Shown: one piece after another, positions 1 through 64,000 of the stretch
How positions within the stretch are numbered: the stretch's first letter is position 1
Layout of the letters: each line of letters opens with the position of its first letter
Source of the DNA: a virus
Reading direction: 5' to 3' (one strand)
IMG/VR virus record: IMGVR_UViG_3300019850_000189
Location: 62,001 to 126,000 of that record
DNA length: 64,000 bases
Program-made: the position numbers and the translations under genes
The notes under the pieces: generated by a model
Told to the model about the DNA's origin: nothing
The model's database searches: none
The model's input: only the letters and a program-made list of their open reading frames with translations

Positions 1-133
1 CAAAGTTTTGCTCCAGTTGTCTTATTCTTGTTCTTACCCGAATTACATCATTCTCCTTTTTATTTCTTAACTGGCGATATTCTGCTCGCAGCCCGTTCAA
101 AGATGTTTCTAAGCTTTCTAATACATCTGTCAT
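1..133 (-). CDS. Partial helical protein, N-terminus only
   Basis: Reading leftward, the ATG at 133-131 opens a frame that stays open to the window edge (44 codons seen). It begins MTDVLESLETSLNGL and continues with alternating charged and Leu/Ile residues, so a coiled coil is likely. Its ATG overlaps the TAA of the upstream lipoprotein gene (TAATG), which implies translational coupling. The function is not recognisable. Confidence 0.7.
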   Translation of the reverse strand, partial: MTDVLESLETSLNGLRAEYRQLRNKKENDVIRVRTRIRQLEQNF

Positions 134-1011
134 TAATTAACCTCATTGTATATTTTTTCCAGCGATTTTCCATATTGAATAAAATCACGCATATTTCGGT
201 TATATTTAAATTCTTTCAATGAAGCGTGGATCCCTGGAATTGTTTCATATATTTTATGAACTAATTTAAGTGCCTCAAGATTTCTTTTATATTCTTTATT
301 AAGATCGAAAGCCCTGTCTGCAATTTCCCTTCTGTGATTTGCATTTTTTTCATTAAACAATTCCTCTTCTATTTGCGCGAACAGCTGAGAATAGTTGTGG
401 TATAACATAAGTTCTATTTTATCTATGATCTTTATAGACTGAATTGAGTAAGCTTCTATAACGGGTTGATTGTCTTTGAGAATTTCAGCTAAAAGTTCTT
501 TTCTGCGTCTTTCCATTAATAATCTTGTAATCTCAGCTCCTGAAACTGTTAGCGTTGGCATTATCGCATCGGGCATAGATAATTCTAAATCTTTAATAAC
601 TTCGTCTGAAGCATCATTTATACCCTTGGCCAATTCCATGAAATTATTTTTATCAACTATCTCAGAACCAGAAAGAGTGACCAGCAATCCAAAATAGTTT
701 ATGGCAAGGGTATTAATATTATTAATTGCATGTCGCGACAAAGCAATTGCTTTCAACATTGATGTATTTTGCTCCGGATGTATACTATAGGCCGCGTTTC
801 GTTCAAGAAATATATTATATAGTTCGCGGTCATTAAGTATTATTTCTTCTTCTAAAATCCTGTTAGTGAGATCGTAATTCTCATCAAGAACCGAATTAAT
901 TGTTTTTGCGGCATTATTTGCAGTATCTAAAAGCGATGTGAAATTATCTGTTTGGATGGAGGAACAGCTTACTGTCATAAATATAATTAATATTAACCAC
1001 AGTTTTTTCAT
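133..1011 (-). CDS. Lipoprotein, hypothetical
   Basis: 292 aa. The N-terminus is a type II signal peptide: Lys-Lys, a hydrophobic core, then lipobox TVSC with the lipidated Cys near residue 16. The rest is mostly helical and soluble with no recognised domain. It is probably anchored in a host membrane and could act in exclusion or envelope change, but that is inference. It is the first gene of a leftward pair with the partial gene at 1-133. Confidence 0.75.
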   Translation of the reverse strand: MKKLWLILIIFMTVSCSSIQTDNFTSLLDTANNAAKTINSVLDENYDLTNRILEEEIILNDRELYNIFLERNAAYSIHPEQNTSMLKAIALSRHAINNINTLAINYFGLLVTLSGSEIVDKNNFMELAKGINDASDEVIKDLELSMPDAIMPTLTVSGAEITRLLMERRRKELLAEILKDNQPVIEAYSIQSIKIIDKIELMLYHNYSQLFAQIEEELFNEKNANHRREIADRAFDLNKEYKRNLEALKLVHKIYETIPGIHASLKEFKYNRNMRDFIQYGKSLEKIYNEVN

Positions 1012-1048
1012 TTAATTTCCCTATTGTCGATCTTATCTTTGAATGGTT

Positions 1049-1057
1049 ACATATATA
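1049..1057 (+). promoter_or_regulatory. ACATATATA promoter-like motif
   Basis: ACATATATA followed by an AT tract, 39 nt before the ATG at 1096. It is one of many intergenic copies in this window with no clear -35 box; see the findings for the proposed late sigma factor link. Confidence 0.45.
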
Positions 1058-1095
1058 ATAATAAGATGTCACAAAAACAGAAAAGAGGTAATTTA

Positions 1096-3096
1096 ATGTC
1101 CAACAGTTTAGAATTAAGCTTGTGGCGCGCAGCTAATGAATTAAGAACTAACAGTAACTTGGATGCACATGAATATATGAAGCCGGTTTTAGGCTTAATA
1201 TTTTTAAAATGCGCTGAGCGATCTAATTTTATAAATACACCAGAAAAAGCTACATTCTCATATATTAAGGAACACAAGTCTGGACTGGGTACCATTTTGA
1301 ATAAAGCCATGATGATTATAGAAGAAAACAATAACATGCTTAAAAATTCATTACCTAAAATGTATGATGCGCTAGATGATAGTGTACTGGCTTCTTTAAT
1401 TAATTTACTTGACAGTATTGCAGCAAAAAAAGATAAGGACTTCTTTGGCCAAATATATGAATACTTTTTAGGTAAATTTGCTCTAATGGAGGGCAGAAAT
1501 GGAGGGGAGTACTATACTCCTTCTTCTATTGTAAAATTAATATGCGCCATTATAAAACCTAAAAATGGCAAGTTGCTCGATCCGGCATGCGGTTCTGGCG
1601 GTATGTTTGTTCAGGCCTTAAAAAATACCGAAAATTTAGAAATTTTCGGGCAAGAGAAATCACATGATTCAATAAATGTATGTAAAATGAATCTAGCCGC
1701 GCACGGCTCAGAAGGCACGATTGTACAAGGGAATTCTTATTATGAAAGCAAATATGATGAAAAATTCGATTTTGTAATGGCAAATCCACCTTTTAACGCT
1801 AAACAATTTAATGCCGACAAACTAAAAAAAGATTATAGATATAAATATGGTATTCCGAATACAAATGCGAATTACTTATGGATTCAAATATTTATAAATG
1901 CGCTTAATGAAACAGGGCGCGCCGGTTTTGTTATGTCTAATATAGCTGCTGATGCTAGTTATACAGAATTAGATATACGAAAAAAGATTATAAAAGACAG
2001 ATTAGTAGACATAATAATATCAGTAGGCCCAAATTTCTTTTACAATGCTACACTAGGATGTATGCTATGGTTTATTGATAAGTCTAAATCAACAAGCGAT
2101 AGGGCTGATGATATTTTATTTATAGACGCCACAGGGATATCTGTTAATGATATTGGCTCTTATAAGAAATTCTCAAAAGAGCAGATTAGTCGAATCGCAG
2201 AAGTGGTTGAAAGTTATAGAGATGGTATTATAGATAATTTGCCGAATTTCTGCAAGATTACTAAGATTAAGGAAGTAGCCAAAAAGAGTTTTTCACTCAA
2301 TCCTAGAAAATATATTATAATATCTAATACCAATTTTAGTGAAAAAAAGCTAAACTCTATAAGGAATGATGTAATCGCAATATCGCAAAATTCAAAAAAT
2401 ATTGAAGATTCGCTTTTGCATAATATAGAAGGAGTTATTGAAAACAAGAAATTTGTGGCGCAGGTCCCATCTATGGATATATTTACCCTATCTAAAAAAT
2501 ACAGAGAAATTTATAAATGGTTTCCCAAAATATTATTTCATAAATGGTTTGAATTATATAATTTCCCGGGAGCCGATGAAATAAATTTCAAGAAGACAAA
2601 AATGGGGGTTATACCATCTAACTTTAAAATTGTTAATTTAGCTGATATAGTAGATTTCATAAAGGGGATTGAACCAGGGCGAAAGAACTATAAAGATTAC
2701 TCGCCTAAAAGATTAAAATTTATAAGAGTCGGAGATATTGGCACCAGACCATCTGATATATGGATAGAAAAGGACATAGTGGGCAATAAAATATTAATGC
2801 CAAAAGATATTGTATTAACTTTAGATGCTACAATTGGACTAGTGGCTACGGGCCTTTATGGTTCTTATGCGTCTGGCATAAGAAAATTAGTTATTAAAGA
2901 CTGTTCTAAGATTAATAAAACATTCTTGTTTTATTTATTACAGTCTGATTATATACAGAATACGATAACTAGTTATGGAAAGGGGACAACAATACAACAC
3001 GCGAGCTCGGTTGTTAACAACTTTAAATGCGTAATTCCTCCATTAGATTTGCAAAACAGCTTTGCTAATATAGTTTCTCCGATAATAAAATTTTAG
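1096..3096 (+). CDS. Fused N6-adenine methylase/specificity (HsdM-S half) protein
   Basis: 666 aa from the ATG at 1096, which has GAGGT eight bases upstream; the frame is open 24 codons further but without an RBS. Residues 1-90 resemble the HsdM helical N-domain. Motif I DPACGSGG lies near residue 162 and motif IV NPPF near 230, both intact, so N6-adenine methylation is expected. Residues from about 500 look like one target-recognition domain of an HsdS subunit, ending soon after it. One TRD implies a dimer for a bipartite site. The next gene is a MamI-like endonuclease, so this is probably its partner methylase. Confidence 0.85.
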   Translation: MSNSLELSLWRAANELRTNSNLDAHEYMKPVLGLIFLKCAERSNFINTPEKATFSYIKEHKSGLGTILNKAMMIIEENNNMLKNSLPKMYDALDDSVLASLINLLDSIAAKKDKDFFGQIYEYFLGKFALMEGRNGGEYYTPSSIVKLICAIIKPKNGKLLDPACGSGGMFVQALKNTENLEIFGQEKSHDSINVCKMNLAAHGSEGTIVQGNSYYESKYDEKFDFVMANPPFNAKQFNADKLKKDYRYKYGIPNTNANYLWIQIFINALNETGRAGFVMSNIAADASYTELDIRKKIIKDRLVDIIISVGPNFFYNATLGCMLWFIDKSKSTSDRADDILFIDATGISVNDIGSYKKFSKEQISRIAEVVESYRDGIIDNLPNFCKITKIKEVAKKSFSLNPRKYIIISNTNFSEKKLNSIRNDVIAISQNSKNIEDSLLHNIEGVIENKKFVAQVPSMDIFTLSKKYREIYKWFPKILFHKWFELYNFPGADEINFKKTKMGVIPSNFKIVNLADIVDFIKGIEPGRKNYKDYSPKRLKFIRVGDIGTRPSDIWIEKDIVGNKILMPKDIVLTLDATIGLVATGLYGSYASGIRKLVIKDCSKINKTFLFYLLQSDYIQNTITSYGKGTTIQHASSVVNNFKCVIPPLDLQNSFANIVSPIIKF

Positions 3097-3097
3097 A

Positions 3098-3126
3098 TTT
3101 ACAAAAAGAGCATTTCGTGTTATACT
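3098..3126 (+). promoter_or_regulatory. Sigma70-like promoter TTTACA-N17-TATACT
   Basis: TTTACA at 3098, a 17-base spacer, TATACT at 3121, then the GGAG-led gene at 3146. The -35 box overlaps the end of the methylase gene, giving the nuclease gene its own promoter. Confidence 0.6.
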
Positions 3127-3145
3127 TATATACAAGGAGCGTTTT

Positions 3146-4027
3146 ATGGATAAAAACAAATATTTTGAAACTAACGAAAAATTAATAGAAGAAGGCATAA
3201 GAGAACTTTATTTACGGCCTAGATTGAAAAGAATGAAATGGTCTAAAATTACAAACCAGTCTATACAAGCAGATGCTTATGTTGGCCAGCAAATAGTTTC
3301 ATTAGTTACTGGTATTAAGGGTACGGGTTCCAGAGGGCGGGGTGATGATCTTGCCGATGAGAGCGAAATCAAATCTGCTATTAGAATAGATCAAATGTGC
3401 AGATGCAATGATTGTAAATATACATTCCCATCTCTTCTAGATAAAGAATGCCCAAAATGCGGTTCTAAAAATTACAATCAACCAAAAGATTCACATGCGA
3501 GCATAAGATTAGCCACAAACCATGATTTAGAAACTTTAATAAATCTTCCGGCCATTTATAATCTTTTAATAGACGCCTCAGAGGATAAAGAAAACCATAT
3601 AAGAATTAGAATATGGAAAATCGATCCCACAAGAGAAAAAGCGAAAGAATTTTTTAAAGGTTCTCTTGAAAATAACAAAACAAAAGGAAGCAGCAATGTC
3701 AATTTTCATCCCTTAAAGCGACAATGGCATTTGATGGAGCCCGAAATGATCTTCTTGGCAGAAACTAATGAGACAGGAGCTGATTTTAAAACAAAATTTT
3801 ACAATCTTGATTATCCTGAAAAAGAATTAATGCCAATTAAATTATTAAATATAGAGGAAATAAAATCTCTTTACCCAAATGTGATTTTTAAGAAAAATTG
3901 TAGTAAGGTGGAGATGATAAAGCAAATTGGCACCGAATTTTTGTCAGAGGAGCTAATGAGTAAAGTTGAAATGAAAGTGGGAAACACTTTTACTTATAAA
4001 AATCCTTATGATAGAAGAAAAAAATGA
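3146..4027 (+). CDS. MamI-like type II restriction endonuclease
   Basis: 293 aa, RBS AAGGAG. Residues 45-75 contain YVGQQIVSLVTGIKGTGSRG and a GDDL-E-K arrangement (DDLADESEIKSA), which fits a PD-(D/E)xK core and resembles the MamI restriction enzyme family as I remember it. A four-Cys zinc ribbon follows (C-x-C-x2-C, CPKC). The position directly after a methylase with one specificity domain supports a restriction-modification pair. The family call rests on motif memory, not a search. Confidence 0.65.
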   Translation: MDKNKYFETNEKLIEEGIRELYLRPRLKRMKWSKITNQSIQADAYVGQQIVSLVTGIKGTGSRGRGDDLADESEIKSAIRIDQMCRCNDCKYTFPSLLDKECPKCGSKNYNQPKDSHASIRLATNHDLETLINLPAIYNLLIDASEDKENHIRIRIWKIDPTREKAKEFFKGSLENNKTKGSSNVNFHPLKRQWHLMEPEMIFLAETNETGADFKTKFYNLDYPEKELMPIKLLNIEEIKSLYPNVIFKKNCSKVEMIKQIGTEFLSEELMSKVEMKVGNTFTYKNPYDRRKK

Positions 4028-4277
4028 GAGTAATTACAAGAGAAAATTTTATAATCCGGCCAGCAAGAATGGAGTATGGCTGGCTGAAATTATTAAAAGG
4101 CTTATGGTTTGTATAAAGAGCATATATACTAGTGATAATGTCGATGAATGTAAGCTCCGTCTTTATAAAATAGTCAAACCTCTTTTATCCAAACAAGAAC
4201 GAAAAGAGGCCCAAGAAATACTAAATAGAAATATAGTTTGTGCAGACGCATTAACTTATGATTATAGTTTTAAATAG
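4008..4277 (+). CDS. Hypothetical protein, 89 aa
   Basis: Starts inside the last seven codons of the nuclease gene in another frame (overlap 20 bases), typical of a coupled operon. A helical, basic C-terminal half with Leu repeats could be a small accessory or control protein of the restriction cassette. No helix-turn-helix is clear. Confidence 0.6.
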   Translation: MIEEKNESNYKRKFYNPASKNGVWLAEIIKRLMVCIKSIYTSDNVDECKLRLYKIVKPLLSKQERKEAQEILNRNIVCADALTYDYSFK

Positions 4278-4291
4278 GGGGAGGCAACAAA

Positions 4292-4909
4292 ATGAGAAAG
4301 ATAGCAAAGATGTTGGGACTGGTTATACTGATTATATCAATATTCAGTATTGCCATGGCAAAAAATGAGTATGTAGAATATTTGGGTAGTCTATCGCCAA
4401 CCTTACAGATAAGCATGGAGGGTCAAAGACTGATTGTTCAGCATGTTTTTACAAACGACAAACCTCCATATAATACTGAATACTATAATAATGGTTTCAC
4501 AGATTATTACCATGTAAACCATGGTATTCTCAAAATAGAATATAGTAGATATATTCGGATTAACGGAGACTTTAAGCGTGATGGTTTCGGAGCATCCAAT
4601 GCTGGTATTGTCAAGAAAGAAAACGATAAACTGCCTGAAAATAATGTGAGTAATGTCTTTAATGTATTAGGGTTATTTTCTCATGCCTTTCCAGGAGATA
4701 TTGAATATCAGGTAATAATAACAGATAAGCTTAGCTCGAAGTGGTATCAAGTAGATAATATTAAAGACATAGTCATACCTGATGACAAAAGTTTTGATAT
4801 TCAGGTTTTTATGTATGATGATCCTGATTATTTACAAGTGATGCTTACTTATAGCCCAGAGACTCAAAAATATATAATACTTGGAATGGATATAGCGATA
4901 TATCAGTAA
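4292..4909 (+). CDS. Secreted protein, hypothetical
   Basis: 205 aa with a Sec signal peptide (basic start, LGLVILIISIFSIAMA, cleavage likely after AMA). RBS GGGGGAGG. The mature part is rich in Tyr, Asp and beta-type residues and looks like a periplasmic or exported beta-sandwich. No family was recognised. It follows the restriction cassette by 14 bases. Confidence 0.75.
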   Translation: MRKIAKMLGLVILIISIFSIAMAKNEYVEYLGSLSPTLQISMEGQRLIVQHVFTNDKPPYNTEYYNNGFTDYYHVNHGILKIEYSRYIRINGDFKRDGFGASNAGIVKKENDKLPENNVSNVFNVLGLFSHAFPGDIEYQVIITDKLSSKWYQVDNIKDIVIPDDKSFDIQVFMYDDPDYLQVMLTYSPETQKYIILGMDIAIYQ

Positions 4910-5049
4910 AATAGTGCGCGCTTATCTTTCTCAAGGATAAGTGCGGCGTCGCACAGGTGCAGGGTGATGGTGCATAAATGGCAGTGATATATTCTGGCCG
5001 GAGGACAAATTAAAAGTAACCTTCAGATAGCCTGTATGCGTCAGACAAT

Positions 5050-5263
5050 AATATAATATGAAAGTAATTCACACATATCTCCAGTTTATAACCGCGATTC
5101 CATTAAAGCCAATGGCATAATCCCAACTAAAGTGAGGCGCCTAGACCATCAGAGATATGATTTTCTGCAAAGTATGGATTCATCCCAGAAATGATATGTA
5201 CAATTTGTATGACCAGGAATATATTGATTTCAGAAAGGTATTTGATAGAAATTTATATTAATT
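5050..5263 (+). pseudogene. Truncated, internally deleted copy of the gene at 6117
   Basis: About 200 bases match the start of the intact gene at 6117-6647, with a 4-base insertion near the start codon and one internal de letion of roughly 90 bases between two CATC words. The copy stops where the leftward methylase gene begins. Bases 4910-5049 upstream hold no gene; a hairpin TTATC-TTTCTCAAG-GATAA lies at about 4922-4940. Confidence 0.75.
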
Positions 5264-5929
5264 TTTCTCAGATATTGGCAACCAGTAATGTGCCTTTAAA
5301 TTAGGTATATTCCAAAGTAAAATTTCATTATGAAATTCAACATTTGGAAATACGTCCAGTGGTAAAGATACAATAGAAGTTATCTCAGCACTACAATTAT
5401 CTCTAAAATATTTCCACCTCTTTGAGATTACTCTTTGATTCAGTCTAAAACCCATAGGACTAAATAATACTACCGGTGTATCTTCACCATATAATTCAAA
5501 TATCTTTTTTATAAACAACTCAGGATAAAGTTTTTTCCTATATTTTTTTGATTCACTATTAAAATTAAATGGCGGATTACATAACACTAAACTAATTTCA
5601 TTAATATTATATGTTAGTTTTATATGTTCAGGTGTTAAAGTTAAAAAATCAATTTTATGAAATATATCTGTCCATTGTCGATTTGGGTCATCATGAATGT
5701 CATATCCTATAGTAAGAATTTTAGACTCAAAAGATTCTTTAAAATTAGCTAAAAGATTTGCTGAACCAACTGCTGGGTCAATAATAATTCTTTTTCCATT
5801 ATTTATATTTGTTTTAATATGTTCAGATAAGGTATTAAATAAAAAATTACAAATATTTTTTGGAGTATAAATAATATTATTTTTTTTATTTTCATGATAT
5901 TTATTTCTGGAAGTGGATAATGGATTCAT
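5258..5929 (-). CDS. N6-adenine DNA methyltransferase, HsdM-like core
   Basis: 223 aa. Motif I DPAVGSANLL near residue 51 and motif IV NPPF near 118 are intact, so a stand-alone adenine methylase is likely. It lacks the HsdM helical N-domain and any TRD. The gene is more AT-rich than its neighbours and sits between a broken and an intact copy of the same upstream gene, which suggests recent insertion. It could protect phage DNA from host restriction. Confidence 0.8.
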   Translation of the reverse strand: MNPLSTSRNKYHENKKNNIIYTPKNICNFLFNTLSEHIKTNINNGKRIIIDPAVGSANLLANFKESFESKILTIGYDIHDDPNRQWTDIFHKIDFLTLTPEHIKLTYNINEISLVLCNPPFNFNSESKKYRKKLYPELFIKKIFELYGEDTPVVLFSPMGFRLNQRVISKRWKYFRDNCSAEITSIVSLPLDVFPNVEFHNEILLWNIPNLKAHYWLPISEKN

Positions 5930-6116
5930 ATATGATGTCTTTGCCCTTTCATTCTAATTGTAATTCCTTTACCGTGGTCATATTCATGTTGGAAAACTGC
6001 TGCCTACATGCCACTTATTTTTTAACTACCACGCAAGGTTATTGAACATGGTATTAATATATATGTTATGTGAAGTTGTGACATATGTATAATATACCAA
6101 AGCAAAAGGCGATAAT

Positions 6117-6647
6117 ATGAAAGTAATACACATATCTCCAGTTTATAACCGTGATTCCATTAAAGCCAATGGCATAATCCCAACTAAAGTGAGGCACCTA
6201 GACCATCTAGCATATTTTGTGGAACGCGATATTTGCACAAAAGATGGGAAAGCAATATATACTTGGCAAGATTCTATTGATAACGAAAAATTCATCAGAG
6301 ATATGATTTTCTGCAAAGTATGGATTCATCCCAGAAATAATATGTATAATTTGTATGACCAGGAATATATTGATTTCAGAAAGGTATTTGATAGAAATTT
6401 ATGCAATTATAATTATATGTTGTATGATGTATATGTTATAGAAACTCCTGATAGTAACTCATGTGATTACCACATACAACTACCAAGCGATAATATATTC
6501 AGCACATTGTGGAATATGCCGGGGGAGTATGCCCATGATCATAAACGCCTTTTTATTTTTAAGAATCCTTTAAAAAGCATAAAGATTATTGGACAGGCGC
6601 AATATTATTTTGATAATAATAAATATCATATTAAAATTTTAAAATAG
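6117..6647 (+). CDS. Hypothetical protein, 176 aa (possible ADP-ribosyltransferase-like fold)
   Basis: Starts MKVIHISPVYNRDSIKANGI after AAAAGGCGAT. The pattern H-x-S/T-near-start, then N/S-I-x-x-NGI-x-P, resembles small RNA phosphotransferase or ADP-ribosyltransferase-like proteins, but catalytic residues are not clear. A degenerate copy is at 5050-5263. Function unknown. Confidence 0.65.
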   Translation: MKVIHISPVYNRDSIKANGIIPTKVRHLDHLAYFVERDICTKDGKAIYTWQDSIDNEKFIRDMIFCKVWIHPRNNMYNLYDQEYIDFRKVFDRNLCNYNYMLYDVYVIETPDSNSCDYHIQLPSDNIFSTLWNMPGEYAHDHKRLFIFKNPLKSIKIIGQAQYYFDNNKYHIKILK

Positions 6648-6680
6648 CTTTACAAAACCTCTAGAGTGTGATATATTTAT
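6648..6680 (+). promoter_or_regulatory. Repeated promoter cassette, copy 1
   Basis: TTTACA (6649), 17-base spacer, TATATT (6672). The 33-base stretch is identical to 7615-7647, so a promoter cassette has been duplicated ahead of different genes. Confidence 0.65.
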
Positions 6681-6695
6681 ATCATAGGAGGCGAC

Positions 6696-6776
6696 ATGCC
6701 GAACAATAATGAATCATTAGAGATACAGGATAAAAATGAGCACGAATCTACTATTCAAAAGCAAACAAATAACTAA
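6696..6776 (+). CDS. Small hydrophilic peptide, 26 aa
   Basis: ATG preceded by AGGAGGCGAC, an excellent RBS, directly behind promoter copy 1. The product is rich in Asn, Glu and Gln and has no hydrophobic segment. Likely real because of the RBS; function unknown. Confidence 0.5.
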   Translation: MPNNNESLEIQDKNEHESTIQKQTNN

Positions 6777-6788
6777 GGAGGCAATAAA

Positions 6789-6932
6789 ATGGCAGCATTA
6801 ATTCTTTATGCTTTTTCATGTATCACAACAACTTTTGCAGGATCTTATATAGTTTTATCTGATCAGGTTAGTGGATTAACCAATGCACAGATAAATCATA
6901 TAATTGTAGAACTGAAAGCGGAAGATAAATGA
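6789..6932 (+). CDS. Small membrane protein, 47 aa
   Basis: RBS GGAGGC then ATG. Residues 3-24 form one hydrophobic segment, followed by a short polar tail. It probably sits in the inner membrane. Second gene of the transcript from 6648. Confidence 0.5.
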   Translation: MAALILYAFSCITTTFAGSYIVLSDQVSGLTNAQINHIIVELKAEDK

Positions 6933-7009
6933 AATAAGAATTCGAATGGAGCAAGAATAATTCTCTTGTAATGTGCAATAAATTAATTTTAATTTAGGGG
7001 AGTTTGTTT

Positions 7010-7612
7010 ATGAAAAGGCTATTTATAATGATAGTGTTAACTGTGGTATTTATTTTCCCGGAAGTTTTACATGCTAGTGACTGGCCTATAGAGGATAACT
7101 TATCTAGCGTGGTTTTCAGTCTCCACATACGCGGATCGAGAGCGAATTTGAAAACACTTGAGCTTTTAAAAACGGATGGATATAACTCAACAATTGAAAA
7201 TCAATTAGGCAGCTTTATATATTTCGTAATAAGTAAATACACGAACAAAGTTAAATATCAAAATCTAGCTGAATTTCATAGTGAAAATAACAAATACCGT
7301 ACTCCGACTACTCTCTGGATTATATTTGAAATATCATATAATATATGGCCTAAAAGAGATTCATCAGGTAAAATCTTGCCTGGTCTCGAAGAGTATACGG
7401 GTAGTTATAGAATAGAATTTCGACGGGAATGTACGCTAACGGCTATTGAAGATTACAGTTGGTGGTTAATTTATCACTACAACACAGGTGCAAAATTTCC
7501 TCTTACGTCTGACCAAAATTATAATAGTATAAGTTCTCTATTGGCTGACATGGAAGATTTTATAGGCATGGACTTAGATTATGAGCTCAAGAAAATTGAG
7601 TTCGTAAAATAG
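7010..7612 (+). CDS. Secreted protein, hypothetical
   Basis: About 200 aa from the ATG at 7010 (RBS GGGGAG). A clear signal peptide ends near HASD. The mature protein is rich in Trp, Tyr and Ser with beta character. Exported proteins recur in this window (4292, 22645, 29377, 29891), suggesting investment in envelope change. No family recognised. Confidence 0.7.
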   Translation: MKRLFIMIVLTVVFIFPEVLHASDWPIEDNLSSVVFSLHIRGSRANLKTLELLKTDGYNSTIENQLGSFIYFVISKYTNKVKYQNLAEFHSENNKYRTPTTLWIIFEISYNIWPKRDSSGKILPGLEEYTGSYRIEFRRECTLTAIEDYSWWLIYHYNTGAKFPLTSDQNYNSISSLLADMEDFIGMDLDYELKKIEFVK

Positions 7613-7614
7613 AA

Positions 7615-7647
7615 CTTTACAAAACCTCTAGAGTGTGATATATTTAT
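7615..7647 (+). promoter_or_regulatory. Repeated promoter cassette, copy 2
   Basis: Identical over 33 bases to 6648-6680 (TTTACA at 7616, N17, TATATT at 7639). It drives the rIIA-like gene. Confidence 0.65.
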
Positions 7648-7673
7648 AATATACCATAACAAAAGGTGATAAT

Positions 7674-9725
7674 ATGAAAGTAAGAAAAAATGTTCGCAAC
7701 ATTAAAACAAATACAAAAGATTCAACCCCATTTACCATCAAAACATCCGGCAAGGCTTTTAAAATTCTCTCCGATAATCTTTATTCAGATAAACACGCGG
7801 CAATTATAAGAGAACTAAGCTGTAATGCTTATGATTCTCATATAGAGGCGAATAAAGAAAATGTTCCTTTTGAAATACACCTACCAACAAAATGGCAGCC
7901 CTGGTTATCCGTTAAAGATTACGGAGTTGGAATGTCCCATGAACAGATGCTGAATCTTTATACCTCTTATTTCGATTCGGATAAAACAGACACAAATGAA
8001 TTGACTGGTGTCTTAGGCCTTGGCTCAAAAAGCCCTTTTGCCTATACTGATGTTTTTACTGTTACATCTATTCATGGAGGTAAAAAGCGAATATACAGTT
8101 GTTTTATTGATAGTGACGGAACTCCTAACATAACTCTTATGGATGAATCCGATACAGATGATTGCAGTGGTGTTGAAGTCAAATTAACAGTTAAACCAAA
8201 TGATTTTGATGATTTTTCACGGAAAGCCGGCCATATACTATCTGTATTCAAGGTTAGACCCAAGGTGACAGGCCCAAAAGAATTCACTTATGACAAAGTA
8301 AAGACTATATTTTCAGGCAAGGACTGGAGTTTCAACAATAGCATAAGCCATGTACCTCGTGCTATTCAGGGGAATGTTTTTTATCCTATAAACTACGAAA
8401 GTGTTAAGGGCCAGCTCAATGATAAACAGCTGTTTGTGTTGCAAAATAGATTTGATATAAACTTTGATATAGGCGAGTTGGATGTTGCTGCGTCAAGGGA
8501 AGATCTGAGTTATGATAACATAACAAGCGAAAATATAAAAAATAAAGCGAAAAAAGTATATGATAGATTCCACAGTACGGTTACAAGGCATCTAAATAAA
8601 TGCAATACATTATGGGAAGCCAAATTGTATATTAAGAAAATCATAGGAAATATGTATTACCATACTGGGTTCAAGTTCTTTTATAAAGGAAAGGAAATTT
8701 TTGATAATGACTTTCAGGCCGGCCATGTGAATGGCGTCAAGATTATTTCATACTCCACGCAGTACAGCAATATTATAAAAAGAACGGATTTGTCACATGA
8801 ACCTTATATCAGAATAGCAGCCTCGGAAAGTAAGTGTTTTATAATTAATGATGAAGAAAGAAAAGGAATTTCCAAGGCAAGATATTTGGTCTCCACAGAT
8901 AGAAATGTAAGAATAGTTTATTTGATAGAGGGCGATCACAAAGCATTTTTTAATCTCATAGGCAATCCCCCTTATAAGATGGCATCTTCGATCCCAACAC
9001 CCCCCAAAATCACAGGCCTATATACGCGCGATAGTAAAAGAATATTTGCTCCCATTACGTATGGTCAGTTTGACAAAGGAAAATCTGTATATTATGATTC
9101 TATTAAGGAACAAAAAAGAATATTTTATATGGCCACGAAACATAATACTATATACGGTGGGGGAGAAAAGTTGAGCTTCGCCATGGTGAGAAATTATATA
9201 AAAACTGCGAAGCAATTAGGAATTATTAATAGTGATACAGTTGTTTATGGAATATCTACATTTAACATCAAGCGAAATAAATTGGAATCTCAAAAACAGT
9301 TCAAGGAATTTTTTGCATATACAAAAAAAAGGGTAATATCTAAGATCAATAAATTAAAAGATGAGATTTTAGAGCATAAAAAGATTGTCGCTAATTATGA
9401 ATATATAAAGCCCGATATCGAGCTCTGTAGAATCATGGGTAATGATGAAAATATTGCAACAGTGTTGCGCGGATCGAGATTCATAAAAATAAAGGAAGAA
9501 CACGATAATATAAAAAAATTGTATTATAAAAATGATGAGATCATTAATGCATTAATTAAAATGGTTACATTTTTCGGCCTAAACATTGATATCGACGTCC
9601 ATGATGATATTGAATTGATAACAGATAGATATCCGCTCTTAAAAATAATTGAGCATTGGAATATGCGTCGTAATTTTGATGAAATATGCGAATATATCAA
9701 GCTCGTGGATGATAACTTGAAATGA
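7674..9725 (+). CDS. rIIA-like GHKL ATPase
   Basis: 683 aa. The N-terminal 230 residues carry a GHKL ATP-binding fold: ELSCNAYDSH (N-box), DYGVGMS (G1) and GLGSKSPFAY (G2). This combination is typical of T4 rIIA and relatives, membrane-associated proteins that affect lysis timing and exclusion by prophages. The C-terminal 400 residues are divergent and Lys-rich. RBS AGGTGAT after promoter copy 2. The following gene overlaps its stop (ATGA), as rIIB follows rIIA in T4, but that gene is far too short for rIIB. Confidence 0.85.
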   Translation: MKVRKNVRNIKTNTKDSTPFTIKTSGKAFKILSDNLYSDKHAAIIRELSCNAYDSHIEANKENVPFEIHLPTKWQPWLSVKDYGVGMSHEQMLNLYTSYFDSDKTDTNELTGVLGLGSKSPFAYTDVFTVTSIHGGKKRIYSCFIDSDGTPNITLMDESDTDDCSGVEVKLTVKPNDFDDFSRKAGHILSVFKVRPKVTGPKEFTYDKVKTIFSGKDWSFNNSISHVPRAIQGNVFYPINYESVKGQLNDKQLFVLQNRFDINFDIGELDVAASREDLSYDNITSENIKNKAKKVYDRFHSTVTRHLNKCNTLWEAKLYIKKIIGNMYYHTGFKFFYKGKEIFDNDFQAGHVNGVKIISYSTQYSNIIKRTDLSHEPYIRIAASESKCFIINDEERKGISKARYLVSTDRNVRIVYLIEGDHKAFFNLIGNPPYKMASSIPTPPKITGLYTRDSKRIFAPITYGQFDKGKSVYYDSIKEQKRIFYMATKHNTIYGGGEKLSFAMVRNYIKTAKQLGIINSDTVVYGISTFNIKRNKLESQKQFKEFFAYTKKRVISKINKLKDEILEHKKIVANYEYIKPDIELCRIMGNDENIATVLRGSRFIKIKEEHDNIKKLYYKNDEIINALIKMVTFFGLNIDIDVHDDIELITDRYPLLKIIEHWNMRRNFDEICEYIKLVDDNLK

Positions 9726-9910
9726 AATACATTATAACAGAAAATTCAATTAATGTGTGTATCGGTAGTCGAACATTCATTTGCGATAACACCTATAAAT
9801 ATTTTGATGACATTAAAAAAGCCCTGGAGAGTGGCGGCCCAAAGTCAAAGATTATTCATTTATTTCGCAAACAAACTATAGCAGCAGCAAAAGCATTGTT
9901 AGTGAAATGA
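9722..9910 (+). CDS. Hypothetical protein, 62 aa
   Basis: ATGA overlap with the rIIA-like gene. The C-terminus has an AAAKALL helix. Its last 12 bases overlap the convergent endonuclease gene. It may be coupled to the ATPase; unknown role. Confidence 0.6.
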   Translation: MKYIITENSINVCIGSRTFICDNTYKYFDDIKKALESGGPKSKIIHLFRKQTIAAAKALLVK

Positions 9911-10645
9911 GAAGTCTCGTTCGCGAATTCTTATAAATTTAAAATCCGGAAAATACTTTTCTATCTCTTTTTGCCTTCTGACATCTTTTTCTAATAATTT
10001 TCCATCTTTATAATGCCTTTCTTCATCCCACTCCATGATGAGTTTTTTATCAAAATTTATATAATCTACCCAATACCCCAGCTCTTCTGTGTAGTATTCT
10101 CCTCCATTGGTGGCGTACTGACCGATAGTGTTGTTCAATCGATCGAATTTCTTGAAATACTCACAACCCCTTTTACTCCAGTTGGGAAATATTTGCGTTC
10201 CCTTCTTGTTGCTTATATATTTTATCATAGATATCCGCTTTTTTAGCCTAATATCTGCTTCTTTCTTACCATATATTTCTTTGTAGGTTTTGCCTTTCAT
10301 CCTTTTGGTAATATGGGGACATTTCTTGCCCATTTGAGCTCTTGATATGGCTTCTTTTGTTTTCTCTGACCGCCTTTTACCGTACATTGGGTGATTTGTT
10401 CCTGAGATGTCGAAATGATTTTCCTTTATTTTCCTACGGCTTTCTATTGTATGTTTCTTTTTATAAAAGTGGTTTAGTGGCCCCTTTGCTCTGCAAGATT
10501 TACACAAATCTTTGCCTGTTTTCTTTCTGATTATACTATTTTTGTAGTTTTTGACAATAGATACCCATTCTTTGCCACAATCATCGCATTTTAATACAAT
10601 TTTAGTTCTGCCGGCAGTGCCCTCTGAAAATGTTGTGAGTAACAT
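9899..10645 (-). CDS. Homing-type endonuclease with NUMOD3 repeats
   Basis: 248 aa. Order: CxxC...CxxC zinc ribbon (about 20-53), NUMOD3-like DNA-contact repeat (GTNHPMYGKRRSEKTKEAIS, about 82-101), then a nuclease core with DYINFDKKLIMEWDEERHY and FIRIRE, similar to very-short-patch-repair/EDxHD-type nucleases. Leftward against its neighbours, as expected of a mobile gene. A selfish free-standing endonuclease is the best call. Confidence 0.75.
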   Translation of the reverse strand: MLLTTFSEGTAGRTKIVLKCDDCGKEWVSIVKNYKNSIIRKKTGKDLCKSCRAKGPLNHFYKKKHTIESRRKIKENHFDISGTNHPMYGKRRSEKTKEAISRAQMGKKCPHITKRMKGKTYKEIYGKKEADIRLKKRISMIKYISNKKGTQIFPNWSKRGCEYFKKFDRLNNTIGQYATNGGEYYTEELGYWVDYINFDKKLIMEWDEERHYKDGKLLEKDVRRQKEIEKYFPDFKFIRIRERDFSFH

Positions 10646-10654
10646 AAAAAGTCC

Positions 10655-10683
10655 TTTACAATTATGCTTATATATGTTATCTT
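10655..10683 (+). promoter_or_regulatory. Sigma70-like promoter overlapping an ACATATATA motif
   Basis: TTTACA (10655), N17, TATCTT (10678), immediately followed by ACATATATA at 10684-10692. Both promoter classes are stacked ahead of the gene at 10709. Confidence 0.55.
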
Positions 10684-10708
10684 ACATATATACACTGTGG
10701 AGGACAAT

Positions 10709-11458
10709 ATGAATTACATTAATAAAGATTATAAGTCAGAAAGCTTTAAAAATCGTATTGAGGTATCTCTTGCAAACGTTTCAGTCTCTCCAAATGATGA
10801 ATTTAGATTGATTAAGACTAGCTACCAACCCTTCAATTGCGAGCTGTGTGGGCATGTTGGCTGCGTTTATCAGTTCACAATAGAAAATCTGAAAACCAAA
10901 AAACAGATTAATGTTGGCTCGGAGTGTATCTCGCACTTTAAAAATTCTGGTGTAGATATCAATCTTGCTATGGGACTTTTAAAAAGAGTACAGAAGACAG
11001 TTCTTAAAGCAAGAAAAGATATGAGGTTAGATATTGATAAGGGCGACTATGATAAGCTATCTATCGATAAAAAGAGAGATCTTACTCTCAAATATTTTAT
11101 GAGAGCTCAAGCAAAAGAATTACTTTTCGATGTTAGAATTGGCAAAGCCACTTTGTCAAGGCGACAGGTGAATGACATTTTGGATCTGGGTCTCGATAAG
11201 GAACTTAAGCGCGCACAGGATAGTGCTGATAGAATAAGAAAAGCAAAAGAGCAATTGGCGAGGCGCGCCGAGAGACATAAATGGCTTATGGATTATTCGG
11301 GTGATAATTTATTTATCAAAGGCTTAAAAAATGGCCTGCGACGATATAGTCACCTAACCGAGAAACAAGAAAAGTATCTACAGATCGTGATTAACCAAGA
11401 AAAAGCTAGAATTATTAGAGCAAAAAAAGCCGAGCAATATCATAAACTCGCTTTATAA
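10709..11458 (+). CDS. Zinc-ribbon, Lys-rich hypothetical protein
   Basis: About 249 aa from the ATG at 10709 (RBS GGAGGAC); an upstream in-frame ATG at 10664 lies before the promoter and is discounted. CELCGH-GC near residue 50 and a later Cys-His pair form a zinc site. The remainder is helical and basic and may bind nucleic acid. Similar zinc-start proteins occur in other large phages; function unknown. Confidence 0.7.
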   Translation: MNYINKDYKSESFKNRIEVSLANVSVSPNDEFRLIKTSYQPFNCELCGHVGCVYQFTIENLKTKKQINVGSECISHFKNSGVDINLAMGLLKRVQKTVLKARKDMRLDIDKGDYDKLSIDKKRDLTLKYFMRAQAKELLFDVRIGKATLSRRQVNDILDLGLDKELKRAQDSADRIRKAKEQLARRAERHKWLMDYSGDNLFIKGLKNGLRRYSHLTEKQEKYLQIVINQEKARIIRAKKAEQYHKLAL

Positions 11459-11541
11459 ACAGTATCACAATAAGGGATACATATCACATAAACAATCAAG
11501 AATTTTATATAACATATATAAATCTATAAGGAGTGAAAAAA

Positions 11542-11895
11542 ATGAGATCCATTGAAACAACAACAACATCATTAGGCGCTGATTATGATGGCATAACTGA
11601 TATCAGCCTTCGGCATCTCGAGCAATTTAGCAACAAAAAACTTGTTTCCGTGCGCATTACCCATGGTGATATTGACACAAAATGCGCATTCATATTCGAA
11701 GATATGACTTCTTATGTAGCTTCCGGTTTTGCCATAGGCTATGGCGGTGAGGGCCCTCATGGGCTTTGGAAAGCTATTCGCATGTGGCATCCGAACAAGA
11801 TCTCAGCTGATTTTTGGGAAACTGAAATACCAAAACTGCTTATTAACAAAAATTATACATGGACAGCTGATCATGGTTTTGAGGAAACAGTATAG
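11542..11895 (+). CDS. Hypothetical protein, 117 aa
   Basis: ATG at 11542 after GGAGTGAAAAA; an ACATATATA motif lies at 11512. Compact mixed alpha/beta protein with Trp-rich C-terminus, no known motif. Precedes the thymidylate synthase by one small gene. Confidence 0.65.
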   Translation: MRSIETTTTSLGADYDGITDISLRHLEQFSNKKLVSVRITHGDIDTKCAFIFEDMTSYVASGFAIGYGGEGPHGLWKAIRMWHPNKISADFWETEIPKLLINKNYTWTADHGFEETV

Positions 11896-11905
11896 AAGGA
11901 TTAAA

Positions 11906-11983
11906 ATGTTACATATAGGTTTATCTAAATATTTTACAGATTCAAAGAACACTTTTAAGAATTTGAAAGTTGGAGGTAAATAA
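11906..11983 (+). CDS. Small peptide, 25 aa
   Basis: ATG to TAA ending directly before the thymidylate synthase ATG (TAAATG). Its own RBS is weak (GAAGGATTAAA). It may serve as a coupling leader. Confidence 0.35.
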   Translation: MLHIGLSKYFTDSKNTFKNLKVGGK

Positions 11984-14137
11984 ATGTCTATTATTCCTGT
12001 TATATGCGTTCATGCCGCTACAATCGCTCAGGCTCATGAGAAAGCCTTAAAAGAATTATGGAAAAACGGCATTAGGATTAAAACTCAATATGATGGCCCT
12101 GAGGATCCTCCATCAATAGATGCTACTGCTAATATAACTATTGATGACCCATTGGCAGACCCTATGATTCATAAAGCTTTTCCAGGAGGGATCGAAGATT
12201 TACGCGAATACGTCATGGAACTGAGTGGTCTCAAGGATCATTGGGTGAGAAATATGAATGATGCAGATGATAAACGCTGGGAGTATACATATCATTCCAG
12301 ATTTGCGGATTGGGGCTCTCACTACGAATTGGTTTCCGGTAATCGCACAATAATTTCTCCTTTTGATGGTGAGATTGATCAGATTGATATAGTCGCTAAA
12401 AAACTGGCGCAATGCTCCTATACAAGAAGGGCACAGATGATAACATGGATGCCATATATGGATAATGATATCGAAGATCCGCCATGTTTCGCCGCGGGAA
12501 CTCTTGTATCTACACCATCTGGTCCCATTCGCATAGAAGAACTTCGCGAATCGGATAGTGTTTATGTATACGATTTATCAGCCGGAACATATTATATTAA
12601 TCAAGTGCGCAAACCGTTTAAGAAGAAGAGTGATTGTGTAAAAATAAGCACTCCGCATGCAAGTGCAGAGGTTTCTGAAGAACAATACATGTTCACAAAA
12701 GATGGTTGGATTATGGCTCGCGATTTGCAACCCGGAATGGAAATACGTATGCCAACAATTTGTACTGGCTCAGATGTGTCGGATAGTATGTTTGTTGGAT
12801 TTATGTTTGGGGATGGTTGGTTATCTAGTGGTTTTATTAATAGAAAAAACAGAAAAAAACCTATAAAACGTTGTCAAGTTTCATGCTCAATACATCCGGA
12901 ATCCAATGATTTATGGATAAAAGAATATTTTAATTATCATTCAAACAACAAGGTTCAAATATATGAACAGCGCACAAATAATAAAAAATACGGTATATGT
13001 GGTGTTTCAAAAACCGTATCTATTACAGATAGGAATTTATGGGAAAAATTGATTGATGCTGGTTGTCCTGTGGGTAGAAAAGGGGGGAAAGTTGGTTGGG
13101 ATATGAATGGCAAATCAGATGCTGATTGCAAGGATTTTTTGACTGGCATATTTTCGGCCGAAGGGAGTATTTCTTGGGCGGCGTCTGGTAATAGACCAAA
13201 TATATCTATCAGTATGAAATGGCCAGAAGCAATTAAATTGGTTAGAGAATTATTGAACAAATTTAACATACAACATAAATTTTATATAACATCAACAAAC
13301 GGTTTACATCAACTGCAAATAATGGGCCATGCTGCCATAGAAAAAGCATTAGAAACATTCGATTTTAGGTTGGATAGTAGAAAACAAGCTAAATTTATGT
13401 TGTTAAAAGCCAAGCTGATGAGTTCGAAGATGGCTTTGTTTGAGCGCGCTTCGCGCGTGCGCGAGGCACGCCGTCTAAAAAAGGAGGGAGCTACGCAGCG
13501 TAAATTGAGGGAAAGCATTAAAGGGTTTTATAATCGTTGGCTTGATGAAAGTTATGTCCCATCCTTCAGGTGGCAACCGATTCACGCCGATGAACAGACT
13601 CATAATTCAGTTTGGTCGCCTATTATCAGCAAGATATTCACCGGCTCTAAAGATGTTTATGACTTTGAGGTTGAGCACAAAGATCATGCCATCATTGCTA
13701 ATGGCTATGTGGCGCATAACTGTATACAATCATTATATTTTAGGATTACCGAAGAGATTACAGAAGATATGATGACAGTGTGGCATCTTCATACTAATGT
13801 GAGAATCAGGTCTAATGATGCCTGGGGAGCCTCCTTTATGAATTTGTTTGGTATTACAATGTTTGTTCGAGATGTAATAATCCCAAAAATTAATGAGTAT
13901 CGCGATGTGCCAAGTGAAATATACATGGCAAGATTAAATTGGCAGGCTGATTCATATCATATTTATGGAAAAGATATAAGTGATTTTAAAAAGAGATTCA
14001 TTGATAAGATTGGGATTCAACCACCAGAAAAAAGGTTTTATAATTTTTATGATCCACTTATACAGGAAATATACTCGGAGGCCGAAGAGAAAGTACTTAA
14101 AAAGATAGCGGACTATGACGCAACTCATCCAAGATAA
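11984..14137 (+). CDS. thyA: Thymidylate synthase (ThyA type) with homing intein
   Basis: 717 aa precursor; 305 aa after splicing. RBS GGAGGTAAATAA. The exteins carry family marks: RRAQMITWMP, then DPP|C at the splice junction supplying the catalytic Cys, RSNDAWGASFMN (dUMP-binding Asn) and SYHIYG (His/Tyr pair). It should methylate dUMP to dTMP with methylene-tetrahydrofolate. The retained Asn argues against a dCMP hydroxymethylase. The N-extein looks closer to archaeal-type synthases. The dCMP deaminase at 57488 would supply dUMP. Confidence 0.85.
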   Translation: MSIIPVICVHAATIAQAHEKALKELWKNGIRIKTQYDGPEDPPSIDATANITIDDPLADPMIHKAFPGGIEDLREYVMELSGLKDHWVRNMNDADDKRWEYTYHSRFADWGSHYELVSGNRTIISPFDGEIDQIDIVAKKLAQCSYTRRAQMITWMPYMDNDIEDPPCFAAGTLVSTPSGPIRIEELRESDSVYVYDLSAGTYYINQVRKPFKKKSDCVKISTPHASAEVSEEQYMFTKDGWIMARDLQPGMEIRMPTICTGSDVSDSMFVGFMFGDGWLSSGFINRKNRKKPIKRCQVSCSIHPESNDLWIKEYFNYHSNNKVQIYEQRTNNKKYGICGVSKTVSITDRNLWEKLIDAGCPVGRKGGKVGWDMNGKSDADCKDFLTGIFSAEGSISWAASGNRPNISISMKWPEAIKLVRELLNKFNIQHKFYITSTNGLHQLQIMGHAAIEKALETFDFRLDSRKQAKFMLLKAKLMSSKMALFERASRVREARRLKKEGATQRKLRESIKGFYNRWLDESYVPSFRWQPIHADEQTHNSVWSPIISKIFTGSKDVYDFEVEHKDHAIIANGYVAHNCIQSLYFRITEEITEDMMTVWHLHTNVRIRSNDAWGASFMNLFGITMFVRDVIIPKINEYRDVPSEIYMARLNWQADSYHIYGKDISDFKKRFIDKIGIQPPEKRFYNFYDPLIQEIYSEAEEKVLKKIADYDATHPR
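12485..13720 (+). mobile_element. Intein with LAGLIDADG endonuclease in thyA
   Basis: 412 codons. Starts CFAAGTLVSTPSG (catalytic Cys1), ends ANGYVAHN followed by Cys+1. The middle holds two LAGLIDADG-type motifs (FVGFMFGDGW and FLTGIFSAEG), so the homing endonuclease appears intact. Insertion is exactly before the synthase's catalytic Cys, so the unspliced enzyme lacks its nucleophile in place. Confidence 0.9.
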
Positions 14138-14157
14138 TATAAAATGTTGAGGCAATC

Positions 14158-14523
14158 ATGGATTATACAGATGATGTTGTGTGTCCGAGGTGTGGCTATG
14201 AAATGGCATCGCTAGAGCATGATGCTGGTGACGAAATTGGTGAGCTATATTGTTTGCTATGCGGGTTTGGCGCGCGGGTTTCTCTTAAGACTAGGAAAAT
14301 AAAAGAAGTGATATTAGAGCCACCTCTACAAATGATTAAGATATCCAAGATATTGCAAGGTATTCTTTCCACACTAGAAGAAGCTGATAATTTCTGGGAT
14401 TTTATATACAACTTTACATGGCTTGATAGTGTGTATGATAAGAAAAAGCTTAATGTCAACCGCGAAGTTAAAACGGCATTGTTAGGTCTCAGTACTGAGG
14501 GGCATATATTAAAAGCCGAATGA
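14158..14523 (+). CDS. Zinc-ribbon protein, 121 aa
   Basis: Starts with CPRC...CLLC, a four-Cys ribbon within the first 40 residues, followed by a helical domain. RBS TTGAGG. Overlaps the next gene by four bases (ATGA-like). Possibly nucleic-acid-binding; unknown. Confidence 0.65.
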   Translation: MDYTDDVVCPRCGYEMASLEHDAGDEIGELYCLLCGFGARVSLKTRKIKEVILEPPLQMIKISKILQGILSTLEEADNFWDFIYNFTWLDSVYDKKKLNVNREVKTALLGLSTEGHILKAE

Positions 14524-14795
14524 TGGACTACAAAAAAGATTTTTGTGAACATATAGATTGCCCAGAACATCCAAACCATTATGAACATAAAGATGGTTTG
14601 ATCTCACATGCAAATGAAGGCGATCATCTGCTTGGCACCACTATTGAAGACGTAATGCGCAATGCTACTCATGTTGTTATACAAATAAATGGCATTATAA
14701 TTCCCTTTGCCTGCTCCGTCTGTTCCAATCACAAAGAAATAGATATGGAGTCTCTCATGAAAAGAGAGGCAGCAAAAAAAGAGCTGAAGAAATGA
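14520..14795 (+). CDS. His/Cys-rich protein, 91 aa
   Basis: C-x4-C...H-x2-H near the N-terminus and CSVC later could form a zinc site; Lys-rich tail. Overlaps both neighbours by four bases in a tight three-gene unit ending in the Dam-like protein. Confidence 0.6.
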   Translation: MMDYKKDFCEHIDCPEHPNHYEHKDGLISHANEGDHLLGTTIEDVMRNATHVVIQINGIIIPFACSVCSNHKEIDMESLMKREAAKKELKK

Positions 14796-15640
14796 TAATA
14801 TCCCCATTAAAATGGAACGGTTCAAAGGCCAAGCTTATCGAGGCAATACTAGAGATAGTTCCACAACACTATAACAGATATTTTGAACCATTCATGGGCT
14901 CTGGATCTGTAATGCTCAATATAAATCCGCAGAAAGCTTACTGCTCCGATATAATAGAAGAGCCAATTAACACAATGCAAGTTATCAAAGATAAACCAGG
15001 CGAACTTATAAATGAATTTGTGAAATATGCATCTATTTTGTGGGAAGATAGCGGCCAGTTTTATTATGAAGCACGAAATGAATACAATAGAGACAAATAT
15101 TCTATGCCCGCAATAGACAAGGCGGCTGCCATTATGTTTCTCTTAAGGTCAGGTTTTAATGGATTAGTTCGTTTTAATAAGGATGGTTGTTGGGATGTTC
15201 CTTGGGGGAAACGTGGTACTAAGGATACTGGCAATCCAATATTCAACAGTGATTATGAGAAATTAATTCTTGAAACCAGCAATATATTAAATCAAGGTGA
15301 TAAACAATTTGTTGTTTGCTCATTTGAGCAAAGCATAGCACAAGCTCAGGAAGGCGATTTGGTGTATGCGAATCCTCATTTAAATACCGATTACAATTCG
15401 TATAGTGGTTATGATTGGACAAAAGAACAAGAAAAATTATTATATGATGAATTGCTGAAGGCCTCTGATAGAGGCGCAAAATTTATTCTGAGCAACGTTT
15501 ATATATACAAAGGCAAAAAAAATAAAAAGTTGCTTAAAATCTTCGGAAATTTTCACCACACTATTATAAATCATCAATATATTATGGGGCCCATGGGCCA
15601 TAAAAGGCCCTTGGTTTCAGAAATACTTATTTATAATTAA
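14792..15640 (+). CDS. Dam-like D12 adenine methylase with altered catalytic motif
   Basis: 282 aa, family length. Motif I EPFMGSGSVM (about 33-42) and the Dam-family AGFNG-like segment (RSGFNGLVRFN) are conserved. At motif IV, where DPPYLNTDYNSY is expected, the sequence reads NPHLNTDYNSY: Asp became Asn, one Pro is missing and Tyr became His. Methylation should be impaired; it may act only as a DNA-binding protein. ATGA overlap upstream. Confidence 0.8.
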   Translation: MIISPLKWNGSKAKLIEAILEIVPQHYNRYFEPFMGSGSVMLNINPQKAYCSDIIEEPINTMQVIKDKPGELINEFVKYASILWEDSGQFYYEARNEYNRDKYSMPAIDKAAAIMFLLRSGFNGLVRFNKDGCWDVPWGKRGTKDTGNPIFNSDYEKLILETSNILNQGDKQFVVCSFEQSIAQAQEGDLVYANPHLNTDYNSYSGYDWTKEQEKLLYDELLKASDRGAKFILSNVYIYKGKKNKKLLKIFGNFHHTIINHQYIMGPMGHKRPLVSEILIYN

Positions 15641-15642
15641 AA

Positions 15643-15651
15643 CACATATAT
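15643..15651 (+). promoter_or_regulatory. ACATATATA motif
   Basis: Seven bases separate the motif from the ATG at 15658-15659, leaving almost no leader. Either a short-leader promoter or an AT-rich RBS region. Confidence 0.35.
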
Positions 15652-15657
15652 AGCAAT

Positions 15658-16089
15658 ATGAAAAAAATATATACATTTTCTGGAAATTTCTGCTCAGAGG
15701 ACTTATCAAGGGATGTTCATTTGCCTATTCATAGATTTCCTAACTGTGTTTGGGATGATGATATAGATAGTCTTATGAAATATATACGTAGAGAGTCAGT
15801 AAAAATGACGGAATGGTCTATAAAAAATATTGGCTATTATCCCTCAATGGTGGTTCTCGATGGAATGATCAATACATTTAATATCAAGCATAACAAAATT
15901 GAAAGTAATATATGGCATGTTTTTTCTATACATTTGATCAATTTGAGGGAATGTGGAGACATATATAAAGGTAAATACGGGGTTGTTTCATTTGCTAAAA
16001 TGCAGAAACTTATTGAGAAAAACAACCTGGACAAAAAAACCCTAAAGATAAACAATAGAACTGTGGCAAAAGGAAAGAAAAGCAGATGA
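15658..16089 (+). CDS. Hypothetical protein, 143 aa
   Basis: No SD is obvious (AGCAAT before ATG). Basic C-terminus, Trp and Cys scattered, no family recognised. Followed by a tiny overlapping frame and a strong terminator. Confidence 0.65.
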   Translation: MKKIYTFSGNFCSEDLSRDVHLPIHRFPNCVWDDDIDSLMKYIRRESVKMTEWSIKNIGYYPSMVVLDGMINTFNIKHNKIESNIWHVFSIHLINLRECGDIYKGKYGVVSFAKMQKLIEKNNLDKKTLKINNRTVAKGKKSR

Positions 16090-16160
16090 TTATATTTTCT
16101 CTCACGACTATGAATACCAATAATACAGAAGATGATGAAGGTATGCTCATGAGGGAGTAA
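16086..16160 (+). CDS. Possible small peptide, 24 aa
   Basis: ATGA overlap with the upstream stop and a stop just before the terminator. Met- and Asp-rich. The overlap is the only support. Confidence 0.3.
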   Translation: MIIFSLTTMNTNNTEDDEGMLMRE

Positions 16161-16180
16161 TCGACTTGGTATCGTTGCAG

Positions 16181-16210
16181 CTCCCTCTTATTAAAAAGAG
16201 GGAGTTTTTT
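16181..16210 (+). terminator. Rho-independent terminator
   Basis: CTCCCTCTT and AAGAGGGAG form a 9-bp stem with an ATTAAAA-type loop, followed by TTTTTT. Ends the 14158-16160 unit. Confidence 0.85.
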
Positions 16211-16279
16211 GGCATATATGATTTCACTTTATAAATTGTTCTTTGACATACATATATATTATATAATAAGAGGCAAAAA

Positions 16280-16507
16280 ATGACTGTAAGATTCCGTAAT
16301 GTTCTTCACCGTATCAAAAATGAGGAAGAACTTTTCAAATTTTTTGAGAAAAATGCTAGATTTGTTTCTGAAGGAATTTATTATTGTGCCGGTATTTATG
16401 CCAATGACACAGCAGATCTATTTGAGGATCTCAAAAAAGCCTGGAAGAAGAACAAGAAAGAATACAAAGCTGGCTCAGCAAGAAAGTTGCTTGAAAATAT
16501 TGCTTAA
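16280..16507 (+). CDS. Hypothetical protein, 75 aa
   Basis: RBS AGAGGC. An ACATATATA motif lies at 16250. The protein is Lys-rich and ends SARKLLENIA; the same A-K-x-LL tail recurs in several small proteins of this phage. Role unknown. Confidence 0.65.
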   Translation: MTVRFRNVLHRIKNEEELFKFFEKNARFVSEGIYYCAGIYANDTADLFEDLKKAWKKNKKEYKAGSARKLLENIA

Positions 16508-16637
16508 GAAAACACATCAAGCAAAGAGACTTCTAAAATTTGTGTATTTTTTGTGGAGAACCTGAAGAAAGAAAATGACGAAGAGAAAGTGCGCTGTAAA
16601 CTTGTCCCCTTTGGAAGATATCAATAAAAGATTTAGC

Positions 16638-16709
16638 GGCCCCGTCGGCTAGTGGTTAGGCCGCCAGATTCTCAATCTGGAAATAGCAGTTCAATCCTGC
16701 TCGGGGCTA
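16638..16709 (+). tRNA. tRNA-Glu (CTC)
   Basis: Acceptor GGCCCCG/CGGGGCT, anticodon loop TTCTCAA in a 5-bp stem, T-loop TTCAATC. Here and in the other tRNAs of the window the 3' CCA is not encoded, so host CCA addition is needed. First gene of the array. Confidence 0.85.
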
Positions 16710-16791
16710 AAGAGTGGGGATGGAACAAGACCATCGGGAAAATTGAATGTCTATAGTTTCCGAGTGATAGGATGGATCAGAAAAAAATTAG

Positions 16792-16862
16792 GCCACCGTA
16801 GAATAATGGTAGTTCACTGGACCTTCAATCCAGAGATTCCGGATCATTACCGGCCGGTGGCA
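16792..16862 (+). tRNA. tRNA-Glu (TTC), C33
   Basis: Acceptor GCCACCG/CGGTGGC and anticodon stem CTGGA/TCCAG are perfect. Loop CCTTCAA has C at 33. The T-loop is unusual (ATCATTA; position 58 not A). Could be partly degenerate. Confidence 0.75.
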
Positions 16863-16868
16863 ATTTTC

Positions 16869-16898
16869 TTTACAAAAATGCTTTTTTCGAGGTATAAT
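16869..16898 (+). promoter_or_regulatory. Promoter TTTACA-N18-TATAAT
   Basis: The -10 lies seven bases before the ATG at 16905, so the nfo transcript would be leaderless or nearly so. Confidence 0.65.
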
Positions 16899-16904
16899 AT
16901 AAAT

Positions 16905-17717
16905 ATGAAAAAGTTATTAGGATTTCACATAAGCGGAGCTTCAAAGAATTTGATAGCGAATAGGGATTTCCTAAAGAAAACTGGATTGAGGAATTTTCAG
17001 GTTTTTGTTTCTTCTCCAGCTTCAGGCGCAATGCCAAAACTGTCACCAGAAATGATAGAACTCATGAAGAATTATCATGTGATAGTTCATAGTCCTTATT
17101 GGGTAACATTATCCAGGAAAAAGAGTCTTGGATTTAATCTCGAGTGGGTAATTAGTTTGTTATATCAGGTAGCTGATAATGGATTAAGTATAGATTATGT
17201 AACTCATTTAGGATATCCAGATAAGAGAGCAGGAGAGTATGTCTCTTATGAGGAATCTATCGAAAATACAGTGGATTATTTAAGAAAATTACTTGTTAAA
17301 TGGCCAAAGCATCTTAAGAATACCAGAATTCTGCCGGAAACCGATTCTGGTTCAAAAAATGGCAATGGATTTTCAGGCCTGAAGGGAATAAAGAAAATTG
17401 TCCAAAGAATAAATGATTCTAGAGTTGGAATATGTTATGATACCGAGCATTTATATGCGGCAGGTGAAGATGATCCAACAGAAAAGGATTGGAATTTAAT
17501 CAAGCTGGTTCATCTTAATTCAATTCCGGATAAGGTAGAGAAAGGATCTCATTTGGATAGGCATGGAAAGACATTGATAACTGAATGTAAGGAAGGGCCA
17601 GATTGGGTTTTGGATAAAGCAAGAGAAGCATATAAAAGAAAAATTCCAATGATTCTTGAAAGAAGCGATATGGATGTAGTTTTGAAGGATATAAAATTTA
17701 TATTGGAGCATATATAA
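16905..17717 (+). CDS. nfo: Endonuclease IV-like AP endonuclease
   Basis: 270 aa from the ATG at 16905; longer starts run through the upstream tRNA and are rejected. A TIM-barrel of the xylose-isomerase-like/Nfo family: GFHISGA start, HSPYWV, LPETDSG metal Glu, CYDTEHLYAAG and LNSIPDK...SHLDRHG metal residues, ILERS end. It should cut at abasic sites in base excision repair, in step with the uracil-DNA glycosylase at 47893. Length matches the family. Confidence 0.9.
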   Translation: MKKLLGFHISGASKNLIANRDFLKKTGLRNFQVFVSSPASGAMPKLSPEMIELMKNYHVIVHSPYWVTLSRKKSLGFNLEWVISLLYQVADNGLSIDYVTHLGYPDKRAGEYVSYEESIENTVDYLRKLLVKWPKHLKNTRILPETDSGSKNGNGFSGLKGIKKIVQRINDSRVGICYDTEHLYAAGEDDPTEKDWNLIKLVHLNSIPDKVEKGSHLDRHGKTLITECKEGPDWVLDKAREAYKRKIPMILERSDMDVVLKDIKFILEHI

Positions 17718-17721
17718 TATT

Positions 17722-17961
17722 ATGAAAGCCAAACTCGAATTTGATTTACCAGAAGAAAAAGATGATTTTAAGATGGCCACCAAGGGACCAGATTATTACT
17801 TCACTTTATGGGCCCTTGATCAAGAAATAAGGAATATTCTGAAGTATAATAAATTTCCGTCGGATAAGGTTAAGACACCAGGTGATATGGCAGAGCATAT
17901 AAGAGATGTGCTATATCAGATAATGGAAGATAGAAATTTAATCTTTAATGAAATAAGCTAA
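17722..17961 (+). CDS. Conserved small phage protein, 79 aa
   Basis: Begins MKAKLEFDLPEEKDDFKMA and continues with an acidic helical protein ending in a DRNL segment. Similar short proteins with an LEFDLPEE start are common in phages from my recollection. Role unknown. Four bases after nfo and ends three bases before a tRNA. Confidence 0.75.
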   Translation: MKAKLEFDLPEEKDDFKMATKGPDYYFTLWALDQEIRNILKYNKFPSDKVKTPGDMAEHIRDVLYQIMEDRNLIFNEIS

Positions 17962-17964
17962 TGC

Positions 17965-18037
17965 TGCGGATTAGACTGGAGTGGCTCCAGCGCGGTCTCA
18001 TAAGCCGACTACCCCTGTTCGACTCAGGGATCCGCGA
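17965..18037 (+). tRNA. tRNA-Met (CAT), initiator-like
   Basis: Loop CTCATAA, T-arm CCCTG-TTCGACT-CAGGG. The first acceptor pair is T:G rather than Watson-Crick, a weak position 1-72 pair as in initiators. Initiator identity is inference. Confidence 0.8.
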
Positions 18038-18122
18038 AATACAATGAAAAAATCTAGCCATTGGATTATTGGCGTAGATTGAGCGATCAATTGATATAGC
18101 CTTCGAAGAAAGGGTAATTTTC

Positions 18123-18428
18123 ATGTTAAAAAAAATAATAATTGTTTTGCTGTGTCTGATTGTATTGAGTGCCGTCTGTTCCTTGGGAAACAGTGCCTAT
18201 GATGCTATAAAGAAAGCGCGCTACGCTAGGGCTGAAAAAATTTACTTTAATTTTATAATAGAGATATCCAGGAGTTCCATACGCTATTACAATATATTTT
18301 ATAATCCTTACTCAAATCGGTATAATATTAAAATAATAGACAGTAATTACGTGCTGCATGAATATAATAAGGTTAGATTGAATTATCTGCCTTCGATTTT
18401 AGAAGACATCAGCAATAAGCCTCAGTAG
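18123..18428 (+). CDS. Exported or membrane-anchored protein, 101 aa
   Basis: N-terminal hydrophobic segment (about residues 5-22) reads as a signal anchor, followed by a Tyr/Asn-rich mature part. The last codons and the TAG lie inside the following tRNA gene. Confidence 0.6.
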   Translation: MLKKIIIVLLCLIVLSAVCSLGNSAYDAIKKARYARAEKIYFNFIIEISRSSIRYYNIFYNPYSNRYNIKIIDSNYVLHEYNKVRLNYLPSILEDISNKPQ

Positions 18429-18490
18429 CCAAGTGGTTTGGCACTCGGCTCATATCCGGGAATACGGGGGTTCAAATCCCTCCTGAGGCA
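18419..18490 (+). tRNA. tRNA-Met (CAT), second
   Basis: Acceptor GCCTCAG/CTGAGGC, loop CTCATAT, T-loop TTCAAAT. Full G1-C72 pair, so elongator Met, or Ile (AUA) if the host lysidine synthase modifies it. Overlaps the 3' end of the gene at 18123. Confidence 0.85.
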
Positions 18491-18534
18491 AATGAACGGA
18501 TTATTCCCGTATAAGAAGGTAAGATAATTATGTT

Positions 18535-18792
18535 ATGTTGTCTGAAAATGCAATATATGTTATCCAAAATCAGAAAAAGATCAGAGAAGGATATTTACGC
18601 TATAAATATATCATACTTAAATACTGGGATGGATTACACTGGATTGTAAGATTTCTAAAGAATGGCAATACTAATTGGATTGCGCTAACAGAAACCAGGC
18701 TTGTGAATATGATTGGTGACGGGACTATTAGAATTCCTGACGCGCATGAAAGATTAGAGGCAATGATAATGGAGAATAAATTGGGGTATTAA
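18535..18792 (+). CDS. Hypothetical protein, 85 aa
   Basis: AAGGTAAGATAATT precedes the ATG. Small basic alpha/beta protein with Trp-rich core (HWIVRFLKN). A short echo of its 3' end recurs at about 19131-19165. Unknown. Confidence 0.6.
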   Translation: MLSENAIYVIQNQKKIREGYLRYKYIILKYWDGLHWIVRFLKNGNTNWIALTETRLVNMIGDGTIRIPDAHERLEAMIMENKLGY

Positions 18793-18858
18793 TGATGTCG
18801 CAAAAGAAAATGGGGAATAATGAAATATTTTATCAAAAATATAGGGGGATAAAATGAT

Positions 18859-19125
18859 ATGGAAGAGAAACAGAAGACAGGACCTGTAGAAGACGTATTA
18901 AATAACTTAAATGATACGGTAAAGCAATTAGACGTCCTTGTTAATAAATTGCGAGGGCAACTAAAACCCGTATTGGAATCAGAAGGGGAAGAAGATAAAG
19001 AAGAGTTAAAACAACCTTCGGTACCTGTGACTTGTCCCCTTGAACGAGCACTTATGAATACACAGGAGAGTGTAAATAATATAAAATTTAATATCGATGA
19101 AATATTGCGCAGATTAAGAGTTTGA
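18859..19125 (+). CDS. Coiled-coil protein, 88 aa
   Basis: RBS GGGGGATAAAATGAT. Leu/Val heptads (DTVKQLDVLVNKL) on both sides of an acidic, Pro-containing linker suggest two helices. Resembles small phage proteins with DVLNNL starts; no function. Confidence 0.65.
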   Translation: MEEKQKTGPVEDVLNNLNDTVKQLDVLVNKLRGQLKPVLESEGEEDKEELKQPSVPVTCPLERALMNTQESVNNIKFNIDEILRRLRV

Positions 19126-19169
19126 AAGATTAGAGACAATGATAATGGAAAATAAATTGAGATATTAAT

Positions 19170-19240
19170 GCTTCCATAGTACAAAGGCAGTGCAGTAGGT
19201 TGCCAATCTACGAATGCCGGTTCGATTCCGGCTGGAAGCT
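19170..19240 (+). tRNA. tRNA-Gly (GCC)
   Basis: Acceptor GCTTCCA/TGGAAGC, loop TTGCCAA, T-arm GCCGG-TTCGATT-CCGGC, discriminator T as is usual for glycine. Confidence 0.93.
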
Positions 19241-19254
19241 CACGGGGCTATACT

Positions 19255-19575
19255 ATGAAAGCGATATTATATAAAATCAAAGTCTATGAAAGCTTTCTGT
19301 CTTTTAATCATAGTATGGGCCAGGAAATTTGGGAAATTTACATTCCAAGAGAGCACATGTGCATTAATGAGAAAGCTGGAGTTTTCGTAAGTGAAGAACC
19401 AAGAGACAATAAGTATAAAACCGAGATAGAAATATCGCACAAGAGTATTGATATACTTGAAGAATTTTTGCGCGCACAAAAAGATATGCTATCGGAAGTT
19501 GAACATATATTTGATAGTCTTAGAGATGTGGGCCTGGCAGCAAAGCCTAAACCTTCTGGACTTGTCAAGCGATGA
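19255..19575 (+). CDS. Hypothetical protein, 106 aa
   Basis: ATG 14 bases after the tRNA with GGGGC upstream. Mixed beta N-terminus and a helical C-terminus. Ends just before the next tRNA. Confidence 0.6.
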   Translation: MKAILYKIKVYESFLSFNHSMGQEIWEIYIPREHMCINEKAGVFVSEEPRDNKYKTEIEISHKSIDILEEFLRAQKDMLSEVEHIFDSLRDVGLAAKPKPSGLVKR

Positions 19576-19579
19576 AAAT

Positions 19580-19650
19580 GGAGCATTTGTGTAGTGGTAG
19601 CACGCAGGCCTGTCTAACCTGAGGCAGGGGATCGTTCCCCCTATGCTCCG
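19580..19650 (+). tRNA. tRNA-Asp (GTC)
   Basis: Acceptor GGAGCAT/ATGCTCC, loop CTGTCTA, discriminator G as expected for Asp. The innermost anticodon-stem pair is mismatched. Confidence 0.85.
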
Positions 19651-19672
19651 CATGAATAAAGAGAGGGATAAT

Positions 19673-20350
19673 ATGGAATTAGGCGGCGACGTATCAGAGA
19701 TTTTGAATGTAAGACGCTATCGTAAATATGGCTATCAACTTGTTTACTTTATGACAACTGGTCATGGCTTTAGTAAGGAGCCATTTAAAATGTGCACAGC
19801 GCTTACGTGGCCTGAAGGATTATATATAGGTGATAAAAAAACGGCTTATTTTCTTTGTGTAAAAAAAGGAATAAAACCCGAAAAGATTCCCAAAAAGCCG
19901 TTGCCCAAGTCAGATAAAGCAAAAAGGCTTTTAGAAAATATTGATGGAGATATTACGCCGTGTTCAATCGGTTTTTGTGATAAAGATCAAAAGTGGTATG
20001 GATGGTCTCACAGAGCCATATATGGCTTCGGTATTGGTAGCAGAGTTAAAAAGGGTGATTGCGGTTATATACCATTTAGTCCCGAAGATATGCTGGAGGA
20101 TATGATTAGATTTGATAGTGATGACAATCACGTTATACTGGGACATTCTCTTCGTGCTGAAGATCCAAATCATGAAATAGAAGGGTTTGGTATACTTGTC
20201 AAAGAGGAAATTAAGTCTAAAAGCGGCAGATCTATATTAAGTACTGATTGGGAACCATATCCCGTTCCTTGGGGTAAGGGGGAATGGAAAGCTAAAACTC
20301 TTGAAGATGCCAAGCAGATGGCCATAAATTTTGCTCAAGGTATTGCATGA
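19673..20350 (+). CDS. Hypothetical protein, 225 aa
   Basis: Start at 19673 chosen for RBS GAGAGGG; the open frame extends into the tRNA. Contains AKRLLEN and a WYGWSHRAIYGFGIG segment; ends GKGEWKAKTLEDAKQMAINFA. The last segment resembles phage proteins annotated only as conserved hypothetical. Overlaps the next gene by four bases. Confidence 0.7.
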   Translation: MELGGDVSEILNVRRYRKYGYQLVYFMTTGHGFSKEPFKMCTALTWPEGLYIGDKKTAYFLCVKKGIKPEKIPKKPLPKSDKAKRLLENIDGDITPCSIGFCDKDQKWYGWSHRAIYGFGIGSRVKKGDCGYIPFSPEDMLEDMIRFDSDDNHVILGHSLRAEDPNHEIEGFGILVKEEIKSKSGRSILSTDWEPYPVPWGKGEWKAKTLEDAKQMAINFAQGIA

Positions 20351-20553
20351 GAAGAAAGAAGAAATTAGAATTAGCCAAAAGACTTTTATGTAATAAATGC
20401 TGCGGCACATGCTATAATCGTTTAGGTAATGGTTATTGCCGTTTATTATTGGATAAAGGTGCTAATGTTTCTCGCGTGAGCGATAATCAATATTGCAAAA
20501 ACTGGAAGCCGGATGTTGAAGGCCGTATTAAATTCAGCTTAACTTGGGGATAG
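20347..20553 (+). CDS. Four-Cys small protein, 68 aa
   Basis: ATGA overlap upstream. LAKRLLCNKCCGTC...YC...YCKNW: an A-K-x-LL helix then CxxC, C and CxxW. Similar layouts occur at 31381, 31860, 35086 and 38143, an apparent phage family of zinc-binding miniproteins. Confidence 0.7.
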   Translation: MRRKKKLELAKRLLCNKCCGTCYNRLGNGYCRLLLDKGANVSRVSDNQYCKNWKPDVEGRIKFSLTWG

Positions 20554-20566
20554 TGGAGGTTTAACT

Positions 20567-20860
20567 TTGGGAGTATATGACTGCTATGGTAATTGTCAAC
20601 TTAAAATTGGTCCATGTGAATTAGATGTTTATGATATAGGAGATAAAGTTCCAATCACAGATGGAATATATTTGGATTATGGTGGAGCAGTTGTTATTAA
20701 AGATGGAATATTTGTCGCAGAGTTCAAAGAGTTAACCGATAAATATGGCGGTTCTATAGATATAGAACAAGTGGCCAATGAAAGGAATCCATTATATGAA
20801 TTGACACAACAAGTTACTAAAAACGCCAAGAAACAGACGGGCCCTACAGATAAATTATAG
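20567..20860 (+). CDS. Hypothetical protein, 97 aa (TTG start)
   Basis: TTG preceded by GGAGGTTTAACT, a strong RBS that fixes the start. CYGNCQLKIGPC, then beta-rich segments and a polar tail. Unknown. Confidence 0.65.
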   Translation: MGVYDCYGNCQLKIGPCELDVYDIGDKVPITDGIYLDYGGAVVIKDGIFVAEFKELTDKYGGSIDIEQVANERNPLYELTQQVTKNAKKQTGPTDKL

Positions 20861-20898
20861 ATAGTAGGATTGTAGTTGATGCTGGCGAATCCGGATGA

Positions 20899-20970
20899 TC
20901 CTCTCTGATGAAATGGGTATCATAGTTGACCGTTAATCAACCTTTTATGGTTCGAATCCATAGGGAGGAG
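20899..20970 (+). tRNA. tRNA-Asn (GTT), C33
   Basis: Acceptor TCCTCTC/GGGAGGA, stem GTTGA/TCAAC, loop CCGTTAA with C33, T-loop TTCGAAT, discriminator G. Confidence 0.88.
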
Positions 20971-20971
20971 A

Positions 20972-21082
20972 ATGAGAAGAAACACAAAAAAATGTCCTAA
21001 ATGCGGTCGCCTTGTGGGCTTGAGAAATTATAAGAGAAAAAGAAAAGCAAGGTCGGGCAGTAAAACAAATAGAAGTATATAG
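20972..21082 (+). CDS. Small basic CxxC peptide, 36 aa
   Basis: ATG two bases after the tRNA (GGGAGGAGA upstream serves as RBS from the tRNA's 3' strand). MRRNTKKCPKCGRLVGL then a Lys/Arg-rich tail; possible RNA-binding half ribbon. Confidence 0.5.
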   Translation: MRRNTKKCPKCGRLVGLRNYKRKRKARSGSKTNRSI

Positions 21083-21178
21083 AGTCCTTAGGGATCAGGG
21101 AATGATTGTTCGCATGAGAGGAGTGTTGATAGTATTTGAGAAAATATCAAAATTTGTGCCAAAAAATAGGTTAATGTA

Positions 21179-21440
21179 GCATATATACAAATATGGGCAG
21201 GTTCCGTTATAATGCACTAGCAGAGGAATAAGCGCGGCGGTTCGGAAAGACGAACTTAGATTATCAGGTGACTGCCGGCAATAGTTCGGCGCGCCATCTA
21301 ATGCGAGGTTTAATTTAAAACCTCATCACGGCGATTTAATTGATTTAGGCCTGTGGCTGCGAATGCCAATAATCGAAACCAATAGAGATCGCAAAGCGAA
21401 TAATCCGTTGGAAGTCCGCCTGCCCATTATTATATTAGGA
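21179..21440 (+). ncRNA. Candidate structured RNA, about 240 nt
   Basis: Begins at a GCATATATA motif (21179-21187). No convincing frame until 21447. Hairpins seen: GTTCG-GAAAGA-CGAAC (about 21240), GCCG-N9-CGGC, and GAGGTTT-AATTTA-AAACCTC (about 21303-21323). The segment is GC-richer than its flanks. No known family was recognised. It could also be the long 5' leader of the gene at 21447. Confidence 0.5.
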
Positions 21441-21446
21441 TATGAT

Positions 21447-21623
21447 ATGAATCTTCAAGAAGCGAAAGCACTCGTCGGAAAAACAGTTGAATTTTCCGGG
21501 GCTTTCAGACACATTTACAAGGCCAAAATATTTAAAGTGCGAGAGTTTAGTGACATTATCGTCGCCGAACTGGATGATGGATCGACCGTAATTAATATAG
21601 AATTATTAAGACTGTTAGATTAA
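21447..21623 (+). CDS. Hypothetical protein, 58 aa
   Basis: ATG at 21447 after TTAGGATATG; the frame is open from 21363 but that part overlaps the structured segment. A small SH3-like beta protein (FSGAFRHIYKAKIFKVREFS) is plausible. Confidence 0.55.
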   Translation: MNLQEAKALVGKTVEFSGAFRHIYKAKIFKVREFSDIIVAELDDGSTVINIELLRLLD

Positions 21624-21627
21624 TAGT

Positions 21628-21699
21628 GCCCCTCAAGCATACTCGGTGATGTGCCGGTTTTGTACGCCGGAGAAGGGAGTTCGATTCTCCCGGGGGGCT
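21628..21699 (+). tRNA. tRNA-Thr (TGT)
   Basis: Acceptor GCCCCTC/GGGGGGC, stem CCGGT/GCCGG, loop TTTGTAC, T-arm GGGAG-TTCGATT-CTCCC. Position 8 is A, not U. Confidence 0.85.
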
Positions 21700-21718
21700 G
21701 ATTGAATATTGATTTCAT

Positions 21719-21791
21719 GCCCTCGTAGCTTAATAGGTAAAGCAATTTCTCGGTAAGGAAGAGAGTCCGGATTCAATTTCCGGCGAGGGCT
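21719..21791 (+). tRNA. tRNA-Thr (GGT), C33
   Basis: Acceptor GCCCTCG/CGAGGGC, T-arm CCGGA-TTCAATT-TCCGG. Loop TCGGTAA has C33. Anticodon stem ATTTC/GGAAG has one mismatch and a wobble. Confidence 0.8.
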
Positions 21792-21813
21792 CACAGATGT
21801 CTATACATATTAC

Positions 21814-21885
21814 GCCCACATAGCTTTAATGGAAAGCGGGAATTTCGTAAGTTCCAAGTTGCCGGTTCAAATCCGACTGTGGGCT
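21814..21885 (+). tRNA. tRNA-Thr (CGT)
   Basis: Acceptor GCCCACA/TGTGGGC, stem GGAAT/GTTCC, loop TTCGTAA. Completes a three-gene Thr block that reads all ACN codons. Confidence 0.9.
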
Positions 21886-21932
21886 TAATTTTATGCCCAT
21901 AGCATATATAACAAATAAAGGGAGGTGCAAAA

Positions 21933-22109
21933 ATGAGCGATATTAATGTTGAAAAGGAAGACAACATACGTAAGCTTACAGAGCTTAGGTCAACCTTACA
22001 AGTGCTAGGATCAGTTAACCCTAACACGGATGAGGAAGTATGTAAAAGATTGTCAGCTATTAAAAGAAGTATACTTGACAAGATTGATAAACTTGTTGAA
22101 GAGATATAA
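21933..22109 (+). CDS. Small helical protein, 58 aa
   Basis: RBS GGGAGGTGC. Starts MSDINVEKEDNIRKL, two charged helices. Close in style to the coiled-coil protein at 18859. Likely real; unknown. Confidence 0.65.
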   Translation: MSDINVEKEDNIRKLTELRSTLQVLGSVNPNTDEEVCKRLSAIKRSILDKIDKLVEEI

Positions 22110-22114
22110 AAGTC

Positions 22115-22143
22115 TTTACAAATTGGCAATTATGTGTTATACT
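22115..22143 (+). promoter_or_regulatory. Promoter TTTACA-N17-TATACT
   Basis: Perfect -35 variant and 17-base spacer, -10 at 22138, ATG of the next gene at 22156. A second match (TTTACA-N17-TATAAT) lies at about 22239-22267 inside that gene. Confidence 0.65.
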
Positions 22144-22155
22144 AAAGAAGTGAAT

Positions 22156-22593
22156 ATGAAAGAATACCATAGATATCATCATTTAGAACTAGCATTAGAA
22201 AGATTTGACATATCAAAAAAAATAATAAAAAAAAGCTTTACAAAAGAACAATTCTATTGTATAATTATAAATATGAAGGAAAAAGGCAAAATGGAAGCAA
22301 TAGATGACTTTTTGTGGTTCTCTGAACTGCAACTAAGTACGGGCATTTGCTTGGTTTTACAAAGTGACCGAAACCTGCCATCCGAGGGCTATACTATCCC
22401 CAAGCGAATATCGGATGAAAAAACCCGGTTACCAGTGAGCTTTCGCCTCCTTCATCGACTTGAGGCTGATGACCGAAGTACATTTCCCCAATTGAATGAA
22501 AATGCCAATGGTATTTCATCTCAATTCGCTTTAAAGGGATTAGTGGAAAACCCGGTTGATCTTGTAGGCTCAGTCTCATTCAGTCGCAATTAA
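22156..22593 (+). CDS. Hypothetical protein of mixed character
   Basis: 145 aa from ATG 22156, just after the promoter. The first 55 residues look like a normal phage protein (helical, Lys-rich). From about 22320 the base composition becomes GC-richer and both strands stay open, so the 3' part may be an inserted or non-coding element rather than native coding sequence. Confidence 0.4.
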   Translation: MKEYHRYHHLELALERFDISKKIIKKSFTKEQFYCIIINMKEKGKMEAIDDFLWFSELQLSTGICLVLQSDRNLPSEGYTIPKRISDEKTRLPVSFRLLHRLEADDRSTFPQLNENANGISSQFALKGLVENPVDLVGSVSFSRN

Positions 22594-22644
22594 GGTGACA
22601 ATTTGCCACTTTAAAATAAAATATTTCCTTGACAGGGGGATCTC

Positions 22645-23106
22645 GTGAAAAAGATCACATTATTTCTAGTAGCATTGTTGTTTATTTTGGCAGTTGGAGT
22701 TGTGGCATTTGCAGACATGAAGCCTGCTGACATCGTTGGTAATTGGCTGATTATGCAGGAGTCAAGTGCGGATCAGGATGGCCTTACGCTCTACGAGAAA
22801 GGCTCTGATAGTTATGTCATCTTTAAGTTCAAAGATGATATAATTTGTGCTCCTGCTTTCAATAAAAATGGTGTCAATCATGTTGCCACTTATGATTCTG
22901 GTGAGTATGTAACTGTTAGTAAAGTTAGCATATTTACTGATTCATATGGTAAAAAATGGTATCACTTCTATGACAATTGGTATAACATAGATGTTATGTT
23001 AAAGTTTCATAACAAAGATATCGTTTATGGTTATGCGATCAATGATGACTGGACATTGAAAATAGTGCTCAAGAGATCAGGCACATTCGACTTGAAAAGT
23101 GAATAA
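22645..23106 (+). CDS. Secreted protein, lipocalin-like
   Basis: 153 aa, GTG start after AGGGGGATCTC. Signal peptide to about residue 23 (VVAFA-DM). The mature part starts DIVGNWLIMQ and has repeated beta strands; a GxW near the start is reminiscent of lipocalin-like domains. Followed by a strong terminator, so a single-gene unit. Confidence 0.65.
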   Translation: MKKITLFLVALLFILAVGVVAFADMKPADIVGNWLIMQESSADQDGLTLYEKGSDSYVIFKFKDDIICAPAFNKNGVNHVATYDSGEYVTVSKVSIFTDSYGKKWYHFYDNWYNIDVMLKFHNKDIVYGYAINDDWTLKIVLKRSGTFDLKSE

Positions 23107-23125
23107 TTAAAATAGCAATGAGTTG

Positions 23126-23155
23126 AAAGCCTCGGATATTCGAGGCTTTTTTTTT
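23126..23155 (+). terminator. Rho-independent terminator
   Basis: AAAGCCTCG-GATATT-CGAGGCTTT followed by a run of T. Ends the secreted-protein gene. Confidence 0.9.
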
Positions 23156-23200
23156 GCCAAAATAATTATGTTATGGAGGATAAAATGCAATTAAAGAAAT

Positions 23201-23431
23201 ATGAGCGTCAGACAAGATCTTGGTGAAGAAAGTTTTGATGGCAAGACTGGGAAATATTTATTTGACTTTGTCTATGAATATACTAGATAATGTAAAGATA
23301 ATCCTGTTATGGGACTATACGAACAATCTAGAAATACAAAGCAGTATAAACTATTGATTGATGCTGGTTTTAAGGAAGTTACGCCAGTAGTTACTCGTAA
23401 GCGTGGTTCTTTTACTGGGGGAGCTAAATAA
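23201..23431 (+). pseudogene. Small gene interrupted by in-frame TAA, or two miniproteins
   Basis: Frame 23201-23290 (29 aa, MSVRQDLGEESFDGK start) ends in TAA, and the same frame continues to 23431; an internal ATG at 23309 gives a 40-aa product ending in a basic Gly-rich tail. A disrupted gene is likely, but two tiny genes cannot be excluded. Confidence 0.4.
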
Positions 23432-23444
23432 AATTTTTCTGGAT

Positions 23445-23453
23445 GCATATATA
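23445..23453 (+). promoter_or_regulatory. GCATATATA motif
   Basis: Lies in a gene-poor 300-base stretch ahead of the small frame at 23579 and the Gly/Trp tRNA pair. Confidence 0.35.
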
Positions 23454-23578
23454 CAGGTATGTTATGAGTGAGTGAGTGTGGTTAATGTATTTGGGAAAAT
23501 ATATTTGATTAGCAAAAATAAACTTTCTTGGAATTATTGCCAAGATAATTTCACCAAAATAAAGAGTGAGAAATTATT

Positions 23579-23668
23579 ATGAATAGATTATCTTCAAAGC
23601 CGCAACAGTTTAGTATTAATTGGTCACATTCCGCGATAGCCGGAGTACATCCAATTATGCGATTGTAA
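23579..23668 (+). CDS. Possible small peptide, 29 aa
   Basis: ATG after AAGAGTGAGAAATT. Product MNRLSSKPQQFSINWSHSAI and nine more residues. Between motif 23445 and a terminator at 23693, the only frame that could be the gene of this transcript. Confidence 0.3.
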   Translation: MNRLSSKPQQFSINWSHSAIAGVHPIMRL

Positions 23669-23692
23669 GGACGAATTACTCTTTTTCTCGGT

Positions 23693-23722
23693 AAGCCTTC
23701 CTTACATGGAAGGCTTTTTTTT
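23693..23722 (+). terminator. Rho-independent terminator
   Basis: AAGCCTTCC-TTACAT-GGAAGGCTT then T run; isolates the downstream tRNA pair from upstream transcription. Confidence 0.9.
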
Positions 23723-23729
23723 GACTATA

Positions 23730-23802
23730 GCAGCCATAGTGTTTAATGGTAGCACACGATCCTTCCAAGTTCGATGTGGGGGTTCAAATCCCCCTGGCTG
23801 CT
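23730..23802 (+). tRNA. tRNA-Gly (TCC)
   Basis: Acceptor GCAGCCA/TGGCTGC, loop CTTCCAA, T-arm GGGGG-TTCAAAT-CCCCC, discriminator T. One mismatch in the anticodon stem. Confidence 0.9.
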
Positions 23803-23807
23803 CATGA

Positions 23808-23882
23808 GCGTCCGTAGCTCTAATTGCGCAGAGTGCCGATCTCCAAAATCGGATGTTGCAGGTTCGAATCCTGCCGGACGTG
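23808..23882 (+). tRNA. tRNA-Trp (CCA)
   Basis: Acceptor GCGTCCG/CGGACGT, stem CCGAT/ATCGG, loop CTCCAAA, T-arm GCAGG-TTCGAAT-CCTGC, discriminator G as in Trp. Confidence 0.93.
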
Positions 23883-23885
23883 ATA

Positions 23886-23959
23886 CGGGAAGTGGGCTAA
23901 AGGTGAGCCGCCTGGTCAGGGGCAGGACATCCAAGTGGATTCGATTTCCACCTTCCCGA
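23886..23959 (+). tRNA. tRNA-like element with 8-nt anticodon loop
   Basis: Acceptor CGGGAAG/CTTCCCG, D-stem GGCT/AGCC and T-arm GTGGA-TTCGATT-TCCAC are all perfect. The anticodon arm pairs only as CCTG/CAGG with an 8-nt loop GTCAGGGG. Reads as CAG (Leu) or a four-base CAGG anticodon; or it is decaying. Confidence 0.5.
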
Positions 23960-24002
23960 ATGATTTATGAAAATTGCAATAAAGGTACTTATGCCGGTGG
24001 CA

Positions 24003-24076
24003 GTTTTTGTTGCCAAGAATACGCAGAGCGGCAGTCCCAAAACTGTTGGTTGCAGGTTCGAATCCTGCCGGCCGTG
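24003..24076 (+). pseudogene. Degenerate tRNA-Trp copy
   Basis: The last 30 bases match the Trp tRNA at 23808 including the following TGATAC. Anticodon stem GCAGT/ACTGT encloses a 6-nt loop CCCAAA (one base short), and the 5' acceptor strand no longer pairs with CGGCCGT. Confidence 0.6.
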
Positions 24077-24119
24077 ATACATAGATAGCATTACGAGACA
24101 AGATTAAAAAATATAGTAG

Positions 24120-25088
24120 AAAGGCAGGAATTATTATACGAAAAGGTGTCCGATATGTGGCAAAGAAATCCACAACAAATATAGAACATTTTGTTCTAAT
24201 AGTTGTTCATCCAAAGCAAAGTGGCGAGATGCTCAATACAGAAGCAAGATGCTTAGTGCTCTCTCAAAGCAATCTGTAAGAGTACAGAAAACATGTCCTT
24301 TATGTGGCTCTGTCTTTTATGTTGAACGCAAAGTGCTTAATGGTATGCCACATCAAAAATCTAAAGAACGTAAGTTTTGTTCTATAAAATGTGCTCGTGC
24401 TTATTCTACAATCGGCGATCGTGGAAAACACAAGATAGCGGCTTGTATTGTTTGTGGTAAGCCTATAATTGTAGGTAAAAGAACGGACGTTTCTAGGGTT
24501 AAGTGCGATAATTGTAAGTCAACACGAACGCACAACAAAAAGTCTTATACCTGTAAAGTTTGCGGTAAAAGCATAGGCAAGACAAAAACCGGACTTTGCG
24601 CGTCTTGTCTGCATAAATCTAAAGAATATAAAAAAAAGTTGTCGGATTCACAAAAACGTCTCGTTAAAAACGGCACTCATATCGGGTGGCAAGTAAGATC
24701 AAAGCTTAGCTATCCAGAAAGGTTTTTTATCAATGTATTGAAAATAAATAGCTTGAACGAACAGTTTATAGTCAATCATCCGGTCAAAAAAAACTCTTTA
24801 GGAGTGCAGAGCTCAAGTTGTTATTTTTTGGATTTCTTTTTTCCTGATAAGATGATTGATTTAGAAATTGACGGTAAACAGCACAAATACAAGGACAGAA
24901 AGCAAAGCGATAAAGTGAGAGATAATCTATTACGTAAATCCGGCTACAATGTTTTTAGAATTGAATGGAAATCTATTAATAATGATACCGGCAAACAGTA
25001 TATTCGAGAAAGAATTTCTGAATTTTTGAAATTCTTTCATTCGACTGGGAGTAGCGCAGTTAGGAGCGCGCAGCGCCTGGGACGCTGA
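24120..25088 (+). CDS. Zinc-ribbon VSR/PD-(D/E)xK-like endonuclease, start codon lost
   Basis: The frame opens after a TAG at 24117. Codons from 24147 encode a clear zinc knuckle (CPICGK...CSNSC) but no ATG, GTG or TTG precedes it; the first ATG is 24249. Two more CxxC knuckles follow, then a nuclease core (YFLDFFFPDKMIDLEIDGKQ, HKYKDRKQSD, NVFRIEW) like free-standing homing nucleases. The 3' end runs 44 bases into the Pro tRNA. Probably a selfish gene inserted beside tRNAs, possibly 5'-truncated. Confidence 0.65.
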   Translation, partial: KGRNYYTKRCPICGKEIHNKYRTFCSNSCSSKAKWRDAQYRSKMLSALSKQSVRVQKTCPLCGSVFYVERKVLNGMPHQKSKERKFCSIKCARAYSTIGDRGKHKIAACIVCGKPIIVGKRTDVSRVKCDNCKSTRTHNKKSYTCKVCGKSIGKTKTGLCASCLHKSKEYKKKLSDSQKRLVKNGTHIGWQVRSKLSYPERFFINVLKINSLNEQFIVNHPVKKNSLGVQSSSCYFLDFFFPDKMIDLEIDGKQHKYKDRKQSDKVRDNLLRKSGYNVFRIEWKSINNDTGKQYIRERISEFLKFFHSTGSSAVRSAQRLGR

Positions 25089-25117
25089 GGTCGTGGGGGC
25101 AGAGCCCACCTCCCAGA
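25045..25117 (+). tRNA. tRNA-Pro (TGG), C33, atypical T-loop
   Basis: Acceptor CTGGGAG/CTCCCAG and stem CAGCG/CGCTG are perfect. Loop CCTGGGA has C33. T-stem GTGGG/CCCAC encloses GGCAGAG rather than a TTC-type loop. The only Pro tRNA candidate in the window. Confidence 0.7.
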
Positions 25118-25164
25118 CATTCGATCTTTGACATAGAAAAGACTTAAAATATTTGATCCTGGAA

Positions 25165-25173
25165 GCATATATA
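25165..25173 (+). promoter_or_regulatory. GCATATATA motif ahead of the large RNA
   Basis: GGAAGCATATATAATAATAG; a TTGACA also lies upstream at about 25127. Transcription would begin near 25180. Confidence 0.5.
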
Positions 25174-25179
25174 ATAATA

Positions 25180-26010
25180 GTATCACATAAGTTCTTTGAG
25201 ATTATTATTAACGTGGCTTGACACGGATAGCATGTCGCAAGGCATGTAAAGGCGGCTTGGCAACCGCCACCGATCGCAAGATCGGCCAATTCAAACAAGC
25301 TGACATCCCTATGGCTTCGCATGCCTGCGGAGCTTGCACCGACATTGGACGAAGACAGCATAGACTGAGGGTAACACTGTAAGCTTATGTTTCTCGTGGA
25401 AAGGATTATTCGTAACCATAACCAATTAGATGTTAGGATGAACAGTAGTTATATTGTCTGAGCTTTTGCCAGCAAGGGCTTTATAGCAGTTTGATAGGTT
25501 GGTGGACATCCAGTACACCGGTCTTGAAAGACGGTTTAGTATCCGGCAGGAGAAAGACAGACAGCGTCCGGCATTTTGTAGGTCAAAAGCCTATGAAACT
25601 GGTGGATCAGCGCGTTGTCGCTATGGGGAGACCCATTTTTCAATGATAGCTCAAAGGTAGAGCACATGTCTTAGAAACACATTATGCTGTTGGTTCAACT
25701 CCAACTCATTGGCTTTATCCGCAAAGACTGGTCCGGTATTGAGTGAAAGCAGCTTAATTCCATGCCCTTCGGGAACATGGACTTTCCGAGGCTCGCAAGG
25801 CTAAAGAAAGTTAGTTGTAAGAAGCACGGCGAGGTTAGCGCCTCCTTATAGCTCGCAAGGCTGACGGTATTCTGAGAACTGAGTAGCTCAATGCGTCACT
25901 GGAAATGCCGCCAGTATAAAAAGGCAGTTGTGTTGATTTACCGTTCCTGGAACGGTGGATAAGTTCTTAAGGCCCGGTTAGCGGCCGAGCTGTACGAGGG
26001 CAAAAGGATT
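25180..26010 (+). ncRNA. Large ornate structured RNA with embedded tRNA (GOLLD/ROOL-like candidate)
   Basis: About 830 bases with no credible coding frame, GC-richer than its surroundings. Hairpins include CCGATC-GCAA-GATCGG (25270-25285), ATGGG-GAGA-CCCAT (25623-25636), ACCGTTC-CTG-GAACGGT (about 25939) and GGCC-N8-GGCC (about 25971). The 12-mer GCTCGCAAGGCT occurs twice, at 25791 and 25853, each able to form a GCAA-capped stem. Position in a phage tRNA array, size and a tRNA-like insert at 25640 recall GOLLD RNAs; ROOL is an alternative. Family assignment is inference. Confidence 0.65.
25640..25713 (+). tRNA. tRNA-like domain inside the large RNA
   Basis: Acceptor TCAATGA/TCATTGG (7 bp), D-stem GCTC/GAGC, T-arm GTTGG-TTCAACT-CCAAC. 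The anticodon arm (ATGTC TTAGAAA CACAT) has a mismatch; the anticodon could be TAG or AGA. It may be a structural module rather than a decoding tRNA. Confidence 0.55.
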
Positions 26011-26059
26011 GACATATAGAGTTGTAGTCTCAGGCTTTATAAATTTTTTGGATAATTCA

Positions 26060-26173
26060 ATGCTTACAAAAGGTTTAAAGAAAGATGATTTTTTTGAACT
26101 TGCTAAAGTCTATGAAATAAGCTGGACAAAATATCAATTTGTTGAAGAACTTACCAAATTATGCCAGATTTGA
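26060..26173 (+). CDS. Small protein, 37 aa
   Basis: MLTKGLKKDDFFELAKVYE and 18 more residues, protein-like composition. A second frame opens at the overlapping ATG 26161 (TTATG) and is protein-like to about 26300, then runs into the Ala tRNA. Perhaps remnants of one gene split by a frameshift. RBS weak. Confidence 0.35.
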   Translation: MLTKGLKKDDFFELAKVYEISWTKYQFVEELTKLCQI

Positions 26174-26302
26174 TGGCATCCTGCATACAAGCAATTTTAA
26201 GTATTTACTTTGATGGCAATATGGTTATATTAAATGACATGATCACAAAGAGCTATGTTAAACTAGCAAATAAAACTGCTCAGGTCAAATATGGACTTAT
26301 AA

Positions 26303-26377
26303 GGGGCTGTAGCTCAATTTTGGGAGAGCGTCTGACCTGCAATCAGAAGGTAAGGGGTCCGAATCCCCTCAGCTCCA
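26303..26377 (+). tRNA. tRNA-Ala (TGC), C33 and C55
   Basis: Acceptor GGGGCTG/CAGCTCC, stem TCTGA/TCAGA, loop CCTGCAA (C33), T-arm AGGGG-TCCGAAT-CCCCT (C55). Note G3:T70, the Ala identity wobble pair. Confidence 0.9.
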
Positions 26378-26385
26378 CAAATGAC

Positions 26386-26414
26386 TTTACAAAATTGTTG
26401 TTATGTGTTATAAT
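26386..26414 (+). promoter_or_regulatory. Promoter TTTACA-N17-TATAAT
   Basis: Consensus spacing, -10 at 26409, for the gene at 26437. Confidence 0.7.
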
Positions 26415-26436
26415 ATGTGTACTCAAGGAGAACATC

Positions 26437-26661
26437 ATGGCCCAAAAACTGAAATGGTTTCATTATATCGTTGATGGCATGGATGCCAGAAAGGCGGTCA
26501 TGATTAAAAAAGCTTTGCTTGGCGCCGTTCCTCAGATTATAAATGTGTATGTTAGTTTACGCGAATCAAAAGTTTCAGTGTATTCCATTAAACCATTTGA
26601 GAAGCAGGTTAAAATGGCAGCAGAAGTGGCGAATGCCAGCTTTAGAACAAAACTCAAATGA
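26437..26661 (+). CDS. Hypothetical protein, 74 aa
   Basis: RBS AAGGAGAACATC. Small alpha/beta protein (KWFHYIVDGMDARKA...) whose length and style suggest a ferredoxin-like fold. Own promoter. Unknown. Confidence 0.65.
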   Translation: MAQKLKWFHYIVDGMDARKAVMIKKALLGAVPQIINVYVSLRESKVSVYSIKPFEKQVKMAAEVANASFRTKLK

Positions 26662-26662
26662 A

Positions 26663-26735
26663 TGGCCCGTAGTTCAACAGGAAGAGCGCCAGACTTTGAA
26701 TCTGGAGGCTAGTGGTCCAAATCCACTCGGGCCAG
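26663..26735 (+). tRNA. tRNA-Gln (TTG), C55
   Basis: Acceptor TGGCCCG/CGGGCCA, stem CCAGA/TCTGG, loop CTTTGAA, T-loop TCCAAAT (C55), discriminator G. Weak U1-A72 type first pair suits Gln. Confidence 0.92.
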
Positions 26736-26740
26736 AACAT

Positions 26741-26812
26741 GGTGGTATTGGTGTAGAGGTCGCACGCAGGTCTGTGGAACCTGAGGGCTCGGCTCAATTC
26801 CGGGATACCACC
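26741..26812 (+). tRNA. tRNA-His (GTG)
   Basis: G-1 is encoded and faces C73, the His identity pair. Stem CAGGT/ACCTG, loop CTGTGGA. T-loop CTCAATT has C at 54. Confidence 0.92.
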
Positions 26813-26862
26813 CACTTATTATACTAAAGGAAAATATAATGAACCAAAAAAATCTGCGCTGA

Positions 26863-26973
26863 GTGTCGGATTATTTGAGGGCAAAGGAACAATTACAAAA
26901 CGAACTAGTAGAAATAATTAGGGGTGCACCCAACGGTTGTAGGGGAAATCAAATTTGGAGAGGAGATAATTAG
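26863..26973 (+). CDS. Possible small protein, 36 aa (GTG start)
   Basis: GTG TCG frame with protein-like content (SDYLRAKEQLQNELVEIIRG) ends in TAG touching the next ATG. The same frame upstream has an ATG at 26839 separated by TGA, so it may be the tail of a decayed gene. Confidence 0.35.
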   Translation: MSDYLRAKEQLQNELVEIIRGAPNGCRGNQIWRGDN

Positions 26974-27183
26974 ATGAAAAAATATAGAGTTGTGGAATAT
27001 GAGTATTGTAAACATAAAATCTTTGAAGTGCAGAAGAAATCTATGTTTGGATTTTGGTATAATCCAGACAATGTAGATGGGAATCTTACTAGATATTATG
27101 ATACAATTGAAGAAGCAAAAGAAATTATAAGAAGAAAAATAGCACTAACAACTAAAAGAGTAGTATATGAATCTCCACTTTGA
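26974..27183 (+). CDS. Hypothetical protein, 69 aa
   Basis: RBS GGAGAGGAGATAATTAG. Begins MKKYRVVEYEYCKHKIFEVQ with FGFWYNP; reads like small beta-type phage proteins of the WKIVE/DUF-like kind. Likely real. Confidence 0.65.
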   Translation: MKKYRVVEYEYCKHKIFEVQKKSMFGFWYNPDNVDGNLTRYYDTIEEAKEIIRRKIALTTKRVVYESPL

Positions 27184-27227
27184 GGCATAAATAGATAGAA
27201 ACAGAACAAGTTATTTTGGAGATAGCA

Positions 27228-27389
27228 ATGACATTAAGAGAACAGTTTGAAAAAGAGTATCATAAACAACCAGTAGAACCTTATCCAGAAAGTGAAGATT
27301 CAGAGCAATGGTTAAAGATTGTTGCATGGGAAGAAAAATATTTAACATGGCTTAAAAATAAACTTCTTCAAAGTATAGATTGGAAATAA
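27228..27389 (+). CDS. Acidic hypothetical protein, 53 aa
   Basis: GGAGATAGCA precedes the ATG. Glu/Trp-rich, EQWLKIVAWEEKYLTWL, helical. Confidence 0.55.
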   Translation: MTLREQFEKEYHKQPVEPYPESEDSEQWLKIVAWEEKYLTWLKNKLLQSIDWK

Positions 27390-27411
27390 AGATGAGTTAG
27401 GGAATGGGAAT

Positions 27412-27474
27412 ATGAATAATGTAGATTGTTATTTTGATAAAAATGGTAGAGAGGTAATGAAAAATGGAAGGTAG
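27412..27474 (+). pseudogene. Fragment resembling the start of the gene at 28293
   Basis: 20 codons containing YFDKNGREV, which is also present in the protein at 28293. Truncated by TAG; a local partial duplication. RBS GGGAATGGGAAT is still present. Confidence 0.45.
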
Positions 27475-27658
27475 ACATAAAGGGAGTGACAATTCTCATA
27501 GTATAGGGCATAATACTGATACAGAGGAAATAGATAAAATTATAGAAGAAGGTAAATTTGAGGAGACATTAAAAGAAATTATCGTTAAAATGGCAAGTAT
27601 AGATTTTAAGGAAGAGCTAAATAAAATAAAGGGGCCCAATAAAAAATGGCAGATTTAA
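27464..27658 (+). CDS. Hypothetical protein, 64 aa
   Basis: Overlaps the fragment upstream by 11 bases and the next gene by 13. Acidic, His/Ser-rich start then helical. RBS GAGAGGTAATG. Confidence 0.55.
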   Translation: MEGRHKGSDNSHSIGHNTDTEEIDKIIEEGKFEETLKEIIVKMASIDFKEELNKIKGPNKKWQI

Positions 27659-27864
27659 TAAAGATTAAAAACAGGTTTTTAAACCTTGATAAAGTGAGAG
27701 AGATTCATTTTTTAGATAAAAGAATAATTTTGAGTTATGATAATATTGATCGGGAATGGGTTGTAGTTCCTGATAATGAAATTGGAGGTTATCACAAAAT
27801 CACTAAACAGGATTATAAGATGATATCGCAGGAATTACAAAAAATCTCTCACGTAATTATTTAG
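27646..27864 (+). CDS. Hypothetical protein, 72 aa
   Basis: RBS AAGGGGCC. Beta-rich (IKIKNRFLNLDKVREIHFLD), resembling small phage proteins that start with 'residue-binding' beta hairpins; no function. Confidence 0.6.
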   Translation: MADLIKIKNRFLNLDKVREIHFLDKRIILSYDNIDREWVVVPDNEIGGYHKITKQDYKMISQELQKISHVII

Positions 27865-27879
27865 TAGAAGAAGAATGTT

Positions 27880-28077
27880 ATGACAGATGAGGAAATAAAA
27901 ACAATTAAGACAATTAATCAAATGACTCAGAGGGAAATGGCCTCCTTATGGAGATTTGCACCATCAGGACATCCATATTTTGACAAAACTAAGCCATATT
28001 GGAAGGTATTCAAAAATAGGTTTTTTGATGAACTTGGAGGTTTTACTCCTGAAATATCAAAATCTATTGGGTGGTAA
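27880..28077 (+). CDS. Conserved phage-type protein, 65 aa
   Basis: MTQREMASLWRFAPSGHPYF motif, FDELGGFTPEISKSIGW end. This pattern is familiar from many prophage and phage hypothetical proteins. Role unknown. Confidence 0.75.
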   Translation: MTDEEIKTIKTINQMTQREMASLWRFAPSGHPYFDKTKPYWKVFKNRFFDELGGFTPEISKSIGW

Positions 28078-28144
28078 AATATTAACATAAATTATATCCG
28101 TTGAGGAAGAGAGAACAAGAACGAAAATATATTTTAATAGTTAT

Positions 28145-28219
28145 TGGCCTGTGGTGCAAATTGGTAGCACGACTGACTCTGGATCAGTAGATTTGAGGGT
28201 TCGAATCCTTCCAGGCCAG
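28145..28219 (+). tRNA. tRNA-Gln (CTG)
   Basis: Acceptor TGGCCTG/CAGGCCA, stem ACTGA/TCAGT, loop CTCTGGA, T-arm GAGGG-TTCGAAT-CCTTC, discriminator G. Confidence 0.92.
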
Positions 28220-28292
28220 AATGAGCTTTAATTGTAAATATTGGTGGAAAATTAAAATACCCAGTAATTTTTAGAATAACAGGGAGATTTTA

Positions 28293-28526
28293 ATGCAAAA
28301 AAATAAAGAGGCAAAAAGCTTGAATAATATTAGTTGCCGTTATTTTGATAAAAATGGTAGAGAGGTTAAAGAAGGTGATACAATCCAGTTTACTCTATAT
28401 GAGGGAATACCTAACAAGAAGGAAGTGGTAAGGAAAGATAAAAAAATGAAAAAGTTTGGAATCGTGGGATTGTATCCGCCAATGATGAAATATTTGGAGT
28501 TTGTCATTGTTGATAATGGTAAGTAA
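28293..28526 (+). CDS. Hypothetical protein, 77 aa (YopX-like style)
   Basis: RBS AGGGAG. CRYFDKNGREVKEGDTIQF resembles the opening of small phage proteins that describe a beta-barrel (YopX or SH3-like). A fragment copy is at 27412. Confidence 0.6.
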   Translation: MQKNKEAKSLNNISCRYFDKNGREVKEGDTIQFTLYEGIPNKKEVVRKDKKMKKFGIVGLYPPMMKYLEFVIVDNGK

Positions 28527-28553
28527 CGAACGAGTATGAGGAGATTTTATATA

Positions 28554-28646
28554 ATGTATGTATTCGGATTATTTGAGGCGTTTTTTGTAGGGATGGCAAT
28601 AGGAATGATAATTGATTATGTGAGTAGAGAAAGAAAAGTAGAATAA
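28554..28646 (+). CDS. Small membrane peptide, 30 aa
   Basis: GAGGAG upstream. One hydrophobic stretch (FGLFEAFFVGMAIGMII) with charged tail RERKVE. Bases 28647-28770 beyond it hold only a 6-codon RBS-led frame at 28710 that stops at once. Confidence 0.45.
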   Translation: MYVFGLFEAFFVGMAIGMIIDYVSRERKVE

Positions 28647-28770
28647 ATTATTTCATTAAAATATAAAATAAAGGTGGGTTAAAAAAGCTCGAAGAGGAGG
28701 AAACTAAAATGAATCAAAAACAACTGTAACAGAAATGATGACAGGAAAATGACAGTGAGCCGTAATATAT

Positions 28771-28858
28771 GGAGGCGTGTGATAATGGTAGTCGGGCCGC
28801 CTTGAAAGCGGTTGATCGGTGCTGAGCCGGTTTGGGGGTTCAAGTCCCTCCGCCTCCG
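28771..28858 (+). tRNA. tRNA-Ser (TGA)
   Basis: Acceptor GGAGGCG/CGCCTCC, loop CTTGAAA, long variable arm (class II), discriminator G. First of four tandem Ser tRNAs. Confidence 0.93.
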
Positions 28859-28915
28859 AAAAAAATTATTAATAAAAATCATCCATATTTAGTGGAAACA
28901 TTTTAGAGAGTTTAC

Positions 28916-29006
28916 GGAGGCGTACTCAAGTTGGTGAAGAGGCTGGTTTGCTAAACCAGAAGATCGGTTAATAGCCGGTGCGAGAGTTCGAGTCTCTCCG
29001 CCTCCG
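28916..29006 (+). tRNA. tRNA-Ser (GCT)
   Basis: Same acceptor stem as the previous gene, stem CTGGT/ACCAG, loop TTGCTAA, long variable arm. Reads AGC/AGU. Confidence 0.93.
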
Positions 29007-29096
29007 CATAAATATAGTTGATGATTTTTTAAAAAATCTTGGATATTATAACATAGCCGGTGTAGACGAAGTGAATTTATATTTTTGAAATTCCTT

Positions 29097-29179
29097 GGAG
29101 GCGTGTGATAATGGTATTCAGCCAGTTTCGAAAACTGGTGGCCGCTCGCGACTTGCAGGTTCGAATCCTGCCGCCTCCG
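29097..29179 (+). tRNA. tRNA-Ser (CGA)
   Basis: Acceptor as in the TGA copy, including the following GTGTGATAATGGTA; stem CCAGT/ACTGG, loop TTCGAAA. Clearly a duplicate that changed anticodon. Confidence 0.93.
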
Positions 29180-29190
29180 AATATATACAT

Positions 29191-29276
29191 GGAGCTGTGT
29201 GATAATTGGTAGTCAGCTTGACTGGAATTCAAGTGCCCGCGTAAGTGGGTTGCAGGTTCGATTCCTGCCGGCTCCG
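29191..29276 (+). tRNA. tRNA-Ser (GGA)
   Basis: Acceptor GGAGCTG/CGGCTCC, stem CTTGA/TCAAG, loop CTGGAAT, variable arm CCCGC-GTAA-GTGGG. Completes decoding of all six Ser codons. Confidence 0.93.
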
Positions 29277-29376
29277 AGCATATATACTAAGTGAAAGTCA
29301 TTGAACAAAACGCTTCATGAAGCATATTTATATTTAGATTGTATATATATAATAATAAAATACCTAGGAGAAGAAA

Positions 29377-29844
29377 ATGAAAAGAATATTTTTAATATTG
29401 CCAATTTTATTAATGATAGCAGGATTTGCATCAGCAGCAGATGTTCATAGTTATACTGCTATAAAAGTTGGCTATGGAAATGAAACTGGAGGAGCAGGAA
29501 TAGGAATAGAAAATAAATATCACTTTTTTGGTTTTACGGGTGGTATTGGTTATTTTAACGATAAAATATGTTGGAATTTTGGGTTTAAGGGTTATCTTGA
29601 TTTAGGCGAAGTAGCCACAGTATATGGTGGATTAAACTTTGGAATTTTAGGTTATGAGTGGTCTTCATTGGATAATGTATATAAGTATATTTATGGTCCA
29701 TATTTTATGATTGGGGCAGCTTTTGTTGGAAAAAATGGTTTTTATGCAGATATTGGCGGCGGCTATGGCGGATCAAAGACAGAATATTTTGGCAAACTAG
29801 AATTTCCTACAGTGCAACTTTCAGTAGGATATGCATTTAATTAA
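29377..29844 (+). CDS. Outer-membrane beta-barrel-like secreted protein
   Basis: 155 aa, RBS TAGGAG. Signal peptide ends FASA-AD. The mature part alternates Gly/aromatic strands (GFTGGIGYF, YGGLNFGILGYEW) and ends LSVGYAFN, with a near-terminal aromatic residue typical of outer-membrane barrels. Could modify the host surface during infection. Confidence 0.7.
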   Translation: MKRIFLILPILLMIAGFASAADVHSYTAIKVGYGNETGGAGIGIENKYHFFGFTGGIGYFNDKICWNFGFKGYLDLGEVATVYGGLNFGILGYEWSSLDNVYKYIYGPYFMIGAAFVGKNGFYADIGGGYGGSKTEYFGKLEFPTVQLSVGYAFN

Positions 29845-29890
29845 AATATAATGGGGAGATTATAATCTCCCCTGCTCAAAAGAGTAAAAT

Positions 29891-30256
29891 ATGAAAAAAC
29901 TTTTTTTATTAACAATAATTATAGGAGTACTAATAATTCTTAGCAATTGCTCAGTAACTAATGATGTACATACGCCTACTCTTGTTACGCCTACTACTAG
30001 TAGCGCTAGAGTAATGGTTGTAAATGAGTATGATGGAATTGAAGATTATACTGCTATATACAAAAATGATTCGTATTATGTTCCTTCTGGTTGGGATTCA
30101 TTTGTTTATATTTATATCGAATGGAGTGGCAGTGATAGTAATCATGTAACAATAGATATTTGGGATGGTACAAGGTTTGTTTATGAACAAAACTTTGATT
30201 TAAACGATGGTGATGAAGCTATGATATGGATAGTAGATGGTAGTTATCATCCATAA
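29891..30256 (+). CDS. Lipoprotein, 121 aa
   Basis: Signal peptide with lipobox LSNC near residue 20, a Thr/Pro/Ser-rich linker, then a beta-sandwich-like domain. Forms a pair with the barrel protein upstream. Confidence 0.65.
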   Translation: MKKLFLLTIIIGVLIILSNCSVTNDVHTPTLVTPTTSSARVMVVNEYDGIEDYTAIYKNDSYYVPSGWDSFVYIYIEWSGSDSNHVTIDIWDGTRFVYEQNFDLNDGDEAMIWIVDGSYHP

Positions 30257-30367
30257 TCAAAAGAAACTATTAATGAAGATCTTATAAAAAGCGGCAACTG
30301 AGATTGTTAAATCTCTTTATAGAGGTCAAATAAAAGAAAAAGGATTTGTGAAAATTAAGGAGCTTAG

Positions 30368-30529
30368 ATGCATATTGTAATAAATGTTTTAATGATTTTC
30401 GGATTGCTTGGTGTATTATGCCTTGAGTCAATTTATGTAGATGTCATGTGGGACAAAATTGACAGGTGGTCAGAAGACCGTAAAAGAGTGGGCAGGAACT
30501 TGATTGCCAGGAAGTTCAAACGGCATTAG
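30368..30529 (+). CDS. Small membrane protein, 53 aa
   Basis: RBS AAGGAG. One hydrophobic N-terminal helix (INVLMIFGLLGVLCL), then a basic cytoplasmic tail (RKRVGRNLIARKFKRH). Confidence 0.55.
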   Translation: MHIVINVLMIFGLLGVLCLESIYVDVMWDKIDRWSEDRKRVGRNLIARKFKRH

Positions 30530-30541
30530 ATTCTGTGTTTA

Positions 30542-30613
30542 GCGCGCGTAGTTCAATGGTAGAACAGCGTCCTTATAAGGCGTAATTTCCCCGTCCAAAT
30601 CGGGGCGTGCGCA
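30542..30613 (+). tRNA. tRNA-Ile (TAT), C55
   Basis: Acceptor GCGCGCG/CGTGCGC, loop CTTATAA, T-arm CCCCG-TCCAAAT-CGGGG with C55. Reads AUA without lysidine, a type many bacteria lack. Confidence 0.88.
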
Positions 30614-30630
30614 AGATGAGTGATATAGTT

Positions 30631-30860
30631 TGACGGTTCCGGTTCTACGCTGTATATGATAACATATATAGAGGAAACACCGAACATCTCTGCTCTAATG
30701 CAGGAGGCGAAAGCTGTTTGGACTGCAGAGGATGCGACCACAAATAACTCTAGGTGGTGAGCAGGCCAATGATGAGATGGTAGTGGGCAGCTGAAAAGCC
30801 AGTTGAAAAAACTGAGATAGATGTAGAACAAAAACAGAATTCGGGTTATAGGAACCGTCA
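30631..30860 (+). ncRNA. rnpB: RNase P RNA (reduced)
   Basis: Ends pair as a 10-bp P1 (TGACGGTTCC with GGAACCGTCA). Conserved 5' core GAGGAAACACCGAAC pairs through CCGAA with TTCGG of the conserved 3' core ACAGAATTCGGGTTA to form P4. AGATAGATG before the 3' core also matches the bacterial consensus. About 230 nt, well below the usual 350-400, so peripheral helices are missing. It would cut 5' leaders from the dense tRNA array with host or phage RnpA. Confidence 0.9.
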
Positions 30861-30885
30861 ACTTAATATAGCATAAGGAGTGAAA

Positions 30886-31122
30886 ATGTCTTTAGAAGAT
30901 GAAATTGTCGAGCATCTTAAACAGGACTTCACGGGTCATGAATTTAGTATTACAACCCAAGGCGATGTGAGAAATATACTTATGGATGGTGTGTCTTGTT
31001 TGACCTATGATGATATACAGATTGACTCCCTTAAAAAATCTTATTCTGCAGCAGCTGAAATGGCATTTGATGAGTTTTATGGCCTGATAGAGCAATCAGT
31101 TAAAATGGTTCTGAATAAATGA
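30886..31122 (+). CDS. Hypothetical protein, 78 aa
   Basis: AAGGAG five bases before the ATG at 30886. Acidic; contains DEIVEHLKQDFTGHEFSI and an SVKMVLNK end. Sits immediately downstream of RNase P RNA; no RnpA features. Confidence 0.65.
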   Translation: MSLEDEIVEHLKQDFTGHEFSITTQGDVRNILMDGVSCLTYDDIQIDSLKKSYSAAAEMAFDEFYGLIEQSVKMVLNK

Positions 31123-31218
31123 TTTTAAATATATCAGGATATTTTCTTGGATATATTTAAATTTATAATAGTAGTTTTTCTTATTTATTTGTTTATAAAA
31201 TATATGTAGAAGGAAATA

Positions 31219-31317
31219 ATGATTTTTAATTCCGAAACAGCGGCGTGGATTCTTGTCGGGTTTGGTGTAGCTACATTTGTGTTTGCGGCTTTATGGCAGA
31301 GGATTAAGCACCTGTAG
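31219..31317 (+). CDS. Small membrane peptide, 32 aa
   Basis: RBS AAGGAAATA. Hydrophobic middle (AAWILVGFGVATFVFAALW). Its last three codons and TAG lie in the following tRNA. A TTG-started hydrophobic frame just upstream is less convincing. Confidence 0.45.
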   Translation: MIFNSETAAWILVGFGVATFVFAALWQRIKHL

Positions 31318-31378
31318 TTCAATGGTAGAACCGGCGAACGATAATCGTCAAACGAAAGTTCAACTCTTTCCGGGTGCA
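31308..31378 (+). tRNA. tRNA-Ile (GAT), C33
   Basis: Acceptor GCACCTG/CGGGTGC, stem GGCGA/TCGTC, loop ACGATAA with C33, T-arm GAAAG-TTCAACT-CTTTC. Confidence 0.87.
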
Positions 31379-31380
31379 CA

Positions 31381-31524
31381 ATGAAACCTAAAACTCAGGC
31401 CGCGAAGATGCTTTTGCGTTTTGGCAAGAAGTGTTGGAATTGCGGTAATCTTGATCTTGGACGGAAAAATTCATTTTGTTGCTGCCGTATAATCCAAGCT
31501 TCTATACTCGGTCCTATGAAATAG
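31381..31524 (+). CDS. Cys-rich miniprotein, 47 aa
   Basis: ATG two bases after the tRNA. TQAAKMLLRFGKKCWNCGN...FCCCR: an A-K-x-LL helix then a zinc-type Cys cluster, like 20347 and 31860. Confidence 0.5.
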   Translation: MKPKTQAAKMLLRFGKKCWNCGNLDLGRKNSFCCCRIIQASILGPMK

Positions 31525-31588
31525 AAAAAGGGACATGGGAAGGCCCTAATGAATTTGATAAATTTATAGAAACAATTAGGAGTAAAAA

Positions 31589-31783
31589 ATGAGCTACAAT
31601 TCATCAGCTGGTGGAGATTTTGGCATAGGAATGGTTTTATTTATAGTTTTTCTAATATTGAAACTGACACACACTATAGATTGGCGCTGGATTTGGGTAT
31701 GTTCTCCATTGTGGATTTTTGCTGGTTTTGTTATTTTCGTGCTTCTCGCTTTGGGCGTAATAGCCGCAATATCGAGAATGTAA
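31589..31783 (+). CDS. Membrane protein, 64 aa
   Basis: RBS TAGGAG. Two hydrophobic helices with IDWRWIWVCSPLWI between them, a pattern recalled from short phage proteins related to the TMEM185/Fragile-X-F-associated domain. Probably inner membrane. Confidence 0.65.
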   Translation: MSYNSSAGGDFGIGMVLFIVFLILKLTHTIDWRWIWVCSPLWIFAGFVIFVLLALGVIAAISRM

Positions 31784-31785
31784 TA

Positions 31786-31859
31786 GGGTCCTTGACTCAA
31801 TCAGGTAGAGTACTGGCCTCTTAAGCCAGGATGTGAAGGTTCGATTCCTTCAGGGCCCA
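31786..31859 (+). tRNA. tRNA-Lys (CTT)
   Basis: Acceptor GGGTCCT/AGGGCCC, stem CTGGC/GCCAG, loop CTCTTAA, T-arm GAAGG-TTCGATT-CCTTC. Confidence 0.93.
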
Positions 31860-32120
31860 ATGATTGGTTTTAAGATAGAAATAGAGAGAAAGAAATTAGC
31901 GAAGCGACTTCTGCAAGATAGGACTTGCGAAAATTGTGGGATACCACTTAGCTTGATGTATGAAATGATTAACAAAGATGAAATAGAAAGAGCATTAAGA
32001 GAGCGTGGTTGCCAGTTGCGAGTGAAGTATATAAAAGACAATAAGCTTATTATGAAATCTCCATTTGAAAGAACTTGTAGCAGTTTTACGGAAAAAAATG
32101 ACAACAATCGAAGTAGCTAA
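31860..32120 (+). CDS. Four-Cys protein, 86 aa
   Basis: ATG directly abuts the tRNA. ERKKLAKRLLQDRTCENCG, a later GC and TCSSF: same helix-plus-four-Cys plan as 20347 and 35086. Start placed at 31860 since upstream codons are tRNA. Confidence 0.6.
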   Translation: MIGFKIEIERKKLAKRLLQDRTCENCGIPLSLMYEMINKDEIERALRERGCQLRVKYIKDNKLIMKSPFERTCSSFTEKNDNNRSS

Positions 32121-32157
32121 GAATTTATTAAAAATAAAACTTGTGATAGGAAGTTAA
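32098..32157 (+). CDS. Possible tiny peptide, 19 aa
   Basis: ATG in the tail of the preceding gene; product MTTIEVAKNLLKIKLVIGS again carries the A-K-x-LL helix. Support is weak. Confidence 0.25.
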   Translation: MTTIEVAKNLLKIKLVIGS

Positions 32158-32173
32158 TTGTTGAGTATAAGTA

Positions 32174-32246
32174 GGCTGGGAAGCTCAATTGGTAGAGCGG
32201 TGGGTTGAAGACCCGCGCGTAGGCAGTTCGATACTGTCCCCAGCCA
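32174..32246 (+). tRNA. tRNA-Phe (GAA)
   Basis: Acceptor GGCTGGG/CCCAGCC, stem GTGGG/CCCGC, loop TTGAAGA, T-loop TTCGATA. Position 8 is A. Confidence 0.9.
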
Positions 32247-32249
32247 ATA

Positions 32250-32324
32250 GCGGGGTTGGCTCAGTTGGTTCAGAGCGGTAGTCCTACAAACTACAGGCCG
32301 AAAGTTCGAATCTTTCACCCCGCA
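32250..32324 (+). tRNA. tRNA-Val (TAC), C33
   Basis: Acceptor GCGGGGT/ACCCCGC, stem GTAGT/ACTAC, loop CCTACAA with C33, T-loop TTCGAAT. Three bases after the Phe gene. Confidence 0.9.
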
Positions 32325-32357
32325 CATAGGTAAGATTCATATGAATAGGAAAGAACA

Positions 32358-32765
32358 ATGATTAAGCAAGTTATTGCAGTAAGAAAAGATCTTGACATGA
32401 ATAATGGAAGAATGGCGGCGCAAGTGGCCCATGCCGCTATGAAAGTTTTCCTTGATAGGGCTGCCGCCATCATACCACTGAATCTTGAGAGCGACGAATG
32501 GTGGATTTCTATAAAAAATGTAACTGGGCCAATGGCAAAATGGTGTAAAGATAATTTCACTAAAGTAGTGGTTGGTATCAATGCGGAAGATGATATATAC
32601 AAACTCAAAGAAAAAGCCGATAATGCTGATATACCAAATGCCATAATGGTTGATAATGGATTCCCAGAGTGCTATCATGGTAAGACAGCTACATGCATTG
32701 CCATAGGCCCTGATATATCCGAAAAAATTGATGCGATAACTGGCAATTTAGAGCTTATTCAATAA
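32358..32765 (+). CDS. pth2: Peptidyl-tRNA hydrolase, Pth2 family
   Basis: 135 aa. KQVIAVRKDLDMNNGRMAAQ, then VAHA, matches the archaeal/eukaryotic-type Pth2 signature; later ADNADIPNAIMVDNG and TATCIAIGPD fit the family core. Pth2 frees tRNA from peptidyl-tRNA released by stalled ribosomes. Most bacteria use the unrelated Pth1, so this is an import. It sits in the tRNA array together with tmRNA and RNase P RNA. The RBS is weak. Confidence 0.9.
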   Translation: MIKQVIAVRKDLDMNNGRMAAQVAHAAMKVFLDRAAAIIPLNLESDEWWISIKNVTGPMAKWCKDNFTKVVVGINAEDDIYKLKEKADNADIPNAIMVDNGFPECYHGKTATCIAIGPDISEKIDAITGNLELIQ

Positions 32766-32876
32766 AGGTAACATAAAGCGAAATAAAAGGGGTATGTATA
32801 ATTATGAATTTATCTCTGTGTCATAAACGTTATCTCTTTGGAGGACAACCATAAGCAGGCCGTGTTATATTTATAT

Positions 32877-32902
32877 ATCCGCCTGAAAAGGCGGATTTTT
32901 TT
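32877..32902 (+). terminator. Rho-independent terminator
   Basis: ATCCGCC-TGAAAA-GGCGGAT and a T run, after pth2 and a 16-codon frame at 32804. Confidence 0.88.
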
Positions 32903-32904
32903 GC

Positions 32905-32933
32905 TTTACAGATAGCAATTAGTAGTTTATAAT
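32905..32933 (+). promoter_or_regulatory. Promoter TTTACA-N17-TATAAT
   Basis: Directly behind the terminator; -10 ends six bases before the ATG at 32940, so a leaderless message is likely. Confidence 0.7.
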
Positions 32934-32939
32934 TACAAT

Positions 32940-33122
32940 ATGAAAGTTATAATTAGATGCTCAAAATGCGGTAAGGATATTCGCGAAGGAGAATGGCCGG
33001 ATAATCCAAACTATAAGGAGCCGGTTGTCTCTCACGGCTATTGTGACGAATGTTATAAAATAGTCATGAAAGATGCTGAAGCTGATTTTATTGTTATTGA
33101 GAAGAGGGTCAGTAAAGAGTAG
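32940..33122 (+). CDS. Zinc-finger miniprotein, 60 aa
   Basis: CSKCGKDI...YCDEC, four Cys in a treble-clef-like order. The last five codons overlap the Tyr tRNA. Confidence 0.6.
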   Translation: MKVIIRCSKCGKDIREGEWPDNPNYKEPVVSHGYCDECYKIVMKDAEADFIVIEKRVSKE

Positions 33123-33193
33123 CGGCGAACTCCCCTGTCTGTAAAACAGGAGCCTTAAGGCAAACATCGTAGGTCCGAGTCCTACCTGGCCCA
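33106..33193 (+). tRNA. tRNA-Tyr (GTA), C55
   Basis: Acceptor GGGTCAG/CTGGCCC, stem CCTGT/ACAGG, loop CTGTAAA, long variable arm, T-loop TCCGAGT with C55. The 5' part lies in the upstream gene's coding end. Confidence 0.88.
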
Positions 33194-33282
33194 AACACAT
33201 ATGTATGTCCAATGAGAGGTATTTGCATATGTTAGTAGAACATAAAAAGTAGTTTTTATTGGCGACTTGAGCCATATATAAA

Positions 33283-33498
33283 ATGATGGAAAAGCGTGTT
33301 TTTATAGATACTAAAAAGAAGATGATATATATCCAAGTGCCATCTAATGTAAAATTGAAGAGTGATGTATTTTTGAAGATTTATAGTAAAAAAATCAAAC
33401 TTTTCAAGAATAAGGAAAAGTATGATGTATATACCATAAAGTGCTCTAATTTATCAGAGGCATTTAATCTTCAAGAAAGTCTGCTTAATAGTTTATGA
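33283..33498 (+). CDS. Hypothetical protein, 71 aa
   Basis: Small Lys-rich beta/alpha protein. A CATATATA word lies at about 33271 and there is little leader. Stop is directly before the Lys tRNA. Confidence 0.55.
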   Translation: MMEKRVFIDTKKKMIYIQVPSNVKLKSDVFLKIYSKKIKLFKNKEKYDVYTIKCSNLSEAFNLQESLLNSL

Positions 33499-33572
33499 GG
33501 GTCAGTGACGCAATATGGTAGCGTAATCGGCTTTTAACCGATAAGTTGGGGGTCCAAATCCCTTCTGGCCCA
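33499..33572 (+). tRNA. tRNA-Lys (TTT), C55
   Basis: Acceptor GGGTCAG/CTGGCCC (same as Tyr), stem ATCGG/CCGAT, loop CTTTTAA, T-loop TCCAAAT with C55. Confidence 0.92.
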
Positions 33573-33620
33573 AAAAGAGAGTATAGTTAAGTGTATATTT
33601 TATATAAAAAGAAATATATC

Positions 33621-33694
33621 GAGCCAGTAGCTCAGCGGATTAGAGCACAAGTTTGCGGAACTTGAGGTCATGGGTTCGAGTCCCATCTAGCTCA
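33621..33694 (+). tRNA. tRNA-Arg (GCG)
   Basis: Acceptor GAGCCAG/CTAGCTC (one mismatch), stem CAAGT/ACTTG, loop TTGCGGA. Reads CGC/CGU without needing A34-to-inosine editing, unlike the usual bacterial ACG tRNA. Confidence 0.85.
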
Positions 33695-33706
33695 ATAGGA
33701 GATAAA

Positions 33707-33904
33707 ATGAAAAGAATAACAATAACTATTACAGCTGAGCATTATGCGGAGGCCATTAGTCAGGCTTATGAGGCCGGATATAAGTCTGCATCTTCAGTGC
33801 TTGCGGTCTCTTCTCTATCTGTGAAATCTGAGAGACTTAAAAATTATGTACTGAAAAAGTGTAATGAATCTATTCGGAGAAAATACGGTAATGCACATAG
33901 ATGA
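33707..33904 (+). CDS. Hypothetical protein, 65 aa
   Basis: RBS AGGAGAT; start at 33707, because upstream codons are tRNA. Ala/Ser-rich helices, basic end. Overlaps the next gene by 14 bases. Confidence 0.6.
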   Translation: MKRITITITAEHYAEAISQAYEAGYKSASSVLAVSSLSVKSERLKNYVLKKCNESIRRKYGNAHR

Positions 33905-34250
33905 GCATGATAGAAAAATATATGCATGGATGGAGGGGCTTTTAGCTCTTTATGAGACATTCGGAACAGAGTGGTTCTCGACCACAGAAGGAGTAGAAGC
34001 TATGCGAGGAAGAATGGCAGATAGTAAAAGCGATGCTAAAAAGGCATACATATTTGTACTTAAGAAAAAGAGGATGTTGAAAGATTCTTGGTGGCAAGTA
34101 GCTCAGCCAAACGCTCGCGGTTCTGAAAAACTTGCAACTTACTACAAATTAACTCCGATTGCATATGTTGCATTAGCTAAATATTTTGATATAGAAATTC
34201 CAAAGGAATGTAGAAGAGAAGCAGCAAAATTGATTTTAAATGAAGGATGA
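33891..34250 (+). CDS. Hypothetical protein, 119 aa
   Basis: ATG 33891 preferred (ACGGTA upstream); 33864 is an alternative. Contains a Trp-rich helical domain and LTPIAYVALAKYFDIEIP, a possible winged-helix-like segment. Ends REAAKLILNEG just before a tRNA. Confidence 0.6.
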   Translation: MHIDEHDRKIYAWMEGLLALYETFGTEWFSTTEGVEAMRGRMADSKSDAKKAYIFVLKKKRMLKDSWWQVAQPNARGSEKLATYYKLTPIAYVALAKYFDIEIPKECRREAAKLILNEG

Positions 34251-34332
34251 GCCGGTGTGGCGTAATTGGCAGCCGCGCCAGATTTAGGATCTGGTGCTTA
34301 CGGGCGTGGAGGTTCGACTCCTCTCACCGGCA
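34251..34332 (+). tRNA. tRNA-Leu (TAG)
   Basis: Acceptor GCCGGTG/CACCGGC, stem CCAGA/TCTGG, loop TTTAGGA, long variable arm as normal for Leu, discriminator A. Confidence 0.93.
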
Positions 34333-34398
34333 AAACACGAAACAGATGATTGAAAATGCTATCAATGAAATCTATACATGTAGAAACATAAATCACAA

Positions 34399-34474
34399 AC
34401 CCCTGTGGGCTAATCTTGGTAACGCCATCAGATTTAAAATCTGTTGAATCTCGGTTCGAGTCCGAGCAGGGGTA
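34399..34474 (+). tRNA. tRNA-Leu (TAA), short variable loop
   Basis: Acceptor ACCCCTG/CAGGGGT, T-arm CTCGG-TTCGAGT-CCGAG, loop TTTAAAA in a CAGA/TCTG stem. The variable loop is about 5 nt (class I), unlike canonical Leu. Confidence 0.82.
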
Positions 34475-34496
34475 AAGATAACTCAAGGAGAGACTC

Positions 34497-35075
34497 ATGG
34501 TTAACCTATACGCGCCAGTTTTAGCACTTAATTCAGGAATGGTGCCAATTGATGTTTATAATGTTAAAGAGGCTGTATGCTCACTGGTTTCGGGCAAGTC
34601 CCGCTCAATCCGGAATGATGAAGACCAGCCAATTCGATCACAGTATCTATCAATTCCGTTACCAAGAGTCATTATGCTTTTGAATTTCAATAAGATTCCA
34701 AAGCGGAAGGTTGTATATTCTCGATTAAATATCATATATCGCGATGATATGAAATGTATGTATTGCGGCAAACGTTTTAAGATAAATGAACTCACCATTG
34801 ACCATGTTATCCCCATTAGTAGATGGCGAGAAATACCATCAAGAGCCAAACCGGATCATGTCAACTCCTGGGAGAACCAGGTCGCGGCTTGTATGGAATG
34901 TAACAGAAAGAAAGGCAACAAACTCCTCAAGGAGGCTAATATGCATTTGATTCGGAAACCATTTGAGCCTAAATACATGCCTTTCCTTGTAATTTCAAGA
35001 GATAAGGCAGAGAAATTTGGATGGATGGATTTTTTGAGTTTCAACGCCAGAGTTGTTGAATCTATTGAGACATAG
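34497..35075 (+). CDS. HNH endonuclease
   Basis: 192 aa, RBS AAGGAGAGACTC. HNH core in order: CMYCGKRF zinc Cys pair, TIDHVIPISR catalytic Asp-His, NQVAACMECNRKKGNKLL. N-terminal part has VYNVKEAVCSLVSGK as in phage and bacterial HNH proteins that start with a small wHTH-like region. Likely a free-standing or defence-related nuclease. Confidence 0.88.
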   Translation: MVNLYAPVLALNSGMVPIDVYNVKEAVCSLVSGKSRSIRNDEDQPIRSQYLSIPLPRVIMLLNFNKIPKRKVVYSRLNIIYRDDMKCMYCGKRFKINELTIDHVIPISRWREIPSRAKPDHVNSWENQVAACMECNRKKGNKLLKEANMHLIRKPFEPKYMPFLVISRDKAEKFGWMDFLSFNARVVESIET

Positions 35076-35085
35076 ATAGATAATG

Positions 35086-35265
35086 ATGAAGAGTCTAAAA
35101 GCAAAATTGTTGTTGCAGGAAATTGAACCTTCCTGCAACAGCTGCGATTATCTACGGCCTATTACAGAACAAGGACCATGGAATTACTGTCGCTATCATA
35201 GAGAAAAACCAGACAATGAATTATGTATTCATTGGAAACATGGAAGCGAAAAGCAATCAAATTAA
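35086..35265 (+). CDS. Four-Cys protein, 59 aa
   Basis: AKLLLQEIEPSCNSCDYL...YCRYH...CIHW: member of the helix-plus-CxxC-C-CxxW set. Two Met codons in tandem (35083, 35086). Confidence 0.6.
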   Translation: MKSLKAKLLLQEIEPSCNSCDYLRPITEQGPWNYCRYHREKPDNELCIHWKHGSEKQSN

Positions 35266-35268
35266 AGC

Positions 35269-35345
35269 GGCCCTGTACTCCAACTTGTGGCAGAGAGGCT
35301 GGATTCAAAACCCAGATGTTTGCGGTTCGACTCCGCACAGGGCCA
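35269..35345 (+). tRNA. tRNA-Leu (CAA), short variable loop
   Basis: Acceptor GGCCCTG/CAGGGCC, T-arm TGCGG-TTCGACT-CCGCA, loop TTCAAAA with a CTGG/CCAG stem and one mismatch. Class I variable loop again. Confidence 0.82.
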
Positions 35346-35388
35346 ATAAAAATTTAAGAAGTGCATTTAAATGCACTTGGAGGTAAAA

Positions 35389-36174
35389 ATGAGTAATAGT
35401 ACTCTGAAAACTTATGTCGCTATTATTTTAGATAAGAGCGGTAGCATGGATGGTATTCGAAATGAAGCTCGAAACCATTTTAATGAGCAGATTGAAGCGC
35501 TCAAGGAGGAATCTAATTCTCCAGCAAAAGTAGCAAAAAATCTATTGAAAGGAAAAAAGACCCAAGGTTTAGAAACAAAGGCGACTTTTGTAACATTCAA
35601 TGAGAGCATAGACATGCCAATTTTCAATGAAGATGTTAACTCTTTGAATGAATTAAAACCTAAAGATTACATCCCTGGCGGCATGACAGCTCTTTATGAT
35701 GCGATGGGATTTACTATCCATAAGTTTCTTGACGAAATTCCAGATATAAATGATCCCAATGTTGCTGTCCTCTTTACAGTAATCACTGATGGACAGGAAA
35801 ATGCATCATCCGATTACAGTGGCGAGGAAGGCCGGAAAAAGCTAAAGTCACAAATAGAAGATTTGCAGGCGACTAATCGCTGGACATTTACATATCTCGG
35901 GGCAAATCAGGATGTATTAGAAGAGGCTGTTAAAGGGCTGTCATTTATGGCGAATAATGTGCAAGCCTGGGTTTCTGATCCTTCAGGTACGCGTAACGCA
36001 ACAATGAGACAAATTAGCGGAACGAGAAGTTATTATACAGCTAGAAAAATGGGTCGTACTTCCGTGGCTAATTTTTATGATGTCCCAGATGCGGATAAGG
36101 ATGATGATGTTTCAAAGACAGATAGTGCCTTGACTGCGGAAACGACTATTAACAAAAAGCCCGCTGTTAAATAG
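35389..36174 (+). CDS. von Willebrand factor A domain protein
   Basis: 261 aa; ATG 35389 has TTGGAGG. MIDAS residues: DKSGSM (about 14-19), GGMTALYDA Thr, and TDGQENASS Asp. A mixed polar tail follows. Such proteins bind partners through Mg and appear in several phages; partner unknown. Confidence 0.85.
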   Translation: MSNSTLKTYVAIILDKSGSMDGIRNEARNHFNEQIEALKEESNSPAKVAKNLLKGKKTQGLETKATFVTFNESIDMPIFNEDVNSLNELKPKDYIPGGMTALYDAMGFTIHKFLDEIPDINDPNVAVLFTVITDGQENASSDYSGEEGRKKLKSQIEDLQATNRWTFTYLGANQDVLEEAVKGLSFMANNVQAWVSDPSGTRNATMRQISGTRSYYTARKMGRTSVANFYDVPDADKDDDVSKTDSALTAETTINKKPAVK

Positions 36175-36222
36175 AAATGTTATGATTGCCGGCCTTGATG
36201 ATATAATTTATCAGGAGGAGTT

Positions 36223-37203
36223 ATGAAAAGTGAAAAGCTTTGGTTAAGGCATCGGATAAATAATATATTAATTGTTGAAGACGAATCCGACACTATGGGC
36301 GTCCTCACTTACGCTCTTAAATCTTTTTTGGAAGACGATATAAAAATATATCAGGCGGGCGGTTGTCAAGAGGCTATTGGCATTTCCCATAGGATCGATT
36401 TAGACTTAGCAATCATAGATTACAAGTTGCCTGATGGATCTGGTATAGAACTCATTAAAGAAATAAAAAAACAAAATAATCTTTTACCTGTTCTGATGAT
36501 TACAGGGTATGGTAATACAGTCAAGGAAGACGCTCTGGAGTCAGGCGTCAATGTGTTTCTCGACAAACCTATTGAATTAACTGAATTTCTGAGTTTGAGC
36601 CGCAATTTATTATCGCTCAGTAGGACAAGAAAAAGACTTGTTGACGCTGAGAATATGATTACAGCACTTAACCGTGCAATTGAAGCTAGAGATGTGTATA
36701 CAGAAGGCCATTCTGCCAGGGTTGCTGCTTATAGTTTAATAATATTTGATAATGCTAATATCGGCAATGGCGATAAACGCGAGGCATTACACATGGGATG
36801 TATTTTACATGATATAGGAAAAATTGGTATACCAGATGAAATTCTCAAATCCAATAAAACACCGCTATCGTCATCCGAATATGATGTCATTAAACAACAT
36901 CCAACTAAGGGCTATGATATATGCAAGGATTTGAGTAGTCTTAAGGCCTCTTTGCCGATTATAAAACATCATCATGAAAAGTTGGATGGTTCCGGGTATC
37001 CGGATGGATTAGTAGAAAAAGAGATTCCAGAGATTGTACAGATATCGACAATCGCTGATATTTATGACGCTTTAACTTCAGATAGGAGCTATCGTAAGCT
37101 CAATAGTCCTAAAGAAGCCATTGATATAATGCAAAAGGAAGAAGTGGATGAAGGTAAACTTAATAAAGATTTTTTCGATATATTAAGATTTAAAATGATT
37201 TAG
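36223..37203 (+). CDS. Response regulator with HD-GYP phosphodiesterase
   Basis: 326 aa, RBS GGAGGAG. REC domain about 15-130 with phosphoacceptor Asp66 in IIDYKLPDG. HD-GYP domain about 150-325: HDIGKIGIPD (His196, Asp197) and DGSGYPDG (GYP at 258-260), all catalytic marks present. Expected to hydrolyse cyclic di-GMP or a related dinucleotide on phosphorylation. The hybrid kinase at 57988 is a possible partner. Rare in phages. Confidence 0.92.
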   Translation: MKSEKLWLRHRINNILIVEDESDTMGVLTYALKSFLEDDIKIYQAGGCQEAIGISHRIDLDLAIIDYKLPDGSGIELIKEIKKQNNLLPVLMITGYGNTVKEDALESGVNVFLDKPIELTEFLSLSRNLLSLSRTRKRLVDAENMITALNRAIEARDVYTEGHSARVAAYSLIIFDNANIGNGDKREALHMGCILHDIGKIGIPDEILKSNKTPLSSSEYDVIKQHPTKGYDICKDLSSLKASLPIIKHHHEKLDGSGYPDGLVEKEIPEIVQISTIADIYDALTSDRSYRKLNSPKEAIDIMQKEEVDEGKLNKDFFDILRFKMI

Positions 37204-37204
37204 T

Positions 37205-37233
37205 TTTACAATTCGTCAAAAGTGTGTTACAAT
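37205..37233 (+). promoter_or_regulatory. Promoter TTTACA-N17-TACAAT
   Basis: Starts at the stop codon of the HD-GYP gene; serves the gene at 37253. Confidence 0.65.
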
Positions 37234-37252
37234 ATATTTAGGAGGAGTTAAA

Positions 37253-37573
37253 ATGCAAAAAAAATATTGGATAGCACATTTTGAGAGGTTAGCAATGAAG
37301 AATATGCATCAAAGGCGCCTGGAGCTTTCTAAAAAAATCAGATCCATAATGGCTAAGTGGTCCGAAAAAGAGTCAAAGCCGAATATACGCGAAATGAAAA
37401 AGCTTATGACACAAGCTAAGAAAAAAGATGAAGCTTTTTCGAAATTGATGCGTGCATTAATGGAAGATGGTAATTTATTAATGGATATATATCTCAAGAG
37501 TTGGTCTCTCTTTGGCTCTAAGCCGAGGATAGCAAAATCATCACTGTTAACAATGATGCGACGTTCATTATAA
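37253..37573 (+). CDS. Basic helical protein, 106 aa
   Basis: RBS AGGAGTTAAA. Arg/Lys-rich with many Met, helix-forming throughout; may bind nucleic acid. No family. Confidence 0.6.
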   Translation: MQKKYWIAHFERLAMKNMHQRRLELSKKIRSIMAKWSEKESKPNIREMKKLMTQAKKKDEAFSKLMRALMEDGNLLMDIYLKSWSLFGSKPRIAKSSLLTMMRRSL

Positions 37574-37613
37574 AAGATAGTAGCAGACGTTTAAGGATGT
37601 GCAATAATCCAAA

Positions 37614-37694
37614 GCCTGGATGGCATAATAGGTAGCCGCGCAAGATCGAGATTTTTATAATCTTGAATTGTAAGAGCTCGAATTTCTCCGGGCA
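37614..37694 (+). pseudogene. Degenerate tRNA-Leu-like element
   Basis: Closely follows the Leu (TAG) tRNA at 34251 through the D-arm (TGGCATAATAGGTAGCCGCG), then has stem CAAGA/TCTTG around a 15-nt loop, and a short 3' acceptor side. Probably a decayed duplicate; an 8-nt insertion in the loop is an alternative description. Confidence 0.55.
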
Positions 37695-37738
37695 ATTAAG
37701 GATAAATAATTGAATACTTAAAATCCATAGGGAATGCA

Positions 37739-37963
37739 ATGCGAATAATTGATGCTCGCTGGACAAAACATGTAAATTATTTATTAATTGAATGTGAATG
37801 TGGTAATAGATGGTGGCACAGGGCAGATCGTCGCAAAGTTGTATGTAACAAATGCTTGTCAATGGAAGATTTATTAGATTTAAAAGCCAACAAGGATGTT
37901 AATATGAAAGGTATCTTTGATAAGGATATGGACCAGAAAGATTTTGATAAAGAACAAGATTGA
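37739..37963 (+). CDS. Zinc-binding protein, 74 aa
   Basis: CECGNRWWHRADRRKVVCNKC: a four-Cys ribbon followed by an acidic tail rich in Asp-Lys. Possible transcription-type zinc ribbon. Confidence 0.6.
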   Translation: MRIIDARWTKHVNYLLIECECGNRWWHRADRRKVVCNKCLSMEDLLDLKANKDVNMKGIFDKDMDQKDFDKEQD

Positions 37964-37975
37964 GTTAAGAATAAA

Positions 37976-38049
37976 GGCCAGGTGGCTGAAATGGAATAGG
38001 CACTCGGTTGCAACCCGAGATTATGCAGGTTCAAGTCCTGTCCTGGTCT
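37976..38049 (+). tRNA. tRNA-Cys (GCA)
   Basis: Acceptor GGCCAGG/CCTGGTC, stem CTCGG/CCGAG, loop TTGCAAC, discriminator T, the Cys identity base. Confidence 0.93.
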
Positions 38050-38052
38050 CCA

Positions 38053-38126
38053 GCCCCCGTAGCTAAACGGAACAAGGCGCTGCGCTTCGAACGCAGATAT
38101 TCCAGGTTCGAATCCTGGCGGGGGTA
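38053..38126 (+). tRNA. tRNA-Arg (TCG)
   Basis: Acceptor GCCCCCG/CGGGGGT, stem CTGCG/CGCAG, loop CTTCGAA, T-arm CCAGG-TTCGAAT-CCTGG. Confidence 0.93.
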
Positions 38127-38142
38127 ATAAGAAGGAATCAGT

Positions 38143-38388
38143 ATGGATGCTAATAAACTTAGTAGGCTTCAAGAAATAAATTATAGAGTTTGTAAGGTAT
38201 GCGGTCTTTGTCAACATGGAAACTTCCCGAATAATGAATGGGGAACTTGTGATTTATATAATTATGAGCACTTAAAACACAGCAAAGTATTAAGAGAACT
38301 AAGTATCAACAAATCGGGCTCGTGTGATCATTTTGATTTAGATGAAGTAAAAGCCACAAAATTAGGAGCTTATAAAGGTCTTATTTAA
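38143..38388 (+). CDS. Four-Cys protein, 81 aa
   Basis: VCKVCGLCQH...TCDLY...SCDHFD: extra Cys but the same C..C-C-CxxF plan as the other miniproteins between tRNAs. Confidence 0.6.
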   Translation: MDANKLSRLQEINYRVCKVCGLCQHGNFPNNEWGTCDLYNYEHLKHSKVLRELSINKSGSCDHFDLDEVKATKLGAYKGLI

Positions 38389-38439
38389 CGGAACACAACT
38401 AGTTCAATAAATGGATAGAATTTGATTATAGTGAAACCG

Positions 38440-39228
38440 ATGCAGATGCTTTGGGACATATATAATGGAGGACATAATAGAGTTAATGCGAGATATTGCG
38501 AGGGATTTGCGGTATTTCCAAAATATAAATATCGCTTAAGGAAATTATCCATGGAAACTAAAGGAAATGAGCATTTACCGGATTACTTAGATGATAAGAC
38601 GCCATTTTTAACCTTAGTGAGGTGGAAATTAGAAAACATATGGTATTCTTTGAATAATGTTAAATGGTTTTTTCAGAAGGTTTTTAGAACTTATCACGCT
38701 TCTGATAGCGATTTATGGGGATTATATGAACACCTGGCTCCAATAATTTTGAAAAAATTAAAAGCCTTTAGATCATATCCGCTATCTGGATACCCTACGG
38801 ATTTTTCTGAATACGCAGAGAACGAATGGAAATCTAAAGATGAGTATGATAAGGCGAAAGCTGATGGCCAGTTTGTCGGTGGCGAGATGGAAGCGTGGCT
38901 AGCCACTCTTGACAAAATGATCTTTGCGTTCGAATTTATTATTATGCACGACCATCGTAATGAAAAGAAGCGCCAGAAACTTTTTGACAAATATGGACTC
39001 AAAGACCCTAATGCCATGATACCAGAAAATAAACATGTTAGTTATATTTATAGAACCAGTGATGGCACAACAACTTTTTTGAACCGGGCCCCAGAGGAAG
39101 AAAAAGATAAGACATATTTGGGCGAGAATGTTTTTTACTACAATGTGGATCTTGAACAACAGTATTGGGATAGAGTTCAAAAGGGACTTCACCTATTCGC
39201 CAAATACTTTCTGGGTCTTTGGGATTAA
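38440..39228 (+). CDS. Hypothetical protein, about 262 aa
   Basis: Start uncertain: 38440 or 38446 (no strong SD); an ACATATATA word lies at 38456. Contains LATLDKMIFAFEFIIMHD and many Trp/Tyr. Resembles phage proteins of unknown role that describe a GGH-containing N-terminus. Unknown. Confidence 0.6.
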   Translation: MQMLWDIYNGGHNRVNARYCEGFAVFPKYKYRLRKLSMETKGNEHLPDYLDDKTPFLTLVRWKLENIWYSLNNVKWFFQKVFRTYHASDSDLWGLYEHLAPIILKKLKAFRSYPLSGYPTDFSEYAENEWKSKDEYDKAKADGQFVGGEMEAWLATLDKMIFAFEFIIMHDHRNEKKRQKLFDKYGLKDPNAMIPENKHVSYIYRTSDGTTTFLNRAPEEEKDKTYLGENVFYYNVDLEQQYWDRVQKGLHLFAKYFLGLWD

Positions 39229-39236
39229 ATATATAA

Positions 39237-39308
39237 GCCCGCGTAGCCCAACGGAGAAGGCTGCAGTCTTCTAAACTGCAGATGGTGGTTCAATTCCACC
39301 CGCGGGCG
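39237..39308 (+). tRNA. tRNA-Arg (TCT)
   Basis: Acceptor GCCCGCG/CGCGGGC, stem GCAGT/ACTGC, loop CTTCTAA, discriminator G. Confidence 0.93.
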
Positions 39309-39350
39309 CTCGGCCAGTTGGCCGGAAATTTATTTGGAGGTTTAAGTTTT

Positions 39351-39551
39351 ATGCAGGAAGGTTACGTGAAATGGTTTGATGAAAAGAAGGGATTTGGCTT
39401 CATTAGCAGAGATGATGGCGATGATCTTTTCGTTCATTATTCCGAAATTCAGAATGAAGGATTTAAAACATTAGCCGAGAATCAAAAAGTTTCTTTTGAA
39501 ATAAAAGAAGGTCCTAAAGGTTTGCAAGCTTCAAATGTAAAAATTCTTTAA
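39351..39551 (+). CDS. csp: Cold-shock domain protein
   Basis: 66 aa, ATG 39351 with TTGGAGG upstream. RNP1 KGFGFI and RNP2 DLFVHYSEI are intact; [12 protein letters not shown] start is classic CspA family. An RNA chaperone binding single strands; could keep phage mRNA or the structured RNAs accessible. Followed by a perfect terminator. Confidence 0.95.
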
Positions 39552-39555
39552 TCGA

Positions 39556-39587
39556 AAAGATGGCCCCAATATTGGGGCCATCTTTTT
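39556..39587 (+). terminator. Rho-independent terminator
   Basis: AAAGATGGCCCCAAT and ATTGGGGCCATCTTT, a 15-bp uninterrupted stem then T run; the strongest in the window and nearly symmetric, so it may work both ways. Confidence 0.95.
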
Positions 39588-39602
39588 TAAATGGAAATAA
39601 TC

Positions 39603-39821
39603 ATGAAATTTAATTTAGGTGATGAATTGAAAATTAAAGCTATAAGAGAAAAAAACAACCAACTCAAAAGCCAGATTTTATCCGCTTCAACTTCGGAGCT
39701 GCCTTTGGAAATTGCGCATATCTTTAAGTTCCTGGAGAATATTAATGAACAAGTTAGAGAATTATTAGAATTACTCAAAAAAGCTAATTCAAATGGCATG
39801 AGCCATATGAAATCAGATTGA
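39603..39821 (+). CDS. Coiled-coil protein, 72 aa
   Basis: ATG 39603 or 39591. Heptad-rich (FLENINEQVRELLELLKKA). Ends directly before the tRNA. Unknown. Confidence 0.6.
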   Translation: MKFNLGDELKIKAIREKNNQLKSQILSASTSELPLEIAHIFKFLENINEQVRELLELLKKANSNGMSHMKSD

Positions 39822-39894
39822 GCTCCTGTAGTCTAGCTGGAAAAAATGCGGGTTTCCTAAACCTGATCCGCGGGTTCGAATCCCGCCAGGAGCA
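39822..39894 (+). tRNA. tRNA-Arg (CCT)
   Basis: Acceptor GCTCCTG/CAGGAGC, stem CGGGT/ACCTG, loop TTCCTAA, T-arm GCGGG-TTCGAAT-CCCGC. Confidence 0.92.
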
Positions 39895-39930
39895 AATTAA
39901 TTTAATATAAAATATTTTAGGGGAGTTATT

Positions 39931-40848
39931 ATGCATGTTTTTTATCACTGCAGAGATCTTGACGGGCGTTGTTCCGGCGCAATCGCCAGATACTATCATG
40001 AGAATACAAAAAAAAATAGTAAAGTTGTAATGCACCCATTTGATTATGGATATTCATTTCCATTTGATGAAATAACTGACGGCGAGAAAGTATGGATGCT
40101 TGATGTATCTACCAATCCATATGATATAATGTTAGAAATTAATAATAGATATGATCTCACGGTTATAGATCATCATGCATCATTTATAAATTCTGGAATC
40201 CCTGAGAAATTAAATGGAAAGTTTGAAATCGGCAAGGCTGCCTGCGAACTTACTTGGAAGCACTGTTATGGTTATGGTTCTGGGATGCCAAGATTGGTTC
40301 ACTTATTAGGACGCTATGATGTCTGGGATAAATCAGATCTAGATATTTGGAACAAATACATTCTTCCAACACAGATGGGCGTACAACTGAAAAATGTGGA
40401 TCCAAAAGATGGTTTCGAATTCTGGAAGATGTATTTTGATGATCATTTTGGAACAGGCGACACGGGTATTGTTGAAACTACGATAAATAAACAGGGTTCT
40501 ATTGTTTTAGCTTATCAATATCAAATGGACAAAAAAAATGTGAATCTGAATTCTTTCGCTGCTAAGTTTTTAGATTTTAATGCCATATGTTTAAACTCGG
40601 CGCGTTCCAATTCACAAGTTTTCGAATCCGTATGGGATCCTAATAAATATGATCTTATGTTTTTCTGGAGTAGCGTAAAGGGAGAAAGATACACATGCTC
40701 TATAATTACCGATAAACCCAATATAGATGTCAGTAAGATAGCAAGTGCCTTCGGCGGAGGTGGCCACAAGCAGGCGGCAGGATTCCAATGCAAAAATGTA
40801 GTGATTTCTTCAGAATCAGAAGGTAAAAGAATTATCATAAATATGTAA
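39931..40848 (+). CDS. DHH-family phosphoesterase (nanoRNase-like)
   Basis: 305 aa, RBS GGGGAG. DHH motifs: HCRDLDGRCSGAI (about 7-19), LDVST, VIDHHAS (about 74-80), and the DHHA1 GGGGHKQAAGF near 275. Expected to degrade short oligonucleotides or cyclic dinucleotide products such as pGpG; that would fit downstream of an HD-GYP enzyme. Substrate is inference. Confidence 0.88.
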   Translation: MHVFYHCRDLDGRCSGAIARYYHENTKKNSKVVMHPFDYGYSFPFDEITDGEKVWMLDVSTNPYDIMLEINNRYDLTVIDHHASFINSGIPEKLNGKFEIGKAACELTWKHCYGYGSGMPRLVHLLGRYDVWDKSDLDIWNKYILPTQMGVQLKNVDPKDGFEFWKMYFDDHFGTGDTGIVETTINKQGSIVLAYQYQMDKKNVNLNSFAAKFLDFNAICLNSARSNSQVFESVWDPNKYDLMFFWSSVKGERYTCSIITDKPNIDVSKIASAFGGGGHKQAAGFQCKNVVISSESEGKRIIINM

Positions 40849-40937
40849 TATATATATTATTAAACCACCAAGAATACCAAGATAAACTTTCTATCCCTTA
40901 AAGTAAACAATGCTTACTTTAAAAAGTAGGGTGGTGT

Positions 40938-41024
40938 ATGGCAAAAACCATTAGCGCGAAAAATAAAAGACAAGAATTTTTCTGTAAATATTGTGGTGGC
41001 AAAATAGATGTCTTCGCAGAATAA
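40938..41024 (+). CDS. Cys-containing miniprotein, 28 aa
   Basis: MAKTISAKNKRQEFFCKYCG, a half zinc ribbon. RBS GGGTGGTGT. The 90 bases upstream hold a TAAAGTAA/TTACTTTA hairpin. Confidence 0.4.
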   Translation: MAKTISAKNKRQEFFCKYCGGKIDVFAE

Positions 41025-41057
41025 AAAAAAACATATAGAAGTCAAAGGGAGTGGTAA

Positions 41058-41303
41058 ATGAGTTGGACAGTTATGTGGCGTGATATATTCACACCTATTG
41101 TTTTAGTCGGTCTCTTTTCTATGAATTTTATTACTTTATTCATAGCTATTCGTCGAGAGAAAAGGGATACCAAAAGAAACAGAGAAAATATAGTAAGAAA
41201 CGCGAAGCAAATTGCGAGAAATTACAAATTGTTAAAAGAAGCTTCGCGTGGCCACGCAGCACTAGAAAAAAAGCAGTTAAAACAAAACCTTCCTATGAAT
41301 TAG
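41058..41303 (+). CDS. Single-span membrane protein, 81 aa
   Basis: RBS GGGAGTGGTAA. Helix IVLVGLFSMNFITLFIAI (about 14-31), then a strongly basic cytoplasmic coiled segment. Holin-like accessory or membrane adaptor are possible; unknown. Confidence 0.65.
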   Translation: MSWTVMWRDIFTPIVLVGLFSMNFITLFIAIRREKRDTKRNRENIVRNAKQIARNYKLLKEASRGHAALEKKQLKQNLPMN

Positions 41304-41381
41304 CATCGGAAATTTATCTGAAAAACGGACGTTAAAAAGCTGAGTAAGAACTTAAACAACATTTTGCTCAAAGATAACTGT

Positions 41382-41696
41382 ATGAAGCTAAAGATGGGTG
41401 ATATAGTAATAAAACAAATGAGCAGTCCGAAAGGCCGTAATATTTATGTGTTTATAAAAAAGGAACATAATTCTCCTTTCTCCAAGGTATTCTATATCGG
41501 AGATACTCTATTTAAAACAGATGAATCGAGTGCTATTATATTTAAAAGGCCCAGTGACATAAAATATTTTAGTATTATACTACATAGTTTTTGGAAACCA
41601 ACTCCAGAGGAATTAGCTGAATTATTCCATGGAAAATCGTTATTGGTACCAAAGCAGACTATTGTTAAAATTATGACGCAATTAGATGAATTCTAA
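41382..41696 (+). CDS. Hypothetical protein, 104 aa
   Basis: MKLKMGDIVIKQMSSPKGRN start (41382 preferred; 41364 possible). Beta-rich 'GDxxI' start resembles 45745 and 55196, suggesting a common SH3-like fold. Unknown. Confidence 0.6.
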   Translation: MKLKMGDIVIKQMSSPKGRNIYVFIKKEHNSPFSKVFYIGDTLFKTDESSAIIFKRPSDIKYFSIILHSFWKPTPEELAELFHGKSLLVPKQTIVKIMTQLDEF

Positions 41697-41716
41697 TATG
41701 TTAAGAAGTGTTTAAA

Positions 41717-41977
41717 ATGAATTTTAATAATGCCTTAGAAGAATCTTCATGGGTTCAAGGAGTTACCACATCATCAACTTCTCCACCAAGGGGTATTTTT
41801 TCTAAAAGTGCTGAAGAGGTTGCCAAGGTTATGACAAAAAAAAGTATTAGCCCGAAAGGTCCTGGATCTGCCATTAAAATGATTCAGTATTTTATTAATA
41901 GAGCCGGCAAAAAATTAAGCGCAAAAAGAAAACGAGAATTAGAAAAAGCTAAAAAGATAATTCAGACAAAATCATGA
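41717..41977 (+). CDS. DUF3175-like protein
   Basis: 86 aa. SSWVQGVTTSSTSPPRGIFS, KGPGSAIKMIQYFINRAGK and LEKAK match the DUF3175 pattern as I know it. Function unknown; Lys-rich helical end. Confidence 0.75.
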   Translation: MNFNNALEESSWVQGVTTSSTSPPRGIFSKSAEEVAKVMTKKSISPKGPGSAIKMIQYFINRAGKKLSAKRKRELEKAKKIIQTKS

Positions 41978-42052
41978 TACATATATATAACCGTGATAAT
42001 TCTTACGGTATATGATGGGGGACACAATGACATAGTCAGCAAGAGGACCTTG

Positions 42053-42096
42053 AATATCTCCTGTTTGCCAACCTAAATTAAACAATAGGAGATATT
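42053..42096 (+). promoter_or_regulatory. RBS-sequestering hairpin
   Basis: AATATCTCCT (42053-42062) is perfectly complementary to AGGAGATATT (42087-42096), which contains the Shine-Dalgarno of the gene at 42100. Loop 24 nt. Folding would hide the RBS, so translation is probably controlled by ligand, protein, temperature or an antisense factor. An ACATATATA motif at 41979 would start the leader. Confidence 0.65.
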
Positions 42097-42099
42097 AAA

Positions 42100-42570
42100 A
42101 TGACGAAAGAAAAATATTTAGAAATTAAGCAGGAACTTAAAAACCTCGCAAAAAAAATCAAAAAAACAAAACCAATCTTTAGGCGAGCTCAGAGAGATTT
42201 TTCACTGTTCCAGAATGTCAATGGCACATATGCGCAGCTGATGAATTCTGGCAAATGGTCTAGAATAAGAGATGAATATCGTGAACTTGAAGATGCTCCC
42301 AGTGAAACAAATCTCAAACATTACCAATTTGTATATAGGCATAAACACATTGCATACTGTTTATTGCGAGGAAGAACTCGCGATGAGATTGAACGGCCTA
42401 GCAATAGCAATAGCAATATGCCATCTGAGTATGAGATCATGATGATCCTTAAAAAATGGGGTGTCAGCACAAAGCAGACAAATGGTCGCAACATTATTGA
42501 TTGGGCAAAGGAAGAATTTGTTCCAAAGAGAGCAAGAAGATCAGTCGCGAAAGAGGCCTTGAAAGTATGA
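42100..42570 (+). CDS. Hypothetical protein, 156 aa
   Basis: RBS AGGAGATATT is in the hairpin above. Basic, helical; no domain recognised. Overlaps the next start (ATGA). Translation of both genes could depend on the hairpin. Confidence 0.7.
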   Translation: MTKEKYLEIKQELKNLAKKIKKTKPIFRRAQRDFSLFQNVNGTYAQLMNSGKWSRIRDEYRELEDAPSETNLKHYQFVYRHKHIAYCLLRGRTRDEIERPSNSNSNMPSEYEIMMILKKWGVSTKQTNGRNIIDWAKEEFVPKRARRSVAKEALKV

Positions 42571-43136
42571 AGGTAAAAGATTTCATAGCTATGCTCCAGA
42601 AAGAGAACCTTGAGGATCACGTCAGGGTTCCCGGTGGGGCTGTGCTTTTTGCCGAGTCGAAGCCAGGATATTGGGATGGCGCTTACAGCTATCGCGATGG
42701 CGAGAATTTTGTTATCTCCACACGTGGGTCAAAGGTTGATATTATTACTCAAGATGCTGATGATTTTATTTGGGAAAATGATGGCGATTATTCAAAGATT
42801 ATTTTGGATTTTCATGGTTATAGCGGAGAAACATTAAAACGTCACATAAAGAAATATAAGGATAAATTTGAAGAAACAGCTCAGCAAGTTAAGCAATTTC
42901 ATCAGCGTTCTTTAGAATCACATTTCTATGCTGTGGCAAAGAAGCTGAAAGAAGGTTGGAAAATCCGTGAGGATAAGAATGAAAAATCACGGTCAAAAAT
43001 GACTATGTCTTATGTTAAAGATGGAAAGAAAGACAAAAGAATGTGTATGGGTGATTGCCAAACTGTGCACAAAAGTGGCTTATTTGTGTCTTATGATGAA
43101 GGTAAAAGATACAGGTATTGGAAAATAGCCGCATAA
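42567..43136 (+). CDS. Hypothetical protein, 189 aa
   Basis: MKVKDFIAMLQKENLEDHVR start at the ATGA overlap; 'KVKDFIxxLxKxxxDxxV' is common at the start of phage proteins. C-terminal 60 residues are basic. Unknown. Confidence 0.7.
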   Translation: MKVKDFIAMLQKENLEDHVRVPGGAVLFAESKPGYWDGAYSYRDGENFVISTRGSKVDIITQDADDFIWENDGDYSKIILDFHGYSGETLKRHIKKYKDKFEETAQQVKQFHQRSLESHFYAVAKKLKEGWKIREDKNEKSRSKMTMSYVKDGKKDKRMCMGDCQTVHKSGLFVSYDEGKRYRYWKIAA

Positions 43137-43148
43137 AGCGCGCTGTGT

Positions 43149-43220
43149 GTGCCCGTAGCTCAGTTGGTGTAGCTGGAGGCTCTAACCCTTCGTGTGTGGG
43201 TTCGAATCCCACCGGGCACT
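43149..43220 (+). tRNA. Suppressor-type tRNA (CTA, reads UAG)
   Basis: Acceptor GTGCCCG/CGGGCAC, stem GGAGG/CCTTC, loop CTCTAAC with U33, T-arm GTGGG-TTCGAAT-CCCAC, discriminator T. All arms canonical, so it looks functional. The amino acid is not clear; it does not resemble the two Gln tRNAs here. Confidence 0.88.
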
Positions 43221-43229
43221 AATATTCAC

Positions 43230-43258
43230 TTTACAATATGTAAGATATATATTATAAT
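43230..43258 (+). promoter_or_regulatory. Promoter TTTACA-N17-TATAAT
   Basis: -10 at 43253; RBS and ATG of 43277 follow. Confidence 0.7.
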
Positions 43259-43276
43259 AAGAGTAGGAGAAAACAG

Positions 43277-43687
43277 ATGGGCAACTGGTCAACTTTCATT
43301 ATTAATAGTTATGGCAAGGTTACCGATAAAATCAAATTTAAAAACATGCGCGTAGAGTTTAATAGGGGACATCTTGTTTTTCATGAGAATAGCATAAAGA
43401 GAACTAATTTGGCTGTGAATGAAGGTATGCTATCTTACAGGGATTTGATTATATTAGTCAGAAGATATGGACAATGTTCCTTCTTTACTCTATGGAGCAA
43501 TAATAGAGGCGTTGTTGGCATCAATCGTCGCAATATAGATGATGATATACGTAAAAAAGATATATCGCAGCTCAAAAAGTTCCTTAATACTTACAAGGAT
43601 AACATTCCTGAAAATTTGTCTGAAATAGATGTGGTCGGGGTATATAAGGCTTATATTAAAAGGAAAAAAAGTGCAGATAATAGATAA
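43277..43687 (+). CDS. Hypothetical protein, 136 aa
   Basis: RBS AGGAG. Alpha/beta with basic C-terminus (YIKRKKSADNR). Overlaps a GTG-started frame downstream. Unknown. Confidence 0.65.
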   Translation: MGNWSTFIINSYGKVTDKIKFKNMRVEFNRGHLVFHENSIKRTNLAVNEGMLSYRDLIILVRRYGQCSFFTLWSNNRGVVGINRRNIDDDIRKKDISQLKKFLNTYKDNIPENLSEIDVVGVYKAYIKRKKSADNR

Positions 43688-43994
43688 AATCGTTGACAGA
43701 ATGTGGGATTATATTGTGTCGCGTCCTATGGAGCGCAGCTTAAAATATATGGATGAACACCGCGGTGGGAAACAGAATCTAAAAGTTCAATCTAATTGTG
43801 ATAAATTGGCTTCCATGGGACTGGGTATGGATACATATATTGGGCTTCAGGCTAAAGCCCAGGCTAAAGCCGAATCAATTATAGGCAATATGAGCAATAG
43901 TAAGCTATTTAAATTTTACTTTACTTTATTTTTTCATTTTTATAGGATTCTAGCCTGGTTCAAGAGACCATTCTTTCTGTTTGAGATATTTTAA
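43671..43994 (+). CDS. Hypothetical protein with hydrophobic C-terminus, about 107 aa
   Basis: GTG 43671 chosen after AGGAAAAAAA; overlaps the upstream stop. Last 30 residues (FKFYFTLFFHFYRILAWF...) form a membrane helix. Convergent with the leftward genes. Confidence 0.5.
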   Translation: MQIIDKIVDRMWDYIVSRPMERSLKYMDEHRGGKQNLKVQSNCDKLASMGLGMDTYIGLQAKAQAKAESIIGNMSNSKLFKFYFTLFFHFYRILAWFKRPFFLFEIF

Positions 43995-44377
43995 GCCTCT
44001 TGGTAAAATGGCCTTGATTTCCTCTTAGCAGCACCTTTCATTTTTAAACCTATTTCTCTTTTCTGTCGGTTCATTTCTTTTTCATATTCCACCTTTCCCA
44101 TGTAGCTGGAAAATGTTCTGTCGGCAGCTGCCTGTATTTTTTGAGCAGATGGATCATCCTCACTCATACCGGCATTTGTCAGCCTTGATATAACTTGATT
44201 ACCAGAAAGTGGTTTCCCAGTTGCATCATCTCTAACAACTCCTATAAGTCTGACAAGAGCGTCTATACCGACTGGAATTCTTTTGGATTTCCATAGAGAA
44301 ACAACTTGACTTATTTTAGATTCATTAAGTCTCACAATTTCAGAGACTATTTCATTTAATTTCATATTTTTATCCAT
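43991..44377 (-). CDS. Hypothetical protein, 128 aa
   Basis: Starts MDKNMKLNEIVSEIVRLNES. Similar amphipathic starts occur in phage virion or tape-associated small proteins. Basic C-terminus. Overlaps its upstream neighbour by 16 bases. Unknown. Confidence 0.65.
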   Translation of the reverse strand: MDKNMKLNEIVSEIVRLNESKISQVVSLWKSKRIPVGIDALVRLIGVVRDDATGKPLSGNQVISRLTNAGMSEDDPSAQKIQAAADRTFSSYMGKVEYEKEMNRQKREIGLKMKGAAKRKSRPFYQEA

Positions 44378-44727
44378 CCCTTGAAGACTTCAATTATAGC
44401 ATTTTGTTTATTGTATGATGTCACGCCATTTTCACCTATAAAAACCCAGTCGCTTCTATCAATTAAATTGCGCATCAAATAGAAATTAGGACCTTTCGGA
44501 TGTTTGAACTGCATAATCTTTTCATAAGGAAATTCATGCCTGGGCAGTTTATTTTTTGCTTCTTCGGAATATCTCTCTATATCAACACGAAGATCTTTTG
44601 GCACCTTTTGCCATTTTTCATGAGGAATGTAATATGTCTCTTCTGGAACACCCAAGAAGATTGTGTCATATACCCAGTCATCATTTACTATTTGATATAT
44701 TTGTGGTCCTGTTTTATTTGATTTCAT
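44362..44727 (-). CDS. Paralog family protein A, 121 aa
   Basis: Shares with 44955 and 45292 the layout: short beta start, IF segment, K(V/I)Pxx helix, Fx(H)P, then SDWVFIGENGV and a final K-AI helix. No known family. Confidence 0.65.
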   Translation of the reverse strand: MKSNKTGPQIYQIVNDDWVYDTIFLGVPEETYYIPHEKWQKVPKDLRVDIERYSEEAKNKLPRHEFPYEKIMQFKHPKGPNFYLMRNLIDRSDWVFIGENGVTSYNKQNAIIEVFKGWIKI

Positions 44728-44763
44728 ATTTTATCCGCATCGACAATTCGCCACTTTTTTCGA

Positions 44764-44958
44764 TTATTCTATTTCCTTAATTATCTTAGTTTTGGCAGCA
44801 CTTTTGACGGCCTTTATTCCATTTAAACATGCTTGATACGAATTATATGATTCTCCAATAGCCACTATCTCATGATTAGTAGCCTTGAGGCGAAATCTCC
44901 ACTTTTTATTTTTATCTCGGATTATTTCGAAATAGCCTTTTCTTCTTCTAAGTTTCAT
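44764..44958 (-). CDS. YegP/DUF1508-like protein
   Basis: 64 aa. GYFEIIRDKNKKWRFRLKAT, GESYNSYQACLNGIKAVK matches the DUF1508 repeat (one copy). Small beta-alpha fold; role unknown. Stop overlaps the start region of 44955's end. Confidence 0.8.
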   Translation of the reverse strand: MKLRRRKGYFEIIRDKNKKWRFRLKATNHEIVAIGESYNSYQACLNGIKAVKSAAKTKIIKEIE

Positions 44959-45302
44959 TTATATCCTCTTTTGAATGTATAAATCATAGCGTCTTTTTTA
45001 TTTTTCGTTGTCAAACCCTCAAAACCGATAAAAACCCATTCGGAAGGGTCTAATAACTCCTGTAAGAGCGCGATGTATACATCATACTTTTCTACACTCG
45101 AAGGGTGTTTGAATTTAGTCACTAATCTATAAGGTCTATATTTTTTCCCGTGTTTTCGAGCACAGCTTTTTGATGCTTGAGAGATTAATGTTTTAAGCGG
45201 CTCAGATAATTTGTCAACAATGTGCTTAAGGTAGTCCCCGCAGAAAATGTTGCTGTATGTAAATCCAGGTTTTTCTATATAATATATTTTATCATAGTCC
45301 AT
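44955..45302 (-). CDS. Paralog family protein B, 115 aa
   Basis: YSNIF, KHPSSVEKYDVYIALLQELL and SEWVFIGFEGLTT parallel proteins A and C. Overlaps protein C by 11 bases. Confidence 0.65.
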   Translation of the reverse strand: MDYDKIYYIEKPGFTYSNIFCGDYLKHIVDKLSEPLKTLISQASKSCARKHGKKYRPYRLVTKFKHPSSVEKYDVYIALLQELLDPSEWVFIGFEGLTTKNKKDAMIYTFKRGYK

Positions 45303-45642
45303 GATGTCTGCCCTCTATCAGCTTTTGTATAGCATAAGGTTTTGTTACTGCTTTTACGCCACTTGCACCAACAAAAACCCAATCAGAGGCATCAAAGAGA
45401 CTTTGTAATAATATAACTTTTACAGATTCATGTTCCTTAAAGTGATTAAAACTAATTATTTTTACATAGGGAACATCCAGCGAGCCCATGCGGCTTTGGT
45501 CTGTTTTGCCGGCACGAATAATAGATGATTTAAGCTTCTCTGGAATTTTATCGAGGATGCTTTTAATGAGAGCAAGACTATGGAAAATTATATCGTAAGT
45601 ACTGCCAGTATTTGTTATAAAATATATTCTTTGCATTATCAA
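45292..45642 (-). CDS. Paralog family protein C, 116 aa
   Basis: YDIIF, KIPEKLKSSI, SDWVFVGASGVKAV. First gene of this leftward operon. Bases 45643-45744 hold the divergent control region. Confidence 0.65.
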   Translation of the reverse strand: MIMQRIYFITNTGSTYDIIFHSLALIKSILDKIPEKLKSSIIRAGKTDQSRMGSLDVPYVKIISFNHFKEHESVKVILLQSLFDASDWVFVGASGVKAVTKPYAIQKLIEGRHHGL

Positions 45643-45744
45643 TTTATCTTTGGAATTACACCAATATATTTTAATGTTTGCGAAAGATAATGTAACGAAG
45701 TCATGGTCTCATAATTGATTTTTCGAAGGCGCGGGAGCAATTAA

Positions 45745-46044
45745 ATGGGGTTCGAAATTGGAGATTTACTTATTCAAGGGGATGAGAGTCGTCCACCAGG
45801 TTCTTCTAGAGCTATACTTTTTGTTATCCGTAAAGCAGGAAGATTTAAACCGTCTTTTTTGATACTTGGAAGGTTTATTTACGATCAATATCTTAAAAAA
45901 AGTGCTATAATTTACAAACGATATCAAGACCTTTATAATACCAATGATATAAAAAAGATAACTCCAGGTGAGAGGAAACTTATTTATAAGGCAATGTCCA
46001 AAAAACCGCAATTTAAAAGAAAAATTATAGATTTTCTATTTTAA
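45745..46044 (+). CDS. Hypothetical protein, 99 aa
   Basis: MGFEIGDLLIQGDESRPPGS, beta-rich start like 41382, basic helical end. RBS GCGGGAGC. Unknown. Confidence 0.6.
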   Translation: MGFEIGDLLIQGDESRPPGSSRAILFVIRKAGRFKPSFLILGRFIYDQYLKKSAIIYKRYQDLYNTNDIKKITPGERKLIYKAMSKKPQFKRKIIDFLF

Positions 46045-46174
46045 GAGTAAGTAGTGAATAAGTGGATGGATGCTATGATATTATTTATTCCTGGTTTCCG
46101 AAAAAGCACAAAATGAGATTTTATAAAAGTATTTAATATTTATCTCAAAGATAAGACATAGATATATATCGTAG

Positions 46175-46519
46175 GGGGGTGAATTGGCTTCGACAGAGAG
46201 TAACTGACACTAAAATTTATGCCAAGGTTCGCCAGGCCTTGTAAAACAGGGCGACTTATTAAAATAAATGCTGATGAAAATTTAGCACTTGCCGCTTAAT
46301 TAGCGGCTGTTCTTCTATTATTTGTTTTTGGTAGTAGAAAGAGCATCAGAAACAAAAACTCGTCAACTTACTCAAACTTGTAGGTAAGATGATTAAATTA
46401 TCCAAGATATTCTTTCTTTGGTCGCTTGAGAACCAAGATAGAAGAAAATAATCTCAAGATAAGCATATAAAAAGTAGTGGATTTCTCTCTGGACTCCGGA
46501 TCGTTACCGGACACCTCCA
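46175..46519 (+). ncRNA. ssrA: tmRNA
   Basis: 345 nt. Acceptor GGGGGTG/CACCTCC closes the molecule; T-arm TCCGG-ATCGTTA-CCGGA. The 5' part reads GAATTGGCTTCGACAG as in bacterial tmRNAs. A tag frame at 46270-46299 encodes ADENLALAA then TAA, with the stop inside hairpin GCCGCTTAATTAGCGGC, as in E. coli. The tag end LALAA should be read by ClpXP. The resume codon may be one or more codons upstream (AAT at 46267). Rescues stalled ribosomes. Confidence 0.95.
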
Positions 46520-46583
46520 TATTATTAACCATTATAGGAGAATATTATAAAGTGTATGCTTCAGCCTGTTCCCAGGGGTATTA

Positions 46584-46889
46584 ATGCCATTAAAAAAAGA
46601 TTATTCAAAACCTAAAGTAGGTGATGTTCGATATTATATTTTTGGAAATCCCGATCCGTTTCAAATGACAATGATGGTTGTAGATGTGGTGGATGTAATA
46701 AGAAGTCCAGCTTATTTTAGAATGGTCGATGTTGAAGTAAAAAATGTGATAATAGACGACAACCCAATAGAAATACGAGAGCCGGGTTCTACCTTTGAGG
46801 CTCCGCGGGAATATTTGGTAGATACACTACAAAATGCCAAGCGTCGACTTATACAAATGACTTTGGCCACGAGACAATATAAAAAGTAA
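46584..46889 (+). CDS. Hypothetical protein, 101 aa
   Basis: ATG after AGGGGTATTA. Beta-rich (GDVRYYIFGNPDPFQMTMMV), basic helical end. A 10-codon GTG frame with an AGGAG lies just upstream and stops at this ATG. Unknown. Confidence 0.6.
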   Translation: MPLKKDYSKPKVGDVRYYIFGNPDPFQMTMMVVDVVDVIRSPAYFRMVDVEVKNVIIDDNPIEIREPGSTFEAPREYLVDTLQNAKRRLIQMTLATRQYKK

Positions 46890-46912
46890 AAAAATAAAAG
46901 AAGGAGAATAAT

Positions 46913-47137
46913 ATGAAACTAGACGAATTATTAAAAAAACTAGCCGAAGGATTTAATCAACGAGGAGTAAGAGATGGCACCGGGCCCTTTAAAGGCAGTG
47001 CTATGGCATCTTCTGGGAGAGTAGGTCCAAGAACGGGAAGACAACTTGGCGATTGCCCAATACGAAATGATTTTAAGAGTGATGAGGAATACAATAAGGC
47101 CCTTACTAAATGGAAGAAAACGCAAAAACAATCTTAA
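46913..47137 (+). CDS. Hypothetical protein, 74 aa
   Basis: RBS GAAGGAGAAT. Gly/Arg-rich, disordered middle after a short helix. Convergent overlap of four bases with the leftward gene. Confidence 0.6.
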   Translation: MKLDELLKKLAEGFNQRGVRDGTGPFKGSAMASSGRVGPRTGRQLGDCPIRNDFKSDEEYNKALTKWKKTQKQS

Positions 47138-47826
47138 TATTTTTCGTAATCTCCATCGATTTCCTTAGGCCCAGGAGTTACTGCTATTTCGATATCAGAT
47201 AGTTCAAATGGTGATGTCAATAAGTCAAGTTTATCCATATACTTATCCGATTCTTCAACATCAAATTCGAAAATCGCATCTAGAATTTCACTTACGATTT
47301 CTTTCGCATAATCATCAAAAGTATATGGGTAACTATCTATAATACGCTCGAGAGTTCGAGACCATACATCCATTAGGCTCTGAATCTCTTTATTGTTTTT
47401 GGATACTATTGGTTTTATAAAATCTATACAATCCTTGATTGCTTCCAATTCATCTTTACTGATCTCATTGAAGTTTTTATTAAGACCAAAATCATATCTA
47501 TCATATAATGTTCCCTCGCGCAGGATGTAATTGGTTTGATCGAAAAATTCTTTGAGACTTTTGCCTCCCTTTCTATTTTTCTCTGCTTCTGCCTTTTCCT
47601 TTTTTATGCTCTTTGCCATCGCAAAAACATCCTTGACGGATTTCTTCAACTTTTTAGCCCGTTCAATCTTGACAGCCGCTTTTCTGAGAGCATCAATCAC
47701 TTCATCCCTCATAGTTTGCCATAATCTTCGCTGTTTAAGGGCACCGAGCTGGTCATTTTCCAGTGTGTCAATTTTGTCAATTGGATCGTCTTTAATTGGT
47801 TCAGATTTTATTTTGGATAAGTCCAT
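47134..47826 (-). CDS. Hypothetical protein, 230 aa
   Basis: Lys/Glu-rich helices, acidic C-terminal half. Style of phage head- or scaffold-associated or regulatory proteins, but no motif. RBS GAGGAAGAA. Confidence 0.65.
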   Translation of the reverse strand: MDLSKIKSEPIKDDPIDKIDTLENDQLGALKQRRLWQTMRDEVIDALRKAAVKIERAKKLKKSVKDVFAMAKSIKKEKAEAEKNRKGGKSLKEFFDQTNYILREGTLYDRYDFGLNKNFNEISKDELEAIKDCIDFIKPIVSKNNKEIQSLMDVWSRTLERIIDSYPYTFDDYAKEIVSEILDAIFEFDVEESDKYMDKLDLLTSPFELSDIEIAVTPGPKEIDGDYEKY

Positions 47827-47892
47827 TTATTCTTCCTCACTTAAATCTATTTAGTATTATCTTTTTTAATAAGTGGTCTTTGGTGACAATAT

Positions 47893-48459
47893 TCACTGGA
47901 TACTTCGCAATTTGTCTAGTATGCCCTTATATCTTTGTAAGCAAGCTATGAAAGGTTCTACTGCGGATGGCTTTCTTATTAGGTAAGATGGGTGATATAG
48001 TGGCAGCCACAGAAACCAAAGACCGCACCATTTTGCTTCTTGCATTTTGTATATATTATAAGATTGATTAACTATTCTTGATAACCAATCCGATGGAACA
48101 CGGCCAGCTGTTAATACTAGTTTTGGTTTAATTATAAAAAATGTTGCTTCAAGGTGTGGAAAACAAGCTTCCTGCTCCTGTGGCTTTGGATTTCGGTTAT
48201 CGGGCGGCCGGCACAAAACCGTATTGGATACCCATGTATCTTTTTCTAGGTCTAAATAATCAGATAATATATCCCGTAATTTCTTGCCGGACCTTCCAAC
48301 GAATGGCTTGCCTGACATTGACTCATCTTTTCCAGGAGCCTCCCCCATCAATATTATTTTGCTTGCTGGGTTACCAGTTCCCCATACGATCTTACCATGA
48401 TTTTCTTCTCTATATTTGCCAAGATCACATTTCATACAATTTGTCATTTTTCTAACCAA
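47893..48459 (-). CDS. Uracil-DNA glycosylase, family 4/5 type
   Basis: 188 aa. C-x2-C at the start and two later Cys suit the iron-sulfur site of these UDGs. Motif GEAPGKDESMSGKPFVGRSG (catalytic loop) and LYHPSYLIRKP (motif with His) are clear. It removes uracil from DNA; with endonuclease IV (16905) it forms a two-step repair route. dUTP incorporation or cytosine deamination control in a dCMP-deaminase phage is plausible. Two Met codons possible (1 or 5). Confidence 0.92.
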   Translation of the reverse strand: MVRKMTNCMKCDLGKYREENHGKIVWGTGNPASKIILMGEAPGKDESMSGKPFVGRSGKKLRDILSDYLDLEKDTWVSNTVLCRPPDNRNPKPQEQEACFPHLEATFFIIKPKLVLTAGRVPSDWLSRIVNQSYNIYKMQEAKWCGLWFLWLPLYHPSYLIRKPSAVEPFIACLQRYKGILDKLRSIQ

Positions 48460-48679
48460 ACACCAGCTTGACTATTCTTTTAGCCAGGCCATTGCTTACC
48501 TCCCATTCCAAACTGTCACGATCTTGTAATAAAGCTATAGCGAATTCCCTTTTAAAATCTAGATTATCATGGATCAAACAGGAGATATTTGCAACATAAG
48601 CAAATTCAAAATTAGGATCTTTTTCAAATGCCTCACGAATAGTTGCTCTCGCTTTTTTAATTTCGTTCATATCATTCAC
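48452..48679 (-). CDS. Hypothetical protein, 75 aa
   Basis: Helical, contains EKDPNFEFAYVANISCLIHD, a pattern typical of small phage proteins that start with a kinase-like fragment; unknown. Overlaps both neighbours by eight bases. Confidence 0.65.
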   Translation of the reverse strand: MNDMNEIKKARATIREAFEKDPNFEFAYVANISCLIHDNLDFKREFAIALLQDRDSLEWEVSNGLAKRIVKLVFG

Positions 48680-48971
48680 TTGTTATTGGATTTGCTTTTT
48701 TTTCATTATTTCTATACCAACTTAGTGCAATAATTCCGAGAACAATTATATCTTTCATTGTGTCCTCTAGTGTTTCATCTGAAACATGTATCTTTTTATT
48801 TTCCCAGACATTGAAAAGCCTGACTGCTTTATCAACCAATCTGGTAGATATGCCGGTTAGACCTGTAATTCTGAAATTCAAATATGGATCTTCTTCCGAA
48901 GCATAATCTGAGGATTTAATTTTGTGTAGTTCGCGGCATTCTTTAACAATATCATCAAAGTCTTTTATCAA
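48672..48971 (-). CDS. Nmad1 (DUF1599)-like nucleotide modification protein
   Basis: 99 aa. KSSDYASEEDPYLNFRITGL, RLVDKAVRLFNV and EDTMKDIIVLGIIAL fit the DUF1599/Nmad1 pattern associated with modified nucleotides in phages. ACATATATA on the minus strand at 48997-49005 precedes it. Exact reaction unknown. Confidence 0.75.
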   Translation of the reverse strand: MIKDFDDIVKECRELHKIKSSDYASEEDPYLNFRITGLTGISTRLVDKAVRLFNVWENKKIHVSDETLEDTMKDIIVLGIIALSWYRNNEKKANPITSE

Positions 48972-48996
48972 TTTTATCTCCTGTGGATATATTGTC

Positions 48997-49005
48997 TATA
49001 TATGT
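48997..49005 (-). promoter_or_regulatory. ACATATATA motif (minus strand)
   Basis: 26 bases before the Nmad1-like start, oriented leftward. One of the minus-strand examples of the motif. Confidence 0.45.
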
Positions 49006-49017
49006 ATTGGTAGGGCA

Positions 49018-49821
49018 TTATTGGATTGTGAATTCCGGCACCAATTCATTGATTTTATCTATTAATTCATCATAATCAGCTTCTGGATTTTCCTTGAAAG
49101 CTTTATTTAAAGCATTCTCAACTTCGGGCTTTAATGGACCGGCTTTGAAAGGGGCCTCGAGCCCGGTGAGGAGTTCTTTTTGGACTTCTTTATAAGCTTG
49201 TGTTTTCTTTACAGGCTTACTGGTTGTCGCCGGTAGCTGCTTTGGCGCTTCTTCTTTTGCTTTTTTAACTTCCTTTTCTATCTTTTTTTCAACTTCCTTT
49301 TTTACTTCCCCTGGCTCTTCTTTTACTTTGCTATCTATATAAGATTTTAAGTTCGCGGTTATCTCTTTTTGCATTTTATTCAAGAATCGTTCCAGATCAC
49401 CTTTTGTTGCCGGCGAAGACTTACGCGCGGTCATTGGATGGTATTTTCGTCTTAGTTTAGCGGTAGATATTATATTATTCTCTTCTGGTTCAGGCTCTTC
49501 GGCCGAAGTTTCCGGTTTCGGAACCGGATTAATGTGTTCTTTATATTTTTCCAAAGTTTGGGTAACGTTGTTTTTTTTATCTTCGAGGTCAGAAATAGCT
49601 GAATCTAGACCTGCTATCTGACCAATCAGTTTAGCCGCTTTCTTAGATTTTGCTGACGAAAGTTGCCGTTTAAGGCGAGCTCTCTCGCTCTTCATCTTAT
49701 TAATTGACTTGTTATATTTATTTATTTTATTATAGAGTTCGACAGTTCGTTTGCTCAATGCTTTTTTAATCTGCCTGGACTCATGCTCGATCGATGCCTC
49801 AACTATATCAGAAAACTTCAT
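49018..49821 (-). CDS. Coiled-coil protein with acidic/Lys-rich linkers
   Basis: 267 aa. Residues 20-100 are a long heptad coiled coil, followed by Pro/Glu linkers, a KEVEKKIEKEVKKAKEEAPK charged helix and a C-terminal EF-like helical end. Low complexity suggests a structural or scaffold role. Coupled to the next gene (overlap of one base). Confidence 0.65.
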   Translation of the reverse strand: MKFSDIVEASIEHESRQIKKALSKRTVELYNKINKYNKSINKMKSERARLKRQLSSAKSKKAAKLIGQIAGLDSAISDLEDKKNNVTQTLEKYKEHINPVPKPETSAEEPEPEENNIISTAKLRRKYHPMTARKSSPATKGDLERFLNKMQKEITANLKSYIDSKVKEEPGEVKKEVEKKIEKEVKKAKEEAPKQLPATTSKPVKKTQAYKEVQKELLTGLEAPFKAGPLKPEVENALNKAFKENPEADYDELIDKINELVPEFTIQ

Positions 49822-50117
49822 TATAATTCTGCTCCGACCTGAGATTTGATAAATTTAGTAACTTCTTTCGATACAATTTCCTTTATTTGTTTTATCTGAT
49901 CGGCGGTAAATGCTGCCACAGCTTCTTTTTTAGGTTTTGGTGCTGGCGGCGCCGGTGGGACTTCCGCGACTTTACGAGTTGGAGCCTGTGCCGGAGTTGG
50001 AGCCTGTGCCGGAGCTTGCGCCGGAGATGTTGTAGCTTGGGTGCCTGGTGCTCCTCCGAATCCTGTTTGTTGAGTTGGTTGTTCTGATATTATATTCAAA
50101 AATTTGCTTATTTTCAC
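49821..50117 (-). CDS. Ala-Pro-Gln-rich linker protein, 98 aa
   Basis: MKISKFLNIISEQ helix, an APAQAPTPAQAP low-complexity middle, and a helical C-terminus (DQIKQIKEIVSKEV). Shares the APAQ block with 50121. Confidence 0.6.
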   Translation of the reverse strand: MKISKFLNIISEQPTQQTGFGGAPGTQATTSPAQAPAQAPTPAQAPTRKVAEVPPAPPAPKPKKEAVAAFTADQIKQIKEIVSKEVTKFIKSQVGAEL

Positions 50118-50120
50118 TGT

Positions 50121-50600
50121 CTAAACCCCCATTTGTTGAATCATACGAAGCATCAATGATCTTGCTTTCTGATCGCCTTGATTTGCTCTCGAGACTATAC
50201 TTGACGTTCCTTTCTGAAATTTAGCCGCAACCGCTGGAGAAACAGGTTGCGCTTTTTTAGGTGCTTGTGCCGGTGCTTGTGCCGGTGCTTGTGCCGGTGC
50301 TTGACCAGTTGCAGCCGCCGCTTGGCCTACCGGTTGCTCTGCAGGTTCTGCTTTATATTGTTGAGCCGCATTTTGTCTTTGTTGCAACAACGCGTTGCGT
50401 TGAGACATTAATCCGGCACGCTTTTTACCTTCCGGCGTAGTTCTTAATTGGGTATCCAATTTTTGTATCTGTTTATCTATAGAACTTATTGCCTGGCCTT
50501 GCTCGCCTAATTCCTGCCTGTTCATACCATATGTATCATATAAACCTTCAGTATAAACATCCTCAATTATTTCATTGATTACATCTAATTCGTATCCCAT
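50121..50600 (-). CDS. Coiled-coil protein with APAQ repeats, 159 aa
   Basis: MGYELDVINEIIEDVYTEGL start, a Gln-rich coiled coil (about 40-80), then APAQAPAQAP and a short C-terminal domain ending RMIQQMGV. Similar starts to 49821 suggest both carry an N-terminal targeting helix. Confidence 0.65.
   Translation of the reverse strand: MGYELDVINEIIEDVYTEGLYDTYGMNRQELGEQGQAISSIDKQIQKLDTQLRTTPEGKKRAGLMSQRNALLQQRQNAAQQYKAEPAEQPVGQAAAATGQAPAQAPAQAPAQAPKKAQPVSPAVAAKFQKGTSSIVSRANQGDQKARSLMLRMIQQMGV
50260..50303. repeat. 12-bp tandem repeat (GGTGCTTGTGCC x 3.7)
   Basis: Three identical units and a partial fourth, in frame, encoding Ala-Pro-Ala-Gln on the minus strand. Likely expands and contracts by slippage. 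Confidence 0.9.
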
Positions 50601-50604
50601 TTTT

Positions 50605-50766
50605 TTATCCTGTAGAAATTGATGTTGGTGGAGAAGATTGAATTTTGCCCATTTCAGCTTTTGGTGTCTTATCTGGGTCTAAAGCAAACATAGTTACGCC
50701 TTTTTCTTTATCTGAATCTTTTTCCTTCTTTTTGTTTAACTGCTTTAACAACTTCTCTAAATCCAT
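50605..50766 (-). CDS. Lys-rich small protein, 53 aa
   Basis: Starts MDLEKLLKQLNKKKEKDSDK after GGAGATAATT. Strong RBS and tight spacing to 50121 support it. First gene of the leftward block, divergent from the helicase. Confidence 0.65.
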   Translation of the reverse strand: MDLEKLLKQLNKKKEKDSDKEKGVTMFALDPDKTPKAEMGKIQSSPPTSISTG

Positions 50767-50801
50767 AATTATCTCCATTGTTTTCTATTATCTTTATGGA
50801 A

Positions 50802-50810
50802 ACATATATA
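50802..50810 (+). promoter_or_regulatory. ACATATATA motif before the helicase
   Basis: GGAAACATATATAATGATG, 26 bases before the GTG start at 50836; no -35. Confidence 0.5.
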
Positions 50811-50835
50811 ATGATGTATAGTAATGTGACAAATC

Positions 50836-52134
50836 GTGAGGCACGCATTGAAACAATCCCCAGAATTCAGTTACGAGTTAGAACTTGAAATATTAAACTA
50901 TTCATTACATGATCGATCTTTTTGGCTTTTGATGGTGAATTCTTTACAACCGCATTATTTTGATAACCGCATAACAAAATCTATTTTCGTTGCTTTTCGT
51001 GTATCTTTTGAGAAGTATAATAAACTGCCGGGCCGCTCAGTTCTTCATGACCGCCTAAAGAAGCTTGGTTTGGATGATAGTCTACAGCAAAAAGCTTTTG
51101 ATGTTGTTTATGATACTGATATGTCTCAAAAGGATAAACAATACCTGTTAGATGAAGTAAAAAGCTTTGCTAAAAAAGCCAGGATGCGCGATGCGCTTTA
51201 TAAATCAGTTGATTTACTTCAAAAGGATCAATTTGATGAAATAAGCGAATTGGTTAAGGACGCTTTGTTATTCAATGTAGATATAAATTTGGGCATTGAT
51301 ATATGGAAAATAGATGAACGATATGAAAAAATAAATCAATTACATCTAGATAAGGTCACCACAGGCTGGAGCCTTTTGGATAAAATTCTGGGAGGAGGTG
51401 TGGAGAAAAAGGGTTTATTTTGTTTTGGTGCTCCTGCCGGAATCGGCAAATCTATTTTTCTTGTCAATATAGGCGCAAATGCTTTGCTTGCTAATTACAA
51501 TGTCGCTGTCTATACCCTTGAAATTTCTGAAGAGCGATTAAGTATGCGATATGATGCCTGCCTGAGTCGAATTCCTTCGCACGAATTAAGAAGTCAGATT
51601 CCCGAATTAAAGAATAAAATGAATGAAATAAAAGCTCGTACCAATGGTAAGCTGTTTATTAAAGAATTCGCAACAAAGCAGGCATCAGTAAATACTATTA
51701 GGGCGCATTTAGAAAAATTGATCGTTTATGAAGAATTTGTGCCTGATATAATAATAGTTGATTATGCAGATATACTCCGGCCATCACACAGATATGGTTC
51801 CAAATACGAAGAGCTTGGCAACATATATGAAGATCTGCGCGGTCTTGCTGTTGAGATGAAAGTTCCAATCGTAACAGCATCTCAGACAAATCGTGAATCA
51901 ATGAGCAAAGACGGCGGGACAAAAGAAATCATAAGCGGAGCCCTAATTGCTGACTCTATCATAAAGTTGCAGATATTAGATTTCTTTGCCACAATAAGCC
52001 AAAGTATTGGAGATAGAGGTCAAAACAAATTAAACTTATTCATCGCCAAAAATAGAAATGGTGAAGCCAGTAATACAATTGAATTCAGCATTGATTATGC
52101 CACATTTCGTTTAACACAATTGTTAAGCTCATAA
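50836..52134 (+). CDS. dnaB: Replicative DNA helicase, DnaB/gp41-like
   Basis: 432 aa, GTG start after the motif above (weak SD). N-terminal helical domain about 1-165, then RecA-like core: Walker A GAPAGIGKSIFL (about 200-211), EISEERLSMR, Walker B DIIIVDYADIL (about 300), SQTNRES and the C-terminal arginine-finger region KNRNGEA. The ring helicase drives the fork with the primase (53531) and split polymerase. Confidence 0.93.
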   Translation: MRHALKQSPEFSYELELEILNYSLHDRSFWLLMVNSLQPHYFDNRITKSIFVAFRVSFEKYNKLPGRSVLHDRLKKLGLDDSLQQKAFDVVYDTDMSQKDKQYLLDEVKSFAKKARMRDALYKSVDLLQKDQFDEISELVKDALLFNVDINLGIDIWKIDERYEKINQLHLDKVTTGWSLLDKILGGGVEKKGLFCFGAPAGIGKSIFLVNIGANALLANYNVAVYTLEISEERLSMRYDACLSRIPSHELRSQIPELKNKMNEIKARTNGKLFIKEFATKQASVNTIRAHLEKLIVYEEFVPDIIIVDYADILRPSHRYGSKYEELGNIYEDLRGLAVEMKVPIVTASQTNRESMSKDGGTKEIISGALIADSIIKLQILDFFATISQSIGDRGQNKLNLFIAKNRNGEASNTIEFSIDYATFRLTQLLSS

Positions 52135-52215
52135 AAAAAATTAAAAAACGTGACAAGATAATATCAAAAAGAATATTAAAAAAGATATTCCAAAAACTAG
52201 TAAGGCAAATATCAC

Positions 52216-52244
52216 TTTACAATTTCTTCGGACTGTGGTATAGT
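52216..52244 (+). promoter_or_regulatory. Promoter TTTACA-N17-TATAGT
   Basis: -10 at 52239; the predicted start site falls at the first bases of the tRNA-like element at 52252. Confidence 0.7.
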
Positions 52245-52251
52245 ATAGTTA

Positions 52252-52314
52252 CGGCAATCTTGGAGATGTCCTGTAAAAAGGGATAGGTCATGGTTCGACT
52301 CCTGGCATTGCCGC
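52252..52314 (+). tRNA. D-armless tRNA-like element
   Basis: Acceptor CGGCAAT/ATTGCCG (7 bp), stem GTCCT/GGGAT around GTAAAAA, T-loop TTCGACT in a weak stem. About 63 nt with no room for a D-arm. Own promoter. A decayed tRNA or a tRNA mimic; not a standard decoder. Confidence 0.5.
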
Positions 52315-52338
52315 ACTCTTAAAGGGGGAATTAATTCA

Positions 52339-52494
52339 ATGCATGATTATAATGAGAGGAAAGCTAAAGTTCTGGCCAAGCTTATTGTCAAATGGCGAAA
52401 AGAGGGCAAAGTTGAATTAGCTGAATTTCTCAGAGAAAGATTAGAAAAAAGAGGCGATTTGTCTTACGAAGAAATAGATGCTTTTGGCAAGTAA
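52339..52494 (+). CDS. Basic helical protein, 51 aa
   Basis: RBS AAGGGGGAA. MHDYNERKAKVLAKLIVKWR..., helical throughout, GDLSYEEIDAFGK end resembles an EF-hand-like or small DNA-binding end. Expressed with the tRNA-like element. Confidence 0.6.
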   Translation: MHDYNERKAKVLAKLIVKWRKEGKVELAEFLRERLEKRGDLSYEEIDAFGK

Positions 52495-52518
52495 ATGTCT
52501 GAACAGGTTAACAGCCCC

Positions 52519-52570
52519 GGCAAGAGTGTTTACCGTGAGAAGCTTTCCAAACTCTTGCCTCTTTTATTTG
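52519..52570 (+). terminator. Terminator-like hairpin with long loop
   Basis: GGCAAGAGT pairs with ACTCTTGCC around a 23-nt loop, then TCTTTTATTT. Confidence 0.65.
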
Positions 52571-52578
52571 TCCTTGAA

Positions 52579-52587
52579 ACATATATA
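52579..52587 (+). promoter_or_regulatory. ACATATATA motif
   Basis: CCTTGAAACATATATAGG, with only six bases to the ATG at 52594, so the message would be nearly leaderless if this is a -10 element. Confidence 0.5.
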
Positions 52588-52593
52588 GGTTAA

Positions 52594-53490
52594 ATGGATC
52601 ATTTATTGACTAATATTAAGATGCGCAACAGAACGATTGTAGATTTGCTGGCTACCAAATATCAAAACGCATCTGATATTAAAAACAGAAATATCCAGCT
52701 CTTTGTTGATTCAATCTCCAGATCAGTTTACTACCAGATCAAAGGTTTAGTGGCAAATACTAAATTTATACTTAAAGATGCCAACTTTTTTTGGGACCAA
52801 ATACTTGAGGTTAAAAAACCATCTCATTATATACTTGATCATTATAACAATTATTGGACGGAGAACGATTGTATTTTTTTCGACAAAATGTATAACCTTA
52901 TAGATACAAAGATCGGAAATGAGTATATACGCGCGTTTCTCTTTTCTGCTTTAATTGAGCTTATGATAAATCAGTCAATTTATGGTAGATTTAATATTTC
53001 CACTGAAGGATATATGTCAGAGAAAGAATCGTTAACAAAAGATAAATTTTTATTTATCATTGAAGACTTAAAGAATAAGATAAAAAGTGGCGGGAATGTG
53101 ACAGTAGTCAATATGCCAATAGAAAAATTCATAAAAAGTATAAGCAATGCCGGAATTATTTATTTTGAAACCCCAACTAGAAATGTCTTCTATGACTACC
53201 ACCCAATATATGATGTTTTCGAAAATTACAACAAGGGCACATTTATTGATAAAAAGTTACACATTTCACAGGAAATAAAAAATAAAGCTGATCATTATAT
53301 ATATCGCGGTGACAAGTTTATTAAAAGATGGTCCAATTTGTTATATTATGTTATGGATGTTGATTTTGAATATCTGATCTTCGGCCTGAATAACAAAATG
53401 GATATAGAGAAAGAGTGGCTTCATGAAAAACTTGCCAAGTATGGCAGAGCAGAATATATAAAACCTAATTATGTAATGTTAAATAAATAA
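52594..53490 (+). CDS. Hypothetical protein, 298 aa
   Basis: Helical N-half, then KIKSGGNVTVVNMPIEKFI and NAGIIYFETPTRNVFYDYHP. The second segment vaguely resembles motif IV of D12 methylases (YFDPPY), but Asp-Pro-Pro-Tyr is absent and no motif I is seen. Between helicase and primase, so a replication role is likely. Confidence 0.65.
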   Translation: MDHLLTNIKMRNRTIVDLLATKYQNASDIKNRNIQLFVDSISRSVYYQIKGLVANTKFILKDANFFWDQILEVKKPSHYILDHYNNYWTENDCIFFDKMYNLIDTKIGNEYIRAFLFSALIELMINQSIYGRFNISTEGYMSEKESLTKDKFLFIIEDLKNKIKSGGNVTVVNMPIEKFIKSISNAGIIYFETPTRNVFYDYHPIYDVFENYNKGTFIDKKLHISQEIKNKADHYIYRGDKFIKRWSNLLYYVMDVDFEYLIFGLNNKMDIEKEWLHEKLAKYGRAEYIKPNYVMLNK

Positions 53491-53530
53491 CATTTCCTCA
53501 AAGTGTCTGAGAATATAAGGCGATGAATAT

Positions 53531-54601
53531 ATGAAATTTCCATCCAACGTCATCGAAGCTTTTCTTTATGACCATTTTAATAAGTATATCGTAAAGAATG
53601 GCCCTAATGGACGAGAACTTTGCTTTAATGGACCATTTGAACCCGATACACGATTTAGAATGTCTGTGAATGTCCCGCTTAACCTTGCCCATGATTTTAA
53701 TACTGGATATTCGAATAATTTTATCGGCTTTGTAGGAGATTTGTTAGATATGTCTCCAGAACAAGCACAACGTCATATTATCAAGACTTATTTTGAATAT
53801 TTGTCGTTCAAGGAAATTATTAAGCCATACAGACTACCGATAAAAGTGATAGAGCTGGCAGAAATAAATGAACCTCCAGGCTTATCTAAAATCACAAATA
53901 AAACCGAATTGGGCATAATGACAATTCAATTTCTCTATAGAAAGAATATCGCTCCAGAACTGATTAAACAAGCCGGCCTCAAGTATTTCTCAAGTGGATA
54001 TTACAAAGCCAGATTATATATACCATTCTATATGAACGGCAAACTTGTGTTTTTTCAGGCGCGCGATATACTGGGAACGAAATTATTCTTTAAAGTACAT
54101 AAACGCAAAAAAAAGTATCAAAAGTATCTTAATCCAAAGGGTATTCAAAAGAGCCAAATAATATACAACTACGATTATATTAAAAAGGGAAAAGATGTTG
54201 TTGTTGTCGAAGGTCCCTTTGATGCAATGACAGTAAATAATGGTATTGCTATGCTTGGTCATACTATTTCAAAAGCCCAAGCAAGAAAGATTATTGATAA
54301 ACAACCCAAAAAGATTATATTTATACCGGACAATGATAAAGCAGGACAGGATACTCTCGAAAGAAATATCAAAACAGTTCGTGAATTGGCGCCAGATTTG
54401 GAAGTCGGTTATTATGAGTTAGATAAAAAATATAAAGATGCTAATGAAGCTGGATTAAAAGAAATAAATAGTGAAGAAATCAAGAAAGATGCCAGGTTGG
54501 AAAGAATAAAGTCGAATCTAAAAAACACCTCAATAAAAAGCTTTGCAATGGCTAGCAATCCAGATTTTGAAACAATTAAGAAGAGAATCCAAAAAGTATG
54601 A
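53531..54601 (+). CDS. DnaG-type primase (TOPRIM)
   Basis: 356 aa. TOPRIM: VVVVEGPFDAMTVNNG (about 220-235, catalytic Glu) and FIPDNDKAGQDT (about 260-271, Asp-x-Asp). N-terminal zinc-ribbon is not obvious; residues 1-100 are divergent and contain DFNTGYSNN, a DnaG-like N-terminal strand. Primer synthesis for the adjacent helicase and polymerase. Confidence 0.88.
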   Translation: MKFPSNVIEAFLYDHFNKYIVKNGPNGRELCFNGPFEPDTRFRMSVNVPLNLAHDFNTGYSNNFIGFVGDLLDMSPEQAQRHIIKTYFEYLSFKEIIKPYRLPIKVIELAEINEPPGLSKITNKTELGIMTIQFLYRKNIAPELIKQAGLKYFSSGYYKARLYIPFYMNGKLVFFQARDILGTKLFFKVHKRKKKYQKYLNPKGIQKSQIIYNYDYIKKGKDVVVVEGPFDAMTVNNGIAMLGHTISKAQARKIIDKQPKKIIFIPDNDKAGQDTLERNIKTVRELAPDLEVGYYELDKKYKDANEAGLKEINSEEIKKDARLERIKSNLKNTSIKSFAMASNPDFETIKKRIQKV

Positions 54602-54731
54602 AGACATAAAATGACTAGTTTTCTAAGTGATCCGGATGAATAAAATAGCTGTTTTCATTATACAAACCTTCAGTCTTTGTTGGGGGCTGCAGATAACATA
54701 AGAAAAAACAATAAATACTAAAATAAAAAGC

Positions 54732-54760
54732 TTTACTTTTTTTAAAAACTATGTTATAAT
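54732..54760 (+). promoter_or_regulatory. Promoter TTTACT-N17-TATAAT
   Basis: -10 at 54755, then AAGGAGAG for the gene at 54783. The preceding 54602-54731 holds no gene. Confidence 0.7.
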
Positions 54761-54782
54761 ATAATAAAGGAGAGAATAAAGC

Positions 54783-55112
54783 GTGCATAATATGCTGAGT
54801 GCATATGATATAATATATGATGCGGAGTATAAAGAGTATTGGTGTATTGTTGGTTTTGGTACTCTAAAACACCATAGGCCCACAGATGATGAAGATTTAC
54901 ATTATCCTGAGACTGTGGTAACCACTTTACATTATTTGTGCACAAATGGACGGGCCCGGATCCGGACGGCACCGGAAGACTTTGTGTATATACGTGCTAT
55001 GACATGGGTTAACGATAATATGACTTCGGGGAGATTGAAACTCGCTTCTAATAGCGAGGCTAAGAAGGTGTTGGCGAAGATATTGTTAAAGGAGGCACTC
55101 CCGATTGTCTAA
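54783..55112 (+). CDS. Hypothetical protein, 109 aa
   Basis: GTG 54783 or ATG 54792 after AAGGAGAGAATAAAG. Compact domain with Cys/His and SNSEAKKVLAKILLKEA end. Overlaps the next frame by eight bases. Confidence 0.6.
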   Translation: MHNMLSAYDIIYDAEYKEYWCIVGFGTLKHHRPTDDEDLHYPETVVTTLHYLCTNGRARIRTAPEDFVYIRAMTWVNDNMTSGRLKLASNSEAKKVLAKILLKEALPIV

Positions 55113-55347
55113 GAAGAAAAGGCAAGCGAATTTTAATACATATAAACCCTTTTATGATTATTTTAAGGATAAAGAAAGTACTATAATTAAGTCATTTGAG
55201 GGAGAAAAAGTTGAGGAGACCAAAAATAGGGGACATGCTAATAAGCAAGAGCGCGTTCGAAATAGACCTGGTAATAGAGGCAAAACGGAACCACGTTCTG
55301 ATACAAAGACCCGGCATGAGGATAAAAATCCTGAAAAGCGCGTATGA
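55105..55347 (+). CDS. Hypothetical frame, 80 aa (5' part likely coding)
   Basis: TTG start after GGAGGCACTCCCGA. Residues 1-40 look like a protein (NFNTYKPFYDYFKDKESTII); residues 41-80 become an Arg/Asn/Lys-rich string that overlaps 55196 in another frame. A -1/+1 frameshift joining the two, or overlapping genes, would explain it. Confidence 0.4.
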   Translation: MSKKKRQANFNTYKPFYDYFKDKESTIIKSFEGEKVEETKNRGHANKQERVRNRPGNRGKTEPRSDTKTRHEDKNPEKRV

Positions 55348-55441
55348 GAATTTGCTCAATAGAAAACTCTTTAAAATAACAAGCAAGGGAGAAAAGATAA
55401 AACTTTTTTTACAGCTTGGCCAAATTAAAAAAAATGATTAA
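55196..55441 (+). CDS. Hypothetical protein, 81 aa
   Basis: TTG at 55196 or 55214. KIGDMLISKSAFEIDLVIEA and later strands give a beta-rich domain like 41382 and 45745. More protein-like than the overlapping frame. Confidence 0.55.
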   Translation: MREKKLRRPKIGDMLISKSAFEIDLVIEAKRNHVLIQRPGMRIKILKSAYENLLNRKLFKITSKGEKIKLFLQLGQIKKND

Positions 55442-55462
55442 AAATTATTTACTGGAGATAAT

Positions 55463-55957
55463 ATGAATATTAATAAGAAAGCTATGGATATGCTTTACAA
55501 GCAACGGCAGGATCCTGAGAAAATGCAAAAACTTCTTGAGAATTTCTATGAAATGGGTAGCCAGATAGCGCATCATTTCGATATTCCTTATTCGATGCGC
55601 GCCGACTATATCCAAAGCGCAGTCATTTTATCCTGGAGAAAATTGGATAAATTTGATCCTATAAAGAATAAGCACGCGTTTTCTTATTTCTATCAAGTTA
55701 TCCGGCGAGATTTTATGGACAACATGCGCAAGGCTAAAAAGCGTAGCTCTATAGCCAAAATGATTAGCTCTGATGATTCGAGGAATGACTGGTTAAAAAA
55801 TATGAAATATTTTGATCATCAATATGAAGTTGTGGAACACGATTTTAATAAACAGATATTAACAGGTCTTAAAAAAATAATGTGGACAGAACTCGACAAA
55901 ACGTCCTCCGATAAAAAAACTTCCGATAATAAAACATCTGTTGTATCATCTCCATAA
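55463..55957 (+). CDS. Sigma factor, T4 gp55-like (late transcription)
   Basis: 164 aa. RADYIQSAVILSWRKLDKFD, then AFSYFYQVIRRDFMDNMRKA, matches the region 2 helix pair of T4 gp55 and other minimal sigma factors: an acidic helix, a 'K-FDP-K..AF.YF' linker and the -10-reading helix. There is no region 4, so only a -10-type element would be read. Polar Ser/Thr/Lys tail. The ACATATATA motif without -35 is a natural candidate target. Confidence 0.78.
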   Translation: MNINKKAMDMLYKQRQDPEKMQKLLENFYEMGSQIAHHFDIPYSMRADYIQSAVILSWRKLDKFDPIKNKHAFSYFYQVIRRDFMDNMRKAKKRSSIAKMISSDDSRNDWLKNMKYFDHQYEVVEHDFNKQILTGLKKIMWTELDKTSSDKKTSDNKTSVVSSP

Positions 55958-56135
55958 TATCATTCCGGAAATGGTATTTGTGGAAGTTACTGCTGCTAAT
56001 TTTCCTTCGTAAAACCAGGGAATATTTCCGTTCTTGGCACTCTGTGATTATAGCCGAGCGAAACAACTTATCGCAACGCTTAAAAACAGTAATGCCAAAA
56101 AAAATATTTTTTTATATGGGCCTCCTGTTTCTGAA

Positions 56136-56144
56136 ACATATATA
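56136..56144 (+). promoter_or_regulatory. ACATATATA motif before polA-like operon
   Basis: CTGAAACATATATATAGG, just before a 23-codon leader gene and the split polymerase gene. 55958-56135 holds no convincing gene. Confidence 0.5.
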
Positions 56145-56160
56145 TAGGAAAACTATTGTT

Positions 56161-56232
56161 ATGCATATGAATGAAAACCTAGAGAGAAAGTTGTTTGATC
56201 GGTTTGATTTTTTACATCAGAAAGAGGTATAA
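56161..56232 (+). CDS. Leader peptide, 23 aa
   Basis: MHMNENLERKLFDRFDFLHQ and three more residues; its TAA overlaps the polymerase ATG (TAATG), implying translational coupling. Could regulate polymerase synthesis. Confidence 0.5.
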   Translation: MHMNENLERKLFDRFDFLHQKEV

Positions 56233-57461
56233 TGGATAAATTTATTAATTTGCATGTTCACACAGATTCCAGCACGTTGGATGGATTTGGCACAAAAGAA
56301 GCGCGATTTAAATATGTTATCGAGGTCTTGGACCAATCCGCGCTGGCTATTACAGACCATGGAACGATGTCTGGTATATACGACTTCTGGAATATAGCGC
56401 AACAATATAATGTGAAGCCACTATTGGGAGTAGAAATATATTTTGTAAATAATCTCAAAAAACGCGAGAAGAAAGAAAAAAGATATCATCTTGTATTACT
56501 GGCTAAAAATTTAAAAGGCTACAAAAATATAATGCAAATTCAATATATAGCACATAAGTATGGTTTCTATAAAAAGCCAAGGGTGGATCGTGATGTACTA
56601 AAAAATTATTCTGACAATGTCATATGCCTATCGGCATGTGCTGCCAATGATATTAGTGTGGCGCTTGCAGATAATGATATAGCCCTCGCGAAACGGCGAA
56701 TAGATTGGTATAAGGAAACATATGGTGATGACTTCTACTTAGAGTTCCAGCCATATCAATCAGAAAAGTTAAGGCGGATAGATATAAAGCTTTATAAACT
56801 ATGGAAAAAGATACATCATATTAAAGCTGTCATAACCTCTGATGCTCATTATATACAGAAAGAGCAGAGCGAGGATCATGCTAAATTGCTATTAATTAAT
56901 ACAAGGGGAAAAGTTAATGACAATGGCTCTAATAAGTTTAGTTTTAACGAACATAATCTATATTTGCATTCCAGAAATGAGATTATAAATGAGGGATTCC
57001 AAACAGGATACGACAAAAATGATATTGAACAATGGTGTGATACTACAATTGAGGTTGCTGATAAAATTGAAGCTTATGATATAAGACAACAGAATTATAT
57101 AGTTCCGCCAATTCCTGAATTTATGGGTGCCGATCTAAATAAAATATTACGCAAGAAATGCCTTGAGGGATTGAAACAGAAAAAACTATTCGATGATATC
57201 TATATGAAAAGATTGGCTTATGAACTTAAAATAATATATAATGCCGGTTTTTCTTCTTACTTTCTAGTAGTAGCGGACATAGTTAATTGGGCCAAAAGGG
57301 AAGGTATTTATGTGGGCCCTTCCCGCGGATCCGCTGGCGCCTCGCTTACTGCTTATGCTCTGGGGATTACAGCTGTGGATCCTATTAAGCATGATTTACA
57401 ATTTGAGCGCTTCCTCAATCCGGAGCGCCTGGGTGGCAAAGTACTTAAATTTATTGAATAG
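56232..57461 (+). CDS. dnaE: DNA polymerase III alpha, N-terminal fragment
   Basis: 409 aa. PHP domain (NLHVHTDSSTLDG, ITDHGTMSG, SDAHYI) over residues 1-240, then the palm segment GFSSYFLVVADIVNWAK, VGPSRGSAGASLTAYALGIT and FERFLNPER. The frame ends 11 residues after NPER, exactly where family C enzymes continue with the PD(I/F)D(I/V)DF catalytic acids. Those are in 59882, so activity needs both polypeptides. RBS GAGGTATA. Confidence 0.92.
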   Translation: MDKFINLHVHTDSSTLDGFGTKEARFKYVIEVLDQSALAITDHGTMSGIYDFWNIAQQYNVKPLLGVEIYFVNNLKKREKKEKRYHLVLLAKNLKGYKNIMQIQYIAHKYGFYKKPRVDRDVLKNYSDNVICLSACAANDISVALADNDIALAKRRIDWYKETYGDDFYLEFQPYQSEKLRRIDIKLYKLWKKIHHIKAVITSDAHYIQKEQSEDHAKLLLINTRGKVNDNGSNKFSFNEHNLYLHSRNEIINEGFQTGYDKNDIEQWCDTTIEVADKIEAYDIRQQNYIVPPIPEFMGADLNKILRKKCLEGLKQKKLFDDIYMKRLAYELKIIYNAGFSSYFLVVADIVNWAKREGIYVGPSRGSAGASLTAYALGITAVDPIKHDLQFERFLNPERLGGKVLKFIE

Positions 57462-57487
57462 TACAACTTTAAGAAGGAGTGATTATC

Positions 57488-57991
57488 ATGAGACCATCTT
57501 GGACCGAGCTATTTTTAAATATAACGCGTCTTGTTGCGCAGCGAAGCACATGTGCGCGCCTGAAGGTGGGCGCCGTCCTGGTAAAAGATAATCGTATCAT
57601 TTCTATGGGATACAATGGTGTTCCGCAAGGGCTTGAACACTGCGAAGATCACTTCAGGAAAATATACAATAACAAGGTTAGAATTCAAGACATGTCATGG
57701 GAAGAATATATAGCATCGCCCTTTTTTATGCAGGAACATCACGAATTTTCTACTCATAATGAAATACATGCGGAAACAAATGCGCTAATGTTTGCAGCGT
57801 ATAATGGTGTTAGTACAAGAGGAGCCGATATTTACGTATCATATACGCCGTGCATCCATTGTTCAAAACAAATTCTGCAAGCTGGTATCAACCATGTTTA
57901 TTATGATAAGCCGTATGATCGCGATATGACTGCGATAAAATTTCTTGAAGAGAACGATATAGCGTGCCAGCAAATTGGGGATGACAGTTGA
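57488..57991 (+). CDS. dCMP deaminase
   Basis: 167 aa from ATG 57488 (AAGGAG nine bases before). HAETNALMF (zinc His, catalytic Glu) and SYTPCIHCSKQI (zinc Cys pair) are complete; STCARLKVGAVLV and GYNGVPQG are usual in this family. Makes dUMP from dCMP for the thymidylate synthase. The family also contains RNA and DNA cytidine editors, relevant to the C33/C55 finding but only speculatively. Overlaps the kinase start. Confidence 0.92.
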   Translation: MRPSWTELFLNITRLVAQRSTCARLKVGAVLVKDNRIISMGYNGVPQGLEHCEDHFRKIYNNKVRIQDMSWEEYIASPFFMQEHHEFSTHNEIHAETNALMFAAYNGVSTRGADIYVSYTPCIHCSKQILQAGINHVYYDKPYDRDMTAIKFLEENDIACQQIGDDS

Positions 57992-59868
57992 TTATTGACA
58001 AAAACCGATTTAAAACAATTATGGATATTCTGCAAGGCTGGTATTGGGAAATTGACGAAAATAACGTTTATGTTTATTCCGCCGGCAAATGCAAAGAATT
58101 ATTGGGAGTTGAGCCAGAATATGTCTTGGGAAAAACTATATTTGATTTTATGGATGATGAAGAGGCGATAAGAATAGAAAAAGTTCTCAAACAATTCCGA
58201 GACGAGAGAAAAGATTTTACATCATTAGAACACGAGCTCATTAACAAAAATGGTTCCGTGATTACAGTTGAGAGCTGGTGCGCACCCATTTTTAATGATA
58301 AAGGTAAATTCGATGGATATTCTGGAATTGATTATAATATTACAGAACGTAAAAAGTGGGAAGAGGGCTTTCGCGAGCGTGAGAGAAAATTAAGTGTAAT
58401 AATTGCCAGTATAAGCGATGCAGTTATTGCGGTTGATTCGAAAGGGAATATCATTTTATTGAATCAGCGCGCTGAAGACATTTTAGGATGGCAACAGGCA
58501 GATGTTGTTGGCAAGAATCATGATGCTATAATTAATTTATTTGATTGCAATAACGATATTATGAACAGTCCATTGAAACAGGTTTTAGAAACGGCCAAAA
58601 TGGTCACGATAAAAGATAATACCACTTTAATTGCTAAAAATGGTAAAAATATAATGGTGGGCGCTGTTGCATCTCCTGTAAAATTGGATGGCAATATTAT
58701 TGGCGCCGTTATGATTTTTCGTGATGTTAGTATGCAAAAGATGGTAGAAATAGAACTATCTAAAACACAGAAACTCGATGCCGTTGGGGTCCTGGCTGGC
58801 GGCATGGCTCATGATTTCAATAATATATTAACAGCGATAAGTGGCCATATGGAAATTGCCAGGATGTTATCTCATGAGGATAAAGTTGTTGAACATCTCA
58901 GAGAAGCGCTTGGAGCCTGCAAGAGGGCAAAAAGCGTTACGCAACAATTACTCACATTTTCAAAAGGCGGTATGCCACTTCCCAAGCCTACTTCAGTTTC
59001 CAGCGTTATTAAAGATACAGCAAAATTTATTTTAACTGGTACAAATGTCGCAATTGAATATAATATAGATGAAAATATATCTGCTATTGATGTTGATGCC
59101 GAACAAATTTCGGAAGTGATACAAAATATAATAATAAATGCAATTCAGGCAATGCCAGATGGTGGGGTAATGCAACTAAGTGCACAGAATATTTATACTC
59201 CATTCAGAAATCTATGTGATAACTATGTGTCACCAGGTAAGTATGTTAAAATATCAATATCTGATACAGGTAGAGGAATTCCTAAAGAGCATCTATCCAA
59301 GATTTTCGATCCTTACTTTACCACCAAAAGCACCGGGAATGGTCTTGGCCTGTCAGTCGCATATTCTATTATTAAGAAGCATGGGGGATGTATATACGCC
59401 GATTCGAAAATTGGCCACGGCTCTATTTTCAATATATATCTTCCATCAACTGATAAAAAGGCAGAAATAGTAAGCGTCAAGAAGCCTATTAGAGGTACCG
59501 GCCGAATACTGTTTCTGGATGATGAATATTCCGTGAGAGAAACGGGCAAGGTATTGATTGAAAGTTTGGGATACACTGTAGATGTCGTTCGGAATGGTAG
59601 ATTGGCTGTTGAGCACTATAAAAAAGCACTTGAAGATGGGCAACCATTCAGAGCTATTATTGCGGATCTTACAATTCCAGGTGGTATGGGCGGCGTTGAA
59701 GCTATAAAAGAAATCAAGAAAGTAGATCAAAATGTAAAAGCTATCGTTTCAAGTGGCTATTCTACCTCTAATGTCATGAGCGAATACAGGAGCTACGGAT
59801 TTTCGGGGGCTCTCAGAAAGCCATATGATCTCGCAGAACTATCCAAAGCACTTCACGATGTGACATAA
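57988..59868 (+). CDS. Hybrid histidine kinase (PAS-PAS-HisKA-HATPase-REC)
   Basis: 626 aa, TTG start overlapping the deaminase stop. Two PAS domains (about 8-120 and 130-250), HisKA with His275 in GGMAHDFNN (NtrB type), ATPase boxes NAIQAMPDGG, DTGRGIP and TGNGLGLS, then a receiver with phosphoacceptor Asp560 (IIADLTIPGG). No transmembrane segment, so it senses a cytoplasmic cue. All catalytic residues present. It lies between the two polymerase fragments. REC-HD-GYP at 36223 may be a target. Confidence 0.93.
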   Translation: MIIDKNRFKTIMDILQGWYWEIDENNVYVYSAGKCKELLGVEPEYVLGKTIFDFMDDEEAIRIEKVLKQFRDERKDFTSLEHELINKNGSVITVESWCAPIFNDKGKFDGYSGIDYNITERKKWEEGFRERERKLSVIIASISDAVIAVDSKGNIILLNQRAEDILGWQQADVVGKNHDAIINLFDCNNDIMNSPLKQVLETAKMVTIKDNTTLIAKNGKNIMVGAVASPVKLDGNIIGAVMIFRDVSMQKMVEIELSKTQKLDAVGVLAGGMAHDFNNILTAISGHMEIARMLSHEDKVVEHLREALGACKRAKSVTQQLLTFSKGGMPLPKPTSVSSVIKDTAKFILTGTNVAIEYNIDENISAIDVDAEQISEVIQNIIINAIQAMPDGGVMQLSAQNIYTPFRNLCDNYVSPGKYVKISISDTGRGIPKEHLSKIFDPYFTTKSTGNGLGLSVAYSIIKKHGGCIYADSKIGHGSIFNIYLPSTDKKAEIVSVKKPIRGTGRILFLDDEYSVRETGKVLIESLGYTVDVVRNGRLAVEHYKKALEDGQPFRAIIADLTIPGGMGGVEAIKEIKKVDQNVKAIVSSGYSTSNVMSEYRSYGFSGALRKPYDLAELSKALHDVT

Positions 59869-59876
59869 CATATATA
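59868..59876 (+). promoter_or_regulatory. ACATATATA motif overlapping the kinase stop
   Basis: Sits six bases before the ATG of the C-terminal polymerase fragment, giving that gene its own start signal. Confidence 0.45.
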
Positions 59877-59881
59877 TTAAT

Positions 59882-62521
59882 ATGAGAAAAAAATTATATG
59901 AACATCTGAAAGAAAAGGGTATAGATGATGCCAAACATCGCGAACGTCTTGAAATGGAACTTAAAGAATTTAAAAAGTATGAAACTATTAATCACACTAA
60001 ATTGATAGTTGAAATAGACAATGGTGCGGAACCAAGCAAAAGGATTCTGATATGGTATTTGTTGGGGTATATCCATAATGACCCTATTGATAAAATTCCG
60101 GAAAATATAGTGGTACCTGGAAAGGCGCCAGATATAGACCTGGATTTTGAAGATGCCGAAAGAGGCAGAGTTATTGATTATATTAAGCGTCGATTCGGAT
60201 ATAATAATGTTGCTCAGGTTTGCAATGTGGTTACCTACTCTATCAAATCTGCTTTTCAAGATGCCGCCCGTATATATGGCATCCCGGCCCAAAAGGCTAT
60301 TTCCATATCCAAAAACATCAATGATGATAACTGGAATCAAAGCGATGCTTATACGCGATATCCTGAAATTTTTAAGTTCGCAGAACATCTCCTCGGTCAA
60401 ATGCGAAATTATGGCAGACACGCCGCGGCAATCATAATAACAGATAAACCAGTTCAGAAATATATACCATGTCAATATAATAAAGATGATGATATTCTGC
60501 TGGCCGAATTTACCGGTGCAGCTATTCAAGATATTAAATTATTAAAACTTGATATACTCGGGCTTTCAACTTTAAAAATTATGAAAGACACCATCGAACA
60601 TATCAAAGAACGCCATAATAAGGAAATATCATTAGGAGATATAGATTTTAACGACCTATCTGTTTTTAAGTTATTCAGTCACGGTTTAACTACCTCTATT
60701 TTCCAATTTGAAAGTCCATCTATGAAGGGTTATCTGCAGAAGCTTAAACCGAAAGAGCTAGAAGATATAGTAGTAATGAATGCTCTTTTTAGACCAGGCG
60801 CTATTCCAATTATTAATAATTATATTAAAAGAAAGCATGGCAAAGAAAAAATAGAATACGGGCACTCTGTATTAGAAAAAGTTTTAAAACCAACTTTTGG
60901 TCTTCTGGTATTCCAGGAAGAAACTATTATGATAGCTCATCTTGCATCCGGAATAAGCTTAGGTAGAGCTGATATGCTGCGCCGCTATATGGAAAAATGG
61001 AATTCCAAATATAAGAATGATATTAAGGGAAAGAAAAAATGGGAATCAGAATTTTTTCAAGGTTGCCAGAAGCAAGGCTTGAATTCAAAGGAATCAAAAT
61101 ATATTTGGGATTACCTGATTAAACAAACCGGATACCAATTCAATCGCTGCGTGTCTGGAGACTGCATCATCGATGCCGATACATCTAACAAATGGCGGCC
61201 TACTATTGGTGAGATGTATCGTATTAAAAATGATACTAAATATGCCAAAGAAACAAATCATTACCCGTTAATGAAACGATATTGTGGTAAAAAGGGCTAC
61301 GGTAAAAGTTATTCATTGTGTGAAGATGGACTTTTACGACTAAACAATATAGTAGATATCTATTATGAAGGTGACCGCGAAGTATTTGAAATTCTTCTGG
61401 AAGATGGTAAGAAAATAGAAGTGACAGGCAATCATAACTTTCCACTCCCAAATGGCCAAAAACTTAATATAGATAATGGGCTGAAGGCTGGGGACCATCT
61501 CTATGTTAACGAAGGATATAAGAAGAGACCCAAAGGACAAAAAGTCAATGAGCCAACCTTGAGACAAATTGTATCAATCAAAAGCGTAGGGATCAAGGAT
61601 ACGTACAATATAGAAATGGCAGCTCCTAATCACACTCTATCTATTAATGGCATTATAACTTCTAATTCTCATGCTCTTTCATATGCCGTCATCGCATATC
61701 AAACGGCATGGCTGAAGGTACATTATCCTGTTGAATTCATGTGTGCATCTCTCAATTCAGATAAAACCCCTATTGACAAGCTCACAGCAGAATGCGCACA
61801 GTTGGGGATTAAGGTGCTATACCCTAATATAAATAAGAGTAAAATAGGATTTAGTATTGTGGATGATAGAACCATTATTTATGGATTGAGCAGTGTTAAA
61901 AACTGTGGCGAGGTTCCGGCGCAATGGATAACTGCGCATGCGCCTTACGAAAGTGTTACCGAGTTTTTTACAAAGCTCAAAGATGATAAATTTGGAACAA
62001 AGGTGAATAAAAGAGTATTGGACAGTCTCATTCTATCCGGCGCATTTAGCGACCTTTATAAAAATACTAAAACATTATTTAATAATTATAATGAGTGGCG
62101 GAAGAAATGGGGCAAGACTGATTTTGAAACATACATAAAAGGCAAAGAAGTTGAAGACTATAATGATGATGAAAAATCGAATTTCCTTCAGGATTTACTA
62201 AGTATCGATACATCCATGGCATTATTTGAGAAGAAAAGCAAAGAAATTAATCAACTTAGGCAATTACTTGGAAAAGGATATATAATTGGGATTATTACGG
62301 ATTTTGTCCGAAAACGCGACAGAAACGGAAATATGATGGCTTTTGTGAGCATAAGAGATGGCAATGGCATCAGACGATATCCTCTTTTCGCCAGGCAATT
62401 TGCGAATAATAGTAAAAATTTGATTAAAAATAAAATATTAGCATTTAAAATGTCTAATATGAGAGATGGAGATCGCTTGATAACAAGTATCATGCAACCG
62501 GATACATCAATCAATGGGTAA
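59882..62521 (+). CDS. dnaE: DNA polymerase III alpha, C-terminal fragment with intein
   Basis: 879 aa precursor, 706 after splicing. Catalytic Asps in PDIDLDFED (about 83-91). Further family marks: RHAAAIIITD, LDILGLSTL, LFRPGAIP, FQEETIMIA, SHALSYAVIAYQTAWLK. The first 80 residues echo the palm segment already present in the N-terminal fragment (ERLEMELKEF, then WYLLGYIHNDPID versus AYALGITAVDPIK) but lack the glycine-serine loop. C-terminal OB-like region to residue 879. A beta-clamp motif was not identified. Confidence 0.9.
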   Translation: MRKKLYEHLKEKGIDDAKHRERLEMELKEFKKYETINHTKLIVEIDNGAEPSKRILIWYLLGYIHNDPIDKIPENIVVPGKAPDIDLDFEDAERGRVIDYIKRRFGYNNVAQVCNVVTYSIKSAFQDAARIYGIPAQKAISISKNINDDNWNQSDAYTRYPEIFKFAEHLLGQMRNYGRHAAAIIITDKPVQKYIPCQYNKDDDILLAEFTGAAIQDIKLLKLDILGLSTLKIMKDTIEHIKERHNKEISLGDIDFNDLSVFKLFSHGLTTSIFQFESPSMKGYLQKLKPKELEDIVVMNALFRPGAIPIINNYIKRKHGKEKIEYGHSVLEKVLKPTFGLLVFQEETIMIAHLASGISLGRADMLRRYMEKWNSKYKNDIKGKKKWESEFFQGCQKQGLNSKESKYIWDYLIKQTGYQFNRCVSGDCIIDADTSNKWRPTIGEMYRIKNDTKYAKETNHYPLMKRYCGKKGYGKSYSLCEDGLLRLNNIVDIYYEGDREVFEILLEDGKKIEVTGNHNFPLPNGQKLNIDNGLKAGDHLYVNEGYKKRPKGQKVNEPTLRQIVSIKSVGIKDTYNIEMAAPNHTLSINGIITSNSHALSYAVIAYQTAWLKVHYPVEFMCASLNSDKTPIDKLTAECAQLGIKVLYPNINKSKIGFSIVDDRTIIYGLSSVKNCGEVPAQWITAHAPYESVTEFFTKLKDDKFGTKVNKRVLDSLILSGAFSDLYKNTKTLFNNYNEWRKKWGKTDFETYIKGKEVEDYNDDEKSNFLQDLLSIDTSMALFEKKSKEINQLRQLLGKGYIIGIITDFVRKRDRNGNMMAFVSIRDGNGIRRYPLFARQFANNSKNLIKNKILAFKMSNMRDGDRLITSIMQPDTSING
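61148..61666 (+). mobile_element. Mini-intein in polymerase fragment
   Basis: 173 codons from CVSGDCIIDADT to NGIITSN, followed by Ser+1 of SHALSY. Block B (TGNHNFPL) and block F/G (DTYNIEMAAPNHTLSINGII) are present; no endonuclease domain, so it can splice but not home by itself. Sits three residues downstream of the position used by the split cyanobacterial DnaE intein. Confidence 0.9.
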
Positions 62522-62563
62522 AGTTCATGATAAAATACTACTGTGATTTTTTGTTCAGCAGAA

Positions 62564-62848
62564 ATGAACGAAAATAAATATAAGCGAAACTCTAAAAAAT
62601 TGATGGATATAATCTATGAGCATCGGGCTTCATATTTGTTGTATGAGAATAAATTTCAGAAAACTCCTGAACACTGTGCATGCGATGAATGTCTCGCTTT
62701 CATTGAAGAAAAAATGAACAAGTTTAATATAGATCAAAAGGAATTTTTCGATAATTGGAAAAAGGAATTTATCAGAGATGTCAAACTTCATGCTGCACCA
62801 ACAAAAACAGGCAAAGCAAAAGTATTATTGGATGGGGAAAATTCATGA
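62564..62848 (+). CDS. Hypothetical protein, 94 aa
   Basis: ATG 62564 (AGCAGA upstream) or GTG 62543. Helical, with HCACDECLAF, a possible small zinc site. ATGA overlap with the receiver gene. Confidence 0.65.
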   Translation: MNENKYKRNSKKLMDIIYEHRASYLLYENKFQKTPEHCACDECLAFIEEKMNKFNIDQKEFFDNWKKEFIRDVKLHAAPTKTGKAKVLLDGENS

Positions 62849-63201
62849 ATATAATGATTTTGGAAGATTCACCAGAGCGTTGTGAATTCTTTCGAAAATT
62901 TTTGAGCGGCAATGTTCTGTATTTTTATGATAATGCAGAGGCTGCAAAGACGGCCCTGGAAGTTCAAGAATTCGATATGATATTTCTGGACCATGATTTA
63001 GAAGGCCAGGTTTATGTTAATTCTGATTACGAGAACACTGGTTACCAGGTGGCAAAATATATTGCGGATAAAAATATAAAAACTCAAGTAATTATACATA
63101 CGATGAACTATTCCGGAGCCCGTCGAATGCTGTCTGTTTTGCCAAATTCAAAATGGGTCGCTTTTAATCAGCTGTTGGAAGCATATAAAATTGACAGATG
63201 A
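62845..63201 (+). CDS. Receiver-like protein of the cyclic-phosphate type
   Basis: 118 aa. ILEDSPERCEFFRKF, FDMIFLDHDLEG and VIIHTMNYSGARRM match the stand-alone receiver-like family often called cyclic-phosphate processing RR. The Asp of the LDHDL stretch is in the phosphoacceptor position, but the His pattern suggests nucleotide-end chemistry. May act in RNA repair or signalling. Confidence 0.8.
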   Translation: MNIMILEDSPERCEFFRKFLSGNVLYFYDNAEAAKTALEVQEFDMIFLDHDLEGQVYVNSDYENTGYQVAKYIADKNIKTQVIIHTMNYSGARRMLSVLPNSKWVAFNQLLEAYKIDR

Positions 63202-63202
63202 G

Positions 63203-63211
63203 ACATATATA
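63203..63211 (+). promoter_or_regulatory. ACATATATA motif
   Basis: GAGACATATATAAAAG, 31 bases before the start at 63242. Confidence 0.5.
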
Positions 63212-63241
63212 AAAGTATATGGATAGTGATTGGAGCGTATT

Positions 63242-63418
63242 GTGAGTGATAAGAGTGAAGTGGCATTTAGCTGGTTCTATAATCAGGCTGAAAAAAAGAT
63301 TATATTTGTCGGAATGACCGGAAACCAACCGTCTTGGGTTTTGCCTAATAATGAAAAGAAAAGGATAGTGGCCAAAAATCTTCTTAGGAAGTATAATAAT
63401 GACAAAGCAGATAACTAA
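63242..63418 (+). CDS. Hypothetical protein, 58 aa
   Basis: GTG 63242 preferred (TTGGAGCG upstream). SWFYNQAEKKIIFVG, ends VAKNLLRKYNNDKADN. Overlaps the next gene by 20 bases. Confidence 0.55.
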   Translation: MSDKSEVAFSWFYNQAEKKIIFVGMTGNQPSWVLPNNEKKRIVAKNLLRKYNNDKADN

Positions 63419-63605
63419 AGCGGCTAGGAACTTGCTCAAGACGAATCATATTCAACTTATTAATCAAGCTCCGCATAGAATCACTTTGCGTATTAAAGGC
63501 AAAAATTATATATTGGAACCAGCTGGCACACTCAAGACGGAAGGCTACACTCCAGAAATAAAACGTTTATTGAGAGATGGCATACTGGGAATATATGGTT
63601 CTTGA
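63399..63605 (+). CDS. Hypothetical protein, 68 aa
   Basis: MTKQITKAARNLLKTNHIQL start, beta strands follow. Tightly packed with neighbours on both sides. Confidence 0.6.
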   Translation: MTKQITKAARNLLKTNHIQLINQAPHRITLRIKGKNYILEPAGTLKTEGYTPEIKRLLRDGILGIYGS

Positions 63606-63933
63606 TAATATCTTTGAAGTAAAAACCGAAGCTATTAAAGCCTTGTTTAAAAATGTTCCAATTAAAATTGTAGAGGCCATCCTATACAAAAAAAAGGAAA
63701 TATGGGAGAATAAGATGAAAATGCCATTTGCCAAAGGCAAAACTATAAAAGACGCTTCTGAAAAGCCTAAAGAAGATACACACATATTAAAGGTGGTTTC
63801 TAACTTCAGGAAATTGTATCAAAAAAAGAATTCTAATGAAACATATATAGAAAGTAAGAAAGAAAAATTAGAGGAGCAAAACAAAAATGAATTCAAGAAG
63901 AACAAACATCGAAAAACTCAGAGAAATGTATGA
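63595..63933 (+). CDS. Lys/Glu-rich protein, about 112 aa
   Basis: ATG 63595 overlaps the upstream stop (63577 possible). Highly charged helix at the C-terminus. Its 3' end overlaps the likely SSB gene by 47 bases, unusually long. Confidence 0.55.
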   Translation: MVLDNIFEVKTEAIKALFKNVPIKIVEAILYKKKEIWENKMKMPFAKGKTIKDASEKPKEDTHILKVVSNFRKLYQKKNSNETYIESKKEKLEEQNKNEFKKNKHRKTQRNV

Positions 63934-64000
63934 GAAGTCTAAGACGAATAGCAACTTTTCAAATAATTTTTGGTATCCTCCCGATGAGGAGAATATAATT
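63887..64000 (+). CDS. Partial gene, probable gp32-like ssDNA-binding protein
   Basis: 38 codons visible, RBS GAGGAGCAAAAC. MNSRRTNIEKLREMYEKS, then FWYPPDEENII. A basic N-terminal helix followed by 'FW.P..GENIIRI' is the usual opening of T4 gp32-like and related phage proteins. ACATATATA at 63841 precedes it. Runs off the right edge. Confidence 0.55.
   Translation, partial: MNSRRTNIEKLREMYEKSKTNSNFSNNFWYPPDEENII

Follow-up and report, generated by a model that had tools for sequence, protein, structure and literature searches.

Position 33 of tRNA, just before the anticodon, is by textbook description a near-invariant uridine (U33), which makes the U-turn of the anticodon loop. A C in this place is still a pyrimidine and preserves the 2'-OH contact to base 35, but it lacks the N3-H contact that U33 makes with the phosphate backbone. 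Natural replacements of U33 in working tRNAs have been described for the metazoan initiator tRNA-Met, which carries C33 (PMC9023262), and for tRNA-Ser(CAG) of the Candida CTG clade, an elongator with G33 or C33 (PMC8645108). Altered anticodon loops are also found in phage tRNA arrays, namely among the nuclease-evading tRNAs of mycobacteriophages and T5 (PMC10264068, PMC12409363), and a genomic C at a near-invariant U occurs in many tRNAs of Methanopyrus kandleri, in which 30 tRNA species undergo C8-to-U8 editing (PMC3695527).

Here we describe tRNA genes with C33 in the window, that is, the whole 64,000-nucleotide stretch that was analysed, which is contained in a 189-kb phage contig. The metazoan case concerns one initiator, whereas several elongator tRNAs of a bacterial virus are affected here; the Candida case is a single tRNA tied to a codon reassignment, whereas phages carry up to ten C33 tRNAs per array and the window uses the standard code. 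The nuclease-evading tRNAs of T5 lack C33, and any nuclease resistance of the tRNAs described here is putative. In M. kandleri the site is position 8 and not 33, while here only part of the array is affected, editing is putative and no candidate editor was found. In the portions of the papers on nuclease-evading phage tRNAs covered by a term search, neither position 33 nor U33 is mentioned, and the literature searched, to which most subscription journals and preprints did not belong, yielded no account of phage tRNAs with C33. Dozens of phages with a natural, repeated and isoacceptor-specific departure from U33 constitute a variant series for U33 function, one that bears on why phages carry tRNA arrays and on whether tRNA-cutting defences shape phage tRNAs.

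C33 tRNA genes of the viral array

This large bacterial virus has about 37 tRNA genes (ARAGORN total in the window, 36), and the tRNAs of the contig cover all 20 amino acids; the array extends over 16638..43220 on the plus strand (ARAGORN, Rfam). The original prediction assigned C33 to seven of these genes, all with perfect or near-perfect 5-bp anticodon stems, and T33 to others in the same array. Six of the seven were recovered by both ARAGORN and Rfam, all on the plus strand: tRNA-Glu(TTC) at 16792..16862 (anticodon loop CCTTCAA, T-loop ATCATTA; Rfam 54.6 bits), tRNA-Asn(GTT) at 20899..20970 (CCGTTAA; 50.4 bits), tRNA-Thr(GGT) at 21719..21792 (TCGGTAA; 57.6 bits), tRNA-Ala(TGC) at 26303..26378 (CCTGCAA, with C55 in addition to C33; 61.3 bits), tRNA-Ile(GAT) at 31308..31379 (ACGATAA; 57.4 bits) and tRNA-Val(TAC) at 32250..32325 (CCTACAA; 68.3 bits, the top Rfam tRNA score of the window). 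Five of the six anticodon stems are paired at 5/5 positions, and that of Thr(GGT) has one A.G mismatch. The covariance model RF00005 matched all six over their full length at 50-68 bits (cut-off, 29), as expected of canonical tRNAs, and with the register correct each has C instead of U at position 33. The remaining tRNAs of the array have U33, as confirmed with both programs, and act as an internal control.

The seventh gene, a probable tRNA-Pro(TGG) at ~25045..25117 on the plus strand, was identified by direct reading. Its C33 loop (CCTGGGA) and its anticodon stem (CAGCG/CGCTG) are as originally described; it is nevertheless doubtful, because its T-loop (GGCAGAG) is abnormal and it was reported neither by ARAGORN nor by Rfam (E up to 1). 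A shifted loop register is ruled out for the other six by their 7-nt ARAGORN loops with full stems together with Rfam acceptance, and a detection artefact of ARAGORN was rejected as well, since tRNAs with T33 changed in silico to C, A or G were still detected at 92, 89 and 89%, respectively. Altered decoding, which had been offered as an explanation, found no support: TAA, TGA and TAG are all used as stops in the chosen open reading frames (151, 91 and 54, respectively), and an alternative genetic code was rejected.

The only phage-encoded tRNAs for Ala, Val, Asn and Glu(UUC) are C33 tRNAs, within a near-complete 20-amino-acid set, and GAA (49 per 1,000) and AAT (48 per 1,000) are the most frequent among the codons counted. 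A homologue of the Ala(TGC) tRNA in another phage (G044), 86% identical, also has C33. Close relatives with an intact array were not found, the terminase and polymerase relatives being short contigs or lacking tRNAs.

Recurrence and isoacceptor bias of C33

In the window, C33 occurs in 6 of the 35 tRNAs passing a stem filter, whereas an initial set of phage contigs gave 15/475 (binomial P = 7e-4; most of the statistical tests reported here treat tRNAs as independent). Of 3,016 tRNAs sampled from phages, 144 deviate to C at position 33 and 7 to A or G, so that C accounts for 144/151 of the deviations. C33 is restricted to some phage arrays, with a maximum of 10/36 tRNAs in one array and none in T5. 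In the cultured Streptomyces phage DekoNeimoidia, ARAGORN assigns C33 to a Cys(GCA) tRNA. Bacterial and archaeal contigs yielded C33 in 4/232 tRNAs, of which three lie on a single tRNA-array contig, leaving 1/229 for cellular genomes outside that array. This wide recurrence was beyond the view of the original prediction, as were the concentration of C33 in certain isoacceptors, its link to GC content and its link to a peptidyl-tRNA hydrolase in AT-rich phages.

The preference for particular isoacceptors is strong and was reproduced. C33 was found in 31/126 Val tRNAs but in 0/265 Phe, Tyr and Trp tRNAs; three separately gathered samples gave 13/71, 10/31 and 5/18 for Val, and zero for Phe, Tyr and Trp in each. 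More generally, C33 is tolerated in Val, Thr, Glu, Ile and Pro tRNAs and hardly in Phe, Tyr, Trp, Met, Arg and Gly tRNAs, and a purine at position 35 is favoured among C33 tRNAs (P = 6e-5). The affected tRNAs are otherwise as intact as those with U33. Mismatches other than A.C amount to 1.69 per 100 pairs in C33 and 2.06 in U33 tRNAs, and to 1.22 per 100 in C33-rich compared with 1.65 in C33-free arrays; general decay into tRNA pseudogenes was thus rejected for six of the seven genes, Pro(TGG) being the exception. Because many other large viruses share C33, for the most part in tRNAs of the same kinds, it looks like a genuine yet unexplained property of viral tRNAs and not like an error.

GC content and the peptidyl-tRNA hydrolase PTH2

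The C33 rate climbs with contig GC (rho 0.34) and with tRNA GC (rho 0.50). The window array has the highest C33 content among the AT-rich arrays sampled, despite a genome GC of 36%. Directly downstream of its Val(TAC) tRNA, at 32358..32765 on the plus strand, lies a gene for an archaeal-type peptidyl-tRNA hydrolase (PTH2; NCBIfam TIGR00283, 90.3 bits with a cut-off of 82; Pfam PF01981, E = 4e-28). Arrays anchored on PTH2 have C33 in 45/534 tRNAs, compared with 47/1,809 elsewhere. In phages below 42% GC, the proportions are 20/247 with PTH2 and 17/1,280 without it (array-level P = 1e-5), which provides a concrete, testable lead, whereas the link is weak in GC-rich phages. PTH2 was rejected as a general explanation, as control arrays anchored on HNH genes also have a raised C33 rate (25/492, 5.1%) and only AT-rich phages show a clear effect. 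The three PTH2-bearing arrays of a blind sample contained C33 in 7/31, 0/15 and 0/11 tRNAs, and PTH2 was not seen in the contig fragments of some C33-rich arrays.

Possible origins and functions of C33

We put the probability at roughly 45% that the C33 tRNAs are genuine and functional, with C most likely kept in the mature RNA and the link to PTH2 included. Replacement of U by C is the mildest change at position 33: because C keeps the pyrimidine and the 2'-OH contact and loses the N3-H contact, the U-turn would be weakened, not abolished. Such tRNAs are presumably charged and take part in decoding unedited, the weakened U-turn being tolerated in certain isoacceptors, with a purine at position 35 favoured. 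C33 would have had many independent origins, with a higher frequency in GC-rich phages, and weakly held C33 tRNAs may leave the ribosome as peptidyl-tRNA more often, to be recycled by PTH2, which is a plausible link. The extra C55 found in C33-rich arrays is a separate observation that this U-turn account leaves unexplained. A broader reading, in which a group of large phages keeps coordinated altered-uridine tRNAs (U33 to C and partly U55 to C) that are either edited back by an undiscovered C-to-U activity or left as C and nuclease-proof, with PTH2 rescuing their increased drop-off, is possible but appears to us somewhat doubtful.

C-to-U RNA editing that restores U33 after transcription, as for base 8 in M. 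kandleri, was among the options originally raised; it would fit the almost exclusive use of C among the deviations and a C55 excess (21/520 in C33-rich arrays vs 9/1,079, P = 3e-5, without a significant excess of A or G). It keeps some probability because C33-rich arrays, which tend to coincide with C55-bearing arrays, show this excess, although the excess is not significant within low-GC arrays alone. We nonetheless consider editing improbable. Positive evidence for it is wanting because no deaminase tracks C33 and A.C mismatches are not significantly raised: PF00383 deaminases were found in 2/12 C33-bearing compared with 7/18 C33-free array contigs, and the A.C excess in C33 tRNAs (1.03 vs 0.65 per 100 pairs in U33 tRNAs), suggestive in single arrays as a trace of editing, did not reach significance in a larger set. 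A single deaminase was found in the contig, a dCMP-deaminase-like protein at 57479..57991 on the plus strand; it is of a type common in such phages and was rejected as the editor, not being enriched in C33-rich phages. The proteins common to C33-rich arrays included no shared candidate. An editor supplied by the host, or one of a new type, is conceivable. Moreover, C33 affects at most 10/36 tRNAs per array, unlike the 30 edited tRNA species of M. kandleri (PMC3695527), and C is in any case the chemically mildest substitute for U33. Drift seems to us just as improbable. It would hold that phage tRNAs are supplementary and that slightly harmful T-to-C changes therefore persist, accumulating chiefly in GC-rich genomes with no special function. 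The GC correlations point that way, as do the many scattered origins of C33, the alternation of homologues between C33 and U33 and the finding that C33 tRNAs mostly do not group more closely among themselves than with U33 tRNAs. However, the window genome combines its low GC with the most C33 of the AT-rich arrays, C33 tRNAs are otherwise undecayed, and the contrast between Val and Phe/Tyr/Trp requires at least a strong isoacceptor-specific constraint, so that plain relaxed selection, also originally proposed, is disfavoured.

Evasion of anticodon nucleases, whereby C33 would block cutting by PrrC, RloC, VapC, Cas13a or similar enzymes with decoding kept, is unlikely as a reading of its own, although it can be combined with functional, unedited C33 tRNAs as their selective cause. 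Changes in the anticodon loop are known to let phage tRNAs escape such nucleases (PMC10264068, PMC12409363), PrrC cleaves 3' of U33 (PMC2610378), the strong isoacceptor bias suggests selective targets, and the six loops of the window are unlike the cellular form, in which C33 is found in ~1/229 tRNAs outside one array. Yet the isoacceptor ranking of C33 matches no known nuclease, LshCas13a preferring Lys, Glu, Gln and Thr (PMC11042736) and RloC preferring Glu (PMC2610378); the tRNAs of T5 defeat PARIS with zero C33, and evasion predicts neither the GC dependence nor C55. In favour of evasion, the Val, Ile(GAU) and Glu(UUC) tRNAs all carry C33 in an Acidobacteriales array that surrounds a gene for a TrlF family AAA-like ATPase. 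TrlF was rejected as a C33-linked nuclease, since none of six TrlF plasmids sampled showed a tRNA array next to TrlF in its annotation, a gene table from which RNA genes are absent. The three C33 isoacceptors of the Acidobacteriales array rank among those most affected in phages.

The C33 tRNAs of the window phage

The source, a 189,375-base IMG/VR virus contig of which the window covers bases 62001-126000, belongs to a tailed phage. Its large terminase is T4-like, with the closest records in the phage collection <60% identical. The contig carries rIIA, DnaB-type helicase, primase, and DNA polymerase genes; reading translations by eye, we also take it to encode a CCA-adding enzyme, a peptide deformylase, and a GGQ release-factor-like protein. 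ARAGORN placed 36 tRNAs on the plus strand of the window at 16.6-43.2 kb, where a GOLLD RNA also lies on the plus strand (25559-26036, 162.6 bits), with a tmRNA at 46.2 kb. All 20 amino acids are represented, provided that a doubtful Pro tRNA is included. A Leu(TAG) tRNA (25640-25713), with two A.C mismatches in its anticodon stem, sits inside the GOLLD RNA. Degenerate or odd tRNA-like elements resemble Pro (23886-23959) and Trp (about 23992-24075) within the array and Pro beyond it (52231-52314), and a Leu-like element (37613-37695) has extra bases in its anticodon arm. The phage uses the standard code (TAA/TGA/TAG stops in the chosen ORFs, 151/91/54). A CUA-anticodon tRNA (43149-43220), named tRNA-Pyl by ARAGORN, is an apparent amber suppressor, yet TAG terminates 54 of the 296 chosen ORFs; phage G020 likewise has a CUA-anticodon tRNA.

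The original prediction that seven tRNAs carry C at the near-invariant position U33 (C33) held, in ARAGORN's loop register, for six: Glu(UUC), Asn, Thr(GGU), Ala, Ile(GAU), and Val. The Rfam covariance model also accepts these six genes (50-68 bits), with Val the top-scoring tRNA of the window. The remaining candidate, Pro(UGG), is doubtful despite a perfect anticodon arm, because its T-loop reads GGCAGAG and neither ARAGORN nor Rfam reports it. When T33 was replaced in silico by C, A, or G, ARAGORN still recovered about 90% of tRNAs, and therefore it is not the source of the pattern.

Recurrence and isoacceptor bias of C33

Using T-arm DNA patterns blind to position 33, we collected 1,846 distinct phage tRNAs among the matches listed, with C33 in 54, A33 in 3, and G33 in 1. 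Among the matches listed from cellular genomes, C33 occurred in 4/232 tRNAs, three of them on a single contig from Acidobacteriales. That contig is also a tRNA array (L235, 1220-4198 plus flanks), broken by the gene for a TrlF family AAA-like ATPase, and its C33 tRNAs are Val, Ile(GAU), and Glu(UUC). The window (6/35) exceeds the first phage sample (P = 7e-4). In the T-arm sample, among the matches listed, C33 was over-dispersed, with none in most arrays and many in a few. The richest array was contig L665 (10/36), followed in count by G049 (8/54), G044 (8/41), G020 (8/39), L711 (6/37), the window, G002 (6/20), and L322 (5/16). The L665 set includes Val(CAC) and Thr with three different anticodons. 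When three differently anchored samples were pooled with fetched contigs, C33 occurred in 144 of the 3,009 tRNAs that have a pyrimidine at position 33 (7 more had A or G); the contigs are partial, and relatedness among them makes the counts less independent. C33 in phage tRNAs is real, recurrent, and isoacceptor-specific, and we found no earlier description in the literature searched.

The isoacceptor bias is strong. Pooled C33 was high in Val (31/126), Thr (17/181), Glu (14/154), Ile (12/146), and Pro (12/150) and low in Phe, Tyr, and Trp together (0/265), Met (2/219), and Arg (3/263), and the bias repeated in the T-arm (tallied with the window and G002), PTH2-anchored, and HNH-anchored samples. 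C33 tRNAs favor a purine at position 35 and disfavor C35. This preference is consistent with a U-turn that would be partly restored through contact of residue 33 with purine 35. Many independent origins of C33 are likely, because most C33 tRNAs are no more similar to each other than to U33 tRNAs. The window Ala tRNA has an 86% identical homologue in phage G044, also C33, and other homologues have U33.

GC content and the PTH2 association

C33 increases with both tRNA and contig GC, so mutation pressure plays a part. The window departs from this trend, with 36% GC and the top C33 count of 75 AT-rich arrays. Comparing C33-rich with C33-free arrays brought up an archaeal-type peptidyl-tRNA hydrolase (PTH2), encoded in the window (32358-32765, plus strand) immediately 3' of the C33 Val tRNA. 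In phages then gathered by PTH2 alone, C33 occurred in 45/534 tRNAs versus 47/1,809 in the T-arm sample (among the matches listed, L488 excluded). When an unrelated HNH nuclease that often lies near tRNA arrays served as the anchor instead, as a control, C33 occurred in 25/492 tRNAs; therefore, part of the PTH2-sample excess reflects large arrays or GC. Under 42% GC, the PTH2 effect was strong, with C33 in 20/247 tRNAs with PTH2 versus 17/1,280 without (array-level P = 1e-5), and above 42% it was weak. Only three blind-sample arrays had PTH2 among the matches listed, with C33 in 7/31 tRNAs of one and in none of the other two. Considering the weak high-GC effect, the HNH control, and these two arrays, the link is a lead rather than a law.

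Function and possible causes

Stem mismatch rates of C33 tRNAs resemble those of U33 tRNAs, and non-A.C mismatches are fewer in C33-rich than in C33-free arrays. For Ala, Val, and Asn, the window has no phage tRNA other than the C33 form, its GAA reader also has C33, and GAA and AAT rank as the most frequent codons of those counted, which argues for function. The C33 tRNAs are most likely functional with the C left unedited. Yeast tRNA-Gln U33C mutants show the phenotype expected from poor decoding (PMC3664417), and metazoan initiator tRNA, like the window phage tRNAs, naturally has C33 (PMC9023262).

C33 may reflect tolerated drift, nuclease evasion, or editing. Conversion of C33 to U33 by C-to-U editing is possible, as departures at position 33 are nearly all to C, and C at the near-invariant U55 (C55) is also in excess in C33-rich arrays (21/520 versus 9/1,079). 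The window shares this excess, with C55 and TCC T-loops in 5/35 tRNAs (26303-26378, 26663-26735, 30542-30613, 33106-33193, and 33499-33572), compared with 2/472 for the first viral sample and 0/232 in cells, both among the matches listed. However, deaminase presence does not track with C33, no candidate editor common to C33-rich arrays was found, A.C mismatches do not rise significantly, and C33 is limited to a fraction of tRNAs in each array. C33 could instead let phage tRNAs escape tRNA-cutting defenses, for which evasion through substitutions close to the cut site is an established precedent (PMC10264068, PMC12409363), although the ranking of isoacceptors fits no known nuclease and C33 is absent from T5. 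Separately, contig L465 has C55 in 11/32 tRNAs.

A small protein family that, by eye, we take to resemble NADAR was present in six C33-rich arrays (G002, G044, G048, G049, L605, and L625) versus 0/54 C33-free arrays, with no match in the window. Contig G000 (L009) encodes, at bases 138-3354 on the minus strand, six tandem paralogues that start with MKDLR(R/K)QYIK and carry repeats of the YKxGKLNGEYKxW type.
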